Source: Cephalotus follicularis
Lineage: Eukaryota; Streptophyta; Magnoliopsida; Oxalidales; Cephalotaceae
Direction of reading: 5' to 3'
DNA: 64,000 nt
Assembly (NCBI GenBank): GCA_001972305.1
Contig: BDDD01000171.1
Coordinates: 466,561 to 530,560, forward strand
Numbering within the stretch: the stretch's first letter is position 1; the number at the start of each line of letters is the position of its first letter. Positions 1 through 64,000 of the stretch are shown here, one piece after another. A program made the position numbers and the translations under genes. The notes under the pieces were generated by a model that was not told the origin of the DNA, made no database searches, and saw only the letters and a list, made by a program, of their open reading frames with translations.

Positions 1-1082
1 GGGCTAATGAATCCAGGGTCGTAGCTCAGAATGTGAGATGGGTCGGGTACGTATTTTCGTAGCATGAAGACATGAAATACGTTATGCACATCCGATAAAC
101 TAGGCTGTAGTGCAATCTGGTATGCTACCTCCCCCACTCTCTCCAGTATTTCATAAGGTCTAATATACCTTGGAGCTAACTTCCCTTTGAGGCCAAAACG
201 GTATATCCCCTTCGAAGGCGAGATCTTCAAGAACACATGATCTCCCTTCTCAAACTCCAACTTTCTTCTCTTGCTGTCGGCGTAACTCTTCTGCCGACTC
301 TGTTCTGCTAGCAGTCTCTTCTTGATCATCTCTACCTTGTCAGTGGTCTCTTGTACCAAATCAGGTCCAAGCACTTGTCTCTCACCGACTTCATCCCAGC
401 AAATAGGTGATCTGCATTTTCTCCCATACAAAGCTTCATAGGGAGCCATTCCAATGTTGGTATGAAAACTGTTGTTGTAAGAGAACTCAATCAACGCTAG
501 ATGATCCTCCCAACTCCCAGCAAAATCAATCATGCATGCCCGTAACATATCCTCCAGAGTCTGGATAGTACGCTCGGACTGTCCGTCAGTCTGTGGATGA
601 AATGCAGTGCTAAAGCTCAAGGTCGTTCCCATAGCTGTTTGGAACTTCTTCCAGAACCTTGAAGTAAATCTAGCATCACAGTCGCAGACAATACTGACCG
701 GTATTCCATGCAATCTCACTATCTCCCTAATGTACAATCGAGCAAGCTTCTCGATAGAATGTGTCATGTTCATCAGAAGAAAGTGTGCAGACTTAGTGAG
801 TCTGTCCACAACAACCCATACTGCTTCGTGCTGATTCCGTGACCTCGGCAATCCCGACACAAAGTCCATGGTCACGTGCTCCCATTTCCATTCAACCACT
901 GGTAGCGATTGTAACAGTCCCGCAGGTTTCTGATGTTCAGCCTTCACTCTCTGACAGGTCAAACATCTTGCTACATATTCGGCAATTTCTCTCTTCATGC
1001 CGCTCCACCAGTAACTCTTCTTCAGGTCGTGCCACATCTTGGAACTTCCTGGGTGAACACTGTATCTCGATTTGTGAGCTTG
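1..1082 (-). pseudogene. Ty3/gypsy (Tekay-like) integrase, C-terminal part of pol
   Basis: Read on the minus strand this is the integrase that inserts element cDNA. In order I read the zinc-binding region ending near 960 (ending CLTCQR), the core with first catalytic Asp in MDFVSGLPRS near 860, second Asp in DARFTS near 680 (the preceding residues read CDC instead of the usual SDR), and catalytic Glu in GQSERTIQTLED near 560, then a C-terminal region ending HNVFHV.MLRKYVPDPSH near 50. It continues directly from the RT/RNase H block to its right, separated by a stop at about 1081-1083 where a Gln codon is expected. The coding frame leaves the window at position 1. Lineage Tekay/Del is my reading of the motif wording, not a tree. 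Confidence 0.85.
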
Positions 1083-2160
1083 TTACAGTAACTCACTCTT
1101 GATACCTTCATCATCCGGAACACATATCCTCCCCCAGAACCTCAGTATGTCATCAGTATGAATGGAGAACTCAGAATCAGTGTCTAGGTTCTCTCGAATA
1201 CTCCACAATTCAGCATCACTATACTGAGCAGTCAAAATACGCTCGAGTAGTTCCGGTTGTGCTCTCAGACTTGCCACAATAACTCCTCGGGAAAACATGA
1301 ACGGATTCCATCTCTGAAATTCCTCCAATAGCTTCCACTGTGAAACCATAGCTCCAGCAATCATCGCTTTGCGACTCAGCGCATTAGCCACTACATTTGC
1401 CTTTCCCGGGTGGTACTGTATATTGCAGTTGTAATCATTGAAGAATTCCACCCATCGTCTTTGTCTCATGTTGAGTTCCTTCTGGGAAAACAAATACTTC
1501 AAGCTCTTATGATCAGTGAAGATTTCAAACTGAGCACTATAGAGATAGTGTCTCCATTTCTGCAAGGCAAACACTATGGCTGCCAGCTCAAGGTCGTGTA
1601 CAGGATAATTCTCCTCGTACGGCTTTAATTTCCTTGATGCGTATGCAATCACCCTACCACGCTGCATTCGAACGCATCCCAATCCTTTCCTAGAAGCATC
1701 TGTGTAGACAGTAAATCCCTCATTACCCTCCGGTAATGCCAACACTGGAGCCGAAATCAACCGAATCTTCAACTCTTGGAAACTCGCTTCACAGGAATCA
1801 TCCCACACAAAATTAGACTTCTTCTGAGTCAACTGTGTCAGTGGTGTAGCAAGTTTCGAGAATCCCTCGATGAACCTTCGGTAATAGCCAGCCAAACCCA
1901 AGAAACTACGAACCTCCGTCACGTTCTTCGGTTGGGGCCAATCAACAATGCTCTCAATCTTCGCAGGGTCCACTGACAATCCTTCACTCGATACTATGTG
2001 ACCTAGGAACGTCACATGATCCAGCCAGAATTCACACTTGCTGAATTTGGCGTACAGCTGTTCCTTTCGTAGTGTCTGCAATACAATTCTCAAGTGCTGT
2101 ATATGTTCTTCAGTGCTCCTTGAGTAGATCAGGATGTCATCTAAGAATATAACGACAAAC
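1083..2160 (-). pseudogene. Ty3/gypsy (Tekay-like) partial reverse transcriptase and RNase H
   Basis: The open frame starts at the RT catalytic block [13 protein letters not shown] (2160 to 2122) and runs without stop to 1083. RT palm/thumb motifs follow ([25 protein letters not shown]). RNase H shows the catalytic acids YTDAS, DLELAAI and FTDHKSLK, but the last conserved Asp is Asn ([11 protein letters not shown] instead of VVADALSR), which should damage RNase H. Everything upstream (gag, protease, RT fingers) is absent: the frame meets LTR sequence abruptly at 2160/2161. The first Met at 2093 is internal and is not a real start. Confidence 0.88.
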
Positions 2161-2713
2161 TAATTACATATATCATCAATATGCAATAAAAAGTAGTTTT
2201 CTTTAGAAACTATAACACTTCACTTATCGTACCTCTCTTTGGAGGAAAACGACATCACTTAAATAGTGGTTTCCAATTTGGGAAACAAAACAGTAAGTAC
2301 CTCTCATATAGGAGGAAAAATCAGTAGTTTATTTGGCAATAATCATTCACTTGAAAATGATAGTTTGATTTCATAAATTGGATACATAGTCCATAGTTGG
2401 TTTCAATCATTGAAATACAAGTGGTGGTGGTGGTGATAAATGACACCAAAACAGTTTATAATAATGTGACAGTAGCACATTTGGTAACACTTTCATAAAT
2501 CAATAATTCTAGCAATAAGAGTTCTCACTTTGAAAATGATGTTTAAAACCATGCATTGTGCATATAGTACATAATTCGTTCGATCATTGTAATACAAGTA
2601 GTAGTGATGTTAAATAACATCAAACAGTATATACTAGGTGGTGGTAGCATATACAATTCAAATAACAATAACAAACAGTAACAATTCAATCAATGTATGA
2701 ATTTTCTGCCCAG

Positions 2714-2795
2714 AACAGTCGGCTGCCATGAAGAACCAGTCGACTGTTGGGTTGAGTAGTCGACTGTTTTGGGTGCCAGTCGACTGCCTCTGCCC
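2714..2795. repeat. CAGTCGACTG palindrome array in LTR B (distal)
   Basis: Four copies of a 10-bp palindrome, CAGTCGACTG with variants such as CAGTCGGCTG, spaced about 25 bp apart. GTCGAC is the central core. Confidence 0.8.
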
Positions 2796-3805
2796 AAAAA
2801 ATGCAGAAATAGCAAGTCATGTAATGCTAATTCAATTCCCAATCAATTCAATACAAGTAATTATACAGAAAATAAACATAAATAATATGCATACTCATAT
2901 CTTCCATGACATATCATTACCCCTACCTCAAATCGCTAACCCAAGATCAATTGAGTATGATCTTTCTCTTTGAGTTCCAAGTCACTTTCACCAATCACTC
3001 TTTCAATTCAGCAAGAATCAATCTATGCATGTTTGTTTATGAACATATGCATCAATATCAGTAGGTTTTATTAGCTACTTACTACAATTACAATTTCCAA
3101 CAATAACTTAAATCACCAAGTCTCTAAGTCTTAACTTCCATTTTCCAATTTCTCCTTTGAACTCTATGTCATCAATTATTCAATCTCGAATTCATTCATT
3201 TAAGTATTTGACAGAAGGTATGTAAATACTTAGAAACCATTTAAGCATTTGTTCTAACACTAACAACAATAAAAACCTATTCTAGAGGCTATATCACCAA
3301 TTCCACTTGATTTCATTATTACTTTCCATTTCAATTCCAAAGATTGTTATTCCAATTCATTAACATAAGATATATAACATCCCTAGTCACATTTTATCAA
3401 CATAACAAAGAATTCGGATCAAGGACTTACCAAATTTCTAAAGCTTCAAAGTCCTCCTTTTTGAGCTTTCTAATATCTCCAATGCAAGCTCCACTAATCC
3501 CTTTCTTCTCTCTGTGTTTTCTAACACTCAAACACCATTCTATCAGCAGATATAACTCTCAAGGATCTCTAAATTCATCAGATTGTCACCTACTCACATG
3601 CACTCATATTTTTTCTTTCATTCTTTCCACCACATGTCTCCCTCACTTCCACTTTCTCTCTTAATTAATCAAATTGGTAGGTTTTAGATCTGCAGAGAAC
3701 ATGCAAACATCCACTTTTGCATGTTCTGGCAGGTGGTGAGACATAAGTGCCATTTCCCACCTCTCATTCTTGTCCTTGCACATGCCAGGAATCTGTCCTG
3801 GAGCA

Positions 3806-3892
3806 AACCAGTCGACTGGACTTAGTGGGAAGTCGACTGCCTTCTTCACGTGGCAAACAGTCGACTGTTGCCCTGTGACAGTCGGCTGTTTG
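3806..3892. repeat. CAGTCGACTG palindrome array in LTR B (proximal)
   Basis: Four more copies of the same palindrome (two full CAGTCGACTG, one AAGTCGACTG, one CAGTCGGCTG). The array is conserved in the second copy of this LTR at 27555-27642. Confidence 0.85.
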
Positions 3893-4726
3893 GGCTAGAT
3901 TAGGGTTTCCTAGTATTTGATACTTCACCAATTGCATATCAATTCACCCCAAACATATACCAATCATAGAAATCAGTATAATTGGATAATAACTCAATTA
4001 AAATGTATATTTTATTTCAATTTTTTGGATCAATATACATTAATTGAAGTTGCGGTTATTACACTCTCGGCCTATAACGCTACAAGGGAAGAAAGAAGAG
4101 GGCGCATGTGTGTCATGCGTAAGTGAGAAGTGAGAGGGCAAGTGGATGCCATACACATGCGGCATGTGAGGGAAAGAGAGAGAGAAAATGCACAACACCA
4201 TAAAAATCATCCCTCTCTTCTTCTCCTTCATACAATACCTGTAGAGAAAGGAAAAAAAAAAGAAAGAACGTAAAGAAAACAGAGAGAAATAGAGAGAAAC
4301 AAGTGAGGAAACGAGAAAGGAGAGGAGAAAGAGATAAATCATTCTCCATTGTTGGACCAACTTGGAAGCTTGGAGTTGAACCTGCATTGGAGCTACTGGG
4401 CCAGATTTGGAGCTGCTGAGAAGCTCGGAAGCTATTGGTCAGTGGACTTAAAGAGGTAAACTTCGATTCCTAACTTGGAATCTAAGGTAGGGATTTTATA
4501 AACACGATTTTGTGTTCAATAATGGTAGATGATCATTTGATGAGATGCATGAAGGTTGTGATTTTTTGGACTGTACAGTGATGATTGATTGCCATGTATA
4601 GATAACCTGCTATGCATGTGCTTTTTTGAAATGATATTGGATTGGATTTGATTGCATGTATTACATGCTTGATTTCTACTGGGTTTTAGGACGCGTTGAA
4701 GAAGACGATGTTCTGGTCGTCTCTAA

Positions 4727-5092
4727 CTGTCGACGCTTAAAGGATAAGCGTTGACGCTTTTAACTGTAATACGCTATAACGTCAACGCTTAGAGGAAACG
4801 TTGATGCCTTGGTTCGTTGTGCATTGAATTGGACGCATAAAACGTTGATGCTTAAGTTTCCTATCTTAAAGCGTCGACGCTATCAAGTAAATCACTGATG
4901 CTCAAGGATGCTTACTTTGAAGCGTCGACACCAAGAACAAATGTTGACGCTTAAAACTACTGGTTAAAGCGCTGATGCTAAGAATCAAAGCGTCGACGGT
5001 TAAAGGACATAAGCGTCGATGCCAAGAGTAAAATGGCGACGCTTAAGTGGCTGGTTTGAACGTTGACGCTCAGACAGTACACATTGACGCTG
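4727..5092. repeat. GCGTCGACGC palindrome array in LTR A copy 1
   Basis: About 15 units by eye of AAGCGTCGACGCTT and decayed forms (GCGTTGACGC, ACGTCAACGC, GCGTCGATGC). Core starts fall near 4729, 4749, 4781, 4799, 4842, 4871, 4892, 4922, 4943, 4969, 4990, 5013, 5035, 5061 and 5083; most intervals are 20-30 bp. Confidence 0.9.
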
Positions 5093-5678
5093 AAAGAGCC
5101 TGTTTGAATTTTGAGCATATGTTTGCTTGCATGTTGTTATGGATTGAATTGTTGTTTGGATTGTTAACGGTTTCGAAAAAAAATTTCCATTTTGGAAAGT
5201 GCATACATGATTTGAAATAAATCATTATTTTACATGAAATATTATATTTCAAAGAATTGGATATTGTTTTCAAGGATTGGATTTACATTTTGAACAATGT
5301 AAGTATTCAAGTATTTTATAACTTATAAACTACTTGAAACGGATAGATTTTTGGATTAATTGTTGGAATGTGATTGTGATTGTTGCTGTATTGGTTGCGT
5401 GGCAGAGGTTTCCATTGACTGCTAATGGCAGGTTTGGGCTCTAGGTGCTAGGAGATGGCTAGGGACACCCGCACTGGTTACTTAGCCACCGTGCAAGTAA
5501 CATGGATTGTTGACCTGCTTCAAGTCGGCTGGAGACGGGGCTGAAGTAGGAGACAACGTCGGGGCCAGGAAATGGCGACACTTTTCGTAAGTATGGATTG
5601 ATTGTTTGGTCCTTTGAGGACATGATTACTGGATTATGTTGATGTAGCCACTTGGCATGGTTGCTCATATATTGGAGA

Positions 5679-5684
5679 ATATAC

Positions 5685-5718
<34 letters not shown>

Positions 5719-5807
5719 ATATACATATATACATATATACATATATATATATCTATATATACATATATACATATATATATATATATATGTATGTATATAT
5801 GTACGTA
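5679..5807. repeat. AT/ATAC microsatellite in LTR A copy 1
   Basis: Long run of TA dinucleotides with interspersed ATAC and GTATGT steps. It occupies the slot filled by a (TG)n tract in LTR A copy 2 (58019-58055). Hydrophobic Tyr/Ile-rich ORFs here are only microsatellite translations. Confidence 0.9.
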
Positions 5808-6300
5808 TTGTTAATATATTATGTATTGCATCACGGTGCATTCATTGCATGACATTTATTACTTTTATATCTTTCCTACTTAGCCAGTGGATTCGGCTAG
5901 CCCTATCAATTTCAAATTGATGCAGTGGGATCGATATGGACGAGTGTGGTAAGACCAAGAGAAGAATAAAGATGTAATATTTTCATGGAATAATGTTTAA
6001 TTGTTGTGGTTGTATTCCTGTTGGATTATTGTAATTGATGGATTAATGTATTGATTGGATAATATTTGATCATGCTCCGTTTGTGGGAGATTAACGATGA
6101 ATTAATTGCATTGTTATTAAACAATTAGTAACATGTAGTATGGGATGCATGTTACGTACTTAATTCAGCTTATGTTTTATGCTTTCGCAATGATTATGTA
6201 TGAATTGGAAAGTTTTAAATTTTTCGTAATTTTATATATAAGCTTAATATATGTTGATTTCCATGACCACAGGCTCGATATGCGGGAATGGGGCATGATA

Positions 6301-7118
6301 GTATCGCAAGAAACCTCTCATTCCCAATCTCCCAGTGCCCGACCGGGACTTTAAGTCTTCAACGGTTACAGATGTTATAGAGCCTATAACCTTCAAAACG
6401 GGTATGACAGTCCCATCTTGCGCACTCGCCCATACATCTCAATGCAGCTCTCACAATGCCCCAAGACAACCTTTTTGACAGAACGTGGCTAGTGCTGGGG
6501 AAGTTGGAAATCAAAGCCAAGCGGTTACTACACAACGCATGCCAGCCGCTCAGGTCTATGGACACAACGTAAATCACGTATGATCTACTAGTCACCTTTG
6601 ACTAAACACTACCACGACAATAGTAACTCTATTAACAGAGGTGTTGACTCTCCAAATAGATAACCTATGGTTGGTCAGTTCAGTGTCATGCCTCTGCACG
6701 CACCCCGCATCAGCTTTTGGTAAAACCTAAATGGTAAATAGATGATCCATCCTCCCTATTACAACAGGAGCAAGCATAACACGGCAAGCCTTTGCGGTTC
6801 ATCAATTGCCCAGAAAGTGAACCTATTACTTGGAACTTTTTTCTGAAGGGACTAAGGATCTCATTCTCATAACCTCTCAGGCATGAGAACTAACCCCTCG
6901 GGGACAGGGCGCTATATGTGTACTCAATTGACATGGTGATCAACTGATCTGTAATGACGGTTTGGGATTATACGTATAGCCATCAGATGCCAATGTTTAT
7001 CAACTATGCACAATAGAACACGAATAGAACTAAGAATGTATGATTCAAGAGTGTGTCATATGTAAAGTACATATGTCTGCAGCCTCCTCGTGGCTTGCAG
7101 GGACACCCGAATCTAACA
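6301..7118 (-). mobile_element. 3' LTR (partial) of old copia element K
   Basis: In minus orientation it begins TGTTAGATTCGGG at 7118 next to a polypurine tract. It aligns block by block with the copia LTR at about 39690-40462; for example CTTGCGCACTCGCC near 6418 lines up with TTGCGCACTCGC near 39790. That alignment shows 6301 is mid-LTR, cut by the insertion of LTR A. Heavily diverged, so probably the oldest layer at the left of the window. Confidence 0.7.
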
Positions 7119-7131
7119 ATCTCCCACTTGG
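7119..7131 (-). other. Polypurine tract of copia K
   Basis: On the minus strand AAGTGGGAGAT immediately precedes the LTR start TGTTAGA, the usual arrangement for second-strand priming in copia elements. Confidence 0.75.
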
Positions 7132-9080
7132 CCCTCCAACCATGAACACCTACAGCCTAAGCATATTGCACTCTAGCAGTGCTTATGGCCTTGGTCAGTG
7201 AGTCTGCTAAGTTGACTTCCCGCTCTACTCTCTCTATGGTGACATCCTCTCTCATTATGTCTCCTATATTTCCTCAATAACATCTCTTTCAAAACGTTAC
7301 ATTCATCTGCTACATCCATGATCAAAATGATACCGTTGCTGTATATGTTTGGGCAGTAAAGAGACTCGGGTTCCATGGTTTGTGCAAACCCCCATCATCG
7401 TCCTTATGCTGCACAACTGGACAAACGATGGATGGAAGAACATAAAGTTCCATAATGAACTTCCGCAGCCAAACCAGCTACCGTAACCGGTATCACATAT
7501 TGTAACATACTTTCATTCTCAGGTGGAGTTTGCAGTCCTTGACTGCCACAAACTCCTCCCACTCACACAGCACTTCCGTTCAGGACCAACACATATACTG
7601 AAAAGGATTTGTGATCATCCAGATCACAATCGAAACTAGAGTTAGCCTAACTCTTACGTCTCAATTCACTATATTATCCATGTTTCAAGAAATAATCCCG
7701 AGTCTTTCACGGGCATTATATTCTCTTGACAATGTCCCAATGTCTCTTTCCAGGACTGGAGTGAAATCGACTAGCCAGACCCTCAGGCATATCGACATCA
7801 AGCCCAGTACTAAGTGTGGCATACATGATGGAGCCTATTGCCGAAGCATAAGTTTGCCTACTCATGCTTGACCTCTCCTCGTATGTCGTAGAAGACATCA
7901 TCTTTGAAAGGTAAATTCCTTGGCTAATTGGCAGTAATCCATACATGGAATTCTTTCCATACCATTTCAGCACACTGCTGATGTACTAGCTTTGGGAATG
8001 TCTGAATAACCTTCTTGATCTATATCTTATAGATCTTCATTCTCAAAACGTAGGAAGCCCTTTCCAAATCCTTTGTGGAGAAGTTCTTGCTTAACTATAA
8101 TTCAACATACCTACATCATTCTCTATGTGTAGTATGTCTTCTACATACAGTGCCAAGAAAGTGATTGCTGGGTTATCCTGTTTCCGATAGACATTAGGCT
8201 TATCCATATATTCGATAAAATCAAAATGGATATTTTAGCTACGAGATGCTTGCTTAAGTTCTTAGACCTTAGGAGATTGCACTCTATGTGCGAATGCTCA
8301 TTGGATGTAAACCCCCCGGGTTTGGGACATGTAAATGTCATTTTCAAGATAGTCACTCTTGCATATCGTCTTGACATCCATTTGCTATAGCTCATTATCA
8401 CAATGAGCGGCAAAAGGAAGCAGTATCCGAATGGACTTAAGCATTGCAACTTGAGAGAAAGTTTCGATGTAGTCGACCTCTTGTCTTAGTCTATACCCAT
8501 TCGCGACCAATTCCGCTTCAAAGGTTTTAAGCTTTTCCATTCACGCCAATCTTCATCCTAAAGATCTACTTGCATCCGATAGGATTTTAAGCCTTCGGGT
8601 GCGTATGCCAAGTCCCTCATTTGGTAGGCGTATATGGAATATCATGTCCTGGAATCAGTGCACTTAACTGCTTTCTCATAGCTGACAGGCTCGTCATCAC
8701 ACTGACGTTAGGTTCGTCAGTGCCTTCATGAGAAAACCGTAATTCTCAGGCGCTATCAAAAACCTTGCCCGATCTCCTCACTAGAGGAGTGCCTAACTGA
8801 GATTCCATCTAAGATTGGGATCCTTTCCCAATTATGTCTTTAGAGGAATAAACCTCTAGTTCCTTATTGTCCGGTGGGTTTCTACCTGGTGAAAACTCTC
8901 TTAGTTTCACCTTACTCCCACTGCTTCCTGCAAGCAGGTATTCCCTCTCTAGGAATTTTGCAGTACGCGAAACAATCAACCTTTTGTTTGCTGGGATGGT
9001 AGAAATAATATCCTAAGCACTTCATAGAATATTCCAAAAATCGGCAATGTCTCGATCCTGCCTCCAGCTTAGAAGGTTTC
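7132..9080 (-). pseudogene. Copia K RNase H and reverse transcriptase remnant
   Basis: Minus-strand copia pol in many broken frames. Recognisable pieces are the RNase H approach (SRQTYASAIGSIMYATL near 7860-7800, where the family has ASAVGSIMYAM), the region equivalent to HYDYEIWKMDVK (8420-8360, badly eroded), and the QPEGFTS-like segment near 8310. The RT catalytic YVDD site falls near 8140 but is eroded. It lies between the K 3' LTR and the insertion of solo LTR F at 9081, and resumes as protease/integrase at 11253. Non-functional. Confidence 0.65.
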
Positions 9081-11247
9081 TGTTAGATATAGTGACCCGA
9101 CAAGCCATTAGATAGGTTGTCACATTATATCATATCTTGTATGAAACAATCTTATTCCGTATATATATATATATGATGCATGCTAATTTTGTTATGTCTA
9201 TATCACTTGTGTTTTATCACTTAATTGAAGTAGTTTATTATTCACCTGCTTACACTTGTGATGCCCTAACATAAGGTTGGATGCCTAGCATAGAGGCTGT
9301 GAGATTGGTTAACTTATCCCTTATGTCGAATTTGTTCCAAGTCATAGGTTCACTTTGTGGGCATTAGTGAACCGGATAGACTTGCGCATATGTTTCCTGC
9401 TCATGGAATTGGAGGATGGATTCTCTCACTACCATCTGTGTTGGAGACTAGGGAAAATACGGGGTGCGCGCTGGGAGTGTGTACACTGAACAGGACCCGC
9501 GTAGGAGACACTATTTGGATAGTTTCTATTCTCGTGTCAGTAGTGACTCCTACTTGTTGCGGTTGTGTATAAGTGATGATCACTTAGCGAGTTCTCAAAC
9601 TCGTCTGATCCTTAGACCTGAGCGACTATTCTCTATTGTATGGAGACGGTTATGATTTGATCTCCACCTTACCCAGTCCTTGCGCAGGGCTGGCAATCAG
9701 GTGGTCTTTGGGTATGATCGAATCTATACGGATATAAGTGAGTGCGCAATATGGGATTGTCACACCTGAGCGAAGGTGATCGGCCCTATTATGGTCTGAT
9801 TATACTTTGGACTTATGAAATCCTTGGCCAAGGTTGAGGTAGACTGGAAATTAGATTTCTGGAGAGTTTACCAAAGGTCCTAGTAATTATCAGATATTTT
9901 AGTCATTGAGGTATTATCTAGGGTTGACACATATCCTTACCCTAGACCTCAATCGGGGCCAAGCATGACAAGGGATTATAGTACACATGAACCGATGACT
10001 TAGAAAATCTTTGGTTATTGAGGTGTGGGAAAATTAATTGGATTAATTTTTCCATCTGGATAATATATTGATATTATTCCAATAGCATTTAAATTGGTCG
10101 AGGACCATTTAGAATGGCTAAACCGGACCCAAGGGGTATTTCGGTAATTTATGAACACCTCTTGTCTTAACCAAGATTTTAAAGGGTCCCTGCCTTATCA
10201 TGATTAGATCTTTAATATGTTGGACATATTAAGTCTTGGTGTCAAATATCGGTTATATGGATTTTGCATTTTGTGGAAACACATATGTTTGATCTTAGTT
10301 AACCAATATTCGAAGGGTACATGAGATCACTAAAAGAGTTAGACTCTTGATGTTTCACTGGCCAGACAAAGCGTCGACGTCTTTTAGAAAGACGTCGATG
10401 CTTAACGTTTTTATAGGCATCGATGTCTTCTAGAAAGAGTCGATGTTCTTAGCACCACATTGCATAAGCGTCGATGTCCTTTGGAAGGCGTCGACGTCTT
10501 TGAGTAGAACGTGCAACCTGTGCACGAGCTCACTTCGTGGGCACATTTTCTCTCTCATCTCCAGCAGCCATCTCCCATTCTTGCATGTTATGGGAACATG
10601 GGGATCATGGCCATAGACTCCCTAGGAGTGAGGACCATGATCCTAAGTGAATGGGAGAGTGGGAGAGAGGAGGAGGCTAGTTATAAACATTTTCTATAGA
10701 AAATGAACAAAGAGAGGAGTAGAGTTTTTGTTGGGCAAGTGACTTCAGATTCTTCTCTGCAGAGTGTGTTCCTTTCATCTGTGATACACCAAGCAAGTGC
10801 TTATCTAGGGTGGGTTGATTCTTGAATTCATTGGTCAATATCAATTTACCTTTTCTAAGCTTAGTGTGTGAGAGAGAGAGTTCATACACTTGGTTCTCGG
10901 TTATTTCTAGTTGGATTGCTTGCTGTTCCAGTGACTTGGAGAAGATTAAAGAGGGAATCTACTCAAGCGTATAGCGGCAAAGAAAGAAGGAGCCTTCACC
11001 CGCTGGTATATCTCTTGGTCCTTCTCTTCTTTCCATGCTTGTGTGTCACCATTGTATGCTATGGTGTCACCAATTCAATTCTGTTGATGATGTGGTGATC
11101 CATGTGGTCTGTGGACATGCCATAATGGACTGCATTCGTTTTATTGGGTGTTCTCCCGCTGCCATGTTTATATGTTTTTGTTTTGTTCTACACTCTACAC
11201 ACCATAGTCCATTTATGGCTCCGGATTTGGTTTATCCGATTCCTTCA
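9081..11247 (+). mobile_element. Solo copia LTR F with 5-bp target-site duplication
   Basis: Starts TGTTAGATATAGTGACC and ends ...CGATTCCTTCA; flanked on both sides by GTTTC (9076-9080 and 11248-11252), a perfect duplication. Length 2167 bp. It is closely related, in reverse orientation, to the LTR at 33891-40462 and to the split LTR at 42020-54374. It contains a TA microsatellite near 9160, a GTCGAC array at 10371-10501, a candidate TATA (TTATAAAC near 10680), and no protein-coding region. No internal element sequence lies beside it, so it is the product of LTR-LTR recombination. Confidence 0.9.
10371..10501. repeat. GTCGACGTCTT palindrome array in copia LTR F
   Basis: Six units of the form GCGTCGACGTCTT, alternating with reverse-complement forms (AAGACGTCGATGCTT, GGCATCGATGTCTTC), over 130 bp, about 300 bp upstream of the candidate TATA box, hence in U3. 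Confidence 0.9.
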
Positions 11248-11252
11248 GTTTC

Positions 11253-12440
11253 CACCTTCTTATATAAACTGGACAGCCTTAACCCTCAAACGGTTTAGGC
11301 TGGGCTTCCTTCATGTAAATCTCTCACTAGATATGGAGGGGACAGATTTCAAAGTAATCCGGATTAGGATATGCTCTGCCAGGTGCAGTGCATAACCCTA
11401 GAATAAGATTTAGAAGATGTATAAAAGACATAATGGACCTTACCATTATCAACTTCTTATCATAAATCCATGACTCTTTCGTAGGATTTTAGACATGTGA
11501 CTCTCCCGAAACACTTACCCAAACCATGATAAAACACCGGTGAAGGTATTGAAGGAGTGAAAACCTCCATTTGCATTGACCGACATTGGTTCACTACCAT
11601 CGGTGTGGACTTAACCTAATATGTCCACTGCCCTTTCTCAACACTCGGAGAATGGAGATTTGGTCTTCAAGCCAATCAAACATGGCTTACACATTGGAAA
11701 GGACCACATGTCCTGGATGTCCAATAGACCATCCTTAACCATTGTGTTTATCTAGCATCTCTAGGATGACCTAATCCACAATGAACCAAGTATGAAGGAT
11801 TTATATCTTTTGTTTCTCATAGTCTTTTATTATGTAGTTCCTTGAATTGTTAATGTAATGTTATGGTAATTGTATAAGACGTAGATCTCTTCAGTCCACA
11901 TGCCTCTTGCACTAACTAGATAATTGTAATGTTCTTTATATACAGAGATCATGTCTTAAATACATATCCATATAAAAAATTTAAAATTAATAAACACCAA
12001 CAACATAGGTGTGAATCCTCTATTCATCACCATGACGCTAGTCCTTAGCTTTACCAGCTCTCTTAGCTGTCTAGCATCTCCTAGCTACTGCAAAGAGTTA
12101 TAAATGCTAGTCTCACAACCTGGATCCCCTACCTATTTTGGACTAACATTGTAAGCTAGATTAAGACAAGGAAGTGCCTTACCACAAGGCATCTCCAGCT
12201 TTGGACTATAGGAAGACATTACATTCTCTTCCAATTGCCTTAGCTTCCCACAATGGAAGTAGGCAAACACCATATAAAACTTTTAGATCCCTTTTAGAAT
12301 GTCATCGCTTTGCACTAACTACCTCTTCCTTGGGTTTTCACCCTTGGAACTTAGATCTACTTGATCTATCTCCCATTTAGATTATTCAAGTAGGAAATCG
12401 AGGCGTCACAGACGATCTCAACCTCTTTTAGTCAAAATCT
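11253..12440 (-). pseudogene. Copia K integrase/protease/gag remnant
   Basis: Continuation of K to the right of LTR F. In minus orientation I recognise the CxxC part of the integrase zinc finger (a CLxGK-like stretch near 11680), the GAG-pre-integrase region with a LGH-like site near 11780, and a zinc-knuckle-like FHCGK site near 12235. There is no usable open frame. Assignment rests on colinearity with copia N at 25761-27382. Confidence 0.5.
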
Positions 12441-14330
12441 GCCTTTACACTCCTCGACTGCGTGCCATACAACTCCTCGAGTTATGTAAGCATGGCACAC
12501 AAGGTTTGTGAGTGCATAATCTACACGTGCAATTGTGGAAGCATGCCAACAACTGCTAGGGTACGAGCTCGATAATCATTGTCACATTAGTTAGCCTCTA
12601 TGACCTTGTGATGGTCAGATACATCGTTCACTAGCTCGGGGTTATCTCAGTCATGACATGAGTGACTCTCATACTCGTGAGAATGTTACGCTAAACGCAT
12701 TTCCAATCAATGAAATTAGGATGTTCAAGTCTATGAGTCCAAATGTATTTGAAATCTTTGTGATGTCTGCCAATGGAGTAATTAATCAAGTATGTGAAAA
12801 CTAGCAACCTTAATGAGGAAAGAGAGAGTGAATATTAACAGATCATTTCATTTATGTTATTACCATAATCCTTGGTCTTTTGTAATTATGGCTCCTCTCA
12901 CTATTCTAATCGTATCCTTGGGAAGCATCTTTCCTCCTAGTGGGAATCGGAATCTATCCAGCATACTCTGATCCCGACTGTGGCCGTGCAAACCATAATA
13001 CCTAAATAGGTAGACACTAGCACAAATTTACATTAGGACCTCTTGCCCTTAGTGTAAGATCTGTACAATATTCGGCCTCCCTACCCTTATGGTCTCTATT
13101 GTGGTATGATGATAACCATAAGATCCCACAATCCTGAAAGAAATAAAGCCGCCTTGACACTCACATGCTATGCTCTGTCAAAGTGCCAAAACATGGACAT
13201 TTCCTTCCACTGCACCTCACACTGAAATTGAATAGAAATGGTCATACGGGGGACCTCTACTATGGCAGTGCTATCCCAAATATGTCCACACCATTCAACG
13301 AAAGTCATGGAAGGCCAACGATGGGACAGCCTTATGTACCACTACTGATGGACTTATTATTTCACAAGTTTTGAGGAATTTTGGTCCCATCAAATTTTAA
13401 ATATTTACCACAGCCGTTTTAGATAATTTTAATTATCTTCCAAACCATTTGGACGGCTTAACATGCTTGACATGTTTGGATTGTTTGCAAAATGAAAGCA
13501 TCAATCTCATGCATCCTATTTCTCACAAAGAAATAAAATGGCATGTCCAGGGACTAAATCTATAAGTGATCACACGAGCCAATATGATTACTCTATCTCC
13601 TAGGTGAACTATTTACAACTACGTTATTACAAAATGTTCCATGCATACATGGCCTTCACTTGGTCTTGCAAATTCCTTGATCTCCCTCTTCAAGGTCCTT
13701 TGCGATTTTTCTCTTGTTTGTTTACAAAATGAAATTTCTCAATTACATTTAAAAAATAAATTATAGAATACAAATTGGAGGGAGAGAAAACAAAACAAAT
13801 AAGGAATTTATGGTGCACGAAGACAACCTTATTACAGACCAAATAAAGCAGAAGATAATAAAACATATTAAACCATCCACAAAGGAAATAAAAAGCTAGG
13901 TCTAGTCCCATAACCAACCATCATGCATAAGACATTTAAAATCTACATCCACTATAGACTTTAAATAAACACAAACAATTTCAATTTCTGATGACCAATC
14001 GAAATAATTTCACAAGTCCACCGATATTCCAGCAAACCTCCCACTAGATTATTTAAAATCTAGTTTTTCGAAAAATATATTTTATTTTATAAAACAACCA
14101 CGGGAAGGGAATTAAACTAGAATTTCAGGTACTTTAATTATTTCAAAATAGCCACCAAAACTGAAATTAAAAGTCCAATTGAAATGAAAACGGATCGCTC
14201 GGATACCTCTTGCTGGGAACCCGGGAGGGGACCCGGTCGATTTTGGGTCTATGATGCTAGTGTGTATACTTTTAATTTTTAAAAACACCAAGACTGCAAG
14301 TCGAGGTTCACACTAACATCTTACTACCAT
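12441..14330 (-). mobile_element. Copia K gag N-terminus and 5' leader remnant
   Basis: No gene can be read. From about 12840 it is homologous in the same orientation to the leader of copia N: CTTGGTCTT..TAATTATGGCTCC near 12880 corresponds to 28570-28600, ATGGAAGGCCA (13306) to 28993, the CATGGCCTTCA block (13650) to 29311, and AAGCTAGGTCT (13894) to 29528. A primer-binding site and 5' LTR are not visible, so the element is truncated on this side. The boundary with the next block (about 14200-14330) is not sharp. Confidence 0.55.
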
Positions 14331-15120
14331 AATCATGATGCCAAGATCTCCGTTTATTATTCAATCAAACAAAAAAACAAAATCAAGCATGCACATAAAG
14401 ATAAACCGAAAACACATCGGAAACAATAAATATAAAAGGGAAGCAACCATACCGACGTTGGAGGCTCCACAAGTTTGCCGCTACGCGCTTGCAGCAGCCA
14501 CAGCCCATCACCGAACCACTGTCGAATTTTGGCCACCCTGTCAAAACATCGACCAAGACATAAACAGACTCCAGAAGCATCGATCTACCCATTGCCGACG
14601 GAGAATCGGCGAGAAGCGCCCCAAAACGCGCTGGCGCAACTGGCAGCGATCGTGACTCGCTGAATTGGACTCAGCGGCCCGGTTAAACATGCCATGGACC
14701 GGAAATTCCATATATGGACACCAAGAAGCCGATCTAAGCACCTAAAACCGAGACTTGCCGTGACTCAGCGCGAAAAGCCAAGTCACTACAGCCGACGCCT
14801 CAACTCGATAGAGTTGACTCAGCAAACACAAACCGGACAAAACACAAATGAAAATTGCTAAACTACTATCAATATAGCTAGAGCCATTAAATGGCTCAAC
14901 CTAGAGAGATCACCAACAATGGAAAGAGACACCGGGAGAGGCAAAACGGCAAAACCACAACAACCTGCCAGAGAGAGATGAAGGAGAAAGAGGGGGAGAG
15001 AGAGAAGGAGACATACCATGGATGAGAACCCGCGCCTTTTCCCAGCCACCGGATGCAACGCTCCCGACCCGAGTCCACTTTATGCTCAAAGTGAAAGAAA
15101 CTATGGATCTCACTCATGTT
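14331..15120 (-). mobile_element. Fragment of J-type gypsy LTR
   Basis: Carries the same GACTCGCCG/TTGACTCAGC words as 19985-20345 in the large J LTR (compare 14745-14830 with 20265-20350) followed by a similar GA-rich tract. The most likely reading is the truncated 3' LTR of J, directly abutting J's RT at about 15121-15140. ORFs here are low-complexity shadows. Confidence 0.55.
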
Positions 15121-15610
15121 GGTTAGCCGTTTCTAGTCCTTCACTGCTTCTATCCTTGTTAGGTCCACAAATGAACCGGCACTAGAAACAATGTGACCGA
15201 GGAAAACTTCCTCCGATAACCAAAACTCATATTTGTTGACTTGGCATACCATCGAGGATCTCGCAAGACCCGCCATGCTCTGCGCAACCGCTTCTTTGGT
15301 ATTTCGTAGGCTTGCAATGCACTAACACATCATCGAAGGAGATTACGATGATTCGGTCAAGATATGGACTACACACCTTATTCGTAAGTATTACGAATGT
15401 AGCAGGGCTTTGGTCACCCCAAACGACATTACGATCCGTTCATAAAGTCCATATCGTGACTTGGAGCTGTTAACAATAATACATATCCGTTTGGAGTCAT
15501 CCCTGTAATCACTTTCAACTCATCCATCGGCAATCTAAGAGGTTTGTCATCATATAGGGTCGGTTATTTTCATAGCACGCGACTTACACACCTATTCTGG
15601 ATGAGTAAAC
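15121..15610 (-). pseudogene. Gypsy J reverse transcriptase remnant
   Basis: In minus orientation the sequence contains an eroded RT segment: a YEFWLSEEVFLGHIVS-like stretch (15225-15180) and upstream pieces including a degenerate DDV-type catalytic region near 15320. Many frameshifts. RNase H and integrase, expected to the left, are absent because LTR-like sequence follows at once. Same orientation as the gag to its right, so it belongs to J. Confidence 0.6.
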
Positions 15611-15779
15611 TCTCCTAATGGGGTGTTAATTTACATAACATCCAATAAATATTCAGGTTTCACATCAACATGACATACAAAATGCAAGGTAATGCATAAA
15701 CAGAATGAACCCGGATTTATAAAAGTCCATGTTATTTATAGAGAAATAAGAATAGTACCTTCGAACTTAAGCAGACCCC

Positions 15780-17275
15780 TATAGCTCCCTTGTTTATAGC
15801 ATAACCCTACTCTTCTGGAGGCGTCGATCCCATAGGTCGCTTACCTCGATCTCTTCTCACATGAGAAGGTGAACTAATACCAGGGTGATCCTGATACAAC
15901 TGTCCAAAATCATGGCTTGGCTGATAACCGGTACTCTAGTCTTGATGAAAATCTCCTGGAAACTGATCCATACCCTGTACCTGTTGGCTCCCAGAACCAT
16001 ATCGTTCATGAGGACACTCTCTAACCATATGGTCCGAAGCTCCACACCTCATACATTTGCCAGCCTTCCACCAGCAATCATCAGATACGTGATTTGTGCA
16101 TTGACAGTGCACGCACGGGTCAAAGGAAACCTGACTACCACTACTGGCAAGTCTAGAACGACCTCCCTGGGCTGCCATTCTCCTCTGCTCCCTCTGTCAA
16201 AATCCATGACTTCGTCTTCTCTGTTGGGTTCCTCCAAGCTGTTCTCCCTGGCTTGAAATCATGGTTGGGCTACTGATAGACTGAGGCGAACCACTCTGTA
16301 CAGGACTATTGTTCCTAGATCTCTGGGACTTGCTACTACTCCCAGAACTCCTCCCTGATTGCCAACCTGCAGAAGCAGACCTACTGCTGACACTGTGAAT
16401 CCTCATGTTGTAAAATTCATCAGCGACGGATTAAAGCTCCCTACCTCTGTAGGTCAACTCATAGAAGGATGCTAATCGAAATGGTACTAATATTTGTCTA
16501 TTGTCCAGCCTGAGTCTACTAAAGAATTCCGTGGATTTTCTTGCTTCAGTACCCACCAAATGAGGGACAAACCTCGCTAATTCAACAAACTTAGCTTTGT
16601 ATTGAGTTACAGACATATCACCTTGCGTTAGACTAAGGAATTCAGCCTCTTTCTCGTCAAGGTTAATCTCAAGTGGATACTTCCCGTTAAACTCCGTGAC
16701 AAACATATCCCAAGATCTTACCACCCCTGATTCTTCCCAGGAGGATTTAACCATCCTCCACCACAGCTTTGCTTCACCTTAGAGCATACTAGCAGCAAAA
16801 AAAATCTTCTGAGAATCTGTACACCCTAGGAACTCAAAAATCTTATCCATTTGTGTTAACCATTCTTCAGAAGCAACGACATCTGAATCCCCTGAGAAAT
16901 GTGGAGGATTTAGCTCCAAGAACCTAATTAAAGAATCATCTCTAAGTCTTGGATGGCCTACTGATCTCCTCGCTGCCTCAACACGCCAAGCTGGTCTTAC
17001 TGTTGGGGTTTGTTCAGGTGCTTCAGCTGCATGCCTAAGCTGTTTTCCAACTGGGTTTGTTCTGTTGTAGCCCCTTGACGTCGCATAAATGCGTTCGCTC
17101 TGTTCATCAAAGAGGGCATTTCCCTCAGAAAACCTCTGGATTCTCCTCGGTTAGGAGTAGCATTTTTCGTTTCCTGGGCTGCACTTTGCTGTACTATAGC
17201 TTTGGTGGATCGAGTCCGTCTAATTGTCGGCCCAATTCTACCTCCTCTTGCGGCATTTCCGCGTCGGCCTTCCAT
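15780..17275 (-). pseudogene. Gypsy J gag (capsid and nucleocapsid)
   Basis: Structural Gag, minus strand. The start MEGRRGNAARGG is at 17275, 250 bp inside the primer-binding site, with a basic N-terminus. After a frameshift between 16997 and 16754 the retrotransposon gag core is clear (WWRMVKSSW, FNGKYPLE, EFLSLTQGDMSVTQYKAKF). Towards the C-terminus come an SQ-rich stretch and two CCHC zinc knuckles, CVHCQCTNHVSDDC and CMRCGASDHMVREC (16115-16000). At least one frameshift and a stop near 16430. Chromovirus-like gag; no intact protein. Confidence 0.78.
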
Positions 17276-17530
17276 ACCTACCTTGTATAAGAGACAAAAG
17301 TCAGCTATCAATTTCCACAATCATAATCCAAGACAATTATAAAACCACAATTCATCAATATCACTCAATTCCATTAAGAGCAACTTGTCCATATCACTTA
17401 ATCTCAAAGAACTCAACATAACACTTATTATTATTCCGCAACACCAATTAACTCCAAATAGCACTTTATTCAATTAATCACTTGTAATTCCCAATGACCT
17501 AAGATCCTATCCTGATGTATCTAGGATAGA

Positions 17531-17545
17531 CCGTCTCTGATACCA
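17531..17545 (-). other. Primer-binding site of gypsy J (Met-tRNA type)
   Basis: On the minus strand TGGTATCAGAGACGG lies 3 nt inside the LTR end (LTR edge at 17549), the standard position for the tRNA-Met complementary site. Confidence 0.85.
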
Positions 17546-18686
17546 AGCTGTCATGCCCAGAACCGCAGGAGTTAACCCCCACGATCTGACGCGTGATATA
17601 TACATTCCCTTCAATCCTTTCAATCATATAATCATACTCCAATAGTGCTATAAATATAAACTTTAAATCAAAGTCATATAACATTAACGGAATAATCAAT
17701 TCAAATAAAAAATAACTCTTAAAACCTCCCAAAAATCGGGCATTAGGTATTTGTTTATCGGACTTAACCCCCTGTAAAGAAAAACTCAATTTATATATAT
17801 TCACACTCCTGAAGGAGGAATTAGTAGTTTATATAAATATGAGGCTCAGCCCTCAACAATCACAACTTAACTCATTATTACATCATTCTAATATCTCAAA
17901 TGATGGACCTCTCCCTGTCTAATACATCAACACATATATCATAAGCACTGCCACATGTCGGCAGGTCGATAGGTGAAATAAAACAACTCTTATACATCTT
18001 TAGATTTTGTCTCTTATACATTACAAGTCTTATACATCCGTACAATCATATATAAATACAAGGCCTTTTATACGTCTCATATAAGTAAACCATAAACATG
18101 AGGCCCCTTTTTATACAACTCTTTATAAGCAACTCCATATAAGCAAAATCCGCATACCAAATAACTAACAAAATCTGTTATAGAAAACCCGTCCTTCTCA
18201 GCTTACCTCACTGAAGTCCAACACCTGGGCCTGAGCCTGACCCATTCCGCATACAGGGGAAATGGGCCAGCGACATAATGTTGTGTAGGTATACTATATG
18301 CCATGTAGTGCAACAGCTATATAACAATATGTCATGCATGCCATAGGGTAGTAATGTGCTATGCATGTAATCAATATAATCATATGTCATGTAGTGAACA
18401 ATGTGTATCATGCGTCATATAATGTCATGAGTATGAATGACAATTGCGGACAGCGTCAGTATACCAACCGTCCCTAGGTAGTGGTATACTTGGCTGGTCC
18501 TAATCACATCAAAGGTCATAGGCCTGCAGACACTCTGTAAACAATCAGAAATCATACGTAGGGACAAACAATTTGTAGGTCTGAGTACTACACTGCCCCT
18601 CCGGCCCGAGATAGTACTACCATTGACTACCTACCCTTTTGAGGTCGTAGCCGAGTGGGGAAGAGATAACGCTGATCACATCATGG

Positions 18687-18835
18687 CTAAGCCGTAAAAA
18701 CGGTCAGAGCCCGTATGTATAGTGGTAAAGTCGTAAAAATGGTCAGAACCCATAGTATAGTGGTAAAGCCGTAAAAACGGTAAGAACCCGTAAGTATAGT
18801 GGTAAAGCCGTAAAAATGGTCAGAACCCTTAGGCG
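18687..18835. repeat. 39-bp minisatellite in LTR J
   Basis: Nearly four tandem units containing TAAAGCCGTAAAAACGG and CAGAACCCGTA; unit starts near 18687, 18726, 18764 and 18803. Confidence 0.9.
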
Positions 18836-19464
18836 CCTGTAACCTCCAATGATGATGTGATCTAGCATCCATAATCCTCGCAACGGAAACGAAGATTACG
18901 AATGGGTTATCTCATAGGTCTCAAGCAATGATATCCATAATCATAACTATACCATACTCATAACCCCTTACATATATTCATTTAAAGGATAGGGACCATT
19001 TCATAAAGGATCTCATAGGATCCACATCCATCAAACCATTAAAATCATTTACATGGCCATAAGTTGTTTTTCGTATCCATAAGTCATTTTAGTTTCCATG
19101 ATTCTGTTTTGTAATCAATTTTCATAACCATTTGGTTGGTCCCTATCGAAGTTGTAATGAATGGAAGGGAAGTCAAATGGAGAATATCCGCGTCCAGATA
19201 TCCCGCAAATGGAGCTATCCGAACCATTCATTGGAAATCATTTCGTAAACCATTGTGTAAACTCTTGTTGGGAACTTTCTTAACTTGTTCTTTGCAACTT
19301 TATCTTTGAAATCCATGTGTTGAAAGGATTTCCATAGGTTACAAGGCCTTAGGGAGGCTTCCTATGAAATCCATTTAAAGAAGAAACAGTTTGGAATTGA
19401 AAACTGCGAGAAACAGTGACATTTCGCAAAACAGGCACTAAGCGTATATTAGTTTAGTTTAAAA

Positions 19465-19607
19465 ACGTAAAGTGTCGACTATTCAGTTAACACACAAAAG
19501 AGTCGACGGTTTTAGAAATCATAAGTATAAAACATCGACTACTCAGTTTAAAACATGAAAGCGTCGACGGGTTTGGTTTTGAAAGCGTAAAGCGTCGACG
19601 GTTTTGA
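19465..19607. repeat. GTCGAC array in LTR J
   Basis: Five units such as AGTGTCGACT, GAGTCGACGG, ACATCGACT and AGCGTCGACGG, spaced about 27-33 bp. The right half-site is often GG/AC rather than GC, so the palindrome is less perfect than in LTR A. Confidence 0.8.
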
Positions 19608-19984
19608 TAGAAAATGCAGTTCACAAAATAGTTCGCAGATCAATGAAACTATGTCCAAATCCATGAAATCCGTTTTAAAACCAGTAAAACAGATTATACA
19701 TATACCCAGTTCCAAATTCCTTCCATTTAACATGTAAGCAATCAACAATCACATAACAACAACAATAATCCATACAAATGTAGAAATGTGGCAAATAGTA
19801 TAACATACCTGTTAGCGATTTAGTTAGTGAACCTCCTATCTTCAGCCAATCTCCTCACACTGCATACACAACACGTTTTTGTTACACTTTACACATCAAA
19901 AACATAATACAGTCGCCATCGGAGCTTCGGCCAGTTTCTGCCCACTCGCTCAGCTCTGGCAACACCCATAAACAGGTTCCACAT

Positions 19985-20345
19985 TGGACAATCTATATTC
20001 AATACTGCCAGTGTCTTGCCGTGACTCGCCGCGAATCGTATAGTCACAGTCGGCAGTGAGTCAAACTCACTGAGTTGACTCGCCGCACTTCAACAACTCC
20101 GACCACTTCACAAACAAGCGTCCATGAGGCCCGCTCGTTATGTCTCTGCCCGAGACTCGCCAGGAATTGGCACTGACGCGCCTTGCAGGAGCTCCAACCA
20201 GTTTTCCTAGCTCTGGTGATGCCATAACCGGCATCAAAATCCTTCAACCAACCCATTGGAGACCGTAACTCGCCGTGACTCGGCGCCAAATGCCATGTCA
20301 CAGGCGACAGCGAGATGGACTCTCCGAGTTGACTCAGCAACCACG
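19985..20345. repeat. GACTCGCCG-word block in LTR J
   Basis: Interspersed words GTGACTCGCCGCG, GTTGACTCGCCGC, CGAGACTCGCC, CGCCGTGACTCGGCG (arms CGCCG/CGGCG) and GTTGACTCAGC. The same words recur at 14640-14830. A second short-motif array, distinct from GTCGAC. Confidence 0.65.
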
Positions 20346-20711
20346 ATCCGGTTGATTCAGGCCGAAATACGCCTCAGCCAACACCGAAAATGGAAGAGCT
20401 AGTCTTCACGACCAAAACCTGCTCTACCCATGACAGTTCCCGGTGGTGGAACGCACGGCAGTGCGTGACAGTAGCGCAAGGTACCGGGGAAAAGGAAAAG
20501 AAAAGAGAAGAAGGAAGGAGGAAGAATCTTACCGTTGTCAGTGCACTCCGACCGGCACTCTCCCTTTCCAGCGTCGCGTCTCACCGGCGTCTCTCTCCAT
20601 TTCTCTTTCTCTCCCGCTGCTCTGCCTTCTCTCTCCCCTGTCTCACTCTGTCTCTCTTCTCCCTCTTTTACGCCCGTGATTCTTTTTTTTTATATATATA
20701 TATATATATAT

Positions 20712-21620
20712 TGGGGGCTTACATATGTGATGACTGGGGGGCCTCCTTCACTAGGTAAAGATCCTACGCCCAAAGAGAGTGAACGTCTAGCAAAGTGGCT
20801 AGAGGATGACGAGTAAGCTCGATGTCTTGCCCTTCTTGGGATGACACCGGAGCTTTAGCGTCAGAATGAGAAGATGGAGACCTTATCCATTATACTAATC
20901 CATCTTCAGGAGATGTATGGGGCTAAGTTTAGGACTCAGAGGTTCAATATCTCTCGTAAACTCTTCAAGGCGTAGATGCAAGAGAGAGCTTCAGTCCATG
21001 ATCATGGATTGAATATGATAGACATGATTGAGCAGGTGGCTTAATTAGGGTTTGTCATGGACCATGATCTTTATATGGATCTCATTCTTACATCCCTTCC
21101 TAGGTTAGTCTCGCAGTTCTTAGTGAATTTCCATCTGAACAAGATAGCAGTAACTCTTACTAAGTTGATTACTATGTTAAGAATGGCTAAGGCTGATTTT
21201 GACTCTGGGAAGTCAAAGTCCCACTCCTTACTTCTTCCTTCTTCTAGGTCTGCCCAAGGAAAGGGCAGTGCCTCGACTTCCTCCAAAGGGAAGGACGTGC
21301 TCGAGCATGTCAATACAAAAGGCAAGGGTAAGAAGAAACGAAAGAAGAAGAAAGGTAAGCTTGGAGCTAGTGGGGCTATTTCCAAGAATCATATGAAGTA
21401 GTTTGCGGCTGAGGGTGCCTATTTTTAGTATGGAAAGACTGAACACTGGAAGAAGGATTGTCGGGTTACTTATGCTAGAGTCTCTTCTAATATTGTGCAT
21501 GGTGCGAGTACATCAGGTATGTTAACGATTGAACTAAATCTAGCTTTGAATAGAAGTTCTTCATGGGTATTGGATAATGGATGTGGAGCTAACCTATACA
21601 ATTCATTCAGGGACTAAGAA
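20712..21620 (+). pseudogene. Copia M gag and protease (5' truncated)
   Basis: Begins inside gag at the codons equivalent to VAYVL (about 20716), directly after a TA run, so the N-terminus, leader and 5' LTR are gone. The UBN2-type gag segment (MDHDLYMDLILTSLP...NFHLNK, 21057-21150) is followed by a Lys-rich tail (GKGKKKRKKKKGK). The nucleocapsid knuckle is broken: the first Cys codons read Tyr and stop (around 21420), leaving GKTEHWKKDC. The protease active site is Asp-Asn-Gly (WVLDNGCGAN, about 21565) instead of Asp-Thr-Gly, so the protease would be inactive. Several stops. Confidence 0.75.
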
Positions 21621-21639
21621 AAGTTAGAAGGTTTGGAGC

Positions 21640-22970
21640 TAGAGACTTGGACTTGCAGCTTGGGGATGGATCTAGGATCATCGTTGAGGCTGTAGGGATT
21701 TATGATGTTATTTCTAGTAATGGTTATGTGTTGACTCTTAATCCTTGTTATTATGTTTCAAACTTTTTAAGAAATATTATAAGTGTTTCATACTTATGTA
21801 ATTTTGGCTTGGAGCTCATATTCCAATACATTCGATCTTTTGTATATTCTGACAATGTTTGTGTTGGTAATGGATTTATCAACAATGGATTATTTGTTTT
21901 AAATACTGTACAATCTAAAATTTTGTCCATATAGCAAATTAATAAGAAAAGACCAAGAGAAACTGAATTGAATAAAACCTATACTTGGCACTGTAGACTT
22001 GGTCATCTTAGTGATGCTAGACTTTCACAGTTGGTTAAGGATGATCTTCTTGATATCTAGGACTTGGAGTCCTATCCAACGTGTGAATCCTGCTTATTAG
22101 GAAAGATGACCAAATCTCCCTTCTCCAGAGAAGGAGAAAGGGCAATGGACTTACTAGGGTTAGTCCATACCGATGTATGTGGTCCGAAGTCGGTCAGTGA
22201 ACGAGGGGGTTATATCTACTTAGTAACATTTACCGATGATTTATCTAGGTTTGGTTATGTGTATCTGATTAGACACAAGTCAGAATCCTTTGAGAAATTT
22301 AAGGAGTTTAGACTTGATGTAGAAAAGTAGACTGGTAAGTCAATTAAAATACTTCGGTCGGACCGAGGTAGCGAGTACCTGTCAGCTGCATTCCTTCGTT
22401 ATCTTAGAGATAACGGAATTCTTTCTCAGTGGACACCTCCTGGAACACCACAACATAATGGTGTGTTTGAAATGAGGAATCGGACCTTGTTGGACATAGT
22501 TCGATCTATGATGTCTTTTAATGACCTTCCCACCTATCTCTGGGGATATGCCATATATACAACTGCCTATATCTTAAATCAGATTCCTTCAAAATCTGTA
22601 CCCTCCACTCTATACCAGGTAGGGTCAGGGAGGAAACCCAAACTGAGCCATTTGAAGGTTTGGGGTTGTTTGGCTTATGTAAAAAGGTTTGATGGAGATA
22701 AGCTAGAAGCGCGGTTGGACCATTGCAGGTTTGTGGGGTATCCGAAAGAAATTAAAGGATACTACTTCTACTATCCTAGAAAACAAAGAATATTTGTTTC
22801 ACGAAATGCTGTGTTCCTAGAGAAGGAATACCTTCTTGAAGGAAACAGTGGGAGTCAGGTGGAACTCAAGGAGTTACCACAGGTAGAGACCACGCAGGAA
22901 TTGGAGGAGTTGGGGGTTGGACCTTCAACAAACACAGTTGAGATTGGATCTCAAGCTGAGAATGGATCTC
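21640..22970 (+). pseudogene. Copia M integrase
   Basis: GAG-pre-integrase region, then the HHCC zinc finger (HCRLGH at about 21993, CESCLLGK at about 22087, both intact). Catalytic core: Asp in HTDVCGP (22169), Asp in LRSDRGSEY (22357), Glu in GVFEMRNRTLLD (22460). The C-terminal segment runs through KVWGCLAYVKRF to AENGS at 22965. Stops after KILSI, DLLDI and DVEK break it into pieces, each explicable by single transitions. The last codons are split by solo LTR E. Removing E and one duplication joins GGATCT to CGGTTAGGC in frame. Confidence 0.85.
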
Positions 22971-23329
22971 CAATAAGCATAAAAATGTGTTCTTTTTAAT
23001 AAGTTAATTATTGCATTTTTATGCTTGGAATAGATTATTGTGGTTGTGTTTATTTGATTTTCAGGTATTATGATTATTATTGCAGAATAAGAGAAAATAA
23101 AGCAAAAAATGTTACTTTTTGAGTTAAAGTGGTTTGGAGTCAAAGATCGATTAAAGAGTGCACCCACTTAAGCGAGAAAAGTCAAAATTTAAGTCCCACA
23201 AGATATTGAATATTGTGCTCATTTTGTTCATAAAATTATTTGGAGCACTTTTAGTTCTTTGGCCGATTCATTCTGAAACTACGATCAAGAGATATCACAA
23301 GAAAATAAATATTGGAACACATGGAGCCC

Positions 23330-23600
23330 ACTGCTCACATCATCATGACGTCATCTCCATATTGGCGATTCCTTCACCCGATGTGCGCATACTTCAGCCC
23401 ATGCGCATCTTATACGCGTCAAGCCTCCATGCAACCACCCAGTATCCATGCGTGCAATTATGCAATACATAAGCCCATGCACTTCAATGCCTAAAAGCAA
23501 AAAGCAATGAAGCCCAGCATCAATTCATGCGCCTGCCATGCATCAAAGCATCAAACGTCTAGCCCATGCATTTCATGCGTGCATCATGCGCTAGTTTTCT
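23330..23600. repeat. CATGCG/CCATGC word block in LTR E
   Basis: About fifteen occurrences of CCATGC, CATGCG, GCATGCG-like words in 270 bp, just upstream of a TA run that could hold the TATA box (23668-23693). It sits where other LTRs here hold the GTCGAC array. Confidence 0.6.
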
Positions 23601-24075
23601 CCGTGTTAAATGCGAAAAATAATAGAGAAGGACCACGTTTTAATTTATGCTTTAGGTTTTAAGTCGGTTGTGTATATATATATATATATATATGGCATGA
23701 GGCGCAACACGGGAGGAGAGAATTAACACAATTTAGGAGGGTAGTAGGAAGACAGCAGTAGTACAGAGAAGTGACATAAGAGAAAGAAGCGGCATGGAGA
23801 GGAAGAAATCCTTAAAGAAAATTGTTGTCATCGTCACCATGCTCGGCTAAGTATTTTAATCCCTAGATGTACATGAACCCATGTATTTTATATATATTTC
23901 AGTTCTGGTTTTCAAATTAAATTGCATGTTTGTGAGACACTTTTTCTTGTTAATGTAGTGACAACATTGATGAGAAGAATTTTTAATGATATAAATCTAT
24001 TTTGATGATTTAGTGTTAGTAGCTTTATTTCATTCACATCATGCTATATCTTTTTATGTGATTGAACCAAAGATA

Positions 24076-24245
24076 CTCTTTAACCAATCAACCTTTTGAG
24101 AGTATCAAGGTTTGACAGGATAGGTTGTACCTAGGCTAAATCTCTAGTTTGCTATAATAATTTGTTAAGTTAAAGACACCCTTTAACCAATCAACCTTTC
24201 AAGAGTATCAAGGTTTGACAGGATAGGTTGTACCTAGGCTAAATT
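24076..24245. repeat. 103-bp tandem duplication in LTR E
   Basis: The block CTTTAACCAATCAACC...GAGTATCAAGGTTTGACAGG...CCTAGGCTAAAT occurs at about 24078 and again at about 24181, nearly identical. Confidence 0.85.
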
Positions 24246-24603
24246 ATTATTTGTTTAGTGCTAAATCAGAATTTGTGCCATGAACTTGAATATATATATA
24301 TATACATGCGGGGATTCTCACATCTAGGGGGATTGCTTTATCATATCATTTTTCTTATTTATTTATTTTGTTAGTTTACATTAGATGTTTAATTTGAATT
24401 GTTCAATTTCTCATTACCATAGTTTAATTCAAATCAATCCTCTTTTCCAAGTTATTTTTATTGTTCATTTATTTTCTTTTTTAGTACATCCTAGGTTTAT
24501 ATTTATAGCATCTCCTTTCAGCTCTTCGTGGGAACGATCCCTACTTTCACTTGCTAAATTGTTAGATTAGGGTAATTTTGATTTGGCCTAGCGACACCCA
24601 TCA

Positions 24604-25764
24604 ATCTCGGTTAGGCAAAGCTCCTTTAAGGAGATCTGGTCGGATCCCATTAGCACCTGAGAGGTATGATTTCCTCATTGATGGTACTGATGAGGTCAAC
24701 GTCTTGACGAGCCTACCAGCTATCAGGAGGCAGTGTAGAGCACTGAATCGAGGCCTGGCTAAGAGCCATGAAATATGAAATGGATTCCATGTACTCCCAC
24801 TGAGTTTGGAATTTGGTTGGGGCACCTGAAGGCATAGTGCCTATTGGCTGCAAATGGATCTTTGAAAAGAAGATGAACGCAGATGGAAAAATCAAGACAT
24901 ATAAAGCTCGATTAGTGGCGAAAGGGTATAGACAACGACATGGTGTTGACTATACTGAGACATTCTCACCTGTCGCCATGCTCAAATCCATTCGGATTTT
25001 GCTTGCGATTGCCACTCATTATGATTATGAGATATGGCAAATGGATGTCAAGACGACATTTTTAAATGGGCATCATAAAGAGGACATCTATATGTCCCAA
25101 CCTGAGGGGTTTACATCCACCAAACATCCTCGAACGGTCCATTTATGGACTAAAGCAAGCATCACATAACTAGAATCACTTTCTTAGTATTGTACATGGA
25201 TGACATCCTACTCATTGGGAATGATGTAGGGATGTTACAATCTGCGAAAGTATGGCTAGCTAAGAACTTTTCCATGAAAGATTTGGGAGAAGCCACCTAT
25301 ATACTGGGTATTAGGATCTACATGGATAGATCTAATAGGTTGCTTGGGTTTTCCCAAAGCAAGTACATCAGCAAGGTTCTTAAAAGGTTTAGCATGGAGA
25401 ATTCCAAGAGAGGGAGAATTCCAAGAGAGGCCTATTGCCAGTAGGTGAAGGAATTCATCTTTCTCGAAAGATGTCTCCATAGACATCTGAAGAGAGAGCA
25501 CGCATGAGTCGAATACCTTATGCTTCGACATTAGAGTCGATCATGTATGCCATGTTATGTACTAGGCCTGATGTCGCGCGTGCCTTGGGAATGGCAAGCC
25601 GATTTCAGTATGATCCCTATGAGAAGCACTGAGAAGTGGTCAAGGGGATACTGAAGTACCTTAGAAGGACTCAGGATATCTTCTTGATATATGGAAAGGA
25701 TAGTGAGTTAAAATTGGAGGGTTATACAGACTCTAATTTTTATAGTGATCCTGATGATCACAAA
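24604..25764 (+). pseudogene. Copia M integrase tail, reverse transcriptase and start of RNase H
   Basis: Continues M after LTR E: RLGKAPLRRSGRIP linker, then RT (GCKWIFEKKMNADG, YKARLVAKGYRQ, QMDVKTTFLNG, QPEGFTS), then a deletion of about 100 bp between YGLKQAS (near 25160) and the catalytic FLVLYMDDILLIGND (25180-25225), compared with copia N. The catalytic YMDD is intact, but the lost thumb/palm segment and stops make it dead. RNase H starts (YASTLESIMYAMLCTRPD) and is cut at SDPDDHK (25761-25764), where inverted integrase sequence of copia N begins. No 3' LTR. Confidence 0.82.
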
Positions 25765-26440
25765 GGATTCTGACTTGTGTCTCATCAGATACACATAACA
25801 ATACCTAGATAAATCATCAGTAAAGGTTATGAAGTAGATATAACCTCATCGTGCACTAACTAGCATAGGACCACATACGTCTGTATGGACTAATCCCAGT
25901 AAGTTCATAGCCCATTCTCCTTCACCAAAGAAGGGGGATTTGGTAATCTTTCCCAATAAGCAGGATTCAGATGTTGGATAGGACTCCAAGTCCTGGATAT
26001 CTAGAAGATCATCCTTAACCAACTGTGAAAGTCTAGCATCACTAAGATGACCAAGTCTACAATGCCAAGTATAAGTTTTATTTAGCTCAGTTTCTCTTGG
26101 TCTTTTCTTATTACTTTGCTCTATGAATAGGACTTTAGATTGTATAGTACTTAAGACAAACAATCCATTATCGATAATTCCATTACTGACACAAACATTG
26201 TTAGAAAATACAAAACAACTAATGTCTTGAAATTTGAGCTCCAAGCCCAAATTACATAAGTAAGAAACACTTATAATATTCCTTACAACATTTGAAACAA
26301 AATAACATGGATCAAGTCTCAATACATAACCATCATTCAAAATAACATCATAAATTCCAACAGCTTCAGCGATGATCCTAGATCCATCCCCAAGCCGCAA
26401 GTTCAAGTCTCCAGCTGCAAGCTTCTTAACTTTTCTTAGT
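25761..26440 (-). pseudogene. Copia N integrase, truncated
   Basis: Minus strand. A long frame from about 26406 covers the GAG-pre-integrase region (GDGSRIIAEAVGIYDV) and zinc finger. HCRLGH is intact but the first Cys of the CxxC pair is Ser (YPTSESCLLGK, about 25985), which should weaken zinc binding. It then reads HTDVCGP with the first catalytic Asp, a stop, FTDDLSRYCYVYLMRHK, and ends at the M junction before the second Asp and the Glu. Sister copy of M; the two are fused in opposite orientations. Confidence 0.82.
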
Positions 26441-26442
26441 CC

Positions 26443-27382
26443 CTACAATAAATTGCAAAGGTTAGTTCCACATCCAGTATCCAATACCCATAAAGAACTA
26501 CTATTCAAAGTTAGATTAAGTTCAATAATGAACATACCTAACGTACTCGCACCATGCGCAGTATCGGAAGAGACTCCAGCACCAGCAACTCGACAATCCT
26601 TCTTCCAGTGTCCAACCTTCCACATTGAAAACATGCACCCTCAGCCGCCAACTGCTTCATACAATTTTTGGCAACGCTTCCACTAGCTCCAACCTTTCCC
26701 TTCTTCTTCTTATTCTTCTTCTTACCTTTGCCTTTTGAGTTGACAGGCCCGAGCACGCTCTTCCCTTTAAAGGAAGACGAGACAATGCCCTTTCCTTGGG
26801 TAGACCACGAAGAAGGAAGAAGCAAGGAGTGGGTCTTTGACTTCCAAGAGTCAAAATTGGCCTCAGCCATCCTCAACATAGCAATTAACTCATGAAAAGT
26901 TACTTCTATCTTGTTCATGTGAAAATTCACTAAGAACTTTGAGAACGACTTAGGAAGGGACGTAAGAATAAGATCCACATAGAGGTCATGGTCCATGAAA
27001 AACCCTAATTGAGCCAGCTGCTCAATCATGTCTATCATCCTCAATCCATGATCATGGACTGAAGCTCCCTCTAGCATCTATGCCTTGAAGAGTTTGGGTG
27101 AGAGATTGAACCTCTGAGTCATAGACTTAGCCCCATACATCTCCTGAAGATGGAGTAGTATAATAGATAAGGTATCCATCTTCTCCTGTTGACGCTGCAG
27201 CTCCAATGTCATTCCCATAAGGGCAAGACATCGAGCTTTCTCGTCATCTACTACCCACTTTGGTAGACGCTCTTACTCCTCTGGCGTAGGATCTGCACCC
27301 AATGCAGGAGCCCCCCCTAATCAACACATAAGCCACCTTATTGGCTGTCAGGACAATCTTGAGGTTGCGATACCAATCGTAA
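26443..27382 (-). pseudogene. Copia N gag and protease (main part)
   Basis: Minus strand, continuing from the short N-terminal piece at 28473-28435 after solo LTR B2. It reads DWYRNLKIVLTANKVAYVL (27377-27320), the UBN2 gag core (27077-26850), the Lys-rich GKGKKKNKKKKGKVG, then the knuckle CFQCG with a frameshift to GHWKKDC (about 26630-26600). The protease site WVLDTGCGTN (about 26480) is intact, unlike copy M. A stop near 27078 and others break it. Confidence 0.82.
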
Positions 27383-28434
27383 TGTAATAACCGAAAATTC
27401 AATTAATGTATATTGATCCAATTTTGAAATAAAATATACATTTCAATTGAGTTATTTATTTAATTATATTAATTTCTATGATTTGTAAAGGTTTGGGGTG
27501 AATTGATATGCAATTGATGATGTATTAAAAAAATTAGAAACCCTAATTTAGGCCAGACAGCCGACTGTCACAGGGCAATAGCCGACTGTCTGCCACATGA
27601 GGAAGGCAGTCGACTGCCCACTGATTCCAGTCGACTGGTTTTGACAGGACAGATTTTCTGGCATGTGCTTAGACATGATGGACAGGTGGGAATGGCACTT
27701 ATGTCTCACCACCTGCCAGAACATGCAAAAAGGGGAATGTTTGCATGTTCTCTGCAGATCTAACAACCCATAATTGATAATTAATGAGAAAGTGGAGTGA
27801 GTGAGGCATGTGTTGGAGTAAAGAAAGAAAGAAAATGTGAGTGCATGGGAGTAGGTGACAAAAATGACGAATTGAGAGTTATATCTGCTGATGAAATGGT
27901 TAATGAAGTGTTAGAAACACAGAGAGAAGTGAGGGATTGCTAAGGATTATTGAGGGCTTGCATTGGAGGTGTTAGAAAGCTCAAAAAGAGGATATAAATT
28001 GTCATACATATTGCATTCATATATTCTTTATCATACATTATCATTCTACTTAGCCAAGTGAGGACAACGGCTAACCCCTACAATTTCAGATTAAGCAAGG
28101 ACACTCGGGAGATTGCCGCTGAACTCGGATAGCTTCTTACTCTTGTTGAGGTTGTTATTTCAATTATTTGATGTATCGTATCGTATTGAATGGTTCATAC
28201 CCTGTTATGATGTGTTTTTCCTTTATGTAAGGATAACTCTTGTTTTACCCGCGCGTGGTATGGGATGCGTGCGGACGATTAAGTTTATATTCCGGCTTAT
28301 CGAATGCTTCTGCAAATTTTTGATTATGATTATTAATTGAAATGCTGGAATTATTTTATGCTTATTTCTGATATCACCACATATGCTGGTCCATTGTACG
28401 TGAATGGAAATACAGGGTGTGACACGTAATAATT
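27383..28434 (+). mobile_element. Solo gypsy LTR B2 inserted in copia gag
   Basis: TGTAATAACCG...GGGTGTGACA, 1052 bp, with perfect 5-bp duplications CGTAA (27378-27382, 28435-28439). Its first 610 bp match LTR B (4063-3455, opposite strand), including the CAGTCGACTG array. The remaining 430 bp resemble the 3' part of LTR A (CTACTTAGCC near 28045, GTATGGGATGCGTG near 28257) rather than the rest of B. It is therefore a shortened or mosaic LTR. No coding capacity. Confidence 0.92.
27555..27642. repeat. CAGTCGACTG array in solo LTR B2
   Basis: Four units: CAGCCGACTG, TAGCCGACTG, CAGTCGACTG, CAGTCGACTG, positionally equivalent to 3806-3892. Confidence 0.9.
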
Positions 28435-28473
28435 ATGGCCCTCTAACTTGTTTGTCTCTAGAATGCGGGACAT
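28435..28473 (-). pseudogene. Copia N gag N-terminus (start codon piece)
   Basis: Minus strand ATG at 28473-28471. The 13 codons up to 28435 encode MSRILETNKLEGH and run into NYYDWYRN across the B2 insertion. This matches the usual copia gag opening (LxxxNYxDWxRNL). The split codon and CGTAA duplication confirm that B2 landed inside gag. Confidence 0.85.
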
Positions 28474-29744
28474 TGAAGATAGAAAAGACATTTTCTAGCA
28501 ATCTAGATAAGGAAACATAAAGATGAGTTAGCCTTTTTTCCAATTTTAATATATGACAACCATAACACTTGGTCTTTAGTACTTATGGTTCCTCCCACTA
28601 TTGTAATCGTATCTCATACCCATATGGAACTTGAGAAGTCCAACTTTCTAGTGGGGATTGGAATCCATCGCAATCATATTATGGCCTCAGCTAGGACATG
28701 ATAAACCATAATATATCCAATGGGTAGGTTGTCTTGCCAATTTGCATCCAATACAAGATCCAATCATAGAATTCGGCCTTAGATTCAATATGGCCTCAGC
28801 TAGGGCATGACAAACCATTAGAATCATGACAGGTCAAACACCCACAATTTTCATTGGAATGCACTAGTTTTAACACCCACACGTAGGCGTGTCCAAGTGC
28901 TAAAACGTAGTCACCCTTTGCGGTTCCCAACACACCAACGTCAGCTAGGGCATGACAAACTAACAACCCAGGTACACCACTCAACAAAAATTATGGAAGG
29001 CCATGGGGAACCACTCCATGGGTTCCTATGTTAGACTTATTATTTAATTGAGGGAATTTACGGTCTCAAATTTTAATTACCAAGCCTTTAATTAATTCAT
29101 TGGTTTCATTACCCAATATCAATTAATTACGGCTTTGCATGCATGACGTGTATATGGACTATCCATCTTATGCACCTTGGTCTTATTTCTAAAATAAATC
29201 AATGGAATGGTAAGGACTTCACTATAAGTAATGACTTGAGCCCAAAGTCACTACTCGATCTACATAGGTGCTATGATTAAATTTATCTTTTACATTCAGA
29301 ACCATGCATTCATGGCCTTCAAAAGTCTTGTACTTCTTTTATCCTCTCCTCTATCTCTCCTTGCAAGGTCTTCATATACAAAGAGAACTTTACATTTCAA
29401 AAAAAAATTACATACAAAAAATCGAGGAAAAAATTACATAATAGGAAAAATAAAACGGTCCACGCAGACACCTTATTACAAACCATTGAATAAGAGATAA
29501 ATTAAATCACCCACAAAAGAAAACCAAAGCTAGGTCTTGTCCTTATAGGCCATCCATTGTGCATAAGAGTTTTAAAGCATATCTAATATAACTTCAAAAC
29601 AATACACAGATGTCTCACATAATAATCAATTAGAAAATTTAATATCATAGGTTGTTTATAGGTCAAACTCCACCTAAATCAAGTAATGATTAATATCCTA
29701 CAAGTGCCTTAATGAAAAATTCCAAATTTTTAACAATAGTGTAA

Positions 29745-30045
29745 TTTTATGCCTAAGCGTCTACACCTTAAGATAAAGCATCGACGCTTAATGCCAAAAA
29801 CGTCGACAGTTTAAAAACAAAAGCCCAGCATGCGTCGACGCTTATTGCCTAAGCGTTGACAGTTTAAAAACAAACGCTTAGAAAACGTCGACGCTTACTG
29901 CCTAAGCGTCGACAGTTTGCAACAAACCGTCAACGCTCAAGACATTAAACAGCGCTTAACTTAATCACTTATACAAGCGTCAAAGCCTTAACCACAAAGC
30001 GTCGACGCTCAAAAAATAAGCGTTGATGCTTATCAGTACTACAGT
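29745..30045. repeat. GCGTCGACGC array in copia N leader
   Basis: About eleven units; many alternate between the full palindrome GCGTCGACGCTTA and AAGCGTCGACAGTTT, with a shared spacer word TGCCTAAGCG. This array is in transcribed leader, not in the LTR. Confidence 0.88.
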
Positions 30046-30276
30046 AACGCACCATGCAACAAACTACAGTTTTTCAAGAATTGGACTTAGAGATCACTAG
30101 TATTTGCACTCAGCAAACATTTAGCAAGCTCAAATTTTACTATGCATGTTCCAAACATAAGTCCAAATAATGATGTAATATAATCTCCAAGACAATATCA
30201 CAAAAGAAATCCAATTTCATTCAAAATTACACCAAGGCACTCAAGGATGTGTTCAACCATACAAACACACAGCAAG

Positions 30277-33200
30277 TGTGACAACCCGTGTCACTTTTAC
30301 ATGATTGACGTACAAAAATTTCGTGAGCGCATATTATTATAGTTATTATTATTATTATTATCTTTTAAAAAAAGGAAGTCTGAAGTGCCGGGCGTTTTCT
30401 AGAAAACGCCAGGCACTTCAAAGATCAAATAAAAAGGACCAGGCACGGGCGCTTAGCGATCGTGCCATTGATGAAATAAAAGAGGCATAGAATGAGAGGG
30501 CGAGGTGCACTGGAGAAGACGATGTCGAGCGAAGTGCTGGTGACTGGGAAGAGACAGGGACGACTATTTCCATTGCAAGGTACCTTCCTCTCCTCCCTCT
30601 TTTATTTTTTTTCTTCTTTCTCCTTCTTCTCTGTCGCCACTGTTGCCCGACATTTTTGTGCCAAGTGAGAAGGAAAATTGGTGGGTTTTGAAAGCTGATT
30701 AATCTCAGGCAAGTGGGTTTGGTGCAGTGGAATCTCGGTGGCGCAAGGAGGAGCCGTTGCCGTGTCAGTGGCGCAATGGCCGCTTCCCACGCTTTTGGTC
30801 GACAGAGAAAAGAGAAAGGGAGAGAGTTCGACACTTTCATTTCGCGGGTTCGTCTCCTAGAATGGAAGAAGACAGTGAGAGAGCGGAAAAATGAGAGAGC
30901 GTTGTGGCAGAGAAGGCGAGCACGGCTACAACGATGGTAATTTCTCTTCCCTCCTCTCTCTGTCATTTTACTTCTCCTTAAATACCGAAGCTTAGGGCTT
31001 CCATTTGGTGACACCCATTTTTGCCGCCGTGATTGTTGTAGGAGAGAAGCTCGGCTTCATGCAGTTGGAGCTTGGACGAACTGGCAATCGACGATTCGGT
31101 AGTGGAGTGGAAACAGGGAGTTCGGTAGTATAGAGAAGTAAAGTTGGCGCAAGAGGAAATTGTTGCTGGGCTTAGTGGAGCCAGCAATTCGGTTTGACAG
31201 AGAAGAAGAATAAGAGTTGGCAGCGCAATCTCCATTGTTGTAAGCTGTCAATTTTAGTGAGGTAGGATTATACTACTTGCTTTGTATTATGCATTTTGAA
31301 ATGATTATATGGACTGTCTGAAATGGGTTTTATGGAGATGCATATGGAGATGATTGTTATTGTTATTGATAATTAATATATGTGTATGAGTAAAAACTGT
31401 TTCTTTTTAGGGATTACAAATGATTTTATGGATTTTGGATATAATTCCACTCTTTTGTGAACTGTTGAATTGAGTTTATTGGTTGATCTCAACTATAGCC
31501 GCCATGTTGCCGAAGTGGCGTTTTTGTCACTTTTCGAACCTACAATTGTTCGATTGACTTGAAATTTTATTGGTAGACTTTAGAATATGTTTAAATACTA
31601 CCAGTAAAGTTTCGTGCCCAACAGACTTAATTTTGACCAAAAAGTCTCGTTTTTGCAGTTTTTTCGGAAAAATAGTTCAAACCTTAGTTTTTCAAAGTAG
31701 CTCATAGCTCCATTCATCGGTTTCACTTTATTTTTCAGTGGAAGACTCTTGGGTAGGAATAAACACCTTTCCCAAAGTTTCAACTCCATTGGACCTTTAA
31801 AAATGGTAAAAAAGGTGTTAATTTTGCTTTTGCGGAAAGGTCATTTAACAATGACTTTACAAAGGAGACTAGAGTTTAGATTTTCGGTTTCATTGGATTT
31901 TTGAATGATAGACTACTAGGATATTTTAATTAAGATTTGGAAAGTTTCACTTCGATATGACATGATTAATGCATAAAGTAGCTCATACATATATTCATGC
32001 AGAGTTAAGAATTTGATCGATGATAGTGGAGTTTCTAATCCATGATATGGAATTCGATAGCGGAACTAGTTCTCAGCATCCGGTGAGACGCGGATCCGGT
32101 AGCTGATTCAGAGCATAGAGGGACTAGTTCGCGGGGGTTATTAGCATTGATACAGTGAGTGGGACATTCCCTTCCTTTATTTTTATTGTCTTTGAAACTC
32201 TTGTTTCTATATGTGCCCTTTGTTTGTTATTGATGATCTGATCGGGATTTGAATCTCACATGTCTTATGTTGAGTTTGTTATTGATTGTTATGTGATAGA
32301 CTCTGGGTGACTTGGTCACCTTCTTGTTTTTCTTTATGTATCATTGTTACCATGTTTTTGTACTCTGATGCTGGGTACTATGTGGTCTGTGACATGTAAT
32401 AATGGTCTAGGGTGAGGTGTACGTTTGACGCTCAACTCTCCTTAGCATTCCCATTGGTCTATGATGGGGTGTTATGTGGGAACTGCCCCTGGGTTCCATA
32501 CCTGGATCTGCGGCATACTATTGTCTATGATGGTATGCTGAGTGTGAGTGCAGAAAAGCTGCTCCGTCACTCACTTGAAAGACCATATTACTAGTCTGAT
32601 ATTTTTCCCGTGTGACTACAACCTGTGTGGCTGGATGACATTGATATGCTTACATGTGCACCCATCATGAGAGGTGGGGTACATGCCGCTTACACGCATG
32701 CCCTTGATGGTTGTGGGGTGCGTGCCGCTTACCATAGACACTCTGCACCGGTGTATGATGGATGATGTACACATCCTATATGTGTATTATTGTTGCAGCC
32801 AGATTCAGTATTGCCATTAAATATGGCCATATGGGAATTGACGGATATATGGGATATATGGATTTGACGGTGATATGATATGATGACAGATGTACCAGCA
32901 TCCTCGGATGTTATGATTTTCTTTATGGGCTCATACCTTGATTTATTGTTCATGATCACGTTTTTGAGTCTTGATATTCATGTATACTGATCTTATTGTG
33001 ATTCTATTATACTCGTGTAGTACCAGTTTAAGTTTTGAGGTTTGTTCAGTACACTTTCATTTTTGAGTTATGAGTTTCTTTTTATTTGAGTCTTGTTGAT
33101 ATTCTTTAATTCACTTTATTTATTGATCTTTGCTATATTGTTTTCATTCAGCACATCCGATTCTTCATGGATGTAACAGGGAATGACTTGTCCCAACTCA

Positions 33201-33809
33201 CTTAGTCATTTGGACTAACCCCCTCACAGTCTTTCTTTTCAGATTATGCGAGCAGTTGCTAAGTCAGATTCAGTAAGGGATGGACTATGAGAGCAGGGCA
33301 TGCTACCAGTGTTTCAACACATAGCCAGGGTTTTATCACATGCATAACATTTCTTCATCAACATTTAAATTACGCATTTACTTATATTTCTAAATAATGT
33401 TTTCTTTTATGGTTTTGTTTTTAAAGAGCCGAGCTCTATTTATTTGCTTTTCATACTTTGATAATGGGGTTGAGGCGGAGCCCAACCCATGGTTGTTTAG
33501 TGCTTTAAATCGTGGTTTGTTGAGGGCTGAGCCCAATTATACTTGTTGATTCCTCCTTTGAGAGTGTGTTTTATAAACTGTATTTTTCTTTACAGGGGGC
33601 ATAGTCCGATAAACGGATACTACATGCTCGATTTTCGTAAAATTTCAAGTGTTAGAAAAATTTTCAAGTTTTTGGAAAAAGTTGAACTTTATGTTATTTT
33701 TATGGTTTTAAGAAGTTTTCAAACAGGTTTTAAGATATCACGTGGAGGTTTCTGGAAGGAGTCTTGTCACGTGATTGTCACATTTGTCTCGGTTGGGACG
33801 GGTGTGATA
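30277..33809 (+). mobile_element. Solo gypsy LTR H with 5-bp target-site duplication
   Basis: TGTGACAACCCGTG...GGGACGGGTGTGATA, 3533 bp, flanked by perfect GCAAG duplications (30272-30276, 33810-33814). The terminal CA has become TA. Homologous to LTR J over several blocks. It contains a 40-bp palindrome near its start and an ATT microsatellite (30333-30362). I see no GTCGAC array. A 198-codon minus-strand ORF near 30418-31014 is GA-tract translation without recognisable motifs, and I do not count it as a gene. Confidence 0.92.
30381..30420. repeat. 40-bp near-perfect palindrome in LTR H
   Basis: Arms TGAAGTGCCGGGCGTTTTCT and AGAAAACGCCAGGCACTTCA are reverse complements except at one position, with no loop. 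It lies about 105 bp from the LTR start, hence in U3. Confidence 0.95.
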
Positions 33810-33877
33810 GCAAGTAATTAAACTTTCAATCAGTCATTAACCTAGGCATCGAAATTCAACTATGTATGATGTGGTTG

Positions 33878-33889
33878 GCTCTGATACCA
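33878..33889 (-). other. Primer-binding site of copia N (initiator Met-tRNA)
   Basis: Minus strand TGGTATCAGAGC, a perfect 12-mer complement to plant initiator tRNA-Met, 1 nt from the LTR edge at 33891. Confidence 0.93.
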
Positions 33890-34700
33890 CTATTGGGTTT
33901 AGTAGAACATTCTCGGAGCTGAATTCGGACCAACGGGTGTTAGAAGTCCAAACAAAACTTTTTCTCACAAATATGTAGTGAAAGAATAAACTTCTAACAT
34001 TAACATACAGGTCCAATTCAGCAAGAACAAGTCACAAGGATTACCACAACATAAGCATAATTGAATTGGTATCACTCATACATGCAAAAGTGATACACTA
34101 CATGACAACAAGAGAGAGACAAGGAGTTCATACCGTATGGTGATGGCTCCTTCGTTCTTTGCCGCTACTAACTTGAGAAGATTCCCTTCAAAACTCTGAG
34201 TTCCTCCAAGTCACCAAGCTTCAAAAATGCCAGCAGCTACTGTCCTACAAAACAATCTCAGTTCTTGTTCTCTCTCTCACACACAATGCTTACAAAGAGA
34301 AGATTGGGATTGACAAGTGTTGTCAATAGCAATCCACCCTTGGTTAGCTTCAAATTTGGTGAACTAATCAGTAAGGGATTAGACAGTGTGTAGTTCATTT
34401 TTTTGACGTGCGCAGAAAAAATCCCATACCCCCTCTCACCAGGTTCTCAACCCGTTTTTATGCCAGCCCTGTTTCTCTCTCTTTCTTCTGTTCCCACTAA
34501 CTCACCCTTGCACACATATTGGATCATGGTGCTACCTCTAAGGAAGCATGTATCCATGATACCAATATGCTTGGTAATACCCCATTTCTATCCCTATGTG
34601 TTTATCATTATATGTTGTGTTTATGTCTCCTGTTATATGCTATGTTATTTGGACCGTTAGATTTTATTTTGAAAAATTCATTGTTTTTTAATTATGGGTG

Positions 34701-34860
34701 TTAAGCATCAACGCCTTCGGTATAAGCATCGACGCTTTGGCGTTGAGATTTCATAGTTCTTTCGAGATGAAACACGTCGATGCCTATGCAATTGACATCG
34801 ACGCTTTTTGCTTTTAAAGGTGTAAGCGTCGACGCTTTTCCTTTACCGTGGACGCTTAAG
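34701..34860. repeat. GCGTCGACGC array 1 in LTR G
   Basis: Six to seven units (AAGCATCAACGCC, AAGCATCGACGCTT, CACGTCGATGCC, GACATCGACGC, AAGCGTCGACGCTT, ACCGTGGACGCTT) spaced 20-35 bp. Confidence 0.88.
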
Positions 34861-35434
34861 TCGGCTTTCCATTTTTGTTTTGGACGGTGGGTCAAACTTG
34901 GAAAGAATATTTTTGCCATAAAACCGGTTTCTGTCTTTCCTTCTTTGATTAACACATTTTCTGCTTATAAGGAAAGTGTTAATTCATTAGATTTTGTCAT
35001 TTACAACACAAGTTTTGCATTAACAATTATATCTCTTTAAAACCACTGTTACCTGCATTATTTTTAACCACTGAAAATAGCCATTCTCTCCTTCATTCTT
35101 CATTGTTTTTGGCATCATTTGAAGGTACTTTCTTAACGAAAGTTATAGTTTTTATTATGTAGTTTTACTATCAATCATTAGTTTAAACTAAAACATGTTA
35201 GGAATTATCTTTGATCAGGATTTTAGAACCTAGTTTTGAAAGAAAATTACTGTTGTTATTTTTCCAATATGTTTATCCATGTACTTATATGTTTAATTCG
35301 TTATACTGATATTTGAAGCAAGGAAACCATGTTATAAAACTTGTACATACTACTGTTCCATGATTTATGTAAATAAAATTGGATTATAGTCATTATCTCA
35401 GCTGATTTCTGTAACTGTTTTTCATGTTTTTGAC

Positions 35435-35712
35435 GTAAAGCGTCGACGCCTATATGTGTAAAACCTGTTTTTAAACGCCATGCTTGTGTCTAAGCGTCGA
35501 TTATTTTGGTTAATCCGTCGACGCTTATGACTTAAACGTTAACACTTTTATTTAAATGTTGACGCTTATGTCTTGGATTGCCATATTGTTCTTCAACGCT
35601 TTGTTCAGTAATTGGGCCTTTGCTGTGTTGAAACCGTCGACCCCTTTTGTTAAGCGCCAACGCTTTTGACACGCACGTCGATGCTTTTTTTGACATACAC
35701 GTCCACACTTTG
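35435..35712. repeat. GCGTCGACGC array 2 in LTR G
   Basis: About ten units, from AAGCGTCGACGCC at 35439 to CACGTCCACACTTTG at 35700, many decayed (AACGTTAACAC, AATGTTGACGC, AAGCGCCAACGC). This is a second separate array in the same LTR, 570 bp downstream of the first. Confidence 0.85.
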
Positions 35713-36054
35713 TTCTGGCAGTTTGATAATTTCATTGTGGTAATGTTTGGATTAATCTGATTAGGGTATAACATCTGTGGTTGAGCTTAGAGTGTTACAA
35801 GTGTGCTTTTGTTTCATATTCAGAATTTATTTAGTTTTTGAATGGCTAAGGTACGGATATTTCTCATTCTTGGCTATTCTCTGATTTTATTGAAATGGAT
35901 TCAATATTGCTTTTGGTATGGACTCTTCGTTATTTGATACTCCTTTGGTTCGTGAATACGTATTGATTTTTCGTTATCGGATATTTATTTCGGTTTTATA
36001 AAGTATGTTTTATTACTTTGAGAATAAAGTTTAATATTACTGATTTTATAATTA

Positions 36055-36240
36055 GAGCACGACTTTCACTATCGAAACTATGTTGAGTATGACTTTCACT
36101 TTCAAAGGTATGCTGATTTTGATAAAACGAACATGACTTTCACTATCGAAGTTTGGTAAACGTGTATGACTTTCACTTTAGGAAGTATGCTGATTTGATT
36201 TAGTCGGACATGACTTTCACTTTTAGAAGTATGTTGATTT
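36055..36240. repeat. GACTTTCACT minisatellite in LTR G
   Basis: The word GACTTTCACT occurs at about 36061, 36091, 36135, 36168 and 36212, intervals 30, 44, 33, 44. This is a higher-order unit of about 74-77 bp repeated about 2.5 times. Confidence 0.88.
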
Positions 36241-37150
36241 TATGATATGATATGTTTGGAAAATGTTCAAAAAATCTGTTTATGTTATAAATTATTTTGG
36301 AATAAAATAATATTTTAGAATAATGACATACAGAGAAAAACTTTGCTATGAGGTCTCATAGGCATGTTCTTTTGCCGGGGGACATGACACCTAGCGTGGC
36401 GATGTGATCGGTCTATGGCGTCTCTCTATATATATATCTTGAGCGTAGGGTATGGATTCATTTGTGGCATATGAGTCGACACTAGTTATTATCGGATTCG
36501 GATTTTGGGAATTGATTGTGTAGTGCTGTACACGTCGTTCCGTTTGGCATGTGGGCCTCGTGAACCCCTTGCATTTATATATGTACATCGGATCTCTGTA
36601 TGGAATTATGAAATTGGATAAAGTTATGAATTATAAATTTATGTTATTCGGAAAATTATGGTACTATGATATTCGGAAAGTTATGAAGATTTTATAACTG
36701 TTTTATGTAAATATTATGTTTTGCATTATAAAGAATATTTAACTATTTTTAAAGTTCAGATATTTGTTTATCTTTTAAATTTTTGTTTACTGTTTTACAT
36801 TCCTTATCCGTACTGAGGTTTGCTCAGCCGCATTTTTTGTTTCCATACGGCTGGATATCATGAGCATCGGGGCAATGTGTGATGAGAGGTGTCCACCCTA
36901 TGTTTGAGGATCATCTAGAAGTTTGATCCTATTATGTTTATGTTGTCATATGGTCATGTTAGGGCCTGTTTTATGAACAATATTATGATTTTCAGATTAT
37001 GATTTTGGTTTATGATTTTCAGATTATGATATGTTATGTTTCAGACCACTACGTTTTTGAATAAAGTTGAGTTTTACGTTATGTTATGTTTTTGTTTAGT
37101 TATGATATTTGTCCTGTAAGCATTCCCACCATCGGGGGTGTTACAGATTT

Positions 37151-37162
37151 TGGTATCAGAGA
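37151..37162 (+). other. Primer-binding site of element G
   Basis: TGGTATCAGAGA, 11 of 12 bases of the Met-tRNA type site, 5 nt after the LTR end at 37145. Confidence 0.9.
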
Positions 37163-37337
37163 TATAGGTTTTGTTCCTTAGAAGACCTAACTAGGTTTGA
37201 CCTGTGAGATTGGGTAGACTTTAGGTTAGGGCTATTTTGTTACGGTCATTTCGATATGTCTTTTGTTTCAGCTTTCTAATTCTTTTTAGCTTTCTAATTC
37301 TTTTTGTCTTTATCTTGTCTTGGTCTCTGTTGCGTAG

Positions 37338-38607
37338 ATGGTACGAACAAGGAACACCCCTCAGAGAACTGAACTAGCTGTGGCTCGGGAAGGAGTAAGA
37401 AATGAGCCTGCTGTGGTTGAAATGGTGAGACAGGCAGTGGCTCAAAAGGTTAATCAAGTTATGCACTAGCAAAATCAGGGACAAGGTCGCCGAGAGCAAG
37501 TTGCTGAGGAGAATGCACCGGCAAATGTTTAGGCTGATGTGGGAGCTGGGGACCGGCCCGAAACTCCAGTGTATGTCTGGCTTGAAAGGTTCTAAAAGCA
37601 GAGGCCGCAGTCTTTTAGTTCAGCACTGACACCTGTGGAGGCTGAACACTGGATTGCGCACACGGAGAAAAATTTTGATGTGCTTAGATGTAGTGATGAG
37701 CAGAAAGTGAAATTGGCTGTGTGTAAGCTGGAGGGCGATGCCCAGAGATGGTGGAAGACATTGAGGATAGCTAAGGGTGGAGGATTTATTGATGCATTAT
37801 CATGCTCGGGGTTCTGCGAAGTCTTTTATCAGCAGTAATTTCCCATTGCTGATACAGAGGCTTATGCAAGAGAGTTTGTTATGACATGACAGAAGGAGGG
37901 TGAATCCGTCAGTAAGTTCTTAGCTCGGTTCACCAGATTGGCGGGCTTTGATGGACTTGCAGCAGGGTCGGCAGAGGAACAAGCTAAAAATTTCAAATGG
38001 AAGCTGCACTATCAGCTCAGGGGTAAGCTAATAAATTCAAGGGTTGCTGATGTATCAGAGGTTGCGAATGCCGCCAAGAATATAGAAATGGAGAGGTTAG
38101 ATTTCCAGGCTGCTTGGCAAGAAGGAGAAAGGAAGAGGAATAGGGGAGATTCTCAGGGTCAAATTTCTGGACAGCAAGGGAAGGGCTGTAATGATAAGCA
38201 GCAAAGGAAAAATGATAGTCGAGGAAAACAAGGACAGCCGGGTAATAATCAGAGGCAGATAGAGGGAGCTGCTGGTGGGGGTAACCCCAATGTTCAGATT
38301 ACACAGTGTGACACTTGTGGGAAGAGGCATCCAGTGGGAACGTGTTACAAGGCAACAAGGGCATGCTTTGTTTGTGGATAGTTGGGTCATCGCTTTAAAG
38401 ATTGTCCAGATCCTCATGAGAAGGATAGGAGAAATGGTGGAGATGTAGGACAGCGCAATGTGGGAGGCAAAGTCTTTGCATTGACGACTCATCAGGCAGT
38501 GGATGCTACAGGTACAGTTTCTGGTTATCTCTCTGTTAGTAATCATGTGGCTTATGTATTGTATGATACTGGATGGACTCACTCTATAGTAGCGAGGTCT
38601 TTTGTTC
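37338..38607 (+). pseudogene. Element G gag and start of protease
   Basis: Gag starts MVRTRNTPQRTELA at 37338. One reading frame can be followed to 38607 but is interrupted by stops (first at 37467; others near 37530, 37592, 37837, 37887 and 38379). The core EAEHWIAHTEKNFDVLRCSD and QRWWKTL is typical chromovirus gag; a Gln/Lys-rich tail precedes the zinc knuckle CFVCG*LGHRFKDC, which contains a stop. The protease begins ALTTHQAVDATGTVSG; its active site reads LYDTGWTHS, with Trp where Ala is usual. It then runs into LTR sequence. Confidence 0.85.
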
Positions 38608-38917
38608 GTACTGAGGTTTTCTCAGGTTATCAAGAGCATCGCTGCAATGTGTGATGAGAGGTGTCCACCCTATGTCTGAGGATCATCTAGGAGTTTGATC
38701 CTATTATGTTTATGTTGTCATATGATCATGTTAGGGCCTGTTTTATGAACAATATTATGATTTTTGGATTATGATTTTGGTTTATGATTTTCAAATTATG
38801 ATATGTTATGTTTCAAACCACTACGTTTTTTAATAATGTTGAGTTTTACGTTTTATTATGTTTTTGTTTAGTTCTGATATTTGTCCTATAAGCATTTCCA
38901 CAGTCGGGGGTGTTACA
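38608..38917 (+). mobile_element. 3' LTR remnant of element G
   Basis: Matches the last 340 bp of the 5' LTR (from CGTACTGAGGTTT at about 36809). The joint with the protease lies in the shared word CGTACTGAGGTTT near 38608-38620, a microhomology deletion junction. Confidence 0.85.
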
Positions 38918-39019
38918 TGCTTCCTTTCCACTTTCTAAGACATGAAAATCGCTGGGAGTGGGAGAGACAGAGAAAACGTGAGCCTGTGATGTTTCCGTGA
39001 GGGCACCCAAGTTGCCGCT

Positions 39020-39125
39020 CTAAGCATCGACGTTTTTTTCAAAAGCGTTAGCATTGCGCTTAGACATGATTAAAGCGTTGACGCTTTTCCAAAAAGCATC
39101 AACGCTTAGAGCATCGATGCTTTGA
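39020..39125. repeat. GCGTCGACGC array in copia N LTR
   Basis: Five units (AAGCATCGACGTTTT, AAGCGTTAGCATT, AAGCGTTGACGCTT, AAGCATCAACGCTT, GAGCATCGATGCTTT) over 105 bp, at the position equivalent to 10371-10501 in LTR F. Confidence 0.85.
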
Positions 39126-40462
39126 AGGCTGGTAAAACATATTGAGTCCAACTCTTACTTAAATGAGTCCAACTCATTTTAGTGATGCTACATATCCCTT
39201 CGAATATTGATTAAGTAAGATCAAGCAAATGTGTTTCCACAAATTGCAAAAATCCACCTAACCGATATTTGATTTTATAAAATTTCACCAAGACTTAATA
39301 TGTCCGACAAATTTATGAAGAAATCATTACCGAGCAGGGACCCTATAAAATCTCGGTTAGAATCGGTGGTGTTCATAAATTACCGAAATGCCTCAAGGGT
39401 TCGGTTAAGCCATTCTAGATAGTCCTAGACCTATTTAAATGCTCTCGGAATAATATCCAATATTATCCATATGAAAAAATTAATCTAATTAATTTTCCCA
39501 TAATTTATTACACACCGCCGTAACGCGAGACTTTTTAAGTTGTCGGTTCGCGTGCACTATAATCCCTTGTCATACTTGGCCCCGATTGAGGTCTAGGATA
39601 AGGATACGTGTCAACCCTAGATTATACCTCAATACCTAAAATATCTGATCATCACTAGGACCTTTGGTAGACTCTCCGGAAATCTAATTTCCAGTCCACC
39701 TCAACCTTGGCCAAGGATTTCATAAGTCCGCAATACAATCAGACCATGATAGAGCCGATCACCTTCGCTCAGGTGTGACAATTCCATATTGCGCACTCGC
39801 TTACATTAGTATAGATTCAATCATACCCAAAGACCACCCGATTGTCAGCCCTACGCAAGAACTGGGTAAGGTGGAGATCAAAGCATAACTGTCTCCATAC
39901 AATATAGAGCAGTCGCTCAGGTCTAAGGATCAGAAGAATTTGAGAACTCGCTAAGTGACTAACACTTATGCATAACCGCAACAATTAGGAGTCACTACTG
40001 ACACGAGAATAGCGACTATCCAAATAGTGTCTCCTATGCGGGTCATGTTCAGTGTACACGCTCTTAGCGCGCACCCCGTATTTTCCCTAGTGTCCCAACA
40101 CAGATGGTAGTGAGAGAATCCATCCTCCAATTCCAAAAGCAAGCAACATACGCGCAAGTCTATCCAATTCACTAATGCCCACAAAGTGATCCTATGACTT
40201 GGAACTAATTTGACATAAGGAATAAGGTAGTCAATCTCACTGTCTCCATGCTTGGCATCCAACCTTATATCAGGGCATCACAAGTGTAAGTAGGGAAATA
40301 TTAAACTACTTCAATTATGTGATAAAACACAAGTGATATTGCCATAAATAATATAAACAAATTAGCACGTGTCATATATCAGGAAAAAGATTGTTGATAT
40401 ATACATAGATAGGTTCATAACAAAAACTAATTCAATGGCTTGTCGGGTCACCCTATCTAACA

Positions 40463-40480
40463 ATCTCTCACTTGACCCTC
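40463..40480 (-). other. Polypurine tract of the right-hand copia N unit
   Basis: Minus strand GAGGGTCAAGTGAGAGAT directly precedes the LTR start TGTTAGA at 40462. Confidence 0.85.
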
Positions 40481-42019
40481 AAGCCATGAACTCTTCTAGC
40501 CTAGACCCATCGTCCCACGATGATGCTCGAAAGCCTTGGTGCCCATTGCTTTAGTTAGTGGATCTGCTGTGTTCTCCTCTGAGGAGACCCACTCAAGCTG
40601 AATATCTCCACTACCAATAATCTCCCGCCGCTCGATGTGTTTGGATCACTGGTGAGACCGTGGTTCCTTGGCTTGTGATACAGCCCCATTATTATCACAA
40701 TATATTACAACCGAACTGCTAATGAAAGGAACAACTCTGAGTTCAGTAATGAACTTGTGCATCCATACACCCTCCTTGGCGGCATCTAAGGCTGCTATGT
40801 ACTCGGCTTCTGTTGTAGAATCTGCTATAGTCCCTTGTTTTGAACTATGCCAGCTCACAGCTCCTCCATTAAGTACAAAAACATATCCGGAGACATATTT
40901 GTGATCATCATGATCACTATCAAAACTGGAGTCTGTATAGCCCTCCAATTTTAACCCATTATCCTTTCCATAGATCAAGAAGATATCCTGAGTCCTTCTA
41001 AGGTACTTCAGGATTCCCTTGACCACCTCCCAGTGCTTCTCACCGGGATCAGACTGAAATCGGCTTACCATTCCCAAGGCATGCGCAACATCAGGCCTAG
41101 TACATAACATGGCATACATGATCGACCCTACTGCCGAAGCATAAGGTATCCGACTCATGCGTGCTCTCTCTTTAGATGTCTGAGGAGACATCTTTTCGAG
41201 AAAGATGAATTCCTTCACCAACTGGCAATAGGCCTCTCTTGGAATCCTCCATGCTAAACCTTTTTCAGCACCTTGCTGATGTACTGGCTTTGGGAAAGCC
41301 CAAGCAACCTATTGGATCTATCCGTGAAGATCCTAATACCCAGTATATAGGTGGCTTCTCCCAAATCTTTCATGGAAAAGTTCTTAGTCAGCCATATCTT
41401 TGCAGACTGCACCATCCCTACATCATTCCCAATGAGTAGGATGCCATCTACATATAGCACTAAGAAAGTGATACTAGGTCCCTCTTGCTTTCGATAAACA
41501 CAGGGCTCATCTACATTTTTAATGAAGTCAAAAGCTTTGACTGCTTCATCAAAACATAGATTCCAACTACGTGATGCTTGTTTCAATCCATAAATGGACT
41601 GTTCGAGCTTACACACCATGTGCGGATGCTCAGCAGATGTAAACCCCTCGGGTTGGTACATATAGATGTCATCTTCAACATGCCTATTTAAGAATGCCAT
41701 CTTGACATCCATTTTCCATATCTCATAATCATAATGAGCGGCTATCGCAAGAAAAATCCGAATTGATTTGAGCATGGAAACAGTCCAAAATGTCTCAGTA
41801 TAGTCGGCACTATGTCGCTGTCTATATCCCTTCGCCACTAATCGAGCTTTGTATGTCTCGGTCTTTCCATATGCATTCATCTTCTTCTTGAAGATCCATT
41901 TGCAGCAAATAGGCACTATGCCTTCGAGTGCTTCAACCAAATTCCAAACTTGGTTGGAGTACATGGAATCCATTTCAGATTTCATGGCTCCTAAGCACAC
42001 ATCGGATTCATTGCCCTGC
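40481..42019 (-). pseudogene. Copia N-type reverse transcriptase and RNase H
   Basis: The least damaged copia RT here. Minus frame from 42027: NESDVCLGAMKSEMDSMYSNQ, GCKWIFKKKMNAYG, KMDVKMAFLNRHVEDDIYM, SIYGLKQASRSW, then the catalytic motif reads FLVLYVDGILLIGND (about 41430-41400), so the second Asp of YVDD is Gly and polymerase activity would be lost. A one-base insertion in an A run near 41265 shifts frame. RNase H follows (EGYTDSSFDSDHDDHKYVSGYVF, SWHSSKQGTIADSTTEAEYIA, CDNNGAVSQA) nearly intact to 40646, then the polypurine tract. The N-terminal end is fused to a plus-strand copia LTR near 42020. Confidence 0.9.
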
Positions 42020-42508
42020 ACTACCATCTATGTTGCGACACTAGGGCAAATAGCGGGTGCGTCATGGGAGCATGTACACTGAACTGGACCAGTGTAGGTG
42101 ACACAATTTGGATAGTCGTTATTCTCGTGTCAGTAGTGACTCCTACTTGTTGTGGTTGTGTATAAGTGCTAGTCGCTTAGCGAGTTCTCAAACTCATCTG
42201 ATCCTTAGACATGAGCGACCGCCCTATATTGTATGGAGACGGTTATGCTTTGATCTCCACCTTACCCAGTTTTTGCATAGGGCTGACAATCGGGTGTTCT
42301 TTGGGTATGATCGAATATATATGAATATAAGTGAGTGCGCAATATGAGATTGTCACACCTGAGAAAAGGTGATCGGCCCTATTATGATATGATTATATTT
42401 TGGACTTATGAAATCATTGGCCAAGGTTGAGGTGGACTGGAAATTAGATTTCCAGAGAGTTTTCCAAAGGTCCTAGTAATGATCATATATTTTAGCCATT
42501 GAGGTAAT
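42020..42508 (+). mobile_element. Copia LTR fragment, left part
   Basis: Plus-orientation copia LTR equivalent to about 9430-9908 of LTR F (GTGTACACTGAACTGGACC near 42070, GATCGGCCCTATTATG near 42371). Its own start is lost at the junction with RT. The CACTACCATCT at 42017-42027 is also present in the LTR (9426), which marks a microhomology junction. It continues at 53030 after Athila element C. Confidence 0.85.
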
Positions 42509-42676
42509 TGTTCACGAATTTTTGAATGTTTTAAATTTATACCGCAAGTTCACGGTTTTGCAGTAATGGGTCGAACACTAGGAAATCAAGTTAAATTAAT
42601 TTTAATCTTTTTAACGTAAGCGTAGCATGCAAAATTGAGGTCCAATTATGAAAACTACTCCTAAACATACAAAACT

Positions 42677-45477
42677 TGCCAGGACCCGTTCCTGCTAACT
42701 CTATGGGACACGTGCCCTGACCAGGGATGGCGCTCCTCTTGCCAACAACCCTCTCTAACTGAAACTGCCCGAGGAGAAAGCCTGGGCTGGGCTAGGCGCA
42801 CAACTAACAGGGCAGCCGGGGCAAAGGAGCTAACTTCTCTCCTGCTCATGCCCCCACACACAACTTAAAACCAAAACTTCAAATGCGCCGTAACTCTAAT
42901 GCCCAAGGCTTTACTTAACCAAGGCTCCAAAACGCGCCGCATTCTTCAGCCCCACGTGCTCCTCACATGGACTTAACATAATGCGCAAAGCATGCTCGGG
43001 GAGAGCACACACGTACAACCCACGAGCCCACTTAACCAACATGCCCGGGGACACTCCTTGTCCTCAGGTCTTTCTCCTTCCCAGGCTAAAACACCCTTAG
43101 TCCAAGCTTCAAACGTTGCGCATAACTAACGCTTGGGGAGAAACCAACATAAGCGCCTGGGGAGAATCCCACGCACGCTTCAAGTGATCGCTTAAATCCA
43201 CACTAGACCACACATACATCTCTTGTCCCCCGACGTACAACCTCCTCTGTGTGTCCCTAGGGATCACAAAACAGCGCACCGTTTAACTTAAACGCTCTTC
43301 ATAAAACTTATGCCCATCCCGGGCCTTACTCTAGCATGGCACCCCTGGCCACTCTCTCCAGGGACACTTTTCCTGCTCCCTTGCTAAGGCCCAACGTCAA
43401 CATCGTCCTAGGGACAACCTACCTCCCCGGGGTAAAGCTCATAACCCGTGCTCCCAAGCTTAACCACCCCTGCTGCGCTCATCTCCGCTACACTAGCCTG
43501 GGGACTCTCTAGATCCCCCGCTGGGCCTGGGATCACAAAACTCATAACATAAAACATTCATAAAAACACAAGATGAACACATCTGTAAACTCAAAACATC
43601 CATAACATATCCCAAAAGTATCAAACTATTACATATTTGTGCTCTGGCATACAAACAATGCCTTCCTTGGCAGGCAAAAGAACAACATATCTTTACAAGG
43701 AAAAGCTCTCAACTACTCAGCTACAAAAGAAAGTTAAAAGAACCCAAGGAATATTCCCCATGCTATGCAAAGCTAAACGCCCGAGTTGGCATCCCGTGTT
43801 GCTGAGCTCAAAAACTACCTTACTAGCTAGCTACTGCTGGGCTGGAGGATCTCCTCCGGCTGTCTAGCTTGCAAAAGAAGCTATGAGGGGATTAGTCGAA
43901 CTGACTAAGTGACTGGGAACAAACATCCTCTGTTGCATCCATAAAAAGGAATGCGCTGAAGAAAACTTACCATGAGCAAGAATAACTATCCCGACTGGGG
44001 AAAAGACTGTATGAAAAGCATATATCTCATGGCATACAATAAAGAAACGCTCAAAGTACATGAAAAACTTACTCTTTCTCTGCTTAGCTAGTTCTAGAAC
44101 GTTCATATAAGCAGAGATAAACTTAAGAGTACAACTCATAAAAAGAAAGGTATCTGATAGAGAACTGGGGTCCTTCCCAGCTAAACACTCGAGGAGAACA
44201 ACTAAGCTAGGACTGGCTTTTCTTTACTGTGCTTGTTGATCTAGGCCGAAGCCTGCCGGTTACATAATATATATACTTGCCAACTTATAGTGGCCTGAGC
44301 TGAGCTGGTTTCTGGCCTAAGTCGGGCTGGGCAGCTTACCTACCGACCCATCTGTACTTTCTGTTTATTTCGACCTAAGCCGAGCTGGGCAGCTTTCCTA
44401 TCGACTCATCTGTACTTTGCTTTGCTTGCTGCTTAGCAGCTGAGACATACTGGTAGGGGACTAAAAGTCCGAGGACAAGGTCCTCCTCTGGAAAACCTAC
44501 TGAAAGGCTCTCTACACTACTATATCTGATAACTTGGCTCAATTGTACTCACCGCTATACATTGTCCTAGCAACAATGCAAGGGGATCCAGGTATGGGAC
44601 CCGGGGATAGACTCACTCAACTTCTCATCCTGGTGATGATAGGCTAAGGAGGAAGGAGCTTGTACATGTGTGTTCGACTGCACTTACCGTGTACACTGTC
44701 CTAGCCACAATGTAAGGAGATCCAGGTAGGACCTGGGGGCAGACTCTCTCAACAACCCATCATAGACAATAGGTATGCTGAGAAGGGGGGTGAACACGTA
44801 CACACCATCTCATCCGTAGATGGACGATATAAGGATGCTTAACATCTTTCTTTGCTATGGGCTATGAAACACTCCACTCAAAAAGAATGGTTAACATAAG
44901 ACATTAGGGAAAATGACTTCCCATCATAACTCACTTACTAAATTAAAGCTGAGGAGAAGGAATCTCAAAGAAAATAATATGAACAATGAAATGCTTTAAA
45001 AGAAAGGATGCCCACTCACAGTTCTTGCTACTTCCTTGGAAGTTAGCATCCCTTCTTCTCTGCTACTCTCTTCTTCTGGCTTGTCTGCTTCTTCCACTGC
45101 TGCGCTCGGAAAGCTTCAACTGCTACTGGTCCAGGCGCACGAATGAAGAAGAAGAAGAAAAGAAAACTACAGCTCTCTCTCTCTCTCTCTCTCTCTCTAA
45201 AACTCTATAAACTCTCTACTGAAGCTAGAAGAAACGATGATTACCACTCAAAAAGTCCCCACACAATCCCAACTTAAGCCGTCAAACGTCTTGGGATATG
45301 GAAGCTTCCTCAACAAGCTTTGCACTTAAGTCCTCTAACTATCACTAATCATGCTTTACACTTGGGCTTATAACGCATACAACACTTAACCTTCTTCTCT
45401 TTCTCAAATTAAGTCCAAAGCCCATAAAAAAAATTATACACCATAGAAAAGTTCCAAAACTGCTACGGGGCGTTACA
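42677..45477 (-). mobile_element. Solo gypsy LTR D nested in Athila C LTR
   Basis: On minus it runs TGTAACGCCCCGTAG...CGGGTCCTGGCA, 2801 bp, with perfect AAACT duplications (42672-42676, 45478-45482). GC-rich block 42680-43540 with many CCCGGGGA-like words; a (CT) run at 45171-45197. A roughly 115-bp unit around the words ACTGTCCTAG..CAATG is duplicated (44540-44650, 44680-44790), as is a block near 44290-44420. No GTCGAC array and no coding region. This is the innermost and therefore youngest layer in this stack. Confidence 0.92.
42690..43540. repeat. CCCGGGGA word block in LTR D
   Basis: Repeated CpG-containing words GCCCGGGGAC, GCTCGGGGAGAGC, GCCTGGGGAGA, GCTTGGGGAGA and CCCCGGGG at irregular intervals, in the distal (3') half of LTR D. 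Other LTRs here have their own short-word block. Confidence 0.55.
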
Positions 45478-45509
45478 AAACTAAACTAATTTATTAAAAC
45501 AGCAACTAA

Positions 45510-45612
45510 AGGCGTCGACGCTTTGTCAAGGCATCGACGTGAATAAAATTAAAGCAGAAATACGTCGACGCTTACAGGGTAGGCATCGATGGTTAAAGGC
45601 ACTGATGCAACA
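45510..45612. repeat. GCGTCGACGC array (R/U5 side) in left LTR of Athila C
   Basis: Five units: GGCGTCGACGCTTT, GGCATCGACGTG, TACGTCGACGCTTA, GGCATCGATGGTT, GGCACTGATGC. The right LTR counterpart 51633-51720 has lost about 45 bp including one unit. Confidence 0.88.
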
Positions 45613-46356
45613 ATAAATAGAAATTAAAGTAGGTAAACAATTAAATATCAAAGCAATAAATAGAATGGAATGAAATATGCAAATTAAAGTCGGTTTTAGG
45701 GTATAGAAACTCACCATAGATTATATTGAACAACTCACTTACTTGATTGATCAAACCTTTGTAACCAACGGCAGCTAGGTTGATACAGAATGCGACTGTG
45801 ATGACAAATCGTATAAGTAGTCATGCTAGGTCTATATGGAATACGGCAGCAGCGGCAAATCATATGAGTATACATGCTAGGTCTATACAGTGTGTGTTCG
45901 GCATGACAAACTATATGAGTAGACTCCATTGATTGCGTTAAAAACCATTTATTCAGCAACTTTCATATTCACCAACAAGATATTTGTGGATTTTAATCAG
46001 ACAGAGAAAGTGTGTCTGAAGGTGGAAAATTGAAGAACAAATCGAAACATCAGGGATTTTTATTGATGAAATTGAAGCAATACAATCTAATGGCTTGTTT
46101 TTGCCCTAAAAACCTTAAGAATTTAGCTACTAAACATTAAAAATAAAACTACAAATATTGAAGAAAATAGCTAATGGTGGCAAAGCTTGTCACTAGCTTG
46201 TACCCTTGTTTTTGTGACCTAGCTCTTCTATTTATAGTGTAACAATCATGCATAAAATAAACGGAAAAAGATCTAACCTAATTAATCTAGAAAACGAAAA
46301 TTACAACTTGCTAAAACTTTCCATATCTGCTGATTTTGTCGCCTGATGAGTCGTAA

Positions 46357-46790
46357 GCGTCGACGCTATGCTCGTAGGCGTTGACGCTTATGACTTGAAA
46401 GCGTTTGATGCTCTACACGTTGATGTTTGGCATCGACATGAATATACAAATTGTAGTGTTAAGCGTCGACGCTTAAAAGCATGACGTCAACGCTTTAAAT
46501 GTGAAGGCCGGAGGCGTTGACGTTTTTCTTGTTGCACGTGAACGTTTAAGCTACTATCCAATTTGTGCACTTTTAGCATTGACGTCTTGATCATGGCGTT
46601 GACGCCTAAACATTAAATTCCCAGCACGTTGACGCCATAAGGATTGTTGTTGACGAAAATCATAAAACTGCAAACTTGTTCCAGGTGAAGTGTAAAGCGT
46701 CGATGCTTTGTTTGAAACCATCAGCGCTTAAGAGTTAGGCATCGACACTTAAAGTCTAGGCGTCGACACTTTGTTCTATTTTCTGTAGAT
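46357..46790. repeat. GCGTCGACGC array (U3) in left LTR of Athila C
   Basis: About 17 units over 430 bp, from AAGCGTCGACGC at 46357 to GGCGTCGACACTTTG at 46760, upstream (on minus) of the TATA box. Mixed decay states; the right LTR shows the same units with independent changes. Confidence 0.9.
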
Positions 46791-46937
46791 TTTTCACCAA
46801 TTTGGCTCATTCTTCATGCACTTTGGTCTTTTTACTCTTGTACCTGAAAATTAATCATACACAACCAAAGTAGTCTATTCCAAGCATAGAAATATCACGA
46901 ATAAATCATTAAAAACAACACATTTTTATGCTAAAAA

Positions 46938-47944
46938 AATACCCCCATACTTAGACTTTGCTTGTGCTCAAGCAAACAAAACTAAAGCTAACACAAAAAC
47001 ACAAACAAACTAGAAACTAAGAAAAGAAGACAAAAACAAAAATCATAACTCACTTTCGTAGGAATCACGATTGCATTTAGCATATGCAACAAGCCGTTAA
47101 ACCCCTAGGTGGTCCTAGTGGATGAGTTTTGTCTCGTGAGTATTTTCCAAGAAAATAAACACACAAAATTCAATTCATTTCAACCTTGATAATAGGCAAA
47201 ATGTATCTCTACTCAAAAATTCATAGGCAACCCCCATACTTGAATTTTATTATCTCGTTCCAAGTTCTAGAATCAAAACACATCTCAATTAAGGAGCTTT
47301 ACCAAAATTTTCAATTTTTCCACAATATACAAACACCAATCAAGATATGCATTCTTAGCAACATAAAATCCTAGTTTGAAGTCGGACAAAGAACTTCAGC
47401 ACTTACACACATCTTTTCTTTCTTTTTCTTTTTATTGAACTCATTCCTCCACTACCTTTCCATCTGAATTTTAATGGATGGAGCAAACACCAGACATCCA
47501 AAGTACTAAGTAGCTTAAGAATTTGCAATTCGCACATCCAACAATGAAAACTTTACCAAATTAAATTCATGCAATATCTTAGCCTCTTAAGCTTTCTATA
47601 AGACCCATGTAGCAAGCTTTCGACCAGTTACTCTCAAACTTTCTATTCATTTTTCTTCATTTATTTTTATGACACTCCTACCTTGAGATGCATTCTTTTT
47701 CTTTTCCTTGAAAACAAATTTTTTATTATTCCTCCTATGGCGTTTTCTAGTATTTCTAAGAACATTAACATTTATTCCTACTTTAAAAATTAAGATGAAC
47801 CCTATACTAAATACACCCCTGCCCTCCCAACTTAAATTTTGCATTGTCCTCAATGCAATAAAACTCAACTATAAAAATAACAGTGAATGATCAAAACTAT
47901 ATAAGAAACAATGCAATAAAATAAAGAACAAAAAGGGTAGGGTT
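46938..47944 (-). mobile_element. Athila C 3' untranslated region and polypurine tract
   Basis: No gene. The polypurine tract (minus GTATGGGGGTATT) sits at 46950-46938 beside the LTR, and near 47850 the conserved Athila/Tat 3' word GAGGACAATGCAAAATTT appears on the minus strand. ORFs at 47647-47890 are translations of this non-coding segment. Confidence 0.75.
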
Positions 47945-48270
47945 TACCGAATATGATCATGGAGGCTCAAAGTAATGAGGCTCATGACGGTCCATGGCCT
48001 CTTCCACCGATGCGGCCCTAAACTTGAGAAGTCTTCGCATTCGCTGCCTGTTCACTCTAAACGCTTCTCCAATACCTGTCTTAAAAAACTTAAACATACC
48101 ATGTGAAAGCATAGTTTTATCAGTATAAGCATCATTCCAGCTGGATCTCCACCAATAGAATTCATCAAGAGAACCATAACAATGAGAAACATTTTCAACA
48201 GTAGAAGAATCGTCTCAACGGGATTTCCACCAATAAAAACCCTTAAGAACACCAGAATGGTCGTGACTAA
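47945..48270 (-). pseudogene. Athila C conserved C-terminal peptide after the pol deletion
   Basis: Minus-strand reading gives DEFYWWRSSWNDAYTDKTM, KFFKTGIGEAFRVNRQRMRR and LLKFRAASVEEAMDRHEPHY followed by FEPP and a stop near 47950. It looks like a true coding end. An approximately 50-bp segment encoding FYWW is duplicated (about 48235 and 48155). In Athila-lineage elements the pol or extra ORF ends near here. I cannot assign a function. Confidence 0.45.
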
Positions 48271-49671
48271 TCAGCCAGTCAAACATTTTCTCCATACGAA
48301 TGCACACCCTCCATCATATTTTGTCTTTAGTAAGGATAAATTCATTTCTGAGAATTGTTGGAGGGTGAAATGACATGGATTGTGAGTGAAATGGAAAAGA
48401 TCGTCCCATTGACTATTCGAAGTAGAATCAATGATCCCATCGTCCAACCAACTCAGAATTTCTTTTTGCTTGACCTCTAATTCCTTGAATTCTTTCAAAC
48501 ATTTCATGAAGTTGCTATCAAAATATTCGTCAAAGTATGTTTGTTCAGGCGTGGCAATTTTGTGAGTGTAATGGGATAGATGATCCCATTCACTATCCAA
48601 AGTTGGCTGATTGAGTTTATATTCCAGCCACGTTAATGATTCCTCATTTTCCAGTCATGTTAACATTTCCTTTTGGGTAGCTTCCATTTTCTCGAATTCT
48701 CTCATACACTTAATGAAGTCGTGATCAAAGTCGACGTCAAAATACGTGTCGAAAGTGTCAGGAATCGAACGTATCACATAAACTTCATTGAGGTCAGCTT
48801 GATGCTTTCCCAAACGAGAAATGTTAAAGTCCATTGACGACTTCCCAAAACTCAACTTCATGAGACCATTTCGGTAATTTATCAAGGCATTACTCTTGGC
48901 CAATAATGGTCTACCAAGGATAACTGGGATTTGATCTTTTATATTCACAACAGGTTGGGTATCTAAAATGACAAAGTCGACAAGAAAGAAAAACTCACCA
49001 ACCTTTATCAAAACATCCTCAATTTTCCCTCTTGGTACTTTCACCGACCTATCAGCTAATTGCAATGTCATCGTGGTCGGGCGCAACTCTCCTAAACCAA
49101 GTTGCTCAAAAACTAAAGAAGGCAACATATTCACACTTGCTCCTAAATCGAGCAAGGCATGTTCAATTTTTGTATTCCCAATCACACAAGGGATTGTCGG
49201 GCAGCCGGGATCTTTGTACTTTGAAACCTTTGATTGCGAAATAATCGTAGTGATATTGGCTGCCAAGAAAGCCTTTTTCGATGTCTGAAGGATCCTCTTT
49301 TTCGTGAATAAGCCTTTTAGGACTTTTACGCAAGAGGACACCTGAGCAATGGCATCTAGCAATGGAAGGTTGATTTGGACTTGTTTAAACGTTTCTACGA
49401 TCTTTTCCATTGCTGGGGCTTTCTTGTTTTTCTCTAATCTCTTTGGAAAAGGAACTAGGGGATCATATGAACGCTCGGGTACTTCCATTGGTTGTTCCTT
49501 ATTCTTCTCCTCTTCTTCTTCCTTCTTTTCTTCTTGTGTGCTTAAATTTGTAGGTTGCGCAAAGGAGTCAACCAATTGTTCATTTAAATTTTCATGCGCC
49601 AAGGACTCATCCAACTGCTCACTCATATTGTTTGTTGGATCCGCTAGTTGGTACTCACTTCCACTCCTCAA
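48271..49671 (-). pseudogene. Athila C protease and repeated acidic C-terminal region
   Basis: One minus-strand frame with a single stop (48655). It has an acidic/Glu-rich linker (EEKKEEEEEKNKEQ), then the retropepsin active site ALLDLGASVNMLPS (about 49155-49115; Asp-Leu-Gly is the normal Athila form), and the flap and ILGRPLLAKSNALINY block. After it come two diverged copies of an acidic unit, YFDVDFDHDFIKCMREFE and YFDEYFDSNFMKCLKEFKEL (about 70 codons apart), then WDDLFHFTHN. RT should follow but does not. Confidence 0.85.
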
Positions 49672-49720
49672 GACACAAACTTCATCTGATAGGTCTGAGG
49701 AAAAAGAGGAGCATTGCTGA

Positions 49721-51169
49721 TTACATTGCGGTTTGAGCGTGCGTGGGATGGATCATGGTCATCCTAGGATTTGGTTCAGATTGGGAAGGCATTTTTCCTT
49801 TCTCTCTCGTATGCAACGCAGATGCTAGATGAGAGATTTGCTTCTCCATGTTGTGCTGGCTAGTCATCACAGTGCTCATGAGAAGCTCTATGTTCTTTTC
49901 TAACGAGGAAATCCTACACGTGTCTTCCCTTTGGTTCAACAATCCAGGTGATTGTTGATTTTGAAATTGATTTTGTGGGAAGGTTGGTTGGACATTATTT
50001 GAATTCAAGGGAAACCTTTGAAAGGTCTGCTGTAGGGCAAACTGGCCAGAGAAGCTCGAAGGATGCCCCAAAAAGTTTGGCGATTGACCAAAAAAATTTG
50101 ATGTTTGACCAGAAAAATTTGGTGGTCCTCTTTGGTTATGCCCTTGACTCCATGAGAAGTTTGGGTGATTTTGCCAACCCGGATTGTAAGTGTTACTATA
50201 CGGGTTGTATTGATTCATTGCAGAAATGTTCTCTGGAGAATACTGATTTTCAATGTAACTTTGGCATTCATCGATCACATGACTAGGAGACTAACACCAA
50301 GAGCACATAGGAATGCTCTAATTTACGTGATTAGCGTGCTCGGGCCCCCTAGTTAACAACTCTAATCTCTTGAGGTGGCTGTCTAACTGTGCCTCAAGTG
50401 CAACTGCTCTTTCTATAATGTACCCTTTATTTGGCAAAGCTCTCCCAAAAATTTGAGTAGACTCCCACTCCCTAGCTCGGTCACCCAAATCTAAAAGGAA
50501 ATTCCATGCTTCGTTTTCACCGGTGTATGAGGTGAACCCATTAGGACACATTGATTCGGCCAATTGCTTGGTCTAGTATTTGATCCCTTCGTAAATTATT
50601 TGGCATAAATGCCACGTGTTTAGACCATGATGAGGACACTCTAAGAGAAGGTCTTTGAAATGCTCCATACATCGAGAGAATGATTCATTGGGTCGCTGGC
50701 AAAACTGGAGAATGTCATTCCTAAGTTTATTGGTTTTATGAAGTGGAAAGAACTTCTTAAGGAACGAAATAGTGAAATGGTCTCATGTAGAGATGGAACC
50801 ATTTGGGAGACTGTAGAGCCACTTTTTAGCTCCATCTTTTAGAGAAAAATTGATAAAACGCAATTTGATTGCGCCATCCAAGAGTTGTTGAAGTTTCATG
50901 AGGGCACACACGTCCTCGAACTAGTGACGGGAGAGATATGCATCCTCATTGGGTAAACCGTGAAAGTGCGGAAGCATGCTAATAAACTGAGATTTTAACT
51001 CGAAATTGTTCCTTTGAGGAGCAAGCAACAGGATACAAGATGGTTGCGTCGTTCTCACAGGATAGAATCTATCGCGCAGAGTTTGGATGGGTCGTTCGTC
51101 CGCCATTGTTGCTTGTTGATGATTAATTCTTTCAAGATGTTGATTTGGACCACGAACCCAATCAGTCAT
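49721..51169 (-). pseudogene. Athila C gag
   Basis: Minus strand, start MTDWVRGPNQ at 51169 (alternative Met MADERPIQTLRDRFYP at 51106, the typical Athila Gag opening). The core reads FELKSQFISMLPHFHGLPNEDAY, WLYSLPNGSI, FLKKFFPLHKTNKLRNDI and CPNGFTSYTGENEAWNFLLD in a single frame with about five stops. Most sit where Trp or Gln is expected, as in transition decay. A CxxC...H...C knuckle-like site (CSWC, SPSHVIDEC) near 50290 is followed by a Pro/Asn/Gln-rich repeat tail (PNFSGQ, PNFLGH, PSSFSGQ) and a coiled-coil-like end. Confidence 0.87.
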
Positions 51170-51435
51170 ACATTAACGCAAAACAAAAACAAAACACACA
51201 CGCAATGCAACAAAGGTACTAACTTAGAAGACTAACGGGACGCACTAACGGGAAAATTAAAAACTAATGCAAAACACACACTAAAACAGAAAAAACTAAA
51301 TTTAAACAGAGAACACAAATTAAAGCATAAAACAAAAAATTAAAGCAAAGAGTGCAGATTTTTTTTGAATTAAAATTAATTAAACTAAATACTATGAATC
51401 AGTTCAATAAATTAAAACAAATTTAAAACTTATTT

Positions 51436-51452
51436 CCCCGGCAACGGCGCCA
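51436..51452 (-). other. Primer-binding site of Athila C (Asp-tRNA type)
   Basis: Minus strand TGGCGCCGTTGCCGGGG, the classical Athila primer-binding site complementary to tRNA-Asp, 6 nt from the LTR edge at 51459. Confidence 0.93.
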
Positions 51453-51632
51453 AAAACTTGTTCACGAATTTTTGAATATTTTAAATTTATACCGCAAGTG
51501 CACAGTTGTTCAGTAATGGGTCAAACACTAAGAAATCAAGTTAAATTAATTTTAATCTATTTAACCTAAGCATAGCATGCAAAATTGAGGTCCAATTATG
51601 AAAACTACTCCTAAACATGCAAAACTAAACTA

Positions 51633-51720
51633 ATTTAGGCGTCGATGTGAATAAAATTAAAGCAGAAAAACGTCGACGCTTACAGGGTAGGCGTCGACGG
51701 ATAAAGGCACTGATGCGATG
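51633..51720. repeat. GCGTCGACGC array (R/U5 side) in right LTR of Athila C
   Basis: Four units (GGCGTCGATGTG, AACGTCGACGCTTA, GGCGTCGACGGA, GGCACTGATGC). Confidence 0.85.
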
Positions 51721-52462
51721 ATAAACAAAAATTAAAGGAGGCAAATAATTAAATATCAAAGCAATAAATAAAACAGAATGAAATATGCAAATTAAAGTCG
51801 GTTTTAGGGTATAGAAACTCACCATAGATTATATTGAACAACTCACTTACTTGATTGATCAAACCTTAGTAACCAACGGCAGCTAGGTCGATACGGAGTG
51901 CGACTATGATGACAAATAGTAATAGTAGTCATGCTAGGTCTATACGGAGTATGGCAGCAGCAGCAAATCGTATGAGTAGACATGCTAGGTCTATACGGTG
52001 TGTGTTTGGCGTGACAAACAGTATGAGTAGACTCCATTGATTCCATTAAAAACCATTTATTCAGCAACTTTCGTATTCACCGACAAGATATTTATGGATT
52101 TTAATCAGACAGAAAAAGTGTGTGTGAAGGCAGAAAATTGAAGAACAAATCGGAACTTCAAGGATTTTTATTGATGGAATTGAAGGAATACAATCTAATT
52201 GCTTGTTCTTACCCTAAAAACCCTAAGAATTTAGCTACTAAACATTGAAAATAAAACTACAAATATTGAAGAAAATGACTAATGGTGACAAAGCTTGTCA
52301 CTAGCTTGTACACTTGTTTTTATGACCTAGCTCTTCTATTTATAATGTAACAATCATGCATAAAAGAAACGGAAAAAGATCTAACCTAATTAATCTAGAA
52401 AAGGAAAATTATAACTTGCTAAAACTTTCCATATCTGCTGTTTTTGTCACCTAATGAGTCGT

Positions 52463-52862
52463 AAGCATCGACGCTATGCTCATAGGCGTCGACGCTTATG
52501 ACTTGAAAGTGTTTGATGCTCTACACGTTGATGTTTGGCGTCGACATGAATATCCAAATTGCCGTGTTAAGCATCGACGGTTTAAATGTGAAGGCAGGAG
52601 GCGTTGACGTTTTTCTTGTTGCATGTTAACGTTTAAGCTACTGTCCAATTTGTGGACTTTCGGCGTTGACGTCTTGATCATGGCGTTGACGCCTAAACAT
52701 TAAATTCCCAGCACTTTGACGCCATAAGGATTGGTGTTGACGAAAATCATAAAACTGCAAACTTGTTCCAGGTGAAGTGTAAAGCGTCGATGCTTTCTTT
52801 GAAACTGTCAGCGCTTAAGAGTTAGGCGTTGACGCTTAAATTTTAGGCGTCGATGCTTTGCT
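52463..52862. repeat. GCGTCGACGC array (U3) in right LTR of Athila C
   Basis: About 15 units, colinear with 46357-46790. A stretch containing two units of the left copy (around 46462-46500) is missing here, so array length varies between the two LTRs of one element. Confidence 0.88.
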
Positions 52863-53029
52863 CTGTTTTCTATAGATTTTTCACCAATTTGGCTCATTCT
52901 TCATGCACTTTGGTCTTTTTACTCTTGTACCTGAAAATTAATCATACACAACCAAAGTAGTCTATTTCAAGAATAAAAATATCACGAATAATTCATTAAA
53001 AACAACACATTTCTATGCTAAACAGTAAT

Positions 53030-54374
53030 ATCTAGGGTTGACACTATCCTTACCCTAGACCTTAATTGTGGCCAAGTATGACGAGGGATTCTAGTACAAG
53101 CAAACCGATGACTTAAAAAGTCTCGCGTTACGGTGGTGTGTTATAAATTATGAGAAAATTAACTAGAGTAATTTTTCATCTGGATAATATTGGATATTAG
53201 TCCGGAAGCATTTTAAATAGGTCTAGGACTATTTAGAATGGCTTAACCGAACCCTAGGGGTATTTCAGTAATTTACGAACACCATCGATTTTAACCGAGA
53301 TTTTAAAGGGTTCCTGTCCGATAATGATATCTTCTTAAATATGTTTGACATATTTATTCTAGGTGACAATTGTAAAATCAAATATTGGTTAGGTGGATTT
53401 TATGAATTGTGTCATTGTTATATTGTGACACATTTGCTTGATCTTATTTAATTAATATTCGAAGGGACATGTGGCATTACTAAAAAGAGTAGGACTCATT
53501 TAAGTTACGGTTGGTTGTTTTCTTGGAGAAATGAATATGTGTCATACAAAGAATGAGCTGGACTCATTTTTGACACGTGTATAGCCTACCATCTCCAAGT
53601 GTCGACGCCTTTGGAGAAAGCGTCGACACTTAGTGCGTTAACGTGGGTACGCGACGTGCGCACGATCTCTCTTCCACTCCCAGCGATTTTCACTTCTCAG
53701 AGAGTTGAAGGGAGCACGTCGGGATCATGGGAACATGTTTCCTTAGAGGAAGCGGCATGATCCGGTAGTGCATAAGTGGGTGCAATAGGTTGTGTGATTT
53801 TGGCGGAGCCTATGCGTGTGACAAAATAGACAGACCTGCTGACAGGAAAACTGAGTAAGAAAATTGCTGAAAAAGTTCTCTGAACACTTGAGCAATCCCT
53901 TCTCTGATTAGTTCACCAAGTTTGGAGCTAACCTAGGGTGGATTGTGATTGACTATCTTTGTCAAGTTCTATGCATCCTATGTGAGCATAGTGAGAGAGA
54001 GAGAATACAGAGGCTGTTTTTCTTTTATGGTCGGTTGCTGGCGTTTGAACCTGTTGCTTGGAGCAGTAGAATTTTGACTAGGAGGAGGAATTAAAAGCTT
54101 GAACATTTAGAGGGAATTTACTCAAGCTTGAACTGGCAAAGACGAAGGAGCCATCACCGATTGATATGATTCTTGTTCCTCTCTGTGTCGCTATGTTAGC
54201 TCATCACACAAGCATGCATGTGTGTTGATCATTCAATTGTGTTATTGATGTGGTGTTCCTTGTGACCTGCATTCCCTGAATTGAACTTGTTTCTTGGTGT
54301 TAGAGGTTTTAGCTTCCGCTGCTTATTGATCATAAAAAATTTTGCCGCACCTTTAACACCCTAGTCCGATTTCA
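53030..54374 (+). mobile_element. Copia LTR fragment, right part
   Basis: Continues the LTR interrupted by Athila C, equivalent to about 9914-11247 of LTR F (ATCTAGGGTTGACAC at 53030; GGCAAAGACGAAGGAGCC near 54136). It probably ends near CCGATTTCA (54374). It carries two or three GTCGAC units at 53597-53645 (AAGTGTCGACGCCTTTGG, AAGCGTCGACACTT). The right flank is a Tat-type gag; the left end of this LTR is lost, so no duplication can be tested. Confidence 0.75.
53597..53645. repeat. Short GTCGAC array in the split copia LTR
   Basis: Two clear units plus a decayed third (GTGCGTTAACG), at the same LTR position as 10371-10501 and 39020-39125 but with fewer units. Confidence 0.8.
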
Positions 54375-55020
54375 CCATATGGGAATGGATTACCGTTTCC
54401 AACACCAACAACCTCTGACAACGGGTAGCTTTAGGAAGGAGGTTTTATTCTCGGATTTTAGGAGGATGTCATCATCAACAGATCCATTCATAGATGAGAT
54501 CACTAGTTCACCTCTACCATGGGGATACAAACCTCTAAGGCTGGAGAAATATGATGGAAGTACAGATGCGATGGACCACACGATGGTCTACAAGAAGAAC
54601 ATGCTCTTGCATCGACTTTAAGACAATGTTCTTTATTGTGCATTCCTTGCCTATTGTATAAGAGTTGCACATCCTTGTTATACTAAGTTGGCACCGAGGA
54701 CCATCTCAAGCTTCGGCTAGTTCTATGAACTCCCCTATGCTAAATTCATCAATAGTAGGAAGCAAAACATAACTTCCACTTATCTAATAAGTATAGTACA
54801 GAGGCAGGACGAGAGCCTGGAGGAGTATTTGAATCACTTCAACAGGGAGTCCTTGTACATCAGAGACCTCGACACATCCTTCGCCATATTAGCTATTAGG
54901 AACGGGTTGAAACAATCAAAATTCACATACTCACTCATGAAGACGCAGCCGACCAGTATGGAGGACTGTATAGAAAAGCAGAAAACTACATTAGTATGGA
55001 GAGGCTATGGTTTCTAGGGA
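54375..55020 (+). pseudogene. Tat/Ogre-type gypsy gag remnant
   Basis: Reads DPFIDEITSSPLPWGYKPLR, LEKYDGSTDAMDHTMVYKKN (54478-54610), the usual Tat-lineage gag opening (PFxxEI..PLP..F..P.LxxYDGxxDPxDH). After stops at 54619 and beyond, RQDESLEEYLNHFNRESLYI and FAILAIRNGLKQSKFTYSLM (54790-54945) follow. Frames are broken and the downstream part ends near 55020-55110. No pol is attached. Copia LTR insertion at 54374 disrupted the upstream part. Confidence 0.75.
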
Positions 55021-56147
55021 TATCATCCGCGGGTCTGGCAAGAGGTTAGAAAGATGATGAGGGATGATCAGGGCTGACTAGGGAAAAGCTCACAAGAGAA
55101 ATTCCAAATACAATCTTAAGTGGTGATCTACGCCACAAACTCAACAGAAAGGATAACCAATAAGAGAGGAAAGTCAGTCCTCCAGATAAGTTCACACCTC
55201 TCCATGAAAGGCACTAGATTATTCTCTTGAATATTGATAATTGTTGAATGAGAATTCAATAATAAAGGAATCCTGAAATTGATTTGATGATAAAAAACTT
55301 GTCTTAAAAGTCTAACAAGTTTATCGAGTGTTTCAAAACTCCAAAAGAGCAAGTATTAGTAAGTTGATGCATCGGATGATCAATCTATGATTAACAGTTG
55401 AAAATATGCTGACAAGCTAAACCAGACAATCTGTGCTAAAACAAACATGAGCTGTGCTAAAACAAATGCGGAGAGCGTTAGCGAATTAGATGACCATCTC
55501 AATCAGTAGCAAATCAGACGACTCGCTCAACCAGATGAAGTAGATATTAGTCTTGTTCTCACAATGATCAAAATCAAATATAGACCAAAGATGATATGAG
55601 CTCACTAAAAATTATATCGATACACAGTAAAGAAGAAGAGCAAGTCTGTCAATAGAGAGCTCAAGATAAGAATCTGAATCAAACGTCCAAAATTGCTACA
55701 ATAAGAATTCTGCCAAACTGGATGAAGATCTAAAGCTTGAGGATATGCACCAATAATCAAAGGATGAAGGACAATCGAGAAGATTATGTCATCCTAAACA
55801 AAGGCTCAAAATAACAAGAAGAATAATATTCGCTGAAGCTGAAGTTAAGGATCAAGAATGAATCAGATTCACAAAAAGGTAAAGCTTAAGCATCTAGAAA
55901 CAAATGGGTTAACCAAATGTCAGCAGAAGAAGAATATTGATGTACTCTCTCAAGAAAACCACGTATGCTGATTTCACGCTAACATTAGCACCGATCATAT
56001 TAAAAAGACATATGCATTACAATGTTTTATTTAATGGAGAAAACTTGGCTAGAGACTTCCAATACTTTTCGATTTGTATTTTTTAAGAGCTAAGATCCAT
56101 TGATATATGGTGTCAAATTTTTTAGTTTGTCACTGTTGATATTATAT
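55021..56147. other. Unassigned AT-rich, A-rich interspersed sequence
   Basis: No ORF, LTR end or repeat that I can identify. A paired phrase GCTGTGCTAAAACAAA occurs near 55430 and 55450. Probably old retroelement spacer (Tat elements have long non-coding segments), but this is inference only. Confidence 0.3.
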
Positions 56148-56264
56148 GTTACAATCCTTATTTTGATAATAACAAAACACCTGACATGTGTCTTTGATGT
56201 GAAGGAAAAGTTTAACTAAGTTTACTTGCTGTGTAAGAAAGCTTAGAAATACATATCAGTACTT

Positions 56265-56712
56265 TTGGTGTCAACGATTATGTTTTAGGTGTCAACGTGC
56301 TGGGTTTAAGTACCGTATCTGGGTTTACAAGATGATTCTCGTCAACACCATCTTTATCCTCGTCAACGTGCTGGGAAAATTATGATTTTCGTCAACACCT
56401 TGAGGAAGAAGTCAACGTCAATGACTTGGACATCAACGCAGAAATCAAGTGGATTCAACACCTTGTCTGAAGACGTCAACGCCATATCAAGACATCAACG
56501 CAAATGGTACATATTTCGGACAGTAGGTTTGGACGTTAACGCGAAGGCATTATGGCGTCAACATCTTGATCTTATTTGTCAACGCCATTGATACGCGTCA
56601 ATGAGAACAGAACTGAAGATGTACAAGAGCTTGGAGTGTTAACGCAGGAAGCTACAGAAGTCAACGCATAAGAGGATAGGTGTCAACGCCATTCGTACAC
56701 ATCAACGCCAAT
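56265..56712. repeat. GTCAACGC array in LTR L
   Basis: About 18 units, almost all in the form GTCAACGC or decayed GTCAACAC/ATCAACGC, hence nearly all decayed on one strand, over 450 bp immediately upstream of the TATA box. A sub-stretch at 56333-56378 is alignable with the Athila C LTR. Confidence 0.85.
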
Positions 56713-56836
56713 GATAGGTCAGACATGAAATCTGCAAATTTTGAAGGTGCTAAAATGGTGTGATCCTTTCCATTCTTGATTCAAACGGCTCTCTGATGTT
56801 CCCTGAACTCTAGCAACGGCTACATGCTTCTGAAGA

Positions 56837-56846
56837 CTATAAATAG
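56837..56846 (+). promoter_or_regulatory. TATA box of LTR L
   Basis: CTATAAATAG, identical in wording to the Athila C LTR TATA (46237-46228, minus), about 130 bp after the last array unit. Confidence 0.6.
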
Positions 56847-57150
56847 AGGCTGAATCAAGCTAAAAAATCAATCCAATCCAAGCAAAGTATCAAAGCAAGT
56901 CTACAAGTGTTTTATCATTCTTAAGAGCTTTTTTCCTTGTTATATTGTTTTCTGAGTTTTATTTTCATATACAACCTTTTAGAGGTAACAGAAAACACAA
57001 ACACAACTTCTTACTTGTTTAAGCCAATGTCGTTAGTACCTTAACTTCTAAAGTTAGGATTTAGTTTTGAAAGTCCAAGTTGGGATTGAACTCGCAAAAG
57101 TCCAAGTTTGGATTGAACTTGTAAAAATCCAGAGTTACTGTTTGTGATAT

Positions 57151-57534
57151 ATTAAGTATTAATTTTAAAAATATAATTAATACACTTTATTAATTGTATA
57201 AGATGATATTGACTTTTTCAAAAAACTACTTAAAATTAGGATAAAATACAAAAACTCCCATGAGATTTAGACACGTTAACACTCCCCCCTGTTTTTCAAG
57301 TATTACAAAAAAAACCCTGAAGTATAACATCATCAATTTTTCTGTTAGAAAAATTTAAATGCCTAAAATACCCTTCTCTTTCTACAAGTTGTTGTCTTCT
57401 CCACCTCTTCACTTCCCAACCCCACTCTCACTCTTAATAGCCCCCAACTCCCTACGCGTCACCAAAAAGCCATAATCGCAAGCCACCACCCAAAAACCAA
57501 AGTTCTCCAAAAAGCCAGCAGCTCCATCACGTAG
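57151..57534. other. Unassigned flank left of LTR A copy 2
   Basis: AT-rich, then a phrase ATACAAAAACTCCCATGAG...AACACTCCCCCCTG...AAAAAACCCTGAAG (57245-57320). Similar wording occurs at ends of some plant Mutator-like or other dispersed DNA elements. No inverted partner is visible in the window, so I cannot call an element. Confidence 0.25.
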
Positions 57535-58007
57535 TGTCACACCCCGTTCTCATAATTCGACTTGAAGGTCGAGACAATCAACATATATTCAGCTTATATC
57601 AAATTACGAAAAATTTAAAATTTTCCAATTCATACATAATCATTGCGGAAGCATAACATAAGCCGAATTAAATATGTAACATGTATCTCATACTACATAT
57701 TACCAATATTTAACATCAATACAATAACTTCATCGTTAATTGCCCATAAAATGGAGTATGAACTAAATCAGTCAATACATTAAACCCATTATTACAATAA
57801 TCCATTTAACATTCCTCAAAAATAAAACACCTTAAACTTCTCTTCGTTTTCCCAAAGATCGACGATGTTGATCCACTACATCAATATGAAATTGGTAGGG
57901 TTAACCGAATCCACTGGCTAAGTAGGAAAAATATAAATACACTTTGGGGTCAACGATAATAAATGTCATGTACTGAATGCATTCGTGATGCAATACATAA
58001 TATATCA

Positions 58008-58018
<11 letters not shown>

Positions 58019-58055
<37 letters not shown>
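58019..58055. repeat. (TG)n microsatellite in LTR A copy 2
   Basis: Uninterrupted TG run after a short TA run, in the slot where copy 1 has a 129-bp AT/ATAC tract. Confidence 0.95.
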
Positions 58056-58056
<1 letters not shown>

Positions 58057-58619
58057 AATAGGTAAGCAACCATACCATGTGGCTACAACCATACAATCCA
58101 TAAATCATGTCCAAAGGACCAATATCACATATCGACGCTAACCGTCCAAGGCTAGGAAAGCACGCAGGCTAACCGGCACGCGATCTGGGAAAGCTCGACC
58201 AAACAATATGATGCTAACCATCCGAGGCTAGGAAAGCAAGCAGGCTGACCGGCACGTAGGCTGGGAAAGCTCAACCAATCCAATCAATCAATTATGTTCC
58301 AAGTAATTTATACATTCATAAATGCTTGGAATCATATACACATTTGGATATATATAATAATAATCCTTTCAAAGTTCATCATCAAGTAATTTATATGTCA
58401 TAAAATTCTTGTCAAAACATATTTATCCAAAATATGTAACCATCTTTTGAAACCGCGTTTCAAATCTGTTGAAATATAATGTTTCATGTCAAATAATGAT
58501 TTATAGTAAAATCATGTAAGCACTTTTATAAAATGATAAAACATTTTAGAAACCATTGCCAATCCAATCGATAGCAATATACAATGCAAACATATGCTCA
58601 AAATGCAAACAGGCTCTAT

Positions 58620-58990
58620 TCGCGTCAACGTACACCGTATAGGCGTCAAAGTTCAATCCAGTCACTTAAGCGTCGCCGTTTATCTCTAGGCGTCGACGGT
58701 TATGTCCTCTAAGCGTCAGCACTTTAACACTTAGCGTCAACACTTTGGTACAGAAGCTCTAGGCGTCATTACCATGTCTCTTTGCGTCGACGCTCAAGGC
58801 ATGGACCCTTAAGTGTCAGTGCTTATTTCCTTAGCGTCAACGCTTTGAGGTAGGAACCTCAGGCGTCAACGCTTCACGCATCCATTTTCACGCATAACAA
58901 ACCAAGACATCGATGCTTTCCTCTAAGCATCAACGTTTATCACGAAAACAGTGTTCCTTCTCTGCATAACAGTCCATAGCGTCGACGGTT
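58620..58990. repeat. GCGTCGACGC array (inner) in LTR A copy 2
   Basis: About 15 units (for example CGCGTCAACGT, TAGCGTCGACGGTT, TTGCGTCGACGCTC, AAGCATCAACG), corresponding to 4727-5092 in copy 1. Confidence 0.88.
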
Positions 58991-59754
58991 AAAGAAGACC
59001 AGAACATCATCTTCTTCAACACTTCTCAAAACCAGTGGGAATCAAACCAAATCATACATGCAATTCAATCCAATATCATTCCAGAATAGCAGGCATGGTA
59101 GGTTAACTATTATAGCAACCATATCAACAATCATTCAGTCCACAATTTCGCAATAGCCATGCAAAACATCAATGATCATTTACTATATTTGAACTCAAAT
59201 TTGCATGTATATAGTCCCTACATTAGATTCCCAGTTAGGAATTGAAGTCCACCTCTTTAAGCTCACCAACCAGTAGCTTTGAGCTCCTCAGTAGCTCCAA
59301 ATCTGAGCTTCCAACTCCCAAGCTTCAAGCTTTCCAAGCTTTTGTCTAGCCCAACAATGGAGGATATGGTTTCCTCTATCTTTTCTCTCTCTTTTTCTGG
59401 TTTCTCTCACTGTTTCCCTCTCTTCCTTTTCTGTTTCCTTGCTCTTTTCTTTCCTTCCAAGTCCGATTTGAAGAAGAAGATGAGAGCGTGCGCTTTATGC
59501 ACGTTTTTCTCTCTCTTTCCCTCACTCGCCTGCATGCGCCATGTGCGTGACGCCAGGCACTTCTCTTTCTCTCTTTCACATACCGCATGACACCCATGTG
59601 TCATCCTTTCTCTTCCATTCTGTCATGGCAGGCCGTGAATCATGGCAATGTGTCTAACACGCCATCATAGGCGTGATAAAGCCCCAAATAGTGGTTAACA
59701 CCTGCCTCCTTCACACGTTTTCTGACAGTGTTTCAATGTGTCTGTTGTTTGTCT

Positions 59755-59912
59755 TTAAGCATCAACGGTTACGCCATTGGCGTCGACGCTTAACCCTGTG
59801 CACTTCTGGGTGTCGACGCTATCACTTGGCGTCAACGCTTTGCGGACATATGTTTTGAGAGCGCATTTTGCTCCCTTGGCGTCCACGCTTTACTCTTGGG
59901 CGTCCACGCTTT
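59755..59912. repeat. GCGTCGACGC array (outer) in LTR A copy 2
   Basis: Six units (AAGCATCAACGGTTA, GGCGTCGACGCTTA, GGTGTCGACGCTA, GGCGTCAACGCTT, GGCGTCCACGCTTTA twice). This second array near the LTR start is lost from copy 1 with the interrupted segment. Confidence 0.88.
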
Positions 59913-60075
59913 AGGCAATTTCCACATTTCAATATTCCAATTCAATACAACATTCTCAATATTCTTCACCCAAAATCCAACACCAAAAGTTGGAAAATCC
60001 ATAATTTCATTCGTTTATTATGTGATTACAACGGAAATTTCAATAATACATTATATGGAAATTTGGGATATTACA

Positions 60076-60300
60076 TGCAGCCCCTACCCATCATGTATTG
60101 CATTTGATATATGAGACATCGCAGGAGACCCCTCATCTTTGAGAGCACCCATTTAGTAAGATAAAAAAAAAGGAAGCTGAAGATGCAAACTGAGAAGACG
60201 AACACAATGATGGGAGAAATAATGGCACCAATGTAAAACACAACTCCAAAGCCCAAGAAACAATCCGGGACATTATTCTACAAGACACCACGATCAGAAA
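60076..60300 (-). pseudogene. Possible captured or residual exon (membrane-protein-like)
   Basis: Minus reading from about 60275 gives PDCFLGFGVVFYIGAIISPI, IVFVFSVCIFSFLFFYLTKW, VLSKMRGLL, a hydrophobic segment of roughly 30 residues ending in basic residues. Upstream on minus, TTGTAG at about 60282 could be a splice acceptor. Its codon texture is unlike the surrounding retroelement debris. It abuts LTR A copy 2. I do not recognise the protein; it could also be chance. Confidence 0.3.
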
Positions 60301-60606
60301 ATTTGTATTAAAATGATGTGAAAAATGTTGCCAAACACGTGCAGATCTTCCCTTTATTTGTTGCATTATGCTCCAATGATTGAAATATGTCACTGAATTT
60401 TATGCTTAAAAGTAAACATCCAAGCCGATGGTCAATTGATGGTAGAAGTGGGTTGGTTTGATTGTTCTCTAAGTGTTAGACAAAATGATTGTTCAAAAAG
60501 GACAATGTTTGTAACCAGAGGGAACACCTCATCCCCCACCTCGCCAACGCCTAGATCCACAACAAGCATCTACGCCTCTATACACAACTAATAGACATAA
60601 TAACCA

Positions 60607-60668
60607 CTTCAACTTACAATCACAAGCCCACATGGAAGCCAATATGTGCTTGTGATTATGAGTTGAAG
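60607..60668. repeat. Inverted repeat (26-bp arms, 10-nt loop)
   Basis: CTTCAACTTACAATCACAAG... pairs with ...CTTGTGATTATGAGTTGAAG; 22 of 26 positions pair. Could be a decayed MITE end or a small foldback. Confidence 0.75.
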
Positions 60669-61029
60669 AATAGAGACCAAAGGGACTCGGCAAATTTCAA
60701 CTCAAGAAAGTGACACAGCCAACTCTTATTGGTTACTGTTGGATGTTCAACATCATGTTTGTGACTCTTCACCATTACTGCATGTGGTTTCCCTTTTGGG
60801 TCTCCTATACTTCGATCGCGATCTGTAGTGTTTTTTTTTTAATTTTGTTTTTCGTGAGTTATACAAAACAAATAGGAGAGTGGAGAAAAGAGGTCAGAAA
60901 AGAGAGTGAGAGAAGGTGGCTGACGAAATCGGTGCAGCTGAGCTATGGGTGGCTGTTTGTTGAAGGTGTTGGTGACTTGGGTTTGATTAAAGGTCTTAGT
61001 GGCTTGGCTTGGGTATGGCTGCAAACGAA

Positions 61030-61190
61030 CCAAGTCGAGTCGAGCTTAAACCTGTTCAAGCTCTGTTCGTTAAGATTTTATCGAGTCCGAGTTCGAGTCG
61101 AGCTCTATGAGATTTTATCGAGTTCGAGTTCAAATCGAACTTTTTCGAACTCGAGTCGAGCTCGAGCTTTTAACGAGCTTAAAAATTTCT
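61030..61190. repeat. GAGTCGAGCTCGAG-type degenerate repeat block
   Basis: Repeated words GAGTCGAGCT, GTTCGAGTCGAGCTC, ATCGAGTTCGAGTT and GAACTCGAGTCGAGCTCG. Such words are common in subterminal regions of plant hAT-type DNA transposons; no terminal inverted repeat or transposase is seen here. Confidence 0.5.
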
Positions 61191-61522
61191 TGTTCGAGTT
61201 TGGCTCAATGAGAAAAATAAGAGTTTGAACTAAAATTCGCTAATAATTGTTTTTATTTTCTTAAAAAAAACTAAAAGAATAATTAAATTGAATATCAATC
61301 TTTCAATCTTCTCAAATAATTTTTACAAGTCATCAAACAACATAAAAATGCAAATCCAATATTATTCATCCAAACTCAATTTAGTTAATTTTTAAAATGC
61401 TCTATATTGTATACTATATTGTATAAAATGTATCTTATTGTATTTGTCCTTTTATAGATTCAAAAATGTATAGTATGTTGTACAAGAACAAATTAGAATA
61501 ATTAATAAAATAAAAAGTCCAT

Positions 61523-62346
61523 TGTTTAGCATAAAAATTGTTGTTTTTAATGTGTTATCTGTGATATTTTTATGCTTGGAATAGACTACTTTGGTTGTGT
61601 TATATTGATTTTCAGGTATAAGTGCTAAATGACCAAAGTTCAAGAATACTACCCAAAAGTGTGCAAAATTGGAGCTTAAAGTGTAAAGATTGAAGAATTG
61701 CCAAATTCTGTAGAAAACAGACCAAAAGCGTCGACGTCTTTCAATACACATCGATGTCTTTTCTGGGTTTACAACAAAGAAGTCGACGTCTTTTCTGGGA
61801 AATGCAACAATCTTCAAAGAGCTATGAACATGACATCGACGTCTTTCACACAAGGGATCGACGACTTTATGCCAATTCGACCTGTAACTTTTGAAGCAAA
61901 AGAAGTCGACGTCTTTATCCATAGGAGTCGACGCCTTTCACTCGCATCTCAGCAAATCGTGATTTTTACCTAAAGAAGTCGACGCCTTTCTAAAGAAGTC
62001 GACGTCTTCTTCTGCAGCAGAAATAGAAAGTTTAGATTTTTGCCATATTTTGTAACTAGGATTGCTTTTATTCCGTTTTTGATCAACTTTGTAGTATATA
62101 AGCAATGTTATTTCGGCAGAATCAAGAAGTAGAATAGTAGAGAGGCTGTAGAACCCTAATTTTCTTTCATCAATTTAGTTTTATTTTTACAATGTCTAGT
62201 AGCTAAACTTTTCAAGGTTTTAGGGAAGAACAAGCCTAGATTGTTATTGTTTCAATTCCATCAATAAAAATCCTTGAATATTTGATTTGTTCTTCAATAT
62301 TTCTGCCTTCGCACACACTTTGCCTGTCTGATTAAAATCCACAAAG
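61523..62346 (+). mobile_element. Truncated Athila 5' LTR
   Basis: Opens TGTTTAGCATAAAAATTG, like LTR C, with the shared block ATGCTTGGAATAGACTACTT near 61573. TATA TATATAAG at 62095-62102, then the R region ending GTCTGATTAAAATCCACAAA, after which RT coding sequence starts at once. The rest of the LTR, primer-binding site, gag, protease and RT fingers are deleted. Its GTCGAC array uses a different arm (GTCGACGTCTTT) from LTR C. Confidence 0.85.
61722..62015. repeat. AGTCGACGTCTT array in truncated Athila LTR
   Basis: About ten units: AAGCGTCGACGTCTTTC, CACATCGATGTCTTTT, GAAGTCGACGTCTTT (several), GGAGTCGACGCCTTTC. It ends about 80 bp before the TATA box. Confidence 0.9.
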
Positions 62347-64000
62347 CATGATGAGTATTTTCTCCGACATGGTGGAAGATTTTCTTGAAGTATTTATGGA
62401 TGACTTTTCTGTGCATGGTTCCTCCTTTTCTCAATGCCTTCATCACCTAAAATTAGTACTCGAAAGAAGTCGTGAGAAGAATTTAGTGCTTAATTGGGAA
62501 AAGTGCAATTTTATGGTAAAGAAGGGGATCGTTCTTGGACATGTAGTGTCAAAAGAAGGAATTCAAGTAGATAAAGCGAAAATTGAAGTCATCAAGCATT
62601 TGCCTCCACCTCACAATGTGAAAGATATCCGAGCGTTCCTCGGACATGCTGGTTTTTATCGAAGGTTCATCAAGGATTTTAGCAAGGTAGCACGTCCCTT
62701 GACTTCGCTCCTTGCGAAGGATCAAGATTTTGTTTTCTTTGATGAGTGTCGTGTAGCATTTGCCCGTTTAAAGAAGGAGCTCACTTCCGCTCCTATCATT
62801 CAGGCACCCATTTGGACTGAACCTTTTGAGATTATGTGTGATGCTTCCGATAGTGCCATTGGAGCTGTTCTTGGACAAAGAATGAATAAATTACCTCACG
62901 TCATTTATTATGCTAGCAGGACCCTTTCCGATGCGCAATTGAATTACACGACGACTGAGAAGGAATTTTTAGCTGTGGTCTTTGCTCTTGAGAAGTTTCG
63001 ATCATATCTTTTAGGATCCCATGTTATTGTGTATACTGATCATGCTGCGATTCGACATCTCATGAATAAAAAGGATGCAAAAGCGCGTCTTATCTGGTGG
63101 GTTCTACTTCTTCAAGAGTTTGACGTTGAGATTCGAGACAAGAAAGGAACTGAGAATTTGGTAGCTGACCATCTCTCCCGACTTCCTAATCCACCTGACA
63201 TCCATGGTCTGATTAATGAGAGTTTCCCGGATGAGCACATTCTACGCGTTGAAAGGGAACCATGGTATGCGGACATAGTGAATTATATTGTTACGGGAAG
63301 TGTACCCTCGGATTGGTCCGCTCAAGTTAGGCACAGGTTTCTATCACAAGCGAAACATTATTATTGGGATGATCCTTATCTTTTTAAAGCATGTCCGGAT
63401 TTGATTTTGCGACGATGTGTTCCTGATCATGAGCATCGCTCGATTTTATCTTTTTGTCATGATCAAGCATGTGGTGGACATTTCGGCCCGACCAAGACAG
63501 CGGCTAAGATTTTACAATGTGGTTTTTATTGGCCGACGATTTTTAAAGAAGCATTTCAGTACTGTAAGGCTTGTGCTTCGTGTCAAGCTTTAGGCCGTGT
63601 GACGAAATGAAATATGATGCCTTTGACACCGATTTTGACGGTCGAGATCTTTGATGTGTGGGGTATTGATTTTATGGGTCCGTTTCCCAATTCATTTGGG
63701 AATTTATACATCCTTCTAGCTGTTGATTATGTTTCAAAGTGGATTGAGGCGATTCCTTGTCGAACCAACGACAACGCCGTCGTTGTTAAATTTCTCAAGG
63801 GACATATTTTTTCTCGTTTTGGCACCCCACGTGCCATTATCAGTGATCGAGGTACTCATTTTCGCAATCGTTCATTTGAAGCACTTATGAAAAGATATGG
63901 GATAACTCACAAGCTCGCCACACCATATCATCCCCAAACAAGTGGGCAAGTTGAGGTATCTAATCGCCAAATCAAGCAAATTCTCGAAAAAACAGTCAAC
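62347..64000 (+). pseudogene. Athila pol: partial RT, RNase H and integrase (runs off window)
   Basis: Frame from [12 protein letters not shown] at 62348 to a TGA at 63608 where Arg (CGA) is expected (RVTK*NMMPL), then continuing in frame to the window end. RT catalytic site [10 protein letters not shown] (62393) intact. RNase H acids [38 protein letters not shown] and [10 protein letters not shown] all present. Integrase shows the CxxC zinc part (CKACASCQ), then Asp in [10 protein letters not shown] (63668), Asp in ISDRGTHF (63845), Glu in [16 protein letters not shown] (63953). A single nonsense codon plus the missing RT N-terminus are the main defects; the best preserved pol in the window. 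Confidence 0.93.

Follow-up and report, generated by a model that had tools for sequence, protein, structure and literature searches.

Why should one self-complementary motif, repeated at short intervals, recur in the long terminal repeats (LTRs) and leaders of retrotransposons belonging to unrelated families? The question was raised by a 64,000-nucleotide stretch of the Cephalotus follicularis genome (here called the window), for which a sequence-only reading had listed such arrays in gypsy, Athila-like, and copia elements.

Abundance and position of the arrays

Within the 64-kb window, GCGTCGACGC was matched 48 times at ≤1 mismatch (0.17 expected), and the 14-mer 79 times at ≤3 mismatches (0.9 expected). 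In the whole genome of 1.58 Gb, 18,108 exact copies of the 14-mer were counted, compared with 15 of the reversed control; the arrays are thus real, as the first reading had supposed, and spread genome-wide, and a chance origin is ruled out by the window counts, the genome-wide counts, and the counts of pairs described below. The palindrome control was a local count over 264 kb of the GTCGAC-core 10-mers, standing in for the GAGTCGACTC pair: only 2 of the 16 palindromic 10-mers with this core were abundant (35 and 26 copies), the next having 5 and the others 0 or 1. Among 20 stretches of 10 kb picked without regard to the motif, six contained arrays of the listed palindrome, designated type 1; a second dialect is designated type 2. 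Loci fetched from the same genome carry L-numbers. The arrays and array-bearing LTRs of the window are as follows.

2716..2786, unstranded: type-2 array of four CAGTCGACTG-like units, 21/20/20 bp apart, missed by the first reading
3809..3888, unstranded: type-2 array, 21/28/21 bp
4725..5071, minus strand: 13-unit type-1 array (≤4 mismatches) inside the LTR at 4.06-6.3 kb
10369..10499, plus strand: type-1 array, copia-group LTR
19470..19603, unstranded: type-1 array, LTR-like repeat of the same family as L019, L021, and L034
27558..27637, unstranded: type-2 array, 21/28/21 bp, flank homologous to that of 3809-3888
29755..30031, minus strand: type-1 array, probably in a copia leader; copia gag ORF at 26541-27077
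34703..34857, minus strand: type-1 array 1, LTR upstream of an exact tRNA-iMet-type primer binding site (PBS) at 33889 (minus strand)
35438..35710, minus strand: type-1 array 2, same LTR region as 34703..34857
39022..39122, minus strand: type-1 array, copia-group sequence, ~1.5 kb from the RVT_2 ORF region 40649-42027
42508..46935, minus strand: other LTR of Athila-like element C, with arrays 45510-45594 and 46355-46771; split by an insertion
51458..53022, minus strand: 5' LTR of Athila-like element C, with arrays 52463-52858 and 51668-51702; exact tRNA-Asp-type PBS at 51452
53597..53631, plus strand: type-1 pair, 21 bp apart, copia-group sequence
57535..60075, plus strand: single 2.5-kb LTR; arrays 58668-58990 and 59757-59911
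61726..62003, unstranded: variant array, AAGAAGTCGACGTCTTT-like, adjoining sequence related to the element C LTR

Several of these arrays precede promoter-like sequences. In element orientation, the array at 4725..5071 precedes a TATAAAA-like site near 4.5 kb; the one at 58668-58990 precedes a TATA-like site at 59208. A single LTR (TGTCACACCCC...GGGATATTACA) contains both the 58.7-59.0 kb and the 59.8-59.9 kb array. In element C, array 52463-52858 lies about 120 bp upstream of TATAAATAG; this element has an exact TGGCGCCGTTGCC, which we take to be the tRNA-Asp-type PBS motif of Athila (Ty3/gypsy), as well as an aspartyl protease, while reverse transcriptase (RT) was not found in this copy. The flank of the array at 29755-30031, whose spacings are 21, 22, 32, 21, 32, 21, 21, 50, 22, and 21 bp, matches the flank of an array in the copia element L024, where the array lies 3' of a PBS-like sequence with 1 mismatch.

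Kinship of the host LTRs

The ten LTR regions that carry arrays form about six groups, fewer than the first list implies, and no sequence common to different groups was detected outside the palindromes; after masking of the palindromes, sequence in common was found for only 5 of the 45 pairs of regions. Specifically, the LTR at 4.06-6.3 kb and that at 57535-60075 represent one family in opposite orientation, 71 to 78% identical in blocks, and the arrays at 10.4, 34.7-35.7, 39.0, and 53.6 kb have common flank or U5 sequence, which places them in one copia-type group. The earlier statement that no other sequence is shared among the host LTRs consequently holds between the groups, but not for several of the listed LTRs, which are homologous. 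Although these merge, the masked comparison rules out a single LTR family. Because so few masked pairs are alike and because dialect crosses LTR kinship (the LTRs of L009 and L018, related at their starts, differ in dialect), we agree with the first reading that common descent of the LTRs is insufficient to account for the arrays.

No superfamily was assigned from coding domains to the LTRs at 4-6, 19.5, and 57.5-60 kb. A gypsy label for the 19.5-kb repeat, considered on account of a nearby PBS and gag, was dropped because the orientation is unclear, and no superfamily is claimed.

Spacing of the palindromes

Exact type-1 pairs at 21 bp number 1,915, compared with 577 for 22 to 25 bp summed; for type 2, 25,896 pairs at 21 bp compare with 2,850 at 22 to 25 bp and 1,067 at 15 to 19 bp. 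In the window, after the sharp 21-bp peak, spacings cluster near 31, 42, 50 to 53, and 63 to 66 bp, with some at 25 and 45 to 47 bp. In a set of 14 array groups defined by flank homology and taken from the window and 20 loci chosen blind to the motif, the commonest short spacing was 21 bp in 13, two of these being tied with 20 bp. In the same set, longer spacings hold a phase of 10.5 to 11 bp (jitter P = 0.0002), the fit being slightly better for 11 than for 10.5 bp. An earlier form of the spacing test, in which 15 of 16 groups had a short spacing and all 15 had a mode of 21, had included 20 loci chosen for a 21-bp pair, and the test used here is the repeat without those loci.

The inner 7-mers of 50 listed 21-bp pairs comprise 40 distinct sequences, some of which recur; at ≤1 mismatch they form 25 clusters, compared with about 46 for random sequence, which indicates that the spacers are not all independent. 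Since the spacers vary widely, tandem duplication of a 21-bp unit is disfavored. The same variety bears on one option of the first reading, a horizontally exchanged U3 module, considered here as a single module passed among families through recombination or template switching. The occurrence of the same palindromes in unrelated LTRs and the recurring spacers speak for such exchange, but neither flanks nor spacers are homologous between groups and the spacers differ greatly; for these reasons we regard a swapped U3 module, and a recent exchange in particular, as improbable.

Two dialects that do not mix

The type-2 palindrome, CAGTCGACTG, was absent from the first list of arrays. Not one mixed type-1/type-2 pair at 21 bp was found. 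The gypsy LTR pair of L020, 96% identical over the part compared and enclosing gypsy RT and integrase domains, carries 10 and 12 type-2 units but lacks type-1 units. A gypsy LTR and a Sirevirus-like LTR between which no homology was detected use the same dialect, whereas the Sirevirus-like LTRs of L009 and L018 have related starts, yet different dialects. We infer that the two dialects are marks of two separate recognition systems.

Arrays and the PF20167 ORF of Sirevirus-like elements

L005, L009, and L018 are termed Sirevirus-like by their predicted Ty1/copia gag-pol and an env-like ORF after pol. L005 encodes copia gag, integrase, and RVT_2 followed by an ORF assigned to Pfam PF20167; L009 has RVT_2 and then the PF20167 ORF, and in L018 the pol tail was read by eye. 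The arrays occupy two places in these elements, one upstream of the TATA box and one just upstream of the post-pol ORF, with 7 + 3 (L005), 9 + 6 (L009), and 18 + 4 (L018) units in the LTR and ORF regions, respectively. The LTR array of L005 spans 3974-4338, with TATAAAA near 4433 as called by eye; in both L005 and element C the array lies 95 to 120 bp upstream of the TATA box.

All 20 additional copies fetched from the L009 and L018 lineages likewise have arrays upstream of the ORF. Among these fetched ORFs, lineage predicts dialect: type 2 in 10 of 10 of the L018 lineage and type 1 in 10 of 10 of the L009 lineage. LTR-region and ORF arrays match in dialect in three of three elements (L005, L009, and L018), the LTR of L005 carrying one extra type-2-like unit at 2 mismatches. 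The L009 and L018 ORFs are only 22% identical, and ORF and dialect change together. A first look yielded 13,070 to 14,870 candidate PF20167 ORFs; each search scored 109 to 150 of them, and in many the frame is open.

At E ≤ 0.01 for L009 and E ≤ 0.1 for L018, PF20167 was the sole Pfam family returned. Hydropathy revealed no transmembrane segment in either ORF. The L009 ORF has basic clusters and a heptad-rich C-terminus; the same pattern found no basic clusters in L018. No DNA-binding domain was recognized in the PF20167 ORFs, the sole PDB match having an E value of 0.5, and the short stretches of array-bearing gypsy elements that were examined contained no visible ORF of this kind.

Conservation of the sites

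In the L018 lineage, the per-site difference was 0.024 in palindromes and 0.246 in spacers, despite the CpG richness of the former. In the L009 lineage the palindromes are modestly conserved (0.162, compared with 0.292 in spacers), the upstream flank, at 0.154, being no worse; the units had been chosen by likeness to the motif. Mirrored changes in the dyad halves showed no covariation (40 seen, 54 expected), among units selected at ≤4 mismatches, which lowers the number of double changes. Because the halves do not covary, a selected hairpin, whether an RNA or a DNA stem, is disfavored. This result weighs against the idea that the palindromes are selected as small interfering RNA (siRNA)-making structures, or are a by-product of them. 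In maize Sireviruses, the palindrome regions of the LTRs are reported as small-RNA hotspots in the available part of PMC5311732; such a target, however, would need neither an exact 21-bp spacing nor exclusive dialects, and we consider it quite improbable here.

A candidate dimeric regulator

Probably, judging from the sequence features above, the palindromes are cooperative sites for a dimeric DNA-binding protein that acts on both promoters and is either the PF20167 product or a host factor. A sequence-specific protein would bind the dyad as a dimer, and neighboring dimers, two helical turns apart, would occupy one face of the double helix. Serving as an enhancer or an anti-silencing platform, the arrays could then act on the LTR promoter; in Sirevirus-like copia elements they would act on an internal promoter of the post-pol PF20167 ORF as well. 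The latter elements hold all three parts, namely an array in the LTR, another before the ORF, and the ORF itself. Athila-like and other Ty3/gypsy LTRs and another copia group may have gained the same LTR sites and so answer to the same factor, and the two dialects would correspond to two recognition systems. Leader arrays and arrays 3' of the TATA box are not at classical enhancer positions. Of the earlier suggestion of convergent selection for a host DNA-binding protein, selection for a DNA-binding protein fits best, while a host and an element-encoded protein both stand.

One or more abundant host transcription factors, with sites evolved independently in each family and two paralogues reading the two dialects, are a serious, though tentative, candidate. 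They would suit the arrays upstream of TATA boxes and those in elements in which no PF20167 ORF was seen (L020, Athila-like C, and the LTR family at 57.5-60 kb), but a host factor alone leaves the link between dialect and ORF lineage and the absence of mixed 21-bp pairs unexplained.

Almost as plausible, and likewise tentative, is the alternative that the PF20167 protein of Sirevirus-like elements is itself what binds the arrays and, in the manner of VANC, activates or desilences them, with gypsy elements exploiting it in trans. The arrays directly upstream of the ORF itself, the lineage-dialect match among the fetched ORFs, the joint switch of dialect and ORF between LTRs with related starts, the many open candidate frames, the lack of transmembrane segments, and the L009 basic clusters and heptads are consistent with this, as are predicted nuclear signals in a sunflower PF20167 ORF (available text of PMC11728184). 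Against it, the match, based on three compared ORF groups, could reflect inheritance of one upstream region per lineage; L018 lacks basic clusters, no DNA-binding domain was recognized, array-bearing gypsy stretches showed no such ORF, and VANC has DUF1985, unlike the L009 and L018 ORFs. By analogy, the env-like ORF of Sirevirus-type elements might encode not an envelope but a sequence-specific DNA-binding regulator of its own LTR and promoter arrays, protein and motif codiverging into non-cross-reacting dialects, with unrelated Ty3/gypsy families acquiring identical sites so as to exploit this regulator; this fuller version we hold to be rather unlikely.

Relation to known systems

Palindromic boxes at LTR and ORF sites of Sireviruses are already known. 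In the available portion of the 2010 report by Bousios et al. (PMC2829016), these repeated-motif (RM) boxes are palindromic units with at least eight copies per element, clustered before the TATA box in the LTR and found again before the env-like ORF, as are the arrays described here; they are termed Sirevirus specific and absent from classic copia elements. The motif varies between elements, and 12 of 13 listed have a CGG-CCG core, which AAGCGTCGACGCTT, GCGTCGACGC, and CAGTCGACTG lack. The Vitis box given there, CGGTCGACCG, shares the GTCGAC core, but has 0 copies in the 264 kb. The arrays differ further from what that portion describes in occurring also in Ty3/gypsy elements (the L020 LTR pair and Athila-like C) and another copia LTR group, and in their 21-bp phase, nonmixing dialects, and ORF-lineage link. 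Ty3/gypsy sharing, nonmixing dialects, two-turn spacing, and ORF-lineage coupling were not found in the literature searched, and the listed literature matches to the motif letters were all unrelated. If the regulatory code is common to unrelated superfamilies, families in one genome would compete for, or parasitize, the same activator.

VANC proteins (DUF1985/DUF287) of Arabidopsis VANDAL DNA transposons have proven binding to a directional 9-mer, according to the accessible parts of PMC5735166 and PMC10398659. Short-motif arrays in noncoding parts, family-specific variants, and an extra ORF are common to both systems; here, in contrast, the elements are retrotransposons, the motifs are palindromes, the extra ORF belongs to PF20167, and binding is proposed. 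The maize Sirevirus palindromes likewise lie in an LTR regulatory region, but in the available text (PMC5311732) the hotspots are reported for maize Sireviruses only, with a role proposed via small RNAs.

Additional ORFs of plant LTR retrotransposons include the Transposase_32 (PF20167) ORF of sunflower Athila (PMC11728184) and the Retand TRP28 ORFs (PMC11963269). Like the ORFs studied here, they lie between pol and the 3' LTR; for such ORFs nuclear signals have been predicted and a regulatory role has been suggested in print, and no link to palindrome arrays is reported in the available parts of these papers and the review PMC7264820. VANC is named as a model in the accessible part of PMC12844716, where the question of whether the ORFs of LTR retrotransposons affect their own methylation is left open. 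The coupling of dialect to ORF lineage offers a direct test of the long-open role of env-like and additional ORFs.

PF20167 occurs here in Sirevirus-like copia elements and in elements with a gag ORF. A third PF20167 ORF group (20 loci) has mostly 19-bp spacing and a looser motif; its Athila label was dropped because the upstream ORF of L063 and L064 is 45 to 46% identical to the gag of Sirevirus-like L005, a kinship that, with L045 and L054 matching these two, covers 4 of the 20 loci.

Palindrome arrays in otherwise unrelated LTRs

Palindrome arrays were found far above chance, as the sequence-only reading had supposed. With up to one mismatch allowed, GCGTCGACGC occurs 48 times in the window, where 0.17 matches would be expected; the 14-mer AAGCGTCGACGCTT, at up to three mismatches, occurs 79 times (expected, 0.9). 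Genome-wide (1,577,397,061 bases), the exact 14-mer was counted 18,108 times and a control pattern read backward 15 times; such genome-wide repeat counts are lower bounds. Twenty 10-kb stretches were taken from the same genome irrespective of the motif; six of them carried palindrome arrays, and all 20 together held 67 units at up to three mismatches, compared with one for the reversed control.

Ten array-bearing LTR regions were masked for palindromes, and all 45 pairs were compared. Sequence in common was detected in five pairs, i.e., L005 with L009 (Sirevirus-like copia LTRs of one family), L009 with L018 (likewise a Sirevirus-like element; 51 bp matching where the two LTRs begin), and pairs within a copia trio formed by the regions at 10.4 kb and 34-36 kb and the copia element L024. 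The LTRs therefore appear to form about six groups without detected homology outside the palindromes. The earlier assertion that the host LTRs share nothing else applies between these groups and fails within them, while the central claim, that palindrome arrays are common to unrelated LTRs, survives. Specifically, the LTR at 57535-60075, which contains both the 58.7-59.0 and the 59.8-59.9 kb array, is of the same family as the LTR at 4.06-6.3 kb, in the opposite orientation. The arrays at 10.4, 34.7-35.7, 39.0, and 53.6 kb occur in related copia-type sequences with common flank or U5 segments, and the 29.8-30.0 kb array has a flank in common with an L024 array located downstream of a PBS-like site.

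Two dialects with a common spacing

The window and the motif-blind stretches (200 kb) were scanned for all palindromic 10-mers. Besides AT repeats, CAGTCGACTG (35 copies) and GCGTCGACGC (26) stood out, the next having 8; if only the 16 palindromic 10-mers built around GTCGAC are considered, the third commonest had 5 copies and those after it 0 or 1. Units resembling GCGTCGACGC are termed type 1, and those resembling CAGTCGACTG type 2. Type-2 arrays of the window are as follows.

2716-2786, type-2 array
3809-3888, type-2 array
27558-27637, type-2 array

Genome-wide, exact pairs at 21-bp spacing numbered 1,915 for type 1 (control, 3) and 25,896 for type 2 (control, 89), and mixed pairs, counted at this spacing, numbered zero. 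At 22-25 bp, 577 type-1 pairs (summed) and 2,850 type-2 pairs were counted, with a further 1,067 type-2 pairs at 15-19 bp. The first 50 type-1 pairs listed at 21 bp had 43 distinct spacers in 33 clusters at one mismatch (largest, 10), and the 50 listed at 22-25 bp had 25 in 15 clusters (largest, 17 and 13). Clustering of the inner 7-mers from those first 50 pairs at 21 bp gave 25 clusters, where random 7-mers would give about 46, indicating that some of the pairs are copies from one family.

Flank homology sorted 40 arrays, from the 20 motif-blind loci and from the window, into 14 groups; in 13 of these, 21 bp was the most frequent short spacing (tied with 20 bp in two), a count in which two arrays of one LTR may figure as two groups. 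At longer spacings, a periodicity of 10.5-11 bp is kept (jitter test on 55 group-spacing values, P = 0.0002), with 11 bp fitting slightly better than 10.5, and a run of the type 21, 51-53, 21 was present in nine of ten fetched L009-lineage arrays. Sites that all face one side of the helix would be expected to give this pattern. The array beside the second Athila-like LTR (61700-62010) has its own AAGAAGTCGACGTCTTT-like variant at 20-bp spacing, perhaps a third dialect.

Array position and ORF lineage

With TATA boxes assigned by eye, TATAAAA lies 95 bp downstream of the end of the L005 LTR array, and TATAAATAG about 120 bp downstream of the end of that of element C, the Athila-like element of the window. 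L005, L009, and L018 each have a further array directly upstream of an extra post-pol ORF matching Pfam PF20167; the L005 match, for which the ORF start alone was compared, is weak (E = 0.0035), with 52% identity to the L009 ORF. Both positions resemble those of the palindromic boxes described by Bousios et al. (2010, PMC2829016), located in the LTR upstream of TATA and upstream of an env-like ORF; there, these boxes are termed Sirevirus-specific, and a common binding factor could not be named. The two gypsy LTRs of L020 (96% identical over the part compared) flank gypsy RT and integrase domains and carry 10 and 12 type-2 units; in the masked comparison, they had no sequence beyond the boxes in common with the LTR of L018.

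First-look candidates for the PF20167 ORF family numbered 13,073; the 150 that were scored all lay above the cut-off. For each of the L018 and L009 lineages, 109 ORFs were scored and ten of them fetched. All ten L018-lineage ORFs had an upstream array of three or four type-2 units and none a type-1 unit, whereas all ten L009-lineage ORFs had four to eight type-1 units and none a type-2 unit. The L009 and L018 ORFs are 22% identical. LTR-region and ORF arrays are of the same dialect in all three elements (L005, L009, and L018), except for one type-2-like unit (two mismatches) in the L005 LTR. Since the L009 and L018 LTRs still begin with related sequence, the change of dialect accompanied that of the ORF inside a single lineage. 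Within L018, the segments 6548-6873 and 3805-4130 are 99.4% identical; LTR region downstream of the ORF has a copy joined to the pol end, perhaps an internal rearrangement.

A third PF20167 group was sampled as 20 of the 150 scored ORFs, each with 1.5 kb upstream. At least two type-1-like units (up to four mismatches) within 650 bp upstream were found for 18 of the 20, against 36 of 580 same-size windows in the motif-blind loci. The exceptions were L064, with one unit, and L047, with none, whose upstream region is another repeat carrying a type-2 array. These arrays follow a looser motif, GCGTYRACGC, most commonly spaced at 19 bp. One ORF of this group (L085) scored 89 bits to L009 and 58 to L018, and the group's motif is likewise nearer to that of L009. 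Upstream of two of the 20 ORFs lies an ORF with 45-46% identity to the L005 gag, and another two of the 20 match this pair. In L045, L054, L063, and L064, the PF20167 ORF closely follows a gag-like ORF without pol between, which suggests non-autonomous gag-ORF elements.

Conservation and a putative binding protein

Among ten L018-lineage copies, palindromes showed 0.024 differences per site versus 0.246 in spacers, despite CpG richness; in eleven L009-lineage copies the contrast was weaker (0.162 versus 0.292), the upstream flank (0.154) being as conserved as the palindromes, and in both cases units were chosen by motif likeness, a mild bias toward conservation. No compensatory change at mirrored palindrome positions was detected (40 seen versus 54 expected).

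The best reading of these sequence features is that a dimeric DNA-binding protein would cover the arrays cooperatively and would control the LTR promoter and a putative internal promoter of the PF20167 ORF. The binder may be the element-encoded PF20167 protein, given that an array lies upstream of its own ORF, the dialect matches ORF lineage, and hydropathy indicates no transmembrane segment; the L009 ORF has basic clusters and a heptad-rich tail, and a sunflower PF20167 ORF is described with predicted nuclear signals (PMC11728184), but the L018 ORF lacks basic clusters. Alternatively, it may be a host protein, as several array-bearing families are without such an ORF in the stretches examined. 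VANC proteins of Arabidopsis DNA transposons are reported to bind motif arrays and lift silencing (PMC5735166), and a regulatory role, or VANC-like action on methylation, has already been considered for additional LTR-retrotransposon ORFs (PMC7264820, PMC11963269, PMC12844716). Cross-family sharing, phase, and coupling of array to ORF lineage were not found in the portions of open-access literature searched.

Other features of the window

Direct repeats of 293 bp (36853-37145 and 38625-38917; 93% identical) and a tRNA-iMet-like PBS at 37151 mark a short element that holds none of the window's listed palindrome arrays. A 39-bp tandem repeat at 18689-18832 (scores, 221 and 253) has no relation to the palindromes. 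Within element C, positions 50622-50728 (+) match the plant snoRNA R71 (Rfam RF00097) with 40.7 bits, the gathering threshold being 40.
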